From Perkinsus chesapeaki (lineage: Eukaryota > Perkinsozoa > Perkinsida > Perkinsidae), in the NCBI GenBank assembly GCA_013115145.1, contig JAAPAO010000302.1, positions 1-41,424 on the forward strand: 41,424 nucleotides of DNA, read 5' to 3'. Each line of letters starts with the position of its first letter. Within the stretch, counting starts at the first letter, position 1. The notes under the pieces were generated by a model. That model searched no databases, was not told the DNA's origin, and saw only the letters and a program-made list of their open reading frames with translations. The position numbers and the translations under genes were made by a program. Positions 1 through 41,424 of this stretch are shown piece after piece.

Positions 1-115
1 TCAACTTTTGGAGTGTGTTCGGGTTTCGGGTTTGAGTATTCCTCCCGCACTCCCGTGTTCGATGGGATTTTATTGGAGCCAGTCGTCCATCTTTAGAACC
101 ACAGATGTCTGAGAG

Positions 116-135
116 GTGCATGATGCACCGTGCAT
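116..135. repeat. Tri-arm palindromic 20-mer (perfect)
   Basis: GTGCAT (116-121), G, ATGCAC (123-128), C, GTGCAT (130-135). The arms alternate word, reverse complement, word, with single-base spacers. The outer bases G115 and C129 extend the first palindrome to 7+1+7. It shares its geometry, but not its sequence, with the blocks at 8.6, 17-18.5 and 29.3 kb. Confidence 0.9.
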
Positions 136-375
136 CCTTCAAGATTCTTCAAGAAATAGTACTGGCGGCACTGAATGGCCTGCGTCGTTTTGAGCCAGCC
201 GGGCCCTGGCTATCTTTGCACTCTCCTCTGGCGTTTCGCGGTTTGCTATTGGCTATGTGGCTCCTAGTCGCACGCATACGTTACGGTTTCCTGGATTTAA
301 AATTACACGACACGCAATTGTCCGACTTCAGGCACACTACGTGTAAAACGCACGAGATATGAAAAACTCGTGGTA

Positions 376-416
376 TGAAAACGCGAAGCGGTTTCAGTGC
401 GGATGACTTCGCGTTT
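376..416. repeat. Hairpin with 10-bp stem
   Basis: AAACGCGAAG (378-387) pairs with CTTCGCGTTT (406-415) across an 18-nt loop. Two further pairs are possible if one A is bulged. It lies about 400 bp upstream of the polycystin start. No function can be assigned. Confidence 0.55.
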
Positions 417-823
417 CACGCGTTTTTTAAATTAGCTCGCCGGTGAAGGTCCGTCGCAACTCGGCCTGCTGGGGACAGATTAGTCCTTGAGCTCGGCTTG
501 TTTTATTGAGGAGAGATAAGCCTAGCCTTTCGCGAAGATTAAAACAATTTTGTATCATTTATTGACTGAGAAACGTGGTTTGCATCACTGTAGTAGCCGC
601 CACTCTCGAGTTGGAGTGACTCAATCTGAAGGGATATTGGTAGTCATTCGCAACGAACTGAACCAACTGTAGAAATTTGTGACTGAGAGCTAATCGAAGT
701 TGTAGAGCCGATGTGCATGTGTACAGGGTGAAGTTAGTCTCTGGGTACGAATCGTACCAGACAAGAATCCTTGGCAGGAACTTCCTGTGAATCATTTAGC
801 GACGCTTGAATCCCAATCAATCC

Positions 824-3800
824 AATGACTAGCAAAAACTCGCTCACGGAATCCGAGCAACCGCTTGCCGACCTACATGAGGTGCGGTCGATCTACGTGC
901 GCGGCTCGCTGATCATCGACACGCCCAGTTCAGACGTCATTGACGTGTGTACACTAGGTTCTGGAGGACCCCGATGAATCAAAGAAGTTTCTGGGGGACC
1001 CCATCTGGTGGAAGTGCTTCGATCAAATAGACAAGAGGAGGATTTTCAAAACGAGCAGCGCGGAATACAAGAATTTGAGGATCATGTTTTTTGACGCGCT
1101 AGCCTACATAGCATTTGTAAGTGCGAGTAAAACCCCGCCAATCCATACGATACGTCAAAAGGTCTTAAACTGCAATTGCTTTCAGCTCATCATTCTAACG
1201 TTGCTGGCATATAACTCTCAAGGGGCTTTGGAATATGAAACTAGGGAACATCAAATGAGGTGAATAACTTCCGCTGATAACCGCAAAGGCTCTCACCGGC
1301 CAATAGCCGATGTTTGAATTCTGGACTTCGAGGTATTGGGCTGCCTGCAGCAACGGAGCTGCAAGTTGTGGTCTGCGCGGGGTTGACAGTGTGCGCACTT
1401 TCTGGTCATGGATTTTGGACGACTTGGTAAAATGCATAGAACCCTAACAGTTGAGTTTGAAATAGGTGAGCCTCTCACAAACACAGCCGCTTGAGCAAGA
1501 CGACCCTGGGTTTGGATTCAGTTTTCAGCCCGCTGACCTCATACGGAAAGAAAATGTAACGAGAAACTCTTACTCGGAACACAGCCTGTCATTTTGGTAG
1601 GTCAGAACCATGCAGACGAGCTTCGGCGGGAACGACTTCACAGTAACACATCATCCTGCTGTACTCAAGCATTCGTCTGCCTTCACCATCATACTAGGTG
1701 ATTTGATGCAGGAATTCATATGGCCTCGCAGAAGTGTGTCCATCGAGAATCGAAGAATGATCATAATGCGAAGATAGCAAGGAACTTTTGCTGGAAGATA
1801 TGTTCCTAGACTGATATAGAATGTCTAATACATTCCTTTTGGAAACATCTCATGATCCTCAATGGCTCCCTGTTCTGATGTCTTTTAAAGAGACGTTGAG
1901 TCTATCCTCAGGGCCTATACGAATAAGACAACTCCGCGTTGAGAAGAATAAAGGCTGTGAGGTGTCCCAGCTTTATAGGTAGTGACGGTAAACCAAGTAT
2001 TACCTCATATCTGAAGTCAGACAATTGGTATCCGATTGCTACAGTAAGTTCACTGAGGGAAGCAGTGAGAGCCGAGCGTCCTTCGGGTCCTCTCAAACAC
2101 CATCGTAGCAGTCTCAATTAGGCTGTATAAATCGCAGATGTACCTCAGTTACATCATGCCGGCTTTCGAGTGGGCCGATGCGTCACAAACGGGTGGTGCA
2201 GGCATTACGAGCGGGGGCATCCTTGCTATTGGGAAAGTCAGTGGTTCCAGGTGAGATAGACGGCAACGCACTAACTATACGGGAGACTAATGCCAGTTAC
2301 CCAGGCAGCGGGTTCTACTTCGATCTGCCGCACAATAGCAGTATAGCAAGAAATATGTTGACGGACTTTCAGGTGAGTATATCTCACTGCCGAACCCTAA
2401 TCGTGTCCAAGTCCTTCTTAGAATTCGCACTGGATAGACGCATCGACTCGAGCCGTGATAGTGGAGATACCGACGCTCAGCCCCAATACAAGGGTCATCG
2501 CAACTATCCGTATCCTCTTCGAATTTAACCCGACAGGTCTGCTCCCTGAAAATATTCTATGTGATTTTTAGTACTTCAGGAACTGTAACAGTTTCGGAAA
2601 GGATATCTTCCTTTCCGATCCATGCCATATCCATCTCAACTGCTCACAGCGAAGAAGTCGCTTCCCTGCTTTTGCAAGTAACGCTGCAACCACTCTCCTC
2701 TATAAAGGAGAACTTCATCAGCTCCTATGTCTGTTGGCGCTGATGGCTTCGTCAACATGGATAGTATGGCAGGTCAAACACATCGGACTAGCAAGAGTGA
2801 TTCTTCCGTCCCTTCTCCTCATTTAACTTTTTTTGCAGTATCTTGCTTATGGCTGGAATGTAGTGGATGTGGTTATAGCCATATTACTGGCCTCTTACCT
2901 CCTCCTCCGAATTCAGGTAGAGGAGAAGCACAACTGTGCTTTGGCATTCGGTCACTACAGGTATACGTCGCCGTTGCTGGCAGTAACGCCCTCAGTAGTG
3001 ATAAGATCGGCCACCCAGATTACTTCCCCCCTCTTGCAGCCAAGGCGGGTGTCCCCTTGGAGAAAGCTACTACTATTCTGAGGTGAAGTTCATGCTTAAT
3101 GTGCCTACTCCATAGCGTCTCTAAATACCAACTTGGTATTGGTATTACCAAGCGAGGAGATCTGTCGAGAGTGCGTGGCTCTGGCCCGGTATCCAAATCC
3201 AAATGAGCTCGAATCATCGCCTAGCCACGTTGGGATGGGTCGTACGTGTTCTTGCTTATGATTAACCCTTCCTCGATTTTTTACCCAAATTTATTTGGTC
3301 TAGGACTACTCTTTATCCACTTTTACTGCCAGCACGTAATAAAATCATGTCTCAGCTTGGTCAATGTCCACGTATGTATCTGGATGGCTTCTCTTAAGAT
3401 TCTCTGCTTAGATTCTGTCAGTTTCCCTGTCCTTCATGCTGCTCAGTTTGTCCCGCTCAGTTGCATATGTGTCCTGGCATGGATCAAGTTCTTCAAGTAT
3501 CTCACAATAGGTTTACCCTTTCGCATGCTCGTTCGAGTAAGCTGCCGTTAATATCGTTCCTCATTGACTATTCTCTGCAAGGTATTGGAGCACAGCGCTC
3601 GTCAACTCCTTGTCTTTGGATCATTACTGGTCATCGTTGTCTTCACTGGATTCTCATTAGCTTTCTATGTTGGTATCGGTAGCATCGCCTCTGACTACTC
3701 CAACTCGACTCATGCATTTGCAACAGCAGTTTTCTCATTAATGATGACTGTAAGAAGAACGTTATCGCTCTGGGATCATTCCCGTTTCAGCTCCGTATCG

Positions 3801-5538
3801 ATCCTCGATGGTACCTACCCGGCAACGATACCCTCGGTGCCTTCCTCACGCTATGCTATGTTTTCATTATATACTTCATAACCGTTCCCATGTTCACTGC
3901 TATCGTTTTGGCTGCATTCTACGCTGTAAGCGAGTCGGACGGCGCCAGTGGCGCCAGTAGCAAATATCTTAATCGACCCGCTTCTAGAGATGTTAGCACC
4001 CCGGGGTCGATCAAAGTACGATGTTAACCATGATACTTGTTTAAGGGACCATCTTCCTTCAGAGTGCTGCAAGTCGATGGAGGCGCACGTTCAGCGATTT
4101 GTGGTCGGTAGAAAAGAACGTCGAGAGACGGAACCCAATGGTTGTCTTCCTGTACGTCTGTGGTAAGCGGTAGACTCATCAGTCTGAACGACGCGAGGTA
4201 CACGTTCTATAATGCTCTAAAGGGAGTGTCTGTGGACATTGAGCACGATGACGATTTCGGTTTACCCGAGGAGCAGGACATTCCCTTAAAAATGCTACCT
4301 GGGTAGACGGCCGCCTGGGCACTCGAAGGCTAAATACGCCCCCTTGGGTGATATCGCTGGCTTTCTTAGGGTTGTTGCTCATCGATGGTTTGAGCGGAAG
4401 CGACGACTGGCGCTCATTGTGGATAGGAATTTACATAGAGACAGCCACAAAGTAGCCTTATCGTTCATAGCACATACAGTGAATCGACGTAGATGCAAAC
4501 ACAGTTGTTGGTCTCAGGGAGGGAGTGATGACTCTCGGGCAACTTCAGCTGGTACAGGATCACATGAAAAGCCAACAAAGGAGGTTACCATGGTCACCAA
4601 GGTACATTGTGCAAGCAAACGACTGCACTTGCCACGTCTGTATGGCGTGTATCCTCAGCTTCTAGAAAGGACCCGCGAGATGCTTGACATACCCTCTGCG
4701 AGTGAGTTTCAACCAGCCTTACCGAGCCAAGTAGCCGACAAGGCTGATACCGTGCCTTCCGGACCAGCGAGCCTGTAGGCAATTCACCGAGAGCTCCTTT
4801 GAGCTCAGCATTAATAAAACTGCTTTATACTCACTGGACATGGGATATAGTCATTCGCAATCGTCAGGTATACTGTAGATGAAGACGCAGTAGAGAGAAC
4901 TACGTTAACTAGGACACAGTTACAACGCCTAATGGACGAGGATCGAGCTCTCCCGTTGATGCTGGGGACGAAGCGTGCCATCGATGTGATCAGGAGGTGC
5001 CTCTTGATGCGGAGTGTTGGCGTCTTGACTGCTTTAACAGGTTTAAATTCCCTGATGAGCATCCCGAGGTATCACATCCGATCGAAAAGGGTGCTGGTCC
5101 CGTTGCGCAGCTGCAAGAGAATTGGTATCGTAAGCTCGACCGTCTCGAGAAGATGGGACTCGATATCGAGACAAAGCAGGTATAGCTTTGAAAGCTATCT
5201 CCGAGTGGAGCCAATCCTGCCGTTCAGAACCCCTTCTGTCGGCAGTTAATTACGGAGCTGGACAGATCGCTCGATCACATGCACAGTGTCTGGCGTAGCG
5301 ATTTGCGTACACTTCTAGAAGCAGTCGGAAACCTTGCTGAAGAGCTACTTGATTTGATCAAAAGCCTAGAAACGGCGAAGGTGAAATAGTCGTGCGGAAA
5401 TGCATGGGTTCGACCATTTGCTACCAGGCAAACTATGTGACAATGTTGGACAAGGATGCGGAGTATGCTTTACAGCAGCAACAGCAACGCCGGCAGAGCG
5501 CATATTCGGCTGATAGCAGTGATGGCCCCAGTCAGTGA
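824..5538 (+). CDS. Polycystin-2-like (TRPP/PKD2 family) cation channel, multi-exon
   Basis: This encodes a six-transmembrane channel of the PKD2 family, expected in ciliary or intracellular membranes. Exons read in order: cytosolic N-terminus with DPIWWKCFDQ (to 1116); S1 as LIILTLLAYN (1186-1259); TFWSWILDDL (1390-1426); PADLIRKENV (from 1529); extracellular polycystin domain GSGFYFDLPHNSS (to 2372) and WIDASTRAVIVEIPTL (2422-2525); S3 WNVVDVVIAILLASYLLL (from 2839); S4-linker LAWIKFFKYLTI (about 3475-3510); S5 LLVIVVFTGFSLAFYVG; S6 IIYFITVPMFTAIVLAAF. The C-terminus ends in a coiled coil (ITELDRSLDHMH, LLEAVGNLAEELLDLI) and a Gln tract. Introns of 69, 49, 41 (3750-3790), 47 and about 31 nt keep phase. 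The chosen stop, TGA at 5536, needs a 47-nt last intron; otherwise it stops at 5389. A possible intron near 884-960 makes the extreme N-terminus uncertain. The LGD-type filter is not obvious. Confidence 0.88.
3124..3151. repeat. Palindromic block in the polycystin gene (variant geometry)
   Basis: TACCAA (3126-3131), C, TTGGTA, then TTGGTA again, T, TACCAA (3146-3151): w-n-w'-w'-n-w. The left half extends to 8+1+8 (AATACCAA-C-TTGGTATT, 3124-3140). It sits between the S3 and S4 exons, probably in an intron. It is related in style to the 20-bp blocks but has one extra w' arm. Confidence 0.8.
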
Positions 5539-5761
5539 TTCTCATGATTATGATATGGCTCGTCTTTGAAGGACAGCTGGTGTTGCGTTGTCCATTGATT
5601 ACACCTGAAGACCAACGACACTTCTTCGTTGTCACTGCGCGGTGCGTATGCTTCATATTACTCTTTGAATACAAATCGTTAGACGAAGTGTGACACTCCT
5701 GTAATCGCTTAATCCTAAACCACGATTCATGTGCTCGAGAGGAAAGACAGGGAGTTGCAGA

Positions 5762-8060
<2,299 letters not shown>

Positions 8061-8439
8061 GGATTACCACTTTCTCAAAGCTAAAGTGACTTCTCGGCAG
8101 TTGGAACACCGAGTTCTTCGTTGGAGACTTTGCATGTATAATTGACGAAAGTGATACTATAAAGAGCATATCGCAATAGTGTTTGTAACGAAAAGCTTCC
8201 ATTTTCCAAAAAAGCCGGTAGGCTTGAGCTTACAGTGCGGGTGTTCCTTGCCGCCCGTACTGTCAACACCCTCTTTGCCACGGTATATTCTAGACTTGTT
8301 CTACGCGGTGGGCTGCAATACCGTCAGTAAGGCTGGGCTAAGAGAGTTTCTCCTCATGTAAGACCTAGAGTATTAGTTCTCTCGCTAATCAGATTCAGCT
8401 TAATTCTATATCCATGTGGCCTTGTTGGAGACCCGACAG
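8061..8439. other. Intergenic stretch, nothing recognised
   Basis: No family resemblance was seen in either strand. It separates the TTLL1 stop from the degenerate secreted-protein copy. Confidence 0.4.
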
Positions 8440-8690
8440 GGAACTTCCCAGAACAGCCAGAACGGCGAACCATATTCGCACAGTCCTCACCGGACAGCTT
8501 CCGATGTCGTCCAGTAGCTCGACATTCACACTTGTATTTGTTGGCTCTTCATTTCCGTGAGAAAAGCCGTACTGTGAGTATATCAATGAAGGTCCTGCCT
8601 GAGTCTATATGATAGCCCTTAACGCACATGGCATTGCCAATGCCGCGTTGAGTTACGATGATGTCAGCATGAGAGTGGCATAACGTAACG
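8440..8690 (-). pseudogene. Degenerate copy 1 of the small secreted-protein family
   Basis: The minus strand aligns by eye with copies 2 and 3. A start-like stretch reading TTACGTTATGCC..CTCATGCTG lies at the 8690 end. GGCTATCATATAGAC corresponds to the GYYID motif. A C-terminal block reads YKCECRATGRHRKLSGEDC, then ANMVRRSG, against YKCKYQAVGRQVKLSGKDC in copy 2. Frame is lost between these blocks, the signal-peptide region is shortened, and no single reading frame spans the gene, so I call it a pseudogene. A tri-arm palindrome (8631-8650) sits where the intact copies encode the end of the signal peptide. Confidence 0.7.
8631..8650. repeat. Tri-arm palindromic 20-mer (1 mismatch) inside the pseudogene
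   Basis: GCATTG (8631-8636), C, CAATGC (8638-8643), C, GCGTTG (8645-8650; one change). The first palindrome extends to 7+1+7 (8630-8644). Copies 2 and 3 of the gene have no such palindrome at the corresponding place; they keep only one CAATGC arm. The block therefore arose after duplication. Confidence 0.8.
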
Positions 8691-9073
8691 ATTTGAGCCC
8701 GATAATGAACTCAACTGGACTCAAGGAGGCTGGCATCTACAACATCTTTACACAAACCTGTGGATCTACTACTAGCTAACAAATTCTGTTGATATATGTG
8801 GAATAATGGATGCATGCAATTGGGAGAAACCTTCGTATTACAAAATCAACCGCTCACTTTGTGGCCTTCACGTGCTATGAGTACGATCGTGTCCTTCGGA
8901 AACTTTAACACCAGAAGCCCGAATTCATCGAAGCAAATTCAGGCCTCAGCAACTAGGTTAAACTCAAGCCGATTCTGTAAGTTCCTATGTGATATAAAGT
9001 GGATCTACTGCCGACTGATGCACCTGTTCATTTAGAAATATTGGATGCAAACTCGCCCTTGTTCATGAATGTA
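8691..9073. other. Spacer between copies 1 and 2, nothing recognised
   Basis: No gene could be supported. An open frame at 8796-9035 has no recognisable features. Confidence 0.4.
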
Positions 9074-9092
9074 CGAAACTTCGCAAGTTTCG
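9074..9092. other. Conserved 3' hairpin of copy 2
   Basis: CGAAACTT (9074-9081), loop CGC, AAGTTTCG (9085-9092). It lies exactly 28 nt beyond the stop codon of copy 2 (minus strand). The identical stem and loop lie 28 nt beyond the stop of copy 3 (16415-16435). Conservation of stem, loop and spacing while the flanks differ suggests a 3' UTR or 3'-end element. Confidence 0.7.
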
Positions 9093-9120
9093 CGATTCGA
9101 AAGAAGCTCTAAGTGGACTC

Positions 9121-9493
9121 TCATTTCTTCTTCGTGTAGGTAACTGTGGACTTGCTCTGATAAAAAGTCAAGCGAGTCCGATCATCACTAAGTACGGGCT
9201 GTAAGGCCTTGGCCGTCAGGTTTGCACGAGAGTTGCGCACCATATCAGCACAGTCTTTACCAGACAACTTGACCTGACGCCCAACCGCTTGATATTTGCA
9301 CTTGTACTTCTTGGCAATGACAGGGCGTTTTCTTCTTCAGAATAACTGTACCATCACTCTTGAAGGTTATGCTCAAGTCGATATAATAGCCTTTGGGAGG
9401 GTTAACCGTAGGGACAAACTTCGCATTGAAGTACTGGCCATTGAGGAGCGATGCAGCCAGCATGAGGATGACATAACGCATAAAGTTTAGCAT
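9121..9493 (-). pseudogene. Copy 2 of the small secreted-protein family, frameshifted
   Basis: The start matches copy 3: MLNFMRYVILMLAASLLNG is a signal peptide, followed by QYFNAKFVPTVNPPKGYYID and SITFKSDGTVILKK. One extra base after the VILKK codons (near 9328-9333) shifts the frame relative to copy 3. In the shifted frame the protein continues to TGA at 9121 with RPVIAKKYKC, QVKLSGKDCADMV and a C-terminal TFYQSKSTVTYTKKK. The family has no homologue I recognise. Two Cys about 20 residues apart (YKC, KDC) could form a disulphide. A sequencing error is an alternative to true inactivation, since the remainder is intact. Confidence 0.75.
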
Positions 9494-9502
9494 CATCGGC
9501 AA

Positions 9503-10252
9503 AATGCTTCGTCAATGCCTAACCGAGGAGTGAATGCGCGACAAATAGGAAGCGAATGGTGAATGCTGAGAATACGACCATAACATTGGCTGCAGCTTCA
9601 GCCTAACTAACCCTGTTGGATACGATATTCGCTATGTTTTAGGGGAACTCGGGAATTCCAAGCCCGTAATCGTACTGTCGTTGTCGTCCTGCAGCGCTTC
9701 CGTAGCAAAAGCTTTGCCACACAGCTATTCCTGCCTGGTTCTACCGGTCAATGGATCCGAAAATTCCATGAAAGACCCACAGAACACTAACACAGACCTC
9801 TCTCTCGTTTTCAACTTAGTAGCATACCACCCCATGACGTCAACCGATTGTGGTGTTCTTGGTTCGCAATGTAAATGGCATTCGATTTGAGTTTCACATG
9901 ACATGGCATACTGTGCTACTCTCGGAAATATCGCTCCTTCTGCTTGATTGAGTTGTGTTACAAGGTATGTCAAGGCGCTGGATTGCGCCATGTTTTGGCT
10001 TACAGGTTTGCCACTCGCAACCTCACTCTAATCGACTGAATCTTGAAAACTAGTGCAAAGTCTAAATCTAGAATACACAATTCCTTCGCGGTACACTTCG
10101 AGCCGGGGTCTCCGGCCCGGATAACGAGTTCTTCGGGCCGGTCCCGACAGTCACTGCTGGCTCAGCACCGAAACGCATCTAAGCCGCGCAGGTGAGTTTT
10201 AGTATCCAGCTTAGACTTGCACCAATTTGATTTAGCTCTAGATTACTTCAAC
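9503..10252. other. Intergenic stretch left of the retrotransposon
   Basis: I see no supported gene. A GC-rich inverted repeat CCGGCCCG (10112-10119) / CGGGCCGG (10134-10141) with a 14-nt loop is present. The retrotransposon begins at 10253 with no target duplication visible. Confidence 0.4.
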
Positions 10253-10400
10253 TAAATTCGTAGGTACGGGGGACTGGGAGGAAATGGTAAGGGCAAAGCT
10301 GCCTATAAGGCAAAGCTTAGCCCAACCATCGAAGCACTCACGTTAGGTCTCTGCAAATGAGTAACTCAAATGCAGAGGACTTAAGGTGAGCGCACTCCCC
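10253..10400 (-). repeat. Split direct repeat B2 (outer 3' end)
   Basis: 148 bp, identical by eye to B1 at 10612-10759. Left flank CTTCAAC precedes TAAATTCG. It forms the 3' end of the element on the minus strand. Confidence 0.92.
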
Positions 10401-10440
10401 GTACCCTGGAAAAACGAAAAAAAATGGGAAATGGGCAGGG

Positions 10441-10611
10441 AGGAGAAAACTCCACACAAGGGCGATCAACCTGAGTTTTCTGCTCTACTATATCATTATG
10501 AAACAGAAGCTACGCAGCTTACACAATGGTCAAATCTCAGAACATGGCGGAGCGAAGCGTCCCCCGAAGAACGAATTTACCCGCGTCGAACCTTGCAGGT
10601 TTAACTATACA
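10441..10611 (-). repeat. Split direct repeat A2 (internal)
   Basis: 171 bp, identical by eye to A1 at 15942-16112. It abuts B1 directly and is separated from B2 by 40 nt (10401-10440, rich in A and G). Confidence 0.92.
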
Positions 10612-10759
10612 TAAATTCGTAGGTACGGGGGACTGGGAGGAAATGGTAAGGGCAAAGCTGCCTATAAGGCAAAGCTTAGCCCAACCATCGAAGCACTCAC
10701 GTTAGGTCTCTGCAAATGAGTAACTCAAATGCAGAGGACTTAAGGTGAGCGCACTCCCC
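10612..10759 (-). repeat. Split direct repeat B1
   Basis: 148 bp copy of B2. It follows the recombinase stop (10944) after 184 nt. The B1-A2 border (minus strand CGAATTTA|TGTATAG) is the predicted circle-junction sequence. Confidence 0.92.
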
Positions 10760-10943
10760 AACTTCCTCCTAATCAGACTAAGTCAATCCCAAGCGAAACC
10801 GAACAAAAGGCGAAGACTCCGCCGTAGCCAACTTAGGGAATCAATTTACGAACACAAAAGTATAAAATAGTTATAAAACCTTAAATCACCACTAATAAAA
10901 ACCTAAACGATGGGTTAAGCCTTTATTCAGCCGCTTAACGCCC

Positions 10944-12083
10944 CTACCACAAGCGCTCACGCCAAACCTCGGCCGTTAGCTCAGAAAAGTATCCCGGAGC
11001 GTCAGCAACATGCTGAAGGTACCCTTCTAAAGAAGAAGAATTGCTCCAGCGGCCCATTTGGGCAAGTTCCACCAACGGAACGCCATACCGATGATAGATA
11101 ACTGCACCAGAGCGTCGCATGAGATGGGTTGTTGCATAACTAGGATGGCATCCAATGACATCAACCACTCTTGCTCTAAGTCGTTCAGCGAAACTCTGTC
11201 TGTCCGTATCGAACAGATTCGAATCCGGGGCTTCGCACAAAATAGATCTACGGACAAGACGGTGCGCTACGCAAGCATCCAATCCACACGTATGACCAGT
11301 AACCGGTATAGGGGCTACACATCCCAAAAACACCTTCTTTCCCATCCAATACTGGTCCGTTTTGGACTTATTTATAAATAAGCTAGCCCCCCCGCAAGTA
11401 ACTTGTACGTGGCCAGCCAAGAGAGAAAACAATTCAGAGCATCGAAAGAGTCCCATGACCCCCGCGAGCAATAGGTCCGAGTCAACTTGAGACATACCAG
11501 CAGCGACCGTGACTATCTGCTCCAAGGAGAGGGCTACGGCCTTCTTAGGCCCAGGATCTCCAACCACTTTTCTCGCAGCTCTTAAAGCTAATTCAATTAC
11601 TCGCTCTTCCTGGGCATTCAGATCTGAGACACCACGCTCTTTGAACTGTCTTCGAACATTGCCTAAATAGTTGGTTATAGTAGCATAGGCATAACTACTC
11701 GAAGCCATGGCGTGGAGCCACGCGACCACATTTATGACATTGAACTCCTGTGGATTTAAACCCGCTGCTTCCACAGCCGTCACATAAGACTTGTAAGCTG
11801 ATGATCTCTGCTTGTGAGTAGAATCTGAGAGGCCACTAGCCACGAAGTCTTCTAGGGTCTTAAGGGAAGATCGTGCCGCTGTTTCCTCAAGGCGCCGTTG
11901 ACGGCTGGTCCCTCGTGGAGCTGGAGTTCCACCCGGGCCACCCCCAGAGCAAACTACACGATTAACTCTACTTAGGGTAGGGTGGCTATATGGAGTACCA
12001 GGACGAATCAAAGGCCTCCAAACTGCTCGCATCGGGCGCCAAATTTTGTGGGAAGGACGGGTTTGCGGAAACTTTTCCGACAT
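10944..12083 (-). CDS. Tyrosine recombinase of the retrotransposon
   Basis: 379 aa. It replaces the DDE integrase found in LTR elements: it recombines a circular DNA copy into the target through a covalent 3'-phosphotyrosine. Phage-integrase-type active-site residues are in order: Arg214 (LFRCSEL), Lys in NKSKTD (239-241), HxxR as His320-Arg323 (HLMRRSG), Trp346 (GRWSN, the H/W position) and nucleophile Tyr355 (EGYLQ). An N-terminal helical SAM-like core-binding domain fits residues about 75-175 (TLEDFVASGLSDSTHKQRSS onward), preceded by a basic, Pro/Gly-rich tail. The ATG at 12083 is clear. It is the last ORF, 134 nt after the RT ORF, possibly translated from a shared genomic RNA. Confidence 0.95.
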   Translation of the reverse strand: MSEKFPQTRPSHKIWRPMRAVWRPLIRPGTPYSHPTLSRVNRVVCSGGGPGGTPAPRGTSRQRRLEETAARSSLKTLEDFVASGLSDSTHKQRSSAYKSYVTAVEAAGLNPQEFNVINVVAWLHAMASSSYAYATITNYLGNVRRQFKERGVSDLNAQEERVIELALRAARKVVGDPGPKKAVALSLEQIVTVAAGMSQVDSDLLLAGVMGLFRCSELFSLLAGHVQVTCGGASLFINKSKTDQYWMGKKVFLGCVAPIPVTGHTCGLDACVAHRLVRRSILCEAPDSNLFDTDRQSFAERLRARVVDVIGCHPSYATTHLMRRSGAVIYHRYGVPLVELAQMGRWSNSSSLEGYLQHVADAPGYFSELTAEVWRERLW

Positions 12084-12217
12084 ATTAAGGAAAAGGAATC
12101 TTTATTCAGCCTAAATACCATTGACCTCTGAGTCCGAAACATGAGGGAAACGCAAGGCGGATTAGGGGAAAAGAAGAAGGCACAATTAGGCCGAGCAACT
12201 TCAAATCTAGAGGCAGT

Positions 12218-14374
12218 CTACGCCAAAACTTCTCTCCATGGTAGAGAGGAAACCAAATCTAATGCATCCACTTCTTCCCACTCTGTGGGTACTGCACAAT
12301 CACCAATACGACTCAACTGGTCTGCAGCAAAATTCTGCTTGCTAGCGAGGGTATGGATGCTAAGACTATCAAATGCTCGGTCTTCTTGAGACAAAAGGGT
12401 TGCAATAGCTCTCAAGACAGTTGACATTCTCTTTTTAGACGAATAACACTTTCTCAGACAATGTGCCGCCGCGCTATTGTCTGTGAAAAGGTGGAGTGGT
12501 AAGTCCTTGGGGGCATATCGCGTGGATAAAACAACCCCCAAACCGCTTGCCAGCAATTCAAGGACGGTCATGTCCATAGATGATGGCATGTGGCCACGCA
12601 ATAATGCACGCCGGAGAGGGCCTGGAAGACGATCCAACGATAACCGAAAGAACCAAGTTTTCTGAGAATTATCTTGGCACACAGACAGAAAACCACCCAG
12701 ACCAAAGGTACACGCATCGCATGCTGTAAAAGCCTTTCTGGAGACCGAGTTGTCGGGCGCAAAAATAGGTCTTGTAGTGTTCTCCAAAGCGGCCAGCCAG
12801 ACCCTAATATCTTTGCGAAGCTCTTTACCAACAGTAGCCACGTGCACGGTGCGGTCCATGTAACCAATCAAAGCATGAAACCGCTGTAGATAAGGCTTAA
12901 CCAAGGTCAAAACTTGACTGAACCACGTTAACCGACCAACAATACGACGGACTTGAGAAAGGGTAACCTTAGGTTGATGTAGCAACCGTTCCAGATCTCC
13001 CACAGTAGAGGTAATCTTATCAGCTGGGATATTTATACTAATTGTAGGTTGGACGGATACATTAAAACCCAGGACCTTCCAAGTGAAGGAATTTAAAACA
13101 ACCTTCTGCCAAGATATCCATAAGCCTAGGGCTTGAGTTAGCAACAAGACTCTCGCAACCGTGATCCTTTGGGCAGATGAAGGTATAAACAGAGTGAGAT
13201 CATCTATATAAAGAAAACCCAACATGGAGGTGCTGCTGTTGTCAAACATTCTGAAGAGCAAACGTCCCAAAGCTGAAGCAACTCTCGTCCAAAGGACTCC
13301 CGAGCTTCGCAGACCAAATGGCAGATTTCGGTGTCTAACCACCATTTTCTCAGGCCTACCATCGCCAAGTGAAGCCGGGGAGGAGATACACAAAAAAGAT
13401 CTCTCCGATTTGGCGACAACACAATGTCGATAGGCTCGCTGGAAGTCCAACTGGAAACCAACATACCTGTCGGAGTTACACCGAGAGATGTACTTAAGAA
13501 CAGCCTTTAGATCCGACAGAGACGGCAATGCCAGTGTCTCAGGGCACGTAAACGGGGTAATCTTACGATTTACCCCCGAACGTCGATAGTCCTCTACCAA
13601 CCTCCATGATGGTGGTGAACATGGAAGAGTTGGCTTGGGGATAGCGGCCACACGCGAAATTACAACGCCATCAATCTCGTCAGGCGGAACTATCTCCATC
13701 CGATTTGCCTTAAGCTCCTCCTGAATGTAATCGTAGACCTCCTTAGGCAAGGACTCAGCGGACGCATAATTCACAAAGGCCGAACGGAAATCAACAGGCT
13801 CCTTAGCAAGTTTGCTCGGAGAAAGAGAGAACGTTGGTAGGTTTCCAGCGACCGGAATACAATTTAGAATTCCGGCAGGAAACGGTTCATCAAGCATCTT
13901 GTATATGGATGCATCACTAACTTGGTCTCCAAACAAATCAGCAAGGGCAGACCAGAGCGGCGCACGAAAGGGGGCTCCACTGTGAGCAGGGCGATTCTCG
14001 CAACCAAGCAAAGAACATAAAGAAGAACGTAAGTCAGAAGCCGCGCCCTCGAAAACATCGGCGAACATAGTTTGTTCGCCAGGAGATAAGTTACCGGAAC
14101 GACCACCACGATATATTACATCAACCAGACCCCATTCCGATACAACCTCGTCAACAGCCTTCAAAACCGTCTTCTGAGACAAGCTCAGGTCGGGATAGCG
14201 AGCGCCAGGAGGAGGAAAATCGAGCCCAAAGCCAGATTTAAATTTGGTCTCGACCTGAACCGTGGGAGATGGCAGTGAACCGACTAAGTGCAAATTCTGC
14301 CTCATTGAATTGATCTCAGTCGAGTCAACCAACGAAGGAGTAGGGTAAGGGAAGCAAGAGAAAGATGATGGCAT
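12218..14374 (-). CDS. Reverse transcriptase-RNase H polyprotein
   Basis: About 718 aa from ATG 14374. RT motifs are in order: VEDYRRSGVNRKI (fingers), motif A QLDFQRAYRHC, motif B LPFGLRSSGVLW, motif C FLYIDDLTLF (the YIDD near residue 390) and WISWQKVVLNS (motif D region). The RNase H domain follows: AFTACDACTFGLGG (first Asp), MTVLELLASGLGV (Glu), LHLFTDNSAAAHCL (second Asp) and NFAADQLSRI (last Asp), all catalytic positions present. No protease, integrase or methyltransferase is visible. The frame stays open a few codons upstream of the first ATG, so a slightly different start or recoding from the Gag ORF, about 300 nt upstream, is possible. No stops or frameshifts, supporting an intact element. 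Confidence 0.97.
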   Translation of the reverse strand: MPSSFSCFPYPTPSLVDSTEINSMRQNLHLVGSLPSPTVQVETKFKSGFGLDFPPPGARYPDLSLSQKTVLKAVDEVVSEWGLVDVIYRGGRSGNLSPGEQTMFADVFEGAASDLRSSLCSLLGCENRPAHSGAPFRAPLWSALADLFGDQVSDASIYKMLDEPFPAGILNCIPVAGNLPTFSLSPSKLAKEPVDFRSAFVNYASAESLPKEVYDYIQEELKANRMEIVPPDEIDGVVISRVAAIPKPTLPCSPPSWRLVEDYRRSGVNRKITPFTCPETLALPSLSDLKAVLKYISRCNSDRYVGFQLDFQRAYRHCVVAKSERSFLCISSPASLGDGRPEKMVVRHRNLPFGLRSSGVLWTRVASALGRLLFRMFDNSSTSMLGFLYIDDLTLFIPSSAQRITVARVLLLTQALGLWISWQKVVLNSFTWKVLGFNVSVQPTISINIPADKITSTVGDLERLLHQPKVTLSQVRRIVGRLTWFSQVLTLVKPYLQRFHALIGYMDRTVHVATVGKELRKDIRVWLAALENTTRPIFAPDNSVSRKAFTACDACTFGLGGFLSVCQDNSQKTWFFRLSLDRLPGPLRRALLRGHMPSSMDMTVLELLASGLGVVLSTRYAPKDLPLHLFTDNSAAAHCLRKCYSSKKRMSTVLRAIATLLSQEDRAFDSLSIHTLASKQNFAADQLSRIGDCAVPTEWEEVDALDLVSSLPWREVLA

Positions 14375-14680
14375 GAACAGAAAATATCTGAACAACAATG
14401 CGCACCGAAGGCACCCAAATACTCAACTCATTCGGGTTGAGGAGATGAAACGCAGTTTCAAACAAATGTGCAAGAAAAAACACGGCGACGAGCCAGGGAA
14501 ACCCGGTTCGGATAACACCAGTAGCTCTGCCGCAATACCGCAGCTAAGCCTCACCATTGGCGAGTTTAACAGGCATCCACGACTCTCGTCAAGGCCGAGA
14601 GAGGAAGACGAAAAGGAGATGGTCAGATTCTGAGCATCAAGAGAGTTCAGGCTAAGGTCTGAGCCAAATAGGCAAACAGA

Positions 14681-15745
14681 CTAGACACCCGAAGCCTTAG
14701 GTAATTTGCCCGGCGAACGGGAAACGGAATCATCATTCCTGTCTCTTTTTTCACCACGATTGGAATCTCTTCGACCCTTCTGCGAGTCCGTGGACTTCGA
14801 GCCGTCACCAGAGCGCCTCGACTTCTCTTGCTTGAGCTGAGGTTGGAAAGATGAAGCCGCTAAAGATGACAGAATAACTTCCGACAACAAGTCACCGCGA
14901 AAGTAAAAGTCACCCAACCCGGCAATTCCTAAGGAGGCCGAGGCTTCAATCTTACGCCGAATGGCTCTATCAGCCGCAGTAGCCGAAAACCAATTAAACT
15001 GAATAGCTAAACCAAGGATTCTAGCCTCATGTGCGTCTATCGCAGCTGGGGTCAAATCTCCCTTATTGATATTACCACCGTTAATATCATCCTGGACGAT
15101 AAGCATAGCCCAACCGAGCGTTTGAAAAGCCAAAGTCCAATGAGCACCAAACTGGCGCACAGGGTTTTTAGCCCCAGAAGGCTTCTCAGGAGACTTGATA
15201 ATCACTGGAGTGCCGTCCTCCTTCTCGGCGAGGATGGTACCGTCGCGCCTGCCGTCAGCAGACTCATCTATGAAATAACGGGACAAGTCTACATAAGTCC
15301 AAGGGGAACCTCTCAATGCTTCGACCATTTTTGTAGTAGGCATACACGCATCCGGGATAGGGCCCCACTTCTCGCTCACAGCTTTAACACTATCGGAGTA
15401 GTCTCTCGACCTCGACGAAGATCGCGCCGCAGTCACCTCACCACTACCAACAGCAGCCCGAGAAGCATACGCTAACTGGTCCTTCGCTTCTGCAGATATA
15501 CTGCACACATAAGTAGAAAGGACTCCCTCCTCCAGATTATCCAAAACGGGTGACTCACCAAGCTTGGCGAGCAAAGCCTTCTGGGCACCCTCAGAGAGGC
15601 AGCTAATAGACCTAAGGGAGCCAAGGCCGAAACCACACAAGCCTTCTACAAGAGCTTCTTGAACTGAAGGTTCAGCAACGACTTCTCGGACAACTTCTTC
15701 TAGGAGATCTCGGGAACCGCGAGGGTGAGCAGAGACCGTGGACAT
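14681..15745 (-). CDS. Gag-like protein of the retrotransposon
   Basis: About 354 aa from ATG 15745 (the frame is open slightly upstream without ATG). It is the first ORF after A1, in the Gag position. The N-terminal two thirds look globular and helical: LLEEVVREVVAEPSVQEALV, WTLAFQTLGWAMLIVQDD, AHEARILGLAIQFNWF. The last 60 residues are a highly charged, Lys/Arg/Ser/Asp-rich tail (RRSGDGSKSTDSQKGRRDSN) that could bind RNA. No CCHC zinc knuckle is present. The assignment rests on position and the basic tail; I do not recognise a specific Gag family. About 196 nt of leader separate it from A1. Confidence 0.65.
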   Translation of the reverse strand: MSTVSAHPRGSRDLLEEVVREVVAEPSVQEALVEGLCGFGLGSLRSISCLSEGAQKALLAKLGESPVLDNLEEGVLSTYVCSISAEAKDQLAYASRAAVGSGEVTAARSSSRSRDYSDSVKAVSEKWGPIPDACMPTTKMVEALRGSPWTYVDLSRYFIDESADGRRDGTILAEKEDGTPVIIKSPEKPSGAKNPVRQFGAHWTLAFQTLGWAMLIVQDDINGGNINKGDLTPAAIDAHEARILGLAIQFNWFSATAADRAIRRKIEASASLGIAGLGDFYFRGDLLSEVILSSLAASSFQPQLKQEKSRRSGDGSKSTDSQKGRRDSNRGEKRDRNDDSVSRSPGKLPKASGV

Positions 15746-15941
15746 TGTCAAAAACAACTAAAAAGGAGTCACACGAGAGGGGGAATCCTACCCCAAGCAG
15801 GAAAAAAAAAGACCTCTAAGAGAGGAAAAGGACGCAAGGGTCCCCACGGGCCAAAGAACCCTTAAAAAAAGAGAAACAAAGTCTCCAAGGTCAAATGACC
15901 CAGAGCCAGTAGACTGGCGGCTATAAGCAAAGCATGCCCTC

Positions 15942-16112
15942 AGGAGAAAACTCCACACAAGGGCGATCAACCTGAGTTTTCTGCTCTACTATATCATTAT
16001 GAAACAGAAGCTACGCAGCTTACACAATGGTCAAATCTCAGAACATGGCGGAGCGAAGCGTCCCCCGAAGAACGAATTTACCCGCGTCGAACCTTGCAGG
16101 TTTAACTATACA
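15942..16112 (-). repeat. Split direct repeat A1 (outer 5' end)
   Basis: 171 bp, identical by eye to A2. It forms the 5' end of the element on the minus strand (TGTATAGTT). Right flank is ATGTTTCAACC. The promoter of the genomic RNA would lie in or near this repeat; I can identify no core promoter. Confidence 0.92.
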
Positions 16113-16414
16113 ATGTTTCAACCAAGCATGAAACTTTGAAAGTCTAAGCGATCCCCCATCTACGCCGGATCTACTCATGATCCCGCTCAAGCGTCCCGCC
16201 ACCGATACGAATATGTGTATCGTTACCCCCAATGAACGCAAGTAGCCCGTATTTCCGAAACACGATTCCGCAAGATCGCCAAAAGCGAATCACCTGTATG
16301 AGTATTGCTAAACGACAGTGGATCTGGCTCCCAGTGTCTGCTCCTAACCAACGCATTTTGTTGAAATATAAAGAATAACGATTGGATGGTAATGAGGAGG
16401 GTTAATGGGAATCG
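16113..16414. other. Spacer right of the retrotransposon, nothing recognised
   Basis: No gene supported. A short inverted repeat GGATC/GATCC with a 7-nt loop lies near 16167-16183; it is within chance expectation. Confidence 0.4.
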
Positions 16415-16435
16415 ACGAAACTTCGCAAGTTTCGT
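16415..16435. other. Conserved 3' hairpin of copy 3
   Basis: ACGAAACTT (16415-16423), loop CGC, AAGTTTCGT (16427-16435). It lies 28 nt beyond the stop codon at 16464 (minus strand), the same stem, loop and distance as in copy 2. Confidence 0.75.
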
Positions 16436-16463
16436 AATCCCAAAATGTCTCCGAAATAAGTAT

Positions 16464-16841
16464 TCACTTCATATGCCTCGCTGTATAGGTAACCGTGGAC
16501 CCAGACTGATAGAAGGACAAGGAAGTATGGTCCTCGCTTAGTTTTGGATTTAAGGATCTCGTAGTTAGATTCCCACCTGACTTATTAATCATATCATCAC
16601 ATTCTCTACCAGACAGATAGAGCTCTCTTTCGCTAACTTCATAAACGCACTTGTACTTCTTGGCAATGACAGGGCGATTCTTCTTCAGAATAACTGTACC
16701 ATCACTCTTGAAGGTTATGCTCAAGTCGATATAATAGCCTTTGGGAGGGTTGACCGTAGGGACAAACTTCGCATTGAAGTACTGGCCATTGAGGAGCGAT
16801 GCAGCCAGCATGAGGATGACATAACGTGGGAAGTTGAGCAT
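16464..16841 (-). CDS. Small secreted protein, family of unknown function (copy 3, intact)
   Basis: 125 aa from ATG 16841. MLNFPRYVILMLAASLLNGQ is a signal peptide with likely cleavage near NGQ|YF. The mature part carries AKFVPTVNPPKGYYIDLS, TFKSDGTVILKK, KKYKCVYEV, LYLSGRECDDMI and a C-terminal FYQSGSTVTYTARHMK. Two Cys may pair. The Phe/Tyr/Thr/Val-alternating C-terminus suggests a beta-rich fold. No known family is recognised. It belongs with two broken copies at 8.4-9.5 kb, forming a former tandem cluster now split by the retrotransposon. Nucleotide identity with copy 2 is near perfect over the first 180 nt and much lower after it, suggesting gene conversion or selection acting differently on the two halves. 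Confidence 0.8.
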   Translation of the reverse strand: MLNFPRYVILMLAASLLNGQYFNAKFVPTVNPPKGYYIDLSITFKSDGTVILKKNRPVIAKKYKCVYEVSERELYLSGRECDDMINKSGGNLTTRSLNPKLSEDHTSLSFYQSGSTVTYTARHMK

Positions 16842-17109
16842 CAGGGATTCAACACTTTACAAGGACCTGACCGACGAGCTACTATGTGGCAGATAGCAGG
16901 GGCTAGCTTTGCTGATAATTGCTTCACCGTATAGCGACTGGGTCACCGAAGTTACTACGCGATCGCAAACTGCCAACTGGACAGGCTGAGGACAATTTTT
17001 ACTGGTGCCTGCATAGCCACATCACTCAAACCGCATTGATCAATTGACCACACTGATATAATGAACTATAATGATAGAATGAAGTCAGATAGCGCTATTC
17101 TATGCTGCA

Positions 17110-17126
17110 GTCACGGTGACCGTGAC
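17110..17126. repeat. Perfect 8+1+8 palindrome
   Basis: GTCACGGT (17110-17117), G, ACCGTGAC (17119-17126). It has the same single-base spacer as the tri-arm blocks but no third matching arm. Confidence 0.85.
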
Positions 17127-17186
17127 GTGGCCCTATTATACAGTGCATCGACCACACCTCACGTCCACTGGCCATAGTCAATTGCT

Positions 17187-17201
17187 GTTAGGTTTCCTAA
17201 C
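17187..17201. repeat. 6+3+6 hairpin
   Basis: GTTAGG, loop TTT, CCTAAC. Confidence 0.6.
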
Positions 17202-17233
17202 TCAAGTAAATAGTAGAAATAGGGTCAGGATCA

Positions 17234-17253
17234 CAACCGTCGGTTGCCAACCG
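17234..17253. repeat. Tri-arm palindromic 20-mer (perfect)
   Basis: CAACCG, T, CGGTTG, C, CAACCG. The second palindrome extends to 7+1+7 (17240-17254). Confidence 0.92.
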
Positions 17254-17309
17254 AAGACCAATGTCACCCCTTTCTTCATCAAATCTGACATTCATATCAA
17301 CCGCGAGCA

Positions 17310-17330
17310 CTTGGGCTCCAAATTTTGGAG
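17310..17330. repeat. Tri-arm block, decayed (2 mismatches)
   Basis: CTTGGG (two changes), C, TCCAAA, T, TTTGGA. The right-hand palindrome CTCCAAA-T-TTTGGAG (17316-17330) is a perfect 7+1+7. Confidence 0.7.
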
Positions 17331-17522
17331 ACAATCGTTCGAATAACCTGCAGAATGGAGCCCGTCTAAGAATAGAAATCGTAAAATCACAAGTGGTGCA
17401 TTGGCTATGGCATGCGCAAACCCCGGTCGCATCTTTATGATCCGGCCCAGTGCACTGTACACTGCTGCGTTAATGGTTACTAACCAGCAGCATCCTGAAT
17501 CAGGGCAACTGGTCTATGTCGT

Positions 17523-17544
17523 CTGACACAGTGTCAGTGACACT
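17523..17544. repeat. Tri-arm palindromic 20-mer (perfect)
   Basis: TGACAC (17524-17529), A, GTGTCA, G, TGACAC (17538-17543). Both palindromes extend to 7+1+7. Confidence 0.93.
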
Positions 17545-17630
17545 AGTATAGTATTGTCGAGTGCAGTTTTTGGCGTCACTGGGTTAGCTCGGTCTTCCGA
17601 ACTGTGGAACAGCGGAACCCGAAGGCAATT

Positions 17631-17653
17631 AATCGATTCGATTCAATCGAATC
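17631..17653. repeat. Tri-arm palindromic 20-mer (perfect)
   Basis: AATCGA (17631-17636), T, TCGATT, C, AATCGA (17645-17650). The second palindrome extends to 9+1+9 (17635-17653). Confidence 0.93.
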
Positions 17654-17764
17654 TCGGATCGATGCGGTGATTGAGAGTGTGTTCGAAGGATTCGTTCAAA
17701 GCGGCAGTGGTCCGATTCCATGGTTAGTCGTAGCTTCCCGGAAGTAGAGCTCGAAACACTCTCC

Positions 17765-17784
17765 TGGTGCTGCACAAGTGGTGC
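17765..17784. repeat. Tri-arm palindromic 20-mer (1 mismatch)
   Basis: TGGTGC, T, GCACAA (one change from GCACCA), G, TGGTGC. Confidence 0.85.
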
Positions 17785-17805
17785 ACCGCGAAGAAGTCCC
17801 CTCGT

Positions 17806-17826
17806 GTGTAGCCTACACAGTGTAGG
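17806..17826. repeat. Tri-arm palindromic 20-mer (perfect)
   Basis: GTGTAG (17806-17811), C, CTACAC, A, GTGTAG (17820-17825). The second palindrome extends to 7+1+7. It begins only 21 nt after the previous block ends. Confidence 0.93.
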
Positions 17827-17873
17827 TGACCCACAGTAGATCAGAACTATGCGATTGAGTCGAATCTTCGTTG

Positions 17874-17914
17874 ATCGCTGAATTGAGAATCAAAACGATT
17901 CTCAATTCGGCGAT
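17874..17914. repeat. Long hairpin, 18-bp stem with one mismatch
   Basis: GAATTGAGAATC (17880-17891), loop AAAAC, GATTCTCAATTC (17897-17908) pair perfectly. After one T/G mismatch, ATCGC (17874-17878) pairs with GCGAT (17910-17914). It is the longest inverted repeat in the region and could be read as a tiny foldback element. Confidence 0.85.
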
Positions 17915-17962
17915 GCCGCAGAGTCCTCGTAATTCGTTTGGGCTGAAAAGAAATGACGCTAG

Positions 17963-17989
17963 AAGTTCCAACGGTTTAAGTTGGAACTT
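17963..17989. repeat. 9+9+9 perfect hairpin
   Basis: AAGTTCCAA (17963-17971), 9-nt loop, TTGGAACTT (17981-17989). Confidence 0.85.
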
Positions 17990-18256
17990 GGAAAATTTCC
18001 CGGAGATTCACTCTACCTTAATTGACATTAGGCAAGGAAGGTTGTACGGATGAGAATCCTTAGTTGTGTAGGGGGATAGAACGCAACAGAAGAAGTGTTG
18101 AGGGAGTGATCAACAAATAATAACTGCAAGGGAACCATTCAACGATCCCCGCCGAGTATCAGAAGCAACTAGTGAACAATTCTGATTCAGAGCGGTTTAT
18201 GCACCACTCGAAATATCTTCGGATTTGCGACCAAGATGAATCTAATACATTTGAGT

Positions 18257-18277
18257 ATGTGAGTCTCACATTGTGAG
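18257..18277. repeat. Tri-arm palindromic 20-mer (perfect)
   Basis: TGTGAG (18258-18263), T, CTCACA, T, TGTGAG (18272-18277). Part of it (GTCTCACATTGTG) recurs at 18366-18378, where the third arm is TGTGTG and the first is lost. Confidence 0.93.
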
Positions 18278-18471
18278 TGGTAGCAACAATCCGCCCAATT
18301 CTTTCCGCTCGCCCCAACGGTCATGGCGTTATAACGGTTCTTTTCACTCGTAATGATTAGAATATGTCTCACATTGTGTGTTGGTATTCGTCGAAATGGG
18401 AAAGTTATGACTGATTTGCACCACAGTTTGGGTCACACTGTACAGATGGCTCGGACCGAACTGTACATGGA

Positions 18472-18493
18472 TTCTGTGACAGACTTTCTGTCA
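18472..18493. repeat. Tri-arm palindromic 20-mer (1 mismatch)
   Basis: TTCTGT (18472-18477), G, ACAGAC (one change), T, TTCTGT (18486-18491). It also reads as a 7+3+7 hairpin TGACAGA-CTT-TCTGTCA (18477-18493). Confidence 0.85.
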
Positions 18494-18810
18494 ACGCAAT
18501 AGGCGAAAACAGTCTCTAAAAATAATGGTTCCAAAATGGTAACTATAATGATACATTATTTTACGAACATAGATACAATGGCCACCACAGATCGGCAGCA
18601 CTCAAGCTCAGCTGGATTCCATGAATCAAGTTCTCGAGTCTTGGTAGGCCGATAGTATCTGGAAACGATCTGATAAGTTATTAATCGGGTAAAATCCGGC
18701 AATGCAAGCACCAGCAGAAGATTCCTATTCTTGGAGAGCAAAGTATAGGCGTCAGTCCCAATGTTCATGAAACCAATTCTGGGATTCAGAATCGATGCCA
18801 GCGTCGCATT

Positions 18811-20603
18811 TTACGTGTAAAAAGCAGTTCTGGAATCGATTCCGAATTTCAAAACAGGTTTATTAAACGACCCCAGTAGCGCAGGAAGACGACGAACGGC
18901 ATGTGTTTGCTCACCTGCCAGTGAATCATCCGAGCAGGACCATTCGCTCAGAGAATCTCCGATCTCCTCTTCCTCGCCAAAGAAATATAACAAGTCAACA
19001 TAGTCCTGGTAGAGGCCCATACCGCGATACGCCGTACTGATATAAAATGACCGCACCAGAAGCATCGAGATGTGCGTGGCGTCAACTTCGTTTGACCGGC
19101 AAGGCTGACGGACCAATCGTCTGAGCACCTTCGCTAGCAGAAGCAGCTCCGGTTCCGCATCCATGATCTCGTGCTTTAACCGCTGCATTTCAGCCATCGC
19201 CCCGCATTCGGTCACAAAGCGAATCTCGACGTGGAAGTCTAAGTGAGGTATCTCTACGGTCATATAGCATGGTACTTGGTCCTCCTGTACTATGGTGAGC
19301 CGGGGTACACTATATGCAGGACAACAGTCCCTCTTACTAATTCGGGTAATTGACCAACCATTGGCCTCGGCAGCACAAATGAGCTGCAATTTGGAGGAAA
19401 GGACATCATCGTTCGCCATCGCCACTCTCAAGAGATCATCATCTCGATTAGCTATACCCAACGCGAATGCCCCAAGAGGGAAGGCATCAGTGCCCGTGAC
19501 TTGCTTTATGTAATCGACTGCAGAGCGTGCAAGAGCCACTTGACCTGCCGTTGCTTCCCAACGCTTGAGCATACATCGCAGCCTGTTTGTGGCATCAAAT
19601 GCAGTGAGTCGGTAGCATACACATGCACCGTCGATCTGCTGTATGGTGATTCCAGGCAGGCTACTGAGGTTCTTCTGACTGACCTGAGTGATACTAGCCT
19701 AAGACCACTAGCTTCCTCTTTCTCGTCCCTGTATAGTTGTTCCTCTGTGAGGGCTTCCTTACCTCATCCTTCGGGACTAAGTCCCTCAGCTTGACACCAC
19801 CTCTTAGGTTTATTTCGTCAAAGAAGTTAAAGATGAGGTCACCATGGGCGATGTACCGCGTACCATCGGCTGTGGTTTTGCCTCGCGTCACTAGAAGGTC
19901 AACTATGCACTCTCGGAGCAACACCCGCAGCTGGGCCGGCGTCGCCGGTTCTCTCCCCATATAAAACCTGAGCAGCCCCTGCATTCAACAGTGCATGCCA
20001 CTCAGCAGCTCACAAGTCCTCAGTTCCGCCCTCCTCTGTTGGTGCTGGCGGAATGAACTCGAGCTTAACAACACCAGTGCTTACAGCTGTAGGAGAATCT
20101 GACGACCTCATACCAGCAATACATTCCCGTCAACAGCCCCCCCCACCTGTTAGCGGGTCACCGTCCAGCGAAGACCTATCGGATTCCCTGTCCCGCCGTT
20201 CGTGATCAGGCCCGATCCTTGCCCGCTTGAAGCTAGGCTCATCGTCACTTGGCGGCCGTTTGATCTCCGCCATTGCACCATAGTTCGTAGAAAGCATACT
20301 GCTACTCTCAAATGGCTTCAGTGGTTTGAGTGGCAAAGGAGAGGGCATACCTCCATTCGTCGCATCTGTTGTCGGAGTAACTGGTAGTGGTACGGGAGGA
20401 GCCGGTAGCATCGTCTCTGGTTTCGTAGGCAGCAGCGGTAGGCCACTCGAATGTTGGCCGAATTGTGAGACGCTGGGTCTGGGCGGTCCTGCTGCTGGTG
20501 GTGGCGGTGGTCTGTTAGAGAAGCCCGTCCTGGGGGCAGCCCCTCCAGTTGGGGGGCCCCTCAAACCGCCCCGCATTCCCCCACGACCGCGACCTCTGAA
20601 CAT
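18811..20603 (-). CDS. RGG/Pro-rich protein with a nucleotidyltransferase (TRF4/PAP-like) domain, multi-exon
   Basis: Four exons join in phase through GT-AG introns of about 60, 46 and 79 nt. The first (ATG 20603) encodes FRGRGRGGMRGGLRGPP, an RGG RNA-binding tail, then a disordered Pro-rich and charged stretch. The second (about 20070-20009) gives VKLEFIPPAPTEEGGTEDL. The third holds a helical segment LRVLLRECIVDLL..GDLIFNFFDEIN..KLRDLV that could be a winged-helix/LOTUS-like or a TAF13/SPT3-like histone fold. The last exon (to 18811) resembles noncanonical poly(A)/U polymerases: FPLGAFALGIANRDDDLL at the GS-DxD site, HLDFHVEIRF at the third Asp strand, and LLLAKVLRRLVRQ..HISMLLVRSFY for the central helices. 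The GS pair reads GA and the DxD reads DDD, so catalysis is doubtful. Alternatively the third exon is a separate short gene ending at 19694. Confidence 0.55.
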
Positions 20604-20796
20604 CTGAGGCCACCCCAAGGAGCTGCGAAAATCGGTTTAACCCTTTTCCCATTTAAAACTAATGGGGCGAACACAAGAGCCCGAAGATCATTAGAATGAC
20701 AATTGATCAGCGGCAAAAGGAATGATCGGGCGGAATTTCCCCGAGCCCGGTGGAGTGTGAGGGACGAGAATCATTATCGCTACTGCGGCGAGGGCC

Positions 20797-22447
20797 CTAG
20801 CTCATTTGCTGTCGAGGAACACTCTTTTTCTGGTACTTTTCAAAAGCATCCTCAATGACAGAGAAATCGAGGGTGGCCTGAAGTCGACTGAATCCCATGA
20901 AACCGAGCGGGCGCCTTACGACGTTCTCGGCGCAAACGTAGTAGCCGCCGCGGTCCGGGATATCCACCACGAGGACAGTGGCCTTCTTCGAGCCAGGTTC
21001 GTTCAATCCTCCGCAGGCGCCTGCGATCTGTTCGCTTATTTCACCTTCGAAATCAGTGGAGTAGTACAAGCTGACGTCATATGACGCCAACTTCTTGGCG
21101 ACCGGATGGAACACCTACGTACTTTATCTCCACCCGAACCCCGCCGCTATTACATTCTTCTTGATATCCCTCAGGCTCTCGCAGTCCCAGTCCGGTCCGA
21201 AAAATACACAAACCGAGGGGTTGTCATTGATCCCATCAGGATTCGAGTCCAAATTGTTATAACTGGAAATGAGGAGTCCACATCCCCACCAGCGGCGACC
21301 GGGAAGCTCACGTCTCTGGGATCCAAGGGAAGTAGTTGGCGTGGGGGTCACTGGTGGGTATCCCACGTCCACTTGTAGTGATGACGGCGCCGTCTGGCGA
21401 TATAATTGCTAACGTGGGGATACCATTAACCTTCAAGTGAAAGTAAAGCAGTTCGCAACTTGCCAGGACGCACTCACCCCGACAGCTTTCTCAAGGGCCG
21501 CCTTCGCCGCCTGCTGTCCGAAGGGCACAGCCGGCCACGGCATAGTAGCGAGATAGTTAGTGTACCTGTTGGAGTGCCAATTGGGGGATGATACGGAGAC
21601 ATGAGCTTACTCTTGCTCGCTGTTATCGCTTGATACAAATATAATCTCGAATTTATCCGCCAATTTGGCATGATTTTCATTATACCACTTGGCCAACAAA
21701 GGTGTGAACTTCTTGCAAGGCGGGCACCAGTGCGCGGAGAAATACCTTCCCAGAGAGTCCACCCACGAGCGGCAGCAAACTCTCACAGTCCGAGATGCTT
21801 CCCCTGCAAACTTTCCTTAGTCGTCTCACTTCCATCTTTGTCCACGAACGCTTTCGGTAGGAGATCGGTCACAGGCTTGGGCCTCCATGGCAGATCCTGT
21901 CCTGTGGGATCGTCGGCCACGGCGGAGCGGCCGTCCGTGGTGATAGTTTCGCCGTTCTGGTCTACTATAACGAGCATTGGGATGCCGTTGACTTTGAATC
22001 TGCGAGCCCATGTAAAAAGCCAGGCTTATTTGACTGCTACTTCCTGGATAGCTTCTCCTTGATATCGCGTTCGGCGAATGGCACGGCGAACCACGGCATC
22101 TCACTGAAGTACTCCTTGAAGGCTGTCTCTGACCTAACACAAAGGGCCTCGAGGGTGGACACCGATAGGGGGCTGCCTACCGATCAGAGGAAACAAAAAC
22201 TATCTTAAGTCCCTTGTCCGCGTAGTGACTGGTGTAGTTGCGGGCGAGCTCGGGAGTGAACCGTCGACAAGGGGGGCACCAGTGGGCAGAAAAGTAGATG
22301 CCAACCGCATTGCAGCCTGGAATGGTTGATAAGGGCCTTACAGACAAGGTCGGCATTACCTTCCAGAGCCGCGGCGGTTTCCACACTGTGACCGTCATCA
22401 ACGATAAGATGGTCACCGAAAAGGTCAACAAGGGATTGCGCTGTCAT
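20797..22447 (-). CDS. Nucleoredoxin-like multi-thioredoxin protein, multi-exon
   Basis: Tandem thioredoxin-fold oxidoreductase. Domain 1 starts at ATG 22447 ([15 protein letters not shown]); after a 46-nt intron it has [20 protein letters not shown] with the redox CPPC, then [45 protein letters not shown] and WRPKP. Domain 2 repeats the plan: [20 protein letters not shown] (about 21700-21760), [47 protein letters not shown] and NYFPWIPET. Domain 3 ([20 protein letters not shown] onward, then 21114-20797) keeps the fold-like pattern but lacks CxxC. The order active, active, degenerate resembles nucleoredoxin and tryparedoxin-like proteins. No signal peptide is evident, so it is probably cytosolic or nuclear. 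It faces the VPS10 gene divergently across about 370 bp. Confidence 0.87.
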
Positions 22448-22457
22448 TATAATGACA
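22442..22457. repeat. Perfect 16-bp palindrome over the nucleoredoxin start codon
   Basis: TGTCATTA followed directly by TAATGACA. The minus-strand ATG (22447-22445) lies inside it. One such 8+8 palindrome is expected by chance in a window of this size, so only its position is notable. Confidence 0.6.
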
Positions 22458-22813
22458 AAGTAGTTCAACTAACCGAACATACCCATCCCGAGAAAGAATA
22501 TTGATCAAATTAGTCCAAGTCCCGGTGGATGGAGACTGGGATGGTCACCGAGACGGGACCAAAGCAGCGGTTGTGGAAAGGCTTTGTTGGTGTGTTTGCC
22601 GCTTCCTGAGGAATATGTTATATTACAGTACGTTGCTGAGGAGCCAGCAAAGCGCTTACGGCTAACTGGGAATGACGCGCAAGTTGCTAATTAACAAGAA
22701 AACGCAGGTTGTGCGGTTCGAACCTGCGCATCCTTTCTCAAAGAGGCGGAGCAATCTTGCGCGTTGAACAAGCTAAGGAAGAGGAACCCTTCCGAAGATT
22801 CAGTGGCCCTTTA
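22458..22813. other. Divergent intergenic region between the nucleoredoxin and VPS10 genes
   Basis: It probably holds both promoters, but I recognise no core elements. A perfect 8-bp-stem hairpin CGCAGGTT / AACCTGCG (22703-22728, 10-nt loop) lies about 85 bp before the VPS10 ATG. Confidence 0.5.
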
Positions 22814-25800
22814 ATGATTCCGCGGGCCCTAATCGCAGTCTTCCAACTCCATGTAGTATATCTACATGCACAATCGACGGCTAATGGACCGAAAGTGACC
22901 GTACAAAGCATGGTCCGCACTGCCACAGGCTTCCTACCAGAACTTGCTCAACTCAGACCCCGGATAGCCCCGTGGCTGATATTGTGTATCTTGGCGAGAA
23001 GCACGAAGTCGTACTGCTCCGCACTGAAAATGGCCATGTCTATCGGTAAGAAGCATGAACGTGACACTGCGGTCAGAACTGGGTTTTAGATCACCCGATT
23101 CCGGCATGTCCTGGCAAAAAATAACAGACAATCTGGGGGGCAAGGTGACCATGTAAGATGCACCTTCGGGGCTGTCTGCTATCGACGTAGCTGGTCAGGC
23201 AAGCCAGCAAAGATAACGAAACTCCGCCGGACACCGACAGGATCAAACGCATAGAACCTCATCCCGAGAAGGCTGAAGTCGTTCTTCTAGTCGGCGTGAA
23301 GCACGTGGGAGCACTGTGAGGGGTTGAGCTGACCCCCGGGATAGATTCACTATCTGAGCGAGGATGCCGGAAAGTCTTGGCGGCTCATCAAACACAAGGG
23401 TCTACACACGTACCTCTTCCATCCTACTGACCCGAAGTCGGTCCGAACACGCTTACTCTGGGGACGACTGTGAAATATCAGGTCGGCGCTAGTATCTTCC
23501 TGGAGTCAGTCCTGCAATCTTAACTTGCACGACCGCGATCCCAACGATGCCTGCCAGCACGCTTTGTACCGGACAAGCGTGAGACTTCAGGCCGGGCCGA
23601 GAAATCAATGAACTGCCATTAGGATGGCGGCAAGACGCTATCTTTAGTAGCGTCCTATGTCGTACAGTTCAGTTGGGGATCGACCAAGTTCGGCTCTGCC
23701 AACAGAATATACTTCACCCACCACAAGTAAGCAACCGCGTTGAAATAGAATGGATAATAGTCTAACTAAGCCAATTTCGGCGTTGGACTATAAACTCGCA
23801 CACACGTCCTGAGAGGTCCTGTCGTCTGAGTCATACGTAGATCTCCCGTGATGTATTCGTACTACAAATTTCGCAGGAAAAGAATCAAAATTGCCCGGAA
23901 ATTCCCTACCTACCTACACATGACTGATCATTAGCGCATACCTCGGCTAGTTTGTCATAGTACAAGAAAGAGAACAGTGAATTACCAACACAACGGTTCC
24001 TGCTCCCACTTGTCTCTGAATGAGACACCTCTTTGCAAAATATTGGATCCTACGATCGTTAGGAAGAAGTCTGGAGACCAGCCCCATCTATATGGTTGGG
24101 ACACCGATATCAATTTTGCGTACACCGACGACAATGGTACGTATATTTCGGCGCTTCCATCGAGAGGTTACGGTTTCAGGCCAGTCTGTGACGACACTGG
24201 TCTCTGGCGGCAACAAGTTCGTTATGACCAAAGACTACCTATTTGTGGCCTGGGCCGTTTCAGGAGGCAAGCCCCCTCTGCCAGCCTTCTCGACTCTCAC
24301 CGAGGTTTTCTAGGCGAAGCTGTTCGACTCGCTGTGTCGTCCGATGGCGCCAAATCGTTCGCAACGGCACGGATTCCTGTCGCGCTAGAACAGCACAGCT
24401 ACACCATTTTAGACGCCTCGCACGGTACGTGGGCATAGGTTCACACGTAAGGTCCCATCGCAGGGTTCGTCATGTTGCATGTTCATCATGGTTGGAAGAA
24501 CGGACGGGAAGTCGGGAACATTTACGCCAGCGACGCGACAGGAGCGCTCTTCTCACTCAGCCTTGCTAACGTGGTGAGAATCTTACTTCCCCGGTATGCG
24601 AGCTCCAAGTCCATTACGTACTTGGCTGGAGCTGAGACGACCTGCAATATCATGAGTTCCGTGGATTGTTCCCGGTTCTCAGGCGAGCAATCAAGATGGC
24701 GAAGTTGCCATCGAGCGCGTTGTGTCTATGGATGGTGTCTACATCGCGAACTACGTGGACGACCCATTGGTGGAGTTCTCTGAGGAAGAGGGAGAGCTCA
24801 ATGATGAAGAGGCCGCAGTAAAGGCCAGGCCTCCGTTGGCTATCATCGAAGACATTTCTTTAGGAAGGAATCCAATTCGAGCGCCATCATGGTGCAGTGA
24901 AACCATCCAAAGACGAGGACTACATTCGTAACTACCCGATGAGTTAGCGAGTTCAATCCGCGGTCAGGGACCGTTATTAGCTTTGATAACGGTGGCATGT
25001 GGTCCTACATAGAGGCTCCGCAGGAAGATCACGAGGGTCGGCACATAGAGTGTCCGAAATCAAGGTTGGGCAGACCTAGCTTCTAGACATGCAAAGTCGC
25101 TCGCACAGATGCTCGCTGCACCTCCACGTTATCTCTAACGAGGTAGCGTCGTCTCCGCTATATGCGACAGAGTCGGCGGTGGGACTCATCGTAGCACTAG
25201 GTCCGTGGAATCGACAAAACGATCGCGGAGGTGCTTTCGATCAGGGAATCTAGGACCGTATTTACGTCATGAACAAGATGAGATGGACACCTTCCTCTCT
25301 CGAGATGGCGGCCTAACATGGGAGCTAGTACACCCAGGTTGAAGAGCGTTTTCCCATACGTGGTTTTAATCGTTACCGACAAGGTTCCTATGCTTATGAG
25401 CTTGGAGATCATGGTGGACTCATTTTGGTGGCGGATGCCTCTCAGAGGACCAGCACGGTCGCTTTCTCCTGGAGCGAAGGCGCCGACTGGTAGCTAACAC
25501 GCCTACCGGCTTAACTGGACCCGCGCTCAGGTTCAACCTCGAGACTGGGGCGGAGCCGTTCCATGTTGACAACATTCTGACATCTGATACAGCGGCGTCT
25601 GTGAAGTTCCTAGTGTATGGCACGCGTGACTATGAGAGTAGGCCGACAGGAATTGCGGTAGCGGACACGCTTGGGCATTTCGGTTCGCTCAGGCGTAGTT
25701 CACTTTCTGGATTTCTCATCGGTTTTACCGCGAACTTGCAGTGGCTACTGGGCGCCAGATGCTCAGTCTAGTGACTACGAAACATGGACGCCAAGCGCAG

Positions 25801-27248
25801 GAAAGTAAGGGCTGTCGATCGTGGTCGAGCCAAAATAGCCCATCTGTGGGCCTGTTCTCGGCAGCTCCTTCTTGAGCAGGATTTCTGGTGATTCCTGTCT
25901 TCTGGGTCGTATTACGAATTACGTTAGGCGGAAATCCCAGGCGAAGTGCTTCAATGGTGAGTTATCGACTGCACAATTTGTAGCAGAATAGAGTTATTCA
26001 GGGGAGAAGTTCGAGCGTCCTATATTTAAAAATAACTGTCCGTGCACCTTTGAAGACTACCATTGTGCTCTGGGGTTCGCAAGGATACTAGGAGAGTCAG
26101 AGTGCAAACCTGTAGATGCTGATGCGGTATGCCCTGATCAAAGAGAATCAGATAAGCATTGCGAAATCATGCGGCTGTTGCTTCCCACAGGTGTTGACTC
26201 CAGAAGAAATGAAGTGCACCTCCTCCGGTGTCTACTTTGCCGATGCATATCGCAAAGTTCCCGGTGACACGTGCGAAGGAGGCTTCGTCCCCCCTCAAGC
26301 GCAGGTCCCGTGCCCAAGCTTCAGCCCGTTATCCAAAGGTAGGCAAGTCTCTCATCGTTCTCTAGGGTTGCCAAAGTGTGTCACCCGAGAAGCGAAATTG
26401 TTCATGGTGTGGAGAATCCTATTGTAGACAATGCACTAGTGGATGAAGGAGTCTCGGATGTAGTTTGAGATATAGACAATCGGAAAACTTCATTCACATC
26501 TGAGAGCACCTGCAACGACTTGTTGCCCAGGGGAACACGAGCTTGTTATTAACGAATACATTTTAAAGTGAAGTATGGCGTCTCGGCCTCAGGAGCACTG
26601 CTCGTGGTTGGGCTGATCGTTCTGGTCGTCGTGGTGCTCGGTGCGATGACCCTAGCATCTGGTGGAGAGGGCAACGGTGGATTTGAGACATTGAGGTTGG
26701 CTGAAATAATCCTCACTGCCAAGATGTAGTATTCCTTTCAGATATGTGAAGTATGCGACCTTGGGAAGGGCTGGTAAGGAGGCCCAAGGCTATATGAGCG
26801 ACAATGAGGCGGAGTGAGAAATGCCTTCGCGGTTTTCGATACACGACCGGGAATAGCTCTCATTCGCTTCAAGCTCAGCCGCTCGGCAGCCTTTAGTTCC
26901 CTTCAGACTTGCTGATGCGCCGCCGCTGGATGAATACTGTGCGAATGTTGGACGCTCGAAGAAGGGGGATGGCCAAGTCGTAAGAATCCTTTTCCTCTTC
27001 CAGCACCACATCATGAACTTATCGCCATCCTGTTATTCATTGGCGAGATGCCCCGCTACAGGTCCATCATAATATCGGCAGTGACTCTGAGGAATCTCTC
27101 GATTTTGATTTTGATAACGACGTTGAAGTGATGGGACGGGCTCAAGACCACCAGGTATGATTTTGTTCGATTGTGCTGGCTCCATCGCTCACCGAACTTC
27201 AAGACTCTTCTCTACGTATTCAATCATCGGGTGACCCCAAGTCTGTAA
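22814..27248 (+). CDS. VPS10/sortilin-like sorting receptor, multi-exon
   Basis: Type I membrane receptor of the sortilin/Vps10p family, which moves cargo between Golgi and endosomes. ATG 22814 begins a signal peptide (MIPRALIAVFQLHVVYLHAQ). VPS10 be a beta-propeller with BNR-like SxDxGxxW repeats: HEVVLLRTENGHVYR then SPDSGMSWQKITDNLGG (near 23040-23145), SYTILDASHG then FVMLHVHHGW, GNIYASDATGALFSLSL (24466-24570), SFDNGGMWSYIEAP (about 24980-25020), FLSRDGGLTWELVHPG (near 25290-25335) and HGGLILVADASQRTSTVAF. A Cys-rich 10CC-type region follows (CPCTFEDYHCALGFAR about 26038-26085, further Cys to about 26300). The membrane helix ALLVVGLIVLVVVVLGAM lies at about 26600-26655. The cytosolic tail ends with an acidic cluster (SDSEESLDFDFDNDVEV) typical of sorting signals. 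Stop at 27248 requires a last intron of about 50 nt; the exact 3' end is uncertain. Confidence 0.85.
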
Positions 27249-27946
27249 GCCGGTTGTGTGATGGGTTAGTGGTCGTGTATCTACCCTATTTAGTGATCGC
27301 CATGGAAATCAATGAGTTCATAGGCTCTGGAGCCATACCTACACATGACTCTTCCTGCTTAGCAATGCCGTCCGTTGAATCCACTTTGCCTTTTCAGGTT
27401 CGTATGCGCGCTGGTGGCCTCATTTCTGCACCCACGACTGTTCCGAAGCTTCAACCTCCGAAATCGGGGGTACCATTCAACAATGAAGACTTTCCCGTTG
27501 GCCCTAACTGAGAAGATCCGACGCCGTTTCACCGCATGAATAGATTAGGCAAACAACTAATCCGCCGTGAACCACACACGTTTGCGTTGAACAGTCTCTT
27601 TCTGAGCGTCAAATGCCTGCGGTGCCCAGGTGGGTCGTTGCACGGCATACGCGGGGGCCACTGGTTATTTGTAAAGGTGAGGTGTCAAATCCGAGTTGTT
27701 AGAATCTTGTGTTTTCTATTGTACCACCGACTTGAGCAGTGACTTCTCAAGCGGATGATATTTACAGAAAAACAAGTTCTTACGACACTAACGGAACGAA
27801 ACACCACAGCAATGAAAAGCCAATGAAATATGCCATCTGATGGCCAAGTACTCGCGGTGTGCGAGGAAGCTAGAGTTACGAACTCTGTTTATGCAAAGAG
27901 GCAGGGCATAGAGACATCACCACGGCAGTTTATTTCACTTTCATCA
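27249..27946. other. Intergenic region, nothing recognised
   Basis: It separates the convergent VPS10 and esterase genes. The open frame to 27511 continues the region after the proposed VPS10 stop and could be an alternative tail exon, but it has no recognisable motif. Confidence 0.4.
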
Positions 27947-28891
27947 TCACCGTGTCAGCGGATGACCATGAAAGAAATCAAAAACGGCTTTGCTAGTGCA
28001 CAACTTGCTAGGATCCTCTGTTTCACAGTCTAACCCCGGCCACCTATGTCTACGCCCTTCAACCTCAACCAGATACACAGAGTTCGAGTGAGGGCATCTT
28101 GGATACTTCTCGATAGTAGCGGCGCCGATGGTAGCCACCTTCTCACGCTCGTCGCTCTCGCAACCGAGGCGCTCTGCCCACTTAGAAATGTCTTCTTCAA
28201 CGGATGGGAATCTTAAGTACGATATGATCGCATTCGGGCTGCCATCGTATGGCACAACCCAGTCACCAAGCTGGTGCACTTTCATGAGGGAAAGACCATC
28301 TCTCTTTCCTCGATCAAACTTATTGTCACATGCTTGGAATGCCCCGTCAAGACCGGGGGGTAGAGTTAGAGTTCCCTCTATTGACGCCGCTTTACTAATA
28401 ATATTATAACACATAAGGGCCTCGGCCAGCATACCACCAGTACTAAAGCCGACAGCATACATGGGCAAGTTACTGACGCCGAAGTGTGACCTGAACAAGT
28501 CACGGATCTCCCGAATAAAACCAATATCATCAATGGTTGTGTTAGAGTTGCAGCAAGTACCGGCGTTATAGCCCCACCCAGGGATATTGGGTGATAGGAA
28601 CACATTGCTCGAAAGAGGGCAAGGTGTGACGAGCATTACATTGCTCTCTCGGGCTTGTTTCCTCACACCATAGGATTCCATCTTGTCTACGTGCCAAGTG
28701 CGGCATTCATCAAAGGGTTCCCAACCAGGCATAGTAAAGACAATGAATGACGGTTTTGTTGCTGGGGAGTAAGTCCAAAAAACTCTTCTCTCACCTTGGT
28801 GATCGAGAGTAACTACTTCATCTGTGTAAGAGTTGGACGAAGCCACAACATACAGTAGTGGAAGTAGAAGCGAGTAGTGAATTTGGGTCAT
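27947..28891 (-). CDS. Secreted LpqC/PHB-depolymerase-type serine esterase
   Basis: 314 aa, single exon, ATG 28891. It has an N-terminal signal peptide (YSLLLPLLYVVASSNS). The alpha/beta-hydrolase core matches the feruloyl esterase/PHB depolymerase (LpqC, CE1-like) family: oxyanion region FTMPGWEPF, PGWGYNAGTCC (the family WxxGxCC-like block), DDIGFIREI, nucleophile elbow GFSTGG with Ser150, catalytic Asp210 in GDWVVPYDG, and His282 in RRHRWPG. The family cleaves ester bonds in plant or microbial polymers outside the cell; a digestive or host/diet-degrading role is inferred. Length is normal for the family. The single long exon contrasts with its heavily split neighbours, which may hint at later acquisition, possibly from bacteria. 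Confidence 0.86.
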   Translation of the reverse strand: MTQIHYSLLLPLLYVVASSNSYTDEVVTLDHQGERRVFWTYSPATKPSFIVFTMPGWEPFDECRTWHVDKMESYGVRKQARESNVMLVTPCPLSSNVFLSPNIPGWGYNAGTCCNSNTTIDDIGFIREIRDLFRSHFGVSNLPMYAVGFSTGGMLAEALMCYNIISKAASIEGTLTLPPGLDGAFQACDNKFDRGKRDGLSLMKVHQLGDWVVPYDGSPNAIISYLRFPSVEEDISKWAERLGCESDEREKVATIGAATIEKYPRCPHSNSVYLVEVEGRRHRWPGLDCETEDPSKLCTSKAVFDFFHGHPLTR

Positions 28892-29242
28892 GAACGAGTC
28901 TGGGATTTAAGAATTGGGGAAAACTACATGCACATGGTTCACCGAACCAGAACATCTGAACTAAGTGAACTCATGCTAAGAGATTATCGCGGTTGTAGAT
29001 CGATTTCAAAGGAGGAATATCCCGAGGCTAGTAGAAACAACCACTGAGGAGCTGCTGCTCGGAATGAATTGGGAGACAGGGAGAGGAGAATCCATTCAAA
29101 CAACTGAAGTGCACTATTAGGTCTCAGCTACTTTTCCTACCAGGACTAGCTCCAGCACGCGAGGGAGGGAGGAGCACGCAGTACGATGTAGGGTCTGATC
29201 ATAAGAGCATCTGCGGCACTTCATGTACACAAGTCAGCGATT

Positions 29243-29258
29243 ATGATATGGATATCAT
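29243..29258. repeat. 7+2+7 palindrome
   Basis: ATGATAT, GG, ATATCAT. Confidence 0.6.
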
Positions 29259-29313
29259 CATTGCAGCGCACGACTGGAGCGCCACCTTTCATGGAGTCGA
29301 TAACTATGCGAGG

Positions 29314-29370
29314 TAAGGACTCCTTACTAAGGAGACAGTCTCCTGGAGGCTGGCGAGTCGCCAGTGGCGA
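29314..29370. repeat. Tandem array of three tri-arm palindromic 20-mers
   Basis: Block 1 (29314-29333): TAAGGA, C, TCCTTA, C, TAAGGA, perfect. Block 2 (29331-29350): GGAGAC, A, GTCTCC, T, GGAGGC, one mismatch, sharing GGA with block 1. Block 3 (29351-29370): TGGCGA, G, TCGCCA, G, TGGCGA, perfect and directly abutting block 2. The three words differ, yet arm length and single-base spacers are identical. Confidence 0.93.
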
Positions 29371-29521
29371 CCAAGCGGCATCGCAAGAAGTCAACGGCTA
29401 CACGAGTACACCGTGAAGGATGGAACGAACAGACCAATGTGGGGGCGTTTGGTATGGTGCCCGCAGCCTTGGCCGCCGACAGGCCCAGTCGGGAGTGTAT
29501 GGTATAGGAGGAATCGGAAGG

Positions 29522-29541
29522 TCGTGAAACACGAGTCGTGG
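29522..29541. repeat. Tri-arm block, decayed (2 mismatches)
   Basis: TCGTGA, A, ACACGA, G, TCGTGG. The inner palindrome CACGA-G-TCGTG is perfect. It lies 150 bp after the array. Confidence 0.6.
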
Positions 29542-30047
29542 GCCGTCAAGTGGAATGCGGGTGCGTACGGTTATAACTAGCTGTCAAGCCAACTGCTGGC
29601 CACTGTTCTGCGGCACAGAAACAGGAAGTGTCTACATGGACGTTCCGCACGCCGGCGAGTAGAGAAGGCTGCTATAGATGTGCTAAGTGATGAGGTGTAT
29701 GACAGATCTTTATTCCAACATACGCTGCTGCGCGGCGCCAACAATACGCGCATGCGTGCAAATCAGCAATTTGCAAAGCTTATTTTGCATTTTGCCAACT
29801 GTGCCCATTGCGCCTTCCACGGCTAAAGTGCGTTCGAGTGCGATCGGTCGTGAGCCTAGGAGCTCGAGCAGTGCGAACACTGACTGTTAACTCAAAAACA
29901 CCGATACTCAGAAACACATGTCCATCGATCCGGCACCCCCGTCATTGAATAACTCTCACGATTGAGTCATCGACCACGTATTTGTAAACGTTCATCTCCT
30001 TCTCTTCCGCCGCGGCTGAAATACCTCAGTCAACTTTACCACCTACT

Positions 30048-32099
30048 TTACTTACAGTCTATGCGCGACTCGAGCTCATCGTGCACTTTTTGATTATGCC
30101 GTAGGAAATAATCCTTATCGACTTTCTGTGACCACATTCTCATGCACAAGTATCTGACCGAATAAACCATAACAAACCACGCGAGCTTCACGTGGCGTCT
30201 CACTGGAAAGGAGATTGCTCCCATGCGATGGCCTTGTACATCCTCGTCCACTCATATCCTACCAACTCGAGGAGTGTTAACAGTAGCGTTACAGTGTCAA
30301 CTCACCTCGCTGCCGCTGAGCCAGGCGAGCTGCTTCGTTCCATGCAGACTCGAATTCCTTTACTTTTGACCGATCCACCTGTTTGCACTCATTAATACTG
30401 CACTTCTTCGTCGCTTACTTTATAGTATGTTATTTCCAAGTGGTCACTCGTTCGATTCGCCTGCTTATCAACATACTTATATGCTCCAATAACGGAGCCC
30501 AATACAACTGAGTTACCGTGGTTCCATGAAAGTCCCCTTAGAGACACCTACCTCCGTGTATTCCCCAAAGTAAGTTCTTTTCGGATACTGTCAGCTCAAC
30601 ATACCACCGCCACGCTTTGGACCTGAGGCAGCAGTACTCTTAAACGGCATCCTGTGCACTTACGGGAAGCTGAACATGCTCGTAGGGGTAAAAAAACTGA
30701 TACAACAGGACGCCTCCCGAAGAGGTTTCTAGCGGTAAAGCAAAGCAAAGACCAATTCACACAGAAACGTTGAAACACACCAGGCATGTGGAATTAGAGC
30801 TGTGCCGCACTCAAGTCCCCAGCCGTACGGGAGTCCGATGCAACTTCGACTATCGGGGCGCCCGAATGCTCACCCAAGGGGCTCTCCGTGAAGCCAACGA
30901 TGCGGACAACCTGCAAGACTGCCATGTAGGAGGCAGGAAGAGATAGACTCACGAAAGGCAGCTCAGTTTCCGCCAAGCGGCCGAACTTAGCTTTCCATGT
31001 CTTCATCTTAACCGCGTAAGAATCACCTGGCACCAATTCACTGTAGCCAACAATCTCTTCGCTGCCCGGCTTCTGAAACGTGTACCTAACACGCTACTAT
31101 CGGCTCAGCTTTGTAAGACAGACCTCCTACTCTCCAAGGGTCGGATCCATTACGAAGCGGCGCCACTGGTCTGATATGTTAACGCCAACTATGTACTCCG
31201 GGAACCGCTCGCTGCCAGTAAAGAGGAACGGTGCGTACACAGGCGCCTGAAATTCGCATGGCAGTAGTATCGACACAGCGTGCCTACCCTCTCCTCAGTC
31301 ATCTCCATGAACTGCTCCCTAGCACTATTATTTCCTACCACCGATGTATCGATCAATAGGGCTAGCTTCGGGAAGAGTAGGTCCAATTTGATCGGCTTAT
31401 CCGGGTCCTGTAGACAGTGGCATATAGCTCTACGCAGGGCATACCTACCCCAGCTTTGTGTGGTATAGTTAAATTCATGAGTCGAGCCCTTTTCGGTGCT
31501 GCCAGGTATAGTCCATGAGACTCAATCTCCGCTCTCAACTAAAGAGTCTTCTATACTTCTGCCTCGGCGTCGATAGCCTTACCACTTTAGACAGAATGGG
31601 TTTTCGTTCCCGATCAAATAGACGACAGTTTCGTATATCCTGACATTACAGTGCCGATGCCTGCTTAGCAACTGCTCTACCTGTACTAGTCGCTTCTTCT
31701 CCTTGATAAGATTATCAAACAAGAAAAGCGCTCCTTCCGGGCTCCCTTGTATCATCGCCAGATTCTCATCGCGGCAGGCGCATACCGTTCGGACATATTC
31801 TCGAACTTCCTCTGAAAAATGCAATAACCGACCTCCCTGCCTTACCTGTCCCTACCATCCTGGATGAACCGCGAAGATATCGGCTCCGTATATAGCCAAC
31901 TAGAAGGGTTCTTGTCGCAGCTTATATAAAGCCTAGAGCCACCCGGAACAAGAGCTATGCGACGCAGATGGCTGACAGCCCGGGGATATCGATGATCTAT
32001 GTTATCGAACCTGGACGCTGTGGAGGAGGGCGGATTTACGATGGAACTCACACAAGGCCGAGATTGCGCCAGTAGCGCCACTTGTCCAGCAGCATCCAT
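30048..32099 (-). CDS. Unrecognised multi-exon protein with a C-terminal hydrophobic segment
   Basis: I do not recognise the family. Minus-strand exons join in phase: ATG 32099 (DAAGQVALLAQSRPC ... LYISCDKNPSSWLYTEPIS), a 44-nt intron near 31853-31810, then EEVREYVRTVCACRDENLA ... GALFLFDNLIKEKKRLVQ to about 31582 (donor GTAAGG), SWGRYALRRAICHCL and KLDLLFPKLALLIDTSVVG (31470-31330), CEFQAPVYAPFLFTGSERFP and YIVGVNISDQWRRFVMDPTL (about 31265-31140), an intron of about 45 nt, then EEIVGYSELVPGDSYAVKMK. The last exon holds a possible membrane span KLAWFVMVYSVRYLCMRMW followed by a charged tail ending at 30048. The exons around 30260-30790 are not resolved. It is divergent from the 32285 ORF. 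Confidence 0.45.
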
Positions 32100-32284
32100 C
32101 TAAAAAATGGAACGGTACGAACTGTGTCACACTGGTATGTTCCGAGGTTTAGAGTCCGAACCGTATCGAGTAAGGCATTTCACCGGGCAACCGCACTCAA
32201 CGTTTTCCATCTACTTACCACACTACTAGCCTGAATTGTTCATTACCAATGTATGTCTATGCTACCAATCTCTATAGGAACACA

Positions 32285-32455
32285 ATGAAGCTAAGATGGA
32301 CCTTTCCCGCTTCGGGAGTTCTCCAGCGGCTTTGTAGGACCTTCTCTACGTTACGCGAAATGCACCAGAGAGAGAAAGCGAAGAAAGCCCCCAAATTGAC
32401 CGGGAAAGCCCGTCAATTAGGGAATCTATCCATAACTCCCAAAGCTCGTCTGTAG
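32285..32455 (+). CDS. Small basic protein, possibly mitochondrial
   Basis: 56 aa from ATG 32285. The N-terminus (MKLRWTFPASGVLQRLCRTF) is basic and amphipathic without acidic residues, like a mitochondrial presequence, ending in a plausible RTFST cleavage context. The rest is very basic (REKAKKAPKLTGKARQ). It might be only the first exon of a longer gene. No family is recognised. Confidence 0.35.
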   Translation: MKLRWTFPASGVLQRLCRTFSTLREMHQREKAKKAPKLTGKARQLGNLSITPKARL

Positions 32456-35150
32456 TTATTCAGCCTCCCATGGCTCACCCTCGTCGCATCCACCGAATTC
32501 GAGCGACATTCCTGTAGTCTTCAGTATCGACACTATCGGACTTGCTATTCAGGAGGCGCATTTTCTCTTGTGTCTTGGCAAAGTCGCGACACTCCAAATA
32601 GAAAAGCTTCGAGGCAACAAACCCAAGGCACTGAGCGCGAGTATCTTGCTATTCGCCGATGGGACTTTACCTGAGCTCCTCTAATAGCCCACCACTCCTT
32701 TATAGAGTCCTTATATGAATGACAGCTGGCCTGGTCATCTTGGTAGTAACAGTCCCACCTACACGGGCTAGTGATAGATAGCGTTGAAGATCGATCTCAC
32801 AGGCATATGGTGCCACCTAGGCCCAAGCCAATAGTGGTCAGCTTCAGCGCACTCATTAACAAGACGTCACTATCAACAAAAACAACTGCTAAACGGAAAT
32901 CTTAGATAGTCTCAACCTGGCGGAGTCAACCATCAAGACCAACCAGAATTTTACCGCATGCCGTCATGCATGGCGAGTAGATATAAAATACTGTCGGCTT
33001 GCACTACTGGGGCTCTAATATAGATACGATAGCAATGATGCGCTGGTAAAGTATGTAAAACTAATGCCAATGAAAGACGATCCGTTCGGCCGACTAATGG
33101 TCTTCTTTTGTTAGCATCTCAACCGTGCTTCTTAGTATTCGTGAAGGAAAGGTCCCCCCCTTTACGAAAGCATTTCTATCACCTAAACCAACGCAATATA
33201 GTGAATAGCAAAACCATTCACAGTTACTCAACGCAAGCCAGAATCAGTCAGCCAAATGGTTCCAGAAAAAATACACATATTATACACTATCAAGTTCAAC
33301 TGGTGGGGGCTCGGTGTCTGGACCCCCGGGTCGACCAAGTTTCCTGGCCTCGGCTTGCCGCCGCTCCAAGATGGCATTGCCTCCGTTCAGCGCTATTTCC
33401 CTCGTCTCCATCTGCATACATAGATATCTGAAAGGGAACACGAACTAGAAGTGACTCATATAATAGGTCACTTACTCTCCGAGTAGCACTGTTATGGTGG
33501 CAGCTGATACATGCCAAAACCACCAGGAACCTGAGAAAGAGAGGTTAAGAGGAATTCAGGTAATGAAGGTGAAGTACTGAAAATAAGTCTAATGGGAATC
33601 ATATAAGATACATTAATGATGTGAAGAGCGTTAGAGAACATATACTGATGGTACAATAATAGTATCATATAGAGTTGCCCACACCAGGCACCGGGTAAGA
33701 ATTCTAATTATGATAGTGCTGACGTAGAGCCTGCGTCACTACACCGTTTGAAGATCGAATTGATGAAAGTCAAGACCGAATTAATAGAAACCAAGAACAA
33801 ACTAGTTATTTGTGTAGGGCCGCCACACCAGGAAGAAGGGTATTATCCAAATAGTCGATTGAGCTTTTGTTGACGAGGTACGTCAACATCAACGCTCCCA
33901 AGCGTTGGTGACATTTGTAGGTCATGACCGATGACGTACAAATCAATACTTTTCAAAAGTGAAAAGGTGATGGTCAGCTCTGAAAAAGTTGATGTATGGA
34001 CAAAACCAGTCACTGCTTTAGTCAGTACTACAGCCGTGGGTGTAAAACTGTTTATACAGAATAAAAGAAGCAAGAGTTACCAGTGTAGGCGTCCTACGAG
34101 TTCCAGGCACAAGGCTATACATGGGAAGTTTCTCAGCTTGAGCCCTCAAAACGTTGAGAAAGTAGGACGTTCAGTCGCGTTGACTACCACAGCGAAATTA
34201 CCAGTATGATGGTTGGTCGGCTACCAGTTGACCTTCGTGCTGGCCAATGCCAAAACGCCAGTTGCGAGAAATGGCTTGTAAGTTGCAAGTTGTAACAATT
34301 AGGCTCAGCAATCAGGTCAGTCACCGCCGAGCTTTCGCGCTCGATTAAGCTAGAGCGCGTAGCCATCAGGCAATTGGCCCTATATTGGGAACCTTGTCTG
34401 TGGTGCTCTCAACCCAGGATGGGTGGCGAGTTATCACCCATCGCTCGATTAAGACCGTCAGGGCCGTCGTACAAAGTCTGACTGTGCTCGCCCAAAGACT
34501 TATCACATATTTCTTGGCGTAGTGCACTGCGCAATTGGACTGAGATCCCTCGAGAGTTCGCTTGGGTTTGGACCCTCCACTCTGGTCTCGTTCGGCGGAC
34601 TGGTCACTGAGGAATCGAGTCAATCTCGAGCTCTTCGCACAGTGTATACGCCGAAGCGAAGACGGTAGCACTCCAGACCCCGTTCCGCTCACCAATACCA
34701 GGCTGCAAGAGCTGCGGATGCAGATCTTTTGCACGTCCGATTGCACCGAGAGATGGAAGTCAATCTTTTGCATCTCTATGCTGGATGCACTCATGACACT
34801 AAGGATCCATCGCATAATTGCGAGGGCCTGTCACTTATTGGCCTGTGCAACGATGAGTGCACTATTAGGCACATTGCTCAGAGCTTCTGCGTTAGCTCGC
34901 CAATCAGGACCATCGTTATCTATCACGCAGTCAAGCAGTTTGTAAACGGCCTCCAAGCGGATCCGAATGATGTCCAAGGACCGCGAGCAAGCGTTCCATC
35001 GAGTTTCGCAGATAGCTCGAAGCTCTCGAGGCCCTAGAGTCGGGGGCGGTCGGCGGGGTAAACCATTTTCTGGGTACGCGCGCGGAAAGTGAGCAGGAAA
35101 TCGCTATTATCATACCTATTACTTGAAATCTATCATAAACTAGTAGTAAT
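32456..35150. other. Region without recognised genes
   Basis: Open frames at 34366-35113 on both strands are long enough to notice but carry no motif or consistent splicing that I can defend. Two neighbouring inverted repeats are present at 33868-33907, and a 7+10+7 hairpin at 34335-34358 (CGCGCTC/GAGCGCG). Confidence 0.4.
33868..33907. repeat. Two adjacent hairpins
   Basis: TGTTGACG (33868-33875), AGGTA, CGTCAACA (33881-33888) is a perfect 8+5+8. CAACGCT (33890-33896), CCCA, AGCGTTG (33901-33907) is a perfect 7+4+7. A 10-bp palindrome GGTCATGACC follows at 33920-33929. Confidence 0.7.
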
Positions 35151-35592
35151 ATGCATTACAATCCTCGCTGGACGCAATATCCTCAAGGTATTTTTAAGAA
35201 TCCCAGATTGCCCAGTATACTCCTCCTAGCGTTATTACAATACGAAGGCAATCGTCCCATCTCAATGGTCGTAGATGCCATGTGCCATATGTGGTATGTC
35301 ACCACAAAGTCCAGACACTTCTTAGCCCGTTCCACTATATATGTCAGAATTACGGACCTGAGCAGGTGGCGTACTCCCCGGAAGATCATCCACAACGCTA
35401 CATCAAGGGGCTCATGAGAACCAACACACTCGTCATTACCGAGCTCTCCGTTGTCGAGAAACCAATATTGTCATCGCGGAAAAACCGGCTCTAAGCACGC
35501 CACGCGATCCGTATTACGACGCTGAACCCGACTACTACCAAAGCTACAGGCACACCACACAACCGGTCCAGTGTACTAGCGGATATAACCAG
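35151..35592 (+). CDS. Possible Tyr-rich protein fragment (uncertain exons)
   Basis: Two exon-like stretches are suggestive: MHYNPRWTQYPQ at 35151, and NYGPEQVAYSPEDHPQRYIK continuing to about 35490. A third, PYYDAEPDYYQSYRHTTQPV, ends at a CAG|GTAATA donor near 35600. The shared Tyr/Gln/Pro-rich composition suggests one gene, but I could not join the first intron in phase. No family is recognised. Confidence 0.25.
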
Positions 35593-36450
35593 TATCAGGT
35601 AATAGCACGCCTGGGAAAGTAAACTAGACAGGGCCGAGGGGCGGGCTTACCTGCATTGCGAGAATCTGAACACATATGAATTTAGGATCGAACGTTTCCT
35701 TTCCGAAGAACCTTCCGCCGGCTGCCATGAGGGGATCAATCACATACTGGACAGAAGAGACTTTGGGACAACGCAAGAGGTGACGGAGACTGACGTGATG
35801 AGGAGTTTTTGTGATCGGAAATATACTAAGTGTAACTAAGTCTGACATAAACTACAGAGAGTCGGCTGCTCATTACAATCTTAAGGCTAAATCAAACAGA
35901 CTGATACGACATCAGTACCAGGAAGGGGTCCCGGGTTCGATCCCCGGCCGGGACACCGACGACAAAAGGAATAACAAGGAAGATGCGAGCGATAACGAAT
36001 TAATGCCGGTTGCTGCAGCTATTTACAATAGCCTGCCAGCTGCTCGGTGATGATTCAAGAGCCTAGCTTCTTGCGAGCTAGTTCAGTGCCATCAAAGCCT
36101 CTGGTCATCTGGCTCAGATCTATTCGGCTACTAACCTTAGCGTACCTAATAATGGCCGATAATGACCTATTATGGATATTATATATAGCTGTTATGAATA
36201 AATATATGTCACAGGTAGCATATGAGAGACTTCCTCGAAAAGTATATATAAAAATAGTAAATGAGAGATGTGCGTCGTAGCAATTATTAGTTGCTAGAGA
36301 CATTCAAAAGGCATCTCCTTTACGAGACAATCTTAATAGGTAATATCTAATGAGTGCTTCATCCTGGCGACTATTTGACAGTATCCTCTGCTCTCATGTT
36401 CGCCCACATACGATAGTGAGCACTCTCTAGGTCGTCGATGTTTCTAGACT
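35593..36450. other. AT-rich region without recognised genes
   Basis: A tRNA-like T-arm fragment lies at 35928-35955. From 36120 to 36330 the sequence is strongly AT-rich with no coding signal. Confidence 0.4.
35928..35955 (+). other. tRNA 3'-half-like fragment (box B)
   Basis: A perfect T-arm CCGGG-TTCGATC-CCCGG is followed by CCGGGAC-A, which would be the acceptor 3' strand and discriminator. The matching acceptor GTCCCGG does not sit about 70 nt upstream but overlaps the T-arm, and no D- or anticodon arms are found. So this is not a complete tRNA; a SINE-like or decayed tRNA remnant is possible. Confidence 0.45.
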
Positions 36451-37200
36451 CTAACGAGATCCCACGGCCCTGCCGAATTCACCAGCGCTTCCCTTTATGC
36501 AGTACCCAAGTTTTTCCCAGAACTTCGCCACAGTCTCATCCTGCATCTCCACATAGGCTGTTCGGCATTCCCTATGCTTCCTCAACCATTGGCAGAGCGC
36601 CTGGTCAAGAAGCCGGCCAAAGCCTTGCCCACGGCAGGAGAATGTTCCGCGACCTGAGCCAGCAGCTTTGGTAATTCCTTCGGAAACTATCTCCGCCTAC
36701 TTCTCTTGAACTTGAGCTCATCCGCAGTAGCAAAAAGCAGGATCATAGCGTCACGAGTGACAGAATCGTAACGGTAAAGGCAGGACGCGAGGACTACTGG
36801 CCGAGACTTGGTAGACTCCTCCTCATAAATCTGGAACGAAAAATGTGATAACATGACGCCCTTCGCTCCGCCTTACACACAGGCTTGCACAGTGCATACT
36901 GCAGCCCGAAAAGAAGCTCCTCTCGAAGAGTATTCTGAGCTCGCAGGAGGGGAAGTCTTTAAGGAACATCTCATAGCCGAGACACTTCCGATAGTCCGCC
37001 ACTACCTCTTGAACCTGTCACCATCCATCTCACCACCAACAGCAACGCGCTTCCTCCTACCAAGTGAAGTTGTCGGCTACCAGCGTTATCAAAGCACGAG
37101 GCTGCGCTTCTACGTAATCTTCGGCTTCGTCTGGTAGGCGCTTCTTCGCACGTGGCAAGGCGCATCGAACCCATGGTTTGGCATATCTGACCACCGACAT
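36451..37200 (-). CDS. GNAT-family N-acetyltransferase, multi-exon
   Basis: Acetyl-CoA-dependent N-acetyltransferase. ATG 37200 starts MSVVRYAKPWVRCALPRAKK; an intron follows AQPRALITL. Later exons give EVVADYRKCLGYEMFLKD and IYEEESTKSRPVVLASCLYR, then the diagnostic GNAT core: CRGQGFGRLLDQALCQWLRK (Q/RxxGxG/A acetyl-CoA loop and helix), AYVEMQDETVAKFWEKLGYC (motif B with FW..LGY) and a stop at 36451. The substrate cannot be told from sequence. The N-terminal frame upstream of 37200 lacks ATG. Some introns between about 36680 and 36850 are inferred only from phase. Confidence 0.7.
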
Positions 37201-37412
37201 TCGAGCCTGGAGGGCACTCTGTAATAAGAGGACTGTCCATGATAGAGTTTGACCCAACGCTATGTTAATAGGGATGTAGGGTAGGCACCGAACTGTTGGA
37301 ACTCAGTCCGGCGAAGCCGTACAAGGTAGGCTCACGATGCGATACTAAATGAAGCGTCCCTATTGCCGGGTAAGAACGAGTAGAAATGTCAGTAGTATCA
37401 TCCGAATTTACA

Positions 37413-37484
37413 TAACCCCGGCGGGACTTGAACCCGCAACCTTCGGCTCCGGAAACCGACGCGCTTCCATTGCGCCACGAGGTC
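37413..37484 (-). tRNA. tRNA-Arg (anticodon CCG)
   Basis: A full cloverleaf of 72 nt on the minus strand. Acceptor GACCTCG pairs with CGGGGTT plus discriminator A. D-stem is GCGC/GCGC. Anticodon stem TCGGT/GCCGA has loop TTCCGGA, giving anticodon CCG. Variable loop is AGGTT; T-stem GCGGG/CCCGC has loop TTCAAGT. No intron. It decodes CGG. Confidence 0.95.
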
Positions 37485-37531
37485 TACGTATATCACCTCC
37501 CGTCAAGAAGCACTGATGACTAAGAAGCTGA

Positions 37532-38014
37532 TCACCAAACGCAAATCACCAACGAATATTTACGCCCTTTCATTTGCATGAAGTTGAGAGCACTCGAGAA
37601 TCTCCAGCTTAACCCGAAATTCGACTCCGACACAATAAATGTCCCCTTCCCGTCTACCTCTACAATATGACCTTTCATAGGCTCACACACCGTAGAACGG
37701 CTCGATCTCCGAGAAGCCCGATACCCTTGAGGAGCGGGCTTCTCGACATGCCTCTGATCTGCCGTAGAGGAAGCTTCTCTCTGCGGGAGCGCCGCATTGG
37801 ACTCGTCCAGCTTCGTCTTCTTAACCGCCTTCTTGCACGGAGCCTTCACGATGCTCTTCCGAGGTGGGGTAACAAACTTCTTGGCTCGAGATACAACCTC
37901 TCTCGCAGCGAGGCTAAGCAAACGCGGGCTGCACCGCGTTCTGAGGAGTCCTGAGTGTGACGGCATTGGGAGGAACCTAACCGGCTGAGGAAGGCCTCCA
38001 AGTGATGCCAACAT
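37532..38014 (-). CDS. Basic hypothetical protein
   Basis: 160 aa, single open frame from ATG 38014. The N-terminal half is Lys/Arg-rich (REVVSRAKKFVTPPRKSIVK, CKKAVKKTKLDES) and probably disordered, compatible with nucleic-acid binding or a nuclear signal. The C-terminal part (MKGHIVEVDGKGTFIVSESN) is more ordered and beta-like. No family is recognised. It lies between tRNA-Arg and the BUD23 gene on the same strand. Lack of introns in this genome could mean the frame is real or fortuitous. Confidence 0.45.
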   Translation of the reverse strand: MLASLGGLPQPVRFLPMPSHSGLLRTRCSPRLLSLAAREVVSRAKKFVTPPRKSIVKAPCKKAVKKTKLDESNAALPQREASSTADQRHVEKPAPQGYRASRRSSRSTVCEPMKGHIVEVDGKGTFIVSESNFGLSWRFSSALNFMQMKGRKYSLVICVW

Positions 38015-38193
38015 GGGTAATTCAAAACAAGACTACTTTGAAGGAGTGCTAGAAACTAGATAAGGTTATCAACGTAGTAGTGAAGCTGTTAAGGGGAATA
38101 ACGTACAATATAACAGCGACTGGATTAGAACCGAGGCTTTCTCTTCCTTCCGGTGTATCTGAGAAAATAAGACGATAAGTATGAAGCATACAG
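38015..38193. other. Short spacer
   Basis: Nothing recognised; it becomes AT-rich toward the tandem repeat. Confidence 0.4.
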
Positions 38194-38296
38194 TAATATA
38201 TAAATGTAATGAGGAAGTGGCATAAAGATAATATATAAATGTAATGAAGAAGTGGCATAAAGATAATATATAAATGTAATGAGGAAGTGACACAAA
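38194..38296. repeat. 35-bp AT-rich tandem repeat, about three units
   Basis: Units begin at 38194, 38229 and 38264 with TAATATATAAATGTAATGA and continue GGAAGTGGCATAAAGA with few changes (AGGAA versus AGAAG). It lies just 3' of the BUD23 stop on the minus strand. Confidence 0.9.
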
Positions 38297-38325
38297 AGTA
38301 ACCTGAGTACGCGGGCCCAGATATT

Positions 38326-39732
38326 TTACTTCGAGTCATGTTTAACCTCTCGGCCCTGCAAACGATGCCGCTCCTTCTTCTCCTGTATCCAGCTACGAGA
38401 CTTCACAGCAGCCTGTAAGCAACTCAACATACCCCAGTCGATGAGCTCCTCCCTAGTACCCTTCCCTCGTGGATTTGATCTCTCCTCCGCAAGCCTTTCT
38501 TCCTGTTCATCCTCCCAGCGTTCTGAACCGCCGTATCGCCCTCGACCGCTGCGCCGCCAGCAGTGGCTGTCAAGCCCTGTGGAACGGCTCCGTTGAAGCC
38601 TATTGTAAAGAGAACCATAGAATTCAGCGACGCCCAACGCTAATAGAATCAAAGGAGCATTCATTACCTGCATAAAGGACGAGGAAATGTTTCTTAGCCT
38701 TGGACGAATGAGGGAAATCCACCACCAGACCGCCACCGAAACCCGAACGCATGGCAGCACTTGTAATCATTTCAACCTGATACAGAAGACGAGATGCTGA
38801 ACAGCTATTCGTGGGATACTTGCTGCTATTGTGGAATACGCAGACAGCCTCACCCGGAGGGATTGTTGAAGGGTTCCCTTACTACCTGTTCGCCACTCTC
38901 TGGATAGAACTGTAAGACAGCCCGACCGCCCTTCTTAAGGCAGTTGAACAGATCCTGGAAGAACTTCCTAAGTCGCCGATAGGGCTCATGACCTGACCAA
39001 CAGGCTACTACAAGCAGCTGTGATGATTAAACTTCACCCTTAACGTCCGAGTTGCAGAGCCACTGTAGAGCTGAAATCGATACGCAACCGTCAAAGGTTC
39101 CAGGACGGAAGCCGAAGCCCTGAATCATACAAAGTAAAGAGGAACTCGCAATACCACCGAAGACCAGGAGATTACCTGACCCATGTCTCCTTGGAGGAAA
39201 TCCCCGCTCTCATCAACCTAACACAAAATGAGTTATGAAAATGAGAGGCAAGGCCATATACTATATACGGGTACGCGTCATACCCACAAGAACTGACGCA
39301 ATTGTTTCCTGGAGAAGGACCCGTTACTACCTCTCGCTCAAGGGCCACGTTGAGCATTGCCGATGAGATATCCAGGCCAACAAAGAAGTGACCATGGTCT
39401 CCTAGAACACCACCAGAGATTCCTGATCCAACTCCCACATCGAGGATCTAACGAGACCGAATCTAAAGACAAGCCGCAACCAAGGAGTGCCTACCAAACT
39501 GGGCTCCTCGTCACTGAGCATCATAAGTTCGATGGCTCGCTCGGTCATCTTACTCTGGATGTCGATCATGCGGCTGTTTGCAGCATACCTACAAAATTAG
39601 GTGGCCATATGATGTACACAGAAGGAACGAGGGCCACGAAGTTTCCAGTCAAACGAAGATATATTACTTTTCAGCCATCTCCTCATCATAGAAGAACTCC
39701 GGCGGGGCGATATGCTCGGGCCGAGTCGCCAT
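38326..39732 (-). CDS. BUD23: BUD23-like 18S rRNA (guanine-N7)-methyltransferase, multi-exon
   Basis: BUD23/WBSCR22 methylates a guanine in 18S rRNA with TRMT112 and is needed for 40S subunit export. ATG 39732 starts [20 protein letters not shown], matching the family N-terminus. After an intron of about 79 nt comes [23 protein letters not shown] motif I reads [20 protein letters not shown] followed by [12 protein letters not shown]. Then [74 protein letters not shown] and the family-specific basic end [20 protein letters not shown]. Seven or more introns of about 45-115 nt keep phase. The stop is TAA at 38326. Motif I has GVGSG rather than GCGSG, a mild change. Confidence 0.94.
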
Positions 39733-40134
39733 GTTTGGAAGGGGAAGAAACCAATACTGTAGACTTCGTAGACTTACTCATGAAGACAACAAACCCGAAC
39801 GGACACAGATTCTCCGACTCAAGCCACGACGGCATAAGACTGGCGTTGAGTGAATACATACCGTTCCTTCTTTTGTGCATCGGAACCGGTGTGGGCACAG
39901 TTTGCTTCGGAAAGTGTGAAATTCACGCTGTGAGTTGAGTACGAAAGAGCGATGATCCGCCTGTAGATAGACCTGTAATGCGGCCGTATACAGGCGAGTT
40001 GGTAGAAATAGTTCCTAAGGTATGTATCTAACCAGCAAATATCGTTGAAGCAGTCGATAAGATGCACCGACACAAAAGAATTAGGTAAGGTCAACAGGTC
40101 TGCTCCACTCAACATGACGATGCTGAAGTTCCAT
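39733..40134. other. Intergenic, probably the BUD23 promoter region
   Basis: No gene recognised. The open frame on the plus strand through 39938 is mostly the antisense of BUD23. Confidence 0.4.
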
Positions 40135-40207
40135 GCCGGGATAGTCTAGCGGTTATGACGTCTGCCTTACACGCAGAAGGTCGCGGGTTCGATCCCCGCT
40201 CCTGGTA
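40135..40207 (+). tRNA. tRNA-Val (anticodon UAC)
   Basis: A 73-nt cloverleaf. Acceptor GCCGGGA pairs with TCCTGGT (two G-U pairs) plus discriminator A. The D-arm has GTCTAGCGGTTATGAC. Anticodon stem TCTGC/GCAGA has loop CTTACAC, giving UAC. Variable loop is AGGTC; T-stem GCGGG/CCCGC has loop TTCGATC. No intron. Confidence 0.95.
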
Positions 40208-41424
40208 TTTGTTCGCGCGAGGTCCTTTGGCACCGTGTCCAGTTGTGCTGCAACACGAGTCTACTGAGCTGGTATGGGGAAGGAAATGGTGCCAAATCCA
40301 TACCACCATCAGACATCATATACTATAGGTAATGTGGGTCAACTCAACTCCCGGAACGATTACCGATGATGTCACACTCAGTGGCATGCCATTCGAAAAC
40401 GTACTCAATTCAATGGACTTTCATTCAAGTTGAACAATCGTCTAATATCATAGAAACGGATGTGAAAAAACACGTTTACTATACAGATGTAGGCCGCAAC
40501 ATACGTTATTAATATCATACTCACATAATCAACAACATCAGTTCATGATATCGATACAGTATATGCACGCATTGGAGAGGATCTGGGTTGCTCTCGGTTT
40601 TATCGTCGAAAGCTCATCTTGAGCTAGAAGTCTACTCATGTGGACATTGTAAGCCTCATCTTTGGCTTCGAGTCACCATCTCCAACTCCAGAGCGCTTGT
40701 TGGATAAAGGCATGCAGATGAGAGACATACTTCATACTTCAACTGCAGAAGTGACTATTAGCTATGAAGGTTTTCAAAACTTCAGGTGCGGCTGACTTGA
40801 CTGAAGTGCAATTCCCTTTCCCCGTAATACGTATTTTGACATGAAATACTTGAAAAATAGGTTAGAATTCTAAGTTACAATGGGCGGAACAATCAACGTA
40901 TCAAACATGTTCACGCGCCGAACCATATACTCAGCCTACTCATCAGCTTTGCACTCAGATAAGTGAGATCCCTACCTTTCTGGTTTTGTCATTATTTACT
41001 GCTTCGAGGGATTGCTCTCCCTCTCGGACTCATTCTGCGGAGTCCCGTTCATCTCCACGGATGGTGGAATGCAGCAACACGCACAGTCTCCTTCCGCGAG
41101 GGAGTTAGGTGCCATACTTCACTAGTTTCAAACTTGTTACACGCCCTCGTTAACCGGAAAGAGCCGAAAGCATCAATCGAAGAGGTGCGCTAAAATAACA
41201 TGGACTACGACTACAGTGCGAACCAAACCGTTATGCAAATTCGTCTTTTTGGTATAACTTTTTTAATTTTATGACTTAGAACATTAAACTTGGAAGATAG
41301 CATGATGGTAACAGTTAAAAATAAATGCTGTAATATCATGACCGTTTCTCCAAATTCCGTTTGGAGTGGAAGTAGATACCAAACTAGTAGACCAACGCAA
41401 TACAACCTGAGGCGGTTGTGATGA
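40208..41424. other. Right-end region without recognised genes
   Basis: No coding region supported. A perfect 12-bp palindrome TTAGAATTCTAA lies at 40862-40873 and an 8-bp stem TGGTATGG/CCATACCA at about 40270-40306. Both fall within chance expectation. Confidence 0.4.

Follow-up and report, generated by a model that had tools for sequence, protein, structure and literature searches.

Dispersed 22-bp palindromic blocks in the Perkinsus chesapeaki genome as probable excision scars of hAT-superfamily transposons

The genome of Perkinsus chesapeaki, a marine parasite, carries dispersed short blocks of one exact form, each of which very probably marks a site that a hAT-superfamily transposon left empty and that was then repaired. 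The repeating unit is T1-7 + rc(T) + T2-8, where T is an 8-base word, and measures 22 bp in total. The blocks had been noticed in a sequence-only reading, which suggested hairpin opening at breaks or a transposase footprint adding palindromic bases between target duplications. This suggestion is supported by the form of the blocks, by empty sites and by a target preference. Considering the form, the repeat copies that are 14 bp shorter, the preference for nTnnnnAn and the hAT pieces with dense blocks together, the guess of a transposase footprint appears to have been right.

The window analyzed here is a whole stretch of 41,424 nt, contig C227 of an assembly of 35.4 Mb in 884 contigs. We scanned the window exhaustively for the 6-1-6-1-6 form (a 6-base word, its reverse complement and the word again, separated by single bases), allowing at most two mismatches, and obtained 20 sites, of which 8 are perfect, 5 have one mismatch and 7, including 29522, have two. 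The eight blocks reported as perfect are exactly the eight perfect sites in the window. All four sites named as having one mismatch were recovered as such, but their number was too low, since 34276 makes five. For the two sites named as having two mismatches, 29522 was confirmed whereas 17310 has 4 mismatches in the 6-1-6-1-6 form. Scored on the 22-bp form the two change places: 17310 is a two-mismatch member, starting at 17309, and 29522 is weak, with 4 mismatches. The spacers had been described as single free bases, which does not hold. In most cases the second spacer is paired with the base that precedes the block, and the first spacer with the base that follows it, and the unit is therefore 7+8+7 on an 8-base word.

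On the 22-bp form, five probable excision scars in the window have no mismatch. These lie at 115..136 (T = GGTGCATC), 17523..17544 (T = CTGACACT), 17805..17826 (T = TGTGTAGG), 29313..29334 (T = GTAAGGAG) and 29350..29371 (T = CTGGCGAC). One mismatch is present in the scars at 17233..17254 (T = GCAACCGA), 17630..17651 (T = GAATCGAA), 18257..18278 (T = ATGTGAGA) and 29330..29351 (T = AGGAGACT), and two mismatches in those at 8630..8651 (T = GGCATTGG), 17309..17330 (T = ATTTGGAG), 17764..17785 (T = CTTGTGCA), 18471..18492 (T = AGTCTGTC) and 34275..34296 (T = CTTGCAAC). A possible scar at 10102..10123 (T = GCCGGAGA) also has two mismatches; like the scar at 34275, it was absent from the earlier list. 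The scars that begin at 29313, 29330 and 29350 form a stack of three, in which the second overlaps both of its neighbours. When the three 14-bp inserts were removed from 29313-29371 by script, a site of 17 bp remained in which the T words GTAAGGAG, AGGAGACT and CTGGCGAC overlap. No block was left in this site, the best match having 8 mismatches. By this reading, one short site of 17 bp was visited three times.

To compare forms, we scanned the window with word lengths of 4-12 and offsets of 0-3 against five first-order Markov controls. The (8,1) form, i.e., word length 8 and offset 1, gave 5 perfect, 4 one-mismatch and 6 two-mismatch sites, whereas the controls averaged 0, 0 and 0, which bears out the earlier claim that the blocks are far more numerous than chance allows. 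We then scanned 26 combinations of word length (k) and offset (a) over 290,234 bases, comprising the window and fetched loci from 36 sources, with overlapping duplicates and small comparison stretches left out. Here the (8,1) form produced 26, 19 and 30 raw matches at 0, 1 and 2 mismatches, compared to 0, 0.5 and 1.0 in controls. Merging of overlapping matches left 70 sites, namely 26 perfect, 18 with one mismatch and 26 with two. The form thus recurs in the same genome far above controls, as the sequence-only reading had proposed to check, and is therefore not peculiar to the window; the blocks are confirmed as real and non-random.

In the window as well as in the 290,234 bases, k = 8 alone stands out among word lengths, as the 8-bp duplicated target word of hAT elements predicts. 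Among offsets, a = 1 alone stands out, fitting a palindrome centred on the complement of the element-adjacent base. The sole other form flagged among the 26 was (10,3), which has the same centres as (8,1) and a wider loop. RAG/Transib-type elements make a 5-bp duplication, and RAG-type hairpins have no one-base offset. The corresponding form, k = 5 and a = 0, gave 2 perfect and 11 one-mismatch sites compared to control values of 0.25 and 8.75, and none of the a = 0 forms among the 26 showed a clear excess in the 290,234 bases.

To examine the length of the inverted part, a first scan covered 280,686 bases; T was set to 8 and the inner bases contributed by the two hairpins (p and q) were varied from 0 to 16 each, leaving out sums below 3. 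The number of perfect sites peaked at p+q = 8 (24 vs 0); a weaker excess was seen at p+q = 3, and a trace of one at 5. A sharper test used all exact 6-base direct repeats at distances of 6-22 and compared the fit of their inner bases to the hairpin rule with 100 permutations. At inner length 8, the rule was obeyed by 26 of 228 repeats (permutation mean 0.08, maximum 1), and at this length only did the fits exceed the permutation control. The excess at p+q = 3 was rejected as a footprint: it is an excess of 9-base direct repeats, of which 9 of 306 fit the hairpin rule compared to 15.5 in permutations. Inner lengths 4 and 5 gave 4 and 3 fits with 1.8 and 0.7 expected (permutation maxima 6 and 3), inner lengths 6-7 and 9-16 at most one fit each, and lengths 0-2 are indistinguishable from chance in scans of this kind. 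It is possible that a minority of short footprints occurs among the scars. Outside full scars, palindromes with a one-base loop and arms of at least 9 were in mild excess (8 vs 1.8 in controls). With the same arms, loops of 3 and 5 gave 4 and 3 palindromes outside blocks and even loops 0 or 1. The one-base-loop palindromes would fit long one-ended tails that reached past T and were joined otherwise, their numbers being too small to serve as support.

The T words match the Hermes/Ac-type preference nTnnnnAn. In the 44 scars with at most one mismatch, T at position 2 or A at position 7 was found on 46 of 88 sides, against a background of 25.3% (binomial 5.9e-8), and in all 70 scars with at most two mismatches on 69 of 140 sides (binomial 9.7e-10). 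Position 3 of the T word is rich in T (34/88), and T is depleted at position 4 (11/88). The published descriptions of Hermes give nTnnnnAn as its target preference (PMC10368747, PMC2803484) and 8-bp target duplications (PMC10368747). The definition of a scar leaves the letters of T unconstrained.

DNA searches of the genome with scar-bearing stretches returned scar-spanning copies for three scars only, two of which gave empty sites. At the scar L032:119 (T = CCAGTTGT), three of the four other repeat copies spanning the site lack exactly 14 bp. The copies on C158 and C830 have a single intact T, and the copy on C311 has one change in T; the fourth, on C52, is 77% alike and too diverged at this site to be read. 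At the scar L031:4520 (T = GATGAAAG), all four fetched copies are without the 14 bp; the one on C390 keeps all 8 letters of T, and those on C320, C881 and C251 are changed in T. Overall, seven of eight copies from two dispersed repeat families are exactly 14 bp shorter, compared as copies of a repeat and not as alleles. The form predicts this gain of 14 bp, which is the difference between the 22-bp block and the 8 bp of a single T. Together with the fixed form and the preference in T, the gain agrees with the earlier argument that the blocks reflect a process and are neither a copied element nor a protein site. The third scar, L040:4260, is common to two repeat copies that are 97% identical, the second being on C153, which shows that scars are inherited and copied like any other sequence. 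The spread of mismatches among the 70 scars (26/18/26) fits activity over a long time.

Nineteen 10-kb stretches, 15 from C664 and 4 from C14, C578 and C632, contained 8 perfect and 7 one-mismatch sites. By extrapolation from this sample, which is not random because its contigs had earlier turned up in the search, the genome would hold about 1,500 perfect scars. Scars are distributed very unevenly. On C664, the 15 stretches held 4 sites with at most two mismatches, and 24 of the 70 scars lie in four hAT loci, L037-L040, which cover 25.8 kb and were chosen for their hAT matches. The genome has four loci with Dimer_Tnp_hAT matches above the Pfam cut-off, all of them in pieces. Three open frames tested at the hAT loci all contain PF05699, which in one of them is found beside PF14291. 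Over 73% of its length, a hAT fragment on C379 is identical to P. chesapeaki FOL47_007452. For the reverse-transcriptase frame at 12218-14398, the closest named relatives come from Perkinsus olseni and P. chesapeaki.

We searched about 280 kb for complete elements, defined by an 8-bp duplication and 14-base inverted ends with at least 11 matches. At a duplication length (K) of 8, this gave 3 weak candidates, and at K = 5, 6, 7, 9 and 10 there were 30, 9, 0, 0 and 0. Around the four hAT loci, L039:2146-5774 alone fits at K = 8, and weakly. Thus, neither the about 280 kb nor the surroundings of the four hAT loci yielded a convincing intact element with inverted ends and an 8-bp duplication. The four hAT loci may not be the source, and the active source may be rare, may lie outside the scanned stretches or the assembly, or may be extinct. 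Some scars in the hAT loci lie between open frames, and introns or introners were considered as their source. This was rejected, as the 22-bp block consists of T and its complement alone. With respect to open frames, 0 of 70 scars lie fully within frames of at least 200 aa, which make up 34.8% of bases, and 2 of 70 within frames of at least 150 aa (41.3%). This avoidance carries no weight as evidence because a 14-bp insert would itself break the frame.

The form is what the chemistry of hAT excision predicts. Insertion of a hAT element would duplicate 8 bp and give T-element-T. On excision, the transposase would nick each flank one base away from the element, and the 3' end released there would attack the opposite strand. 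The left-flank hairpin would then read T1..T7 / T8' / T7'..T1' with a one-base loop, and the right-flank hairpin would be its mirror image around T1', also with a one-base loop. Host enzymes would open the hairpins some bases from the tip, leaving 3' tails of reverse-complemented flank. As the same T is present in both flanks, these tails would be complementary over T and could anneal there, followed by trimming of flaps and filling of gaps. The product would be T1-7 + rc(T) + T2-8, 14 bp longer than a single T, and would not depend on where the hairpins are nicked, as long as the tails together cover T. Annealing through T regardless of the nick position would explain why there is one dominant product. 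The hairpins, their opening sites and the annealing join are drawn from published hAT biochemistry and from the fit of the form. According to this literature, cleavage by hAT transposases begins with the non-transferred strand, and the 3' end released in this way attacks the opposite strand (PMC6900584), leaving hairpins on the flanks (PMC6900584, PMC4763223). Mre11 and Artemis/Pso2-type domains have one genome match each, and Ku has one weak match, with stops. Loss of end joining as the cause is not supported by these single matches, and it would not explain a uniform product.

Snap-back or template-switch repair, e.g., by polymerase theta, leaves inverted copies beside breaks and could act at ordinary breaks without any transposon. 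The mild excess of one-base-loop palindromes outside the blocks is in its favour. However, such repair predicts neither a fixed word length nor a one-base offset, whereas only (8,1) and inner length 8 stand out; it predicts no nTnnnnAn, and at every site the two ends of the insert would need to fall at the same 8 bases. We therefore regard it as very unlikely, and the repeated templated synthesis that the sequence-only reading had offered as a further option, taken without a transposon, is superfluous and fails on the same three features of word length, offset and target. The 8-bp duplication itself is common to P, Merlin and KDZ elements, and literature on Merlin and on another DNA transposon superfamily mentions Perkinsus. 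Scars of such a superfamily are nevertheless very unlikely, since flank hairpins offset by one base are the pattern published for hAT elements and the T preference matches that of Hermes.

Ciliates are alveolates, as is Perkinsus, and many scars were found with no intact element in the fetched DNA. This might suggest programmed DNA elimination by a domesticated hAT enzyme, with the scars as somatic junctions remade in every life cycle. Junctions remade each generation would carry no mutations, and elimination is therefore disfavoured: 0, 1 and 2 mismatches are similarly frequent (26/18/26 of 70), indicating that scars age in an inherited genome, and one scar is common to two repeat copies. We consider this explanation extremely unlikely. 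The assembly is fragmented into 884 contigs, and an artefact of assembly or sequencing might be suspected. The scars, however, occur across many contigs with differing T, are mutated and follow a target motif, and an artefact would need to know T, which leaves it a negligible probability. Two points count against the reading as hAT scars: the search for an intact element gave weak candidates only, and known footprints are varied, so that a plain copy of these would predict more types than we see.

Known hAT footprints, described for Ac/Ds in plants and yeasts and for TcBuster, share with the Perkinsus scars P-nucleotide insertions centred on the complement of the element-adjacent base, remnants of the target duplication on both sides and microhomology at the join (PMC5873905, PMC3499496, PMC1978519). 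Footprints of Ds include palindromes with this centre whose arms reach up to 20 nt in S. cerevisiae, where microhomology is reported in 88-89% of footprints; in Candida the palindromes are short, which was interpreted as nicks near the hairpin tip, and 128 footprints fell into 28 types (PMC5873905). One Arabidopsis set had a single type in 11 of 17 footprints, and the published sets are described as mixed and mostly short. By comparison, the Perkinsus scars contain the whole inverted T, have one dominant product and, by extrapolation, number over a thousand per genome. On the scale of palindrome length, Perkinsus would stand at or beyond the S. cerevisiae end. The statement that no named element has this form was correct in that the form is not an element, but a scar class of this kind is known, namely hAT excision footprints with P nucleotides (PMC5873905).

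Other systems resemble the scars in part. V(D)J coding joints made by RAG and related enzymes (Transib, ProtoRAG) also arise from flank hairpins that are opened and joined (PMC6900584), yet lack an 8-bp target duplication. Kat1 of Kluyveromyces lactis, a domesticated hAT enzyme, leaves a hairpin-capped flank and makes most of its cuts 1 nt away from the inverted repeat (PMC4763223), but is described as acting at the MATa locus in mating-type switching, whereas the Perkinsus scars are dispersed. The introner elements of the dinoflagellate Amoebophrya, likewise an alveolate, have inverted and direct repeats at their insertion sites (PMC7789003). They are described as resident intron elements with direct repeats of 3-5 nt, whereas the Perkinsus blocks hold no element; no resident intron-like element was found between the repeats of the 22-bp block, which is T and its complement. 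Among the matches listed, no title or abstract opening pointed to a genome-wide report of such scars. The explanation as hAT-type excision scars of one dominant full-length form is well supported. The class as such, hAT hairpin footprints, is known; what is new is how uniform and how dense the scars are, and that T is inverted in full.

A further proposal, to which we give slightly less than an even chance, is that hAT hairpins in Perkinsus are regularly opened far from the tip, for which an Mre11-type nick may be responsible, and are rejoined via the 8-nt duplication. Nearly every excision would then leave one self-identifying 22-bp scar, and the genome could be read as a log of visits, including repeated ones to a single 17-bp site, by transposons that are themselves almost wholly gone. 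If true, the load of excisions could be counted in an assembly without knowing the element. Excisions of transposons are usually difficult to detect unless the element is known or a reporter is used. Because all scars have the same exact form, the sequence by itself suffices to trace past jumps: a scar bearing its target word three times in fixed order can be found by computation, dated from its mismatches and mapped with respect to genes. The scars are thus a record of hAT activity and break repair in Perkinsozoa and a source of 14-bp insertions, and they provide a natural test case for the resolution of hairpin-capped breaks, which is also at issue in V(D)J joining.

At L032, one of the loci fetched from the P. 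chesapeaki genome, a 14-bp unit, CTCCAAGTTGGAGC, is arrayed head to tail between positions 332 and 388. This array looks like a scar, i.e., a 22-bp block read as a hAT excision footprint, that was enlarged via tandem slippage. Outside full scars, L032:4687 and 11 other sites hold palindromes whose arms, at least 8 bases long, flank a one-base loop; the longest arms reach 22 bases. The scars at L016:1920 and L032:917 have the same 8-base target word, ACTCCGTT, and otherwise dissimilar flanks, which may reflect chance or a preferred target.

A repeat of approximately 324 bp, starting with CAGTAGTAC, is present at L040:4148-4471, in a locus picked for its hAT transposase match, and on contig C153 at 15387-15709. 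The two copies are 97% alike, differ in placement and contain an internal inverted repeat, and might represent a piece of a mobile element. At L031:4441-4462, a scar with one mismatch lies within a tRNA-like stretch (GGTTCGAA...), to the left of the dispersed repeat that bears the scar at L031:4520; this stretch is possibly a SINE portion or a tRNA relic.

In the window itself, an open frame of 726 aa (12218-14398, reverse strand) carries the reverse transcriptase domain PF00078. It matches 30 places in the genome, 24 of which are free of internal stops, with identities of 26-49% except for the self-match. Ordinary genes for tRNA-Arg (CCG; 37413-37484, reverse strand) and tRNA-Val (TAC; 40134-40208, forward strand) are also present. 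Between them, at 38186-38296, lies a tandem repeat of a 35-bp unit, for which we found 59 genome matches. Several of these fall among the first bases of contigs (C554, C660, C62, C507, C336, and C42), and the repeat is possibly a satellite of contig or chromosome ends.
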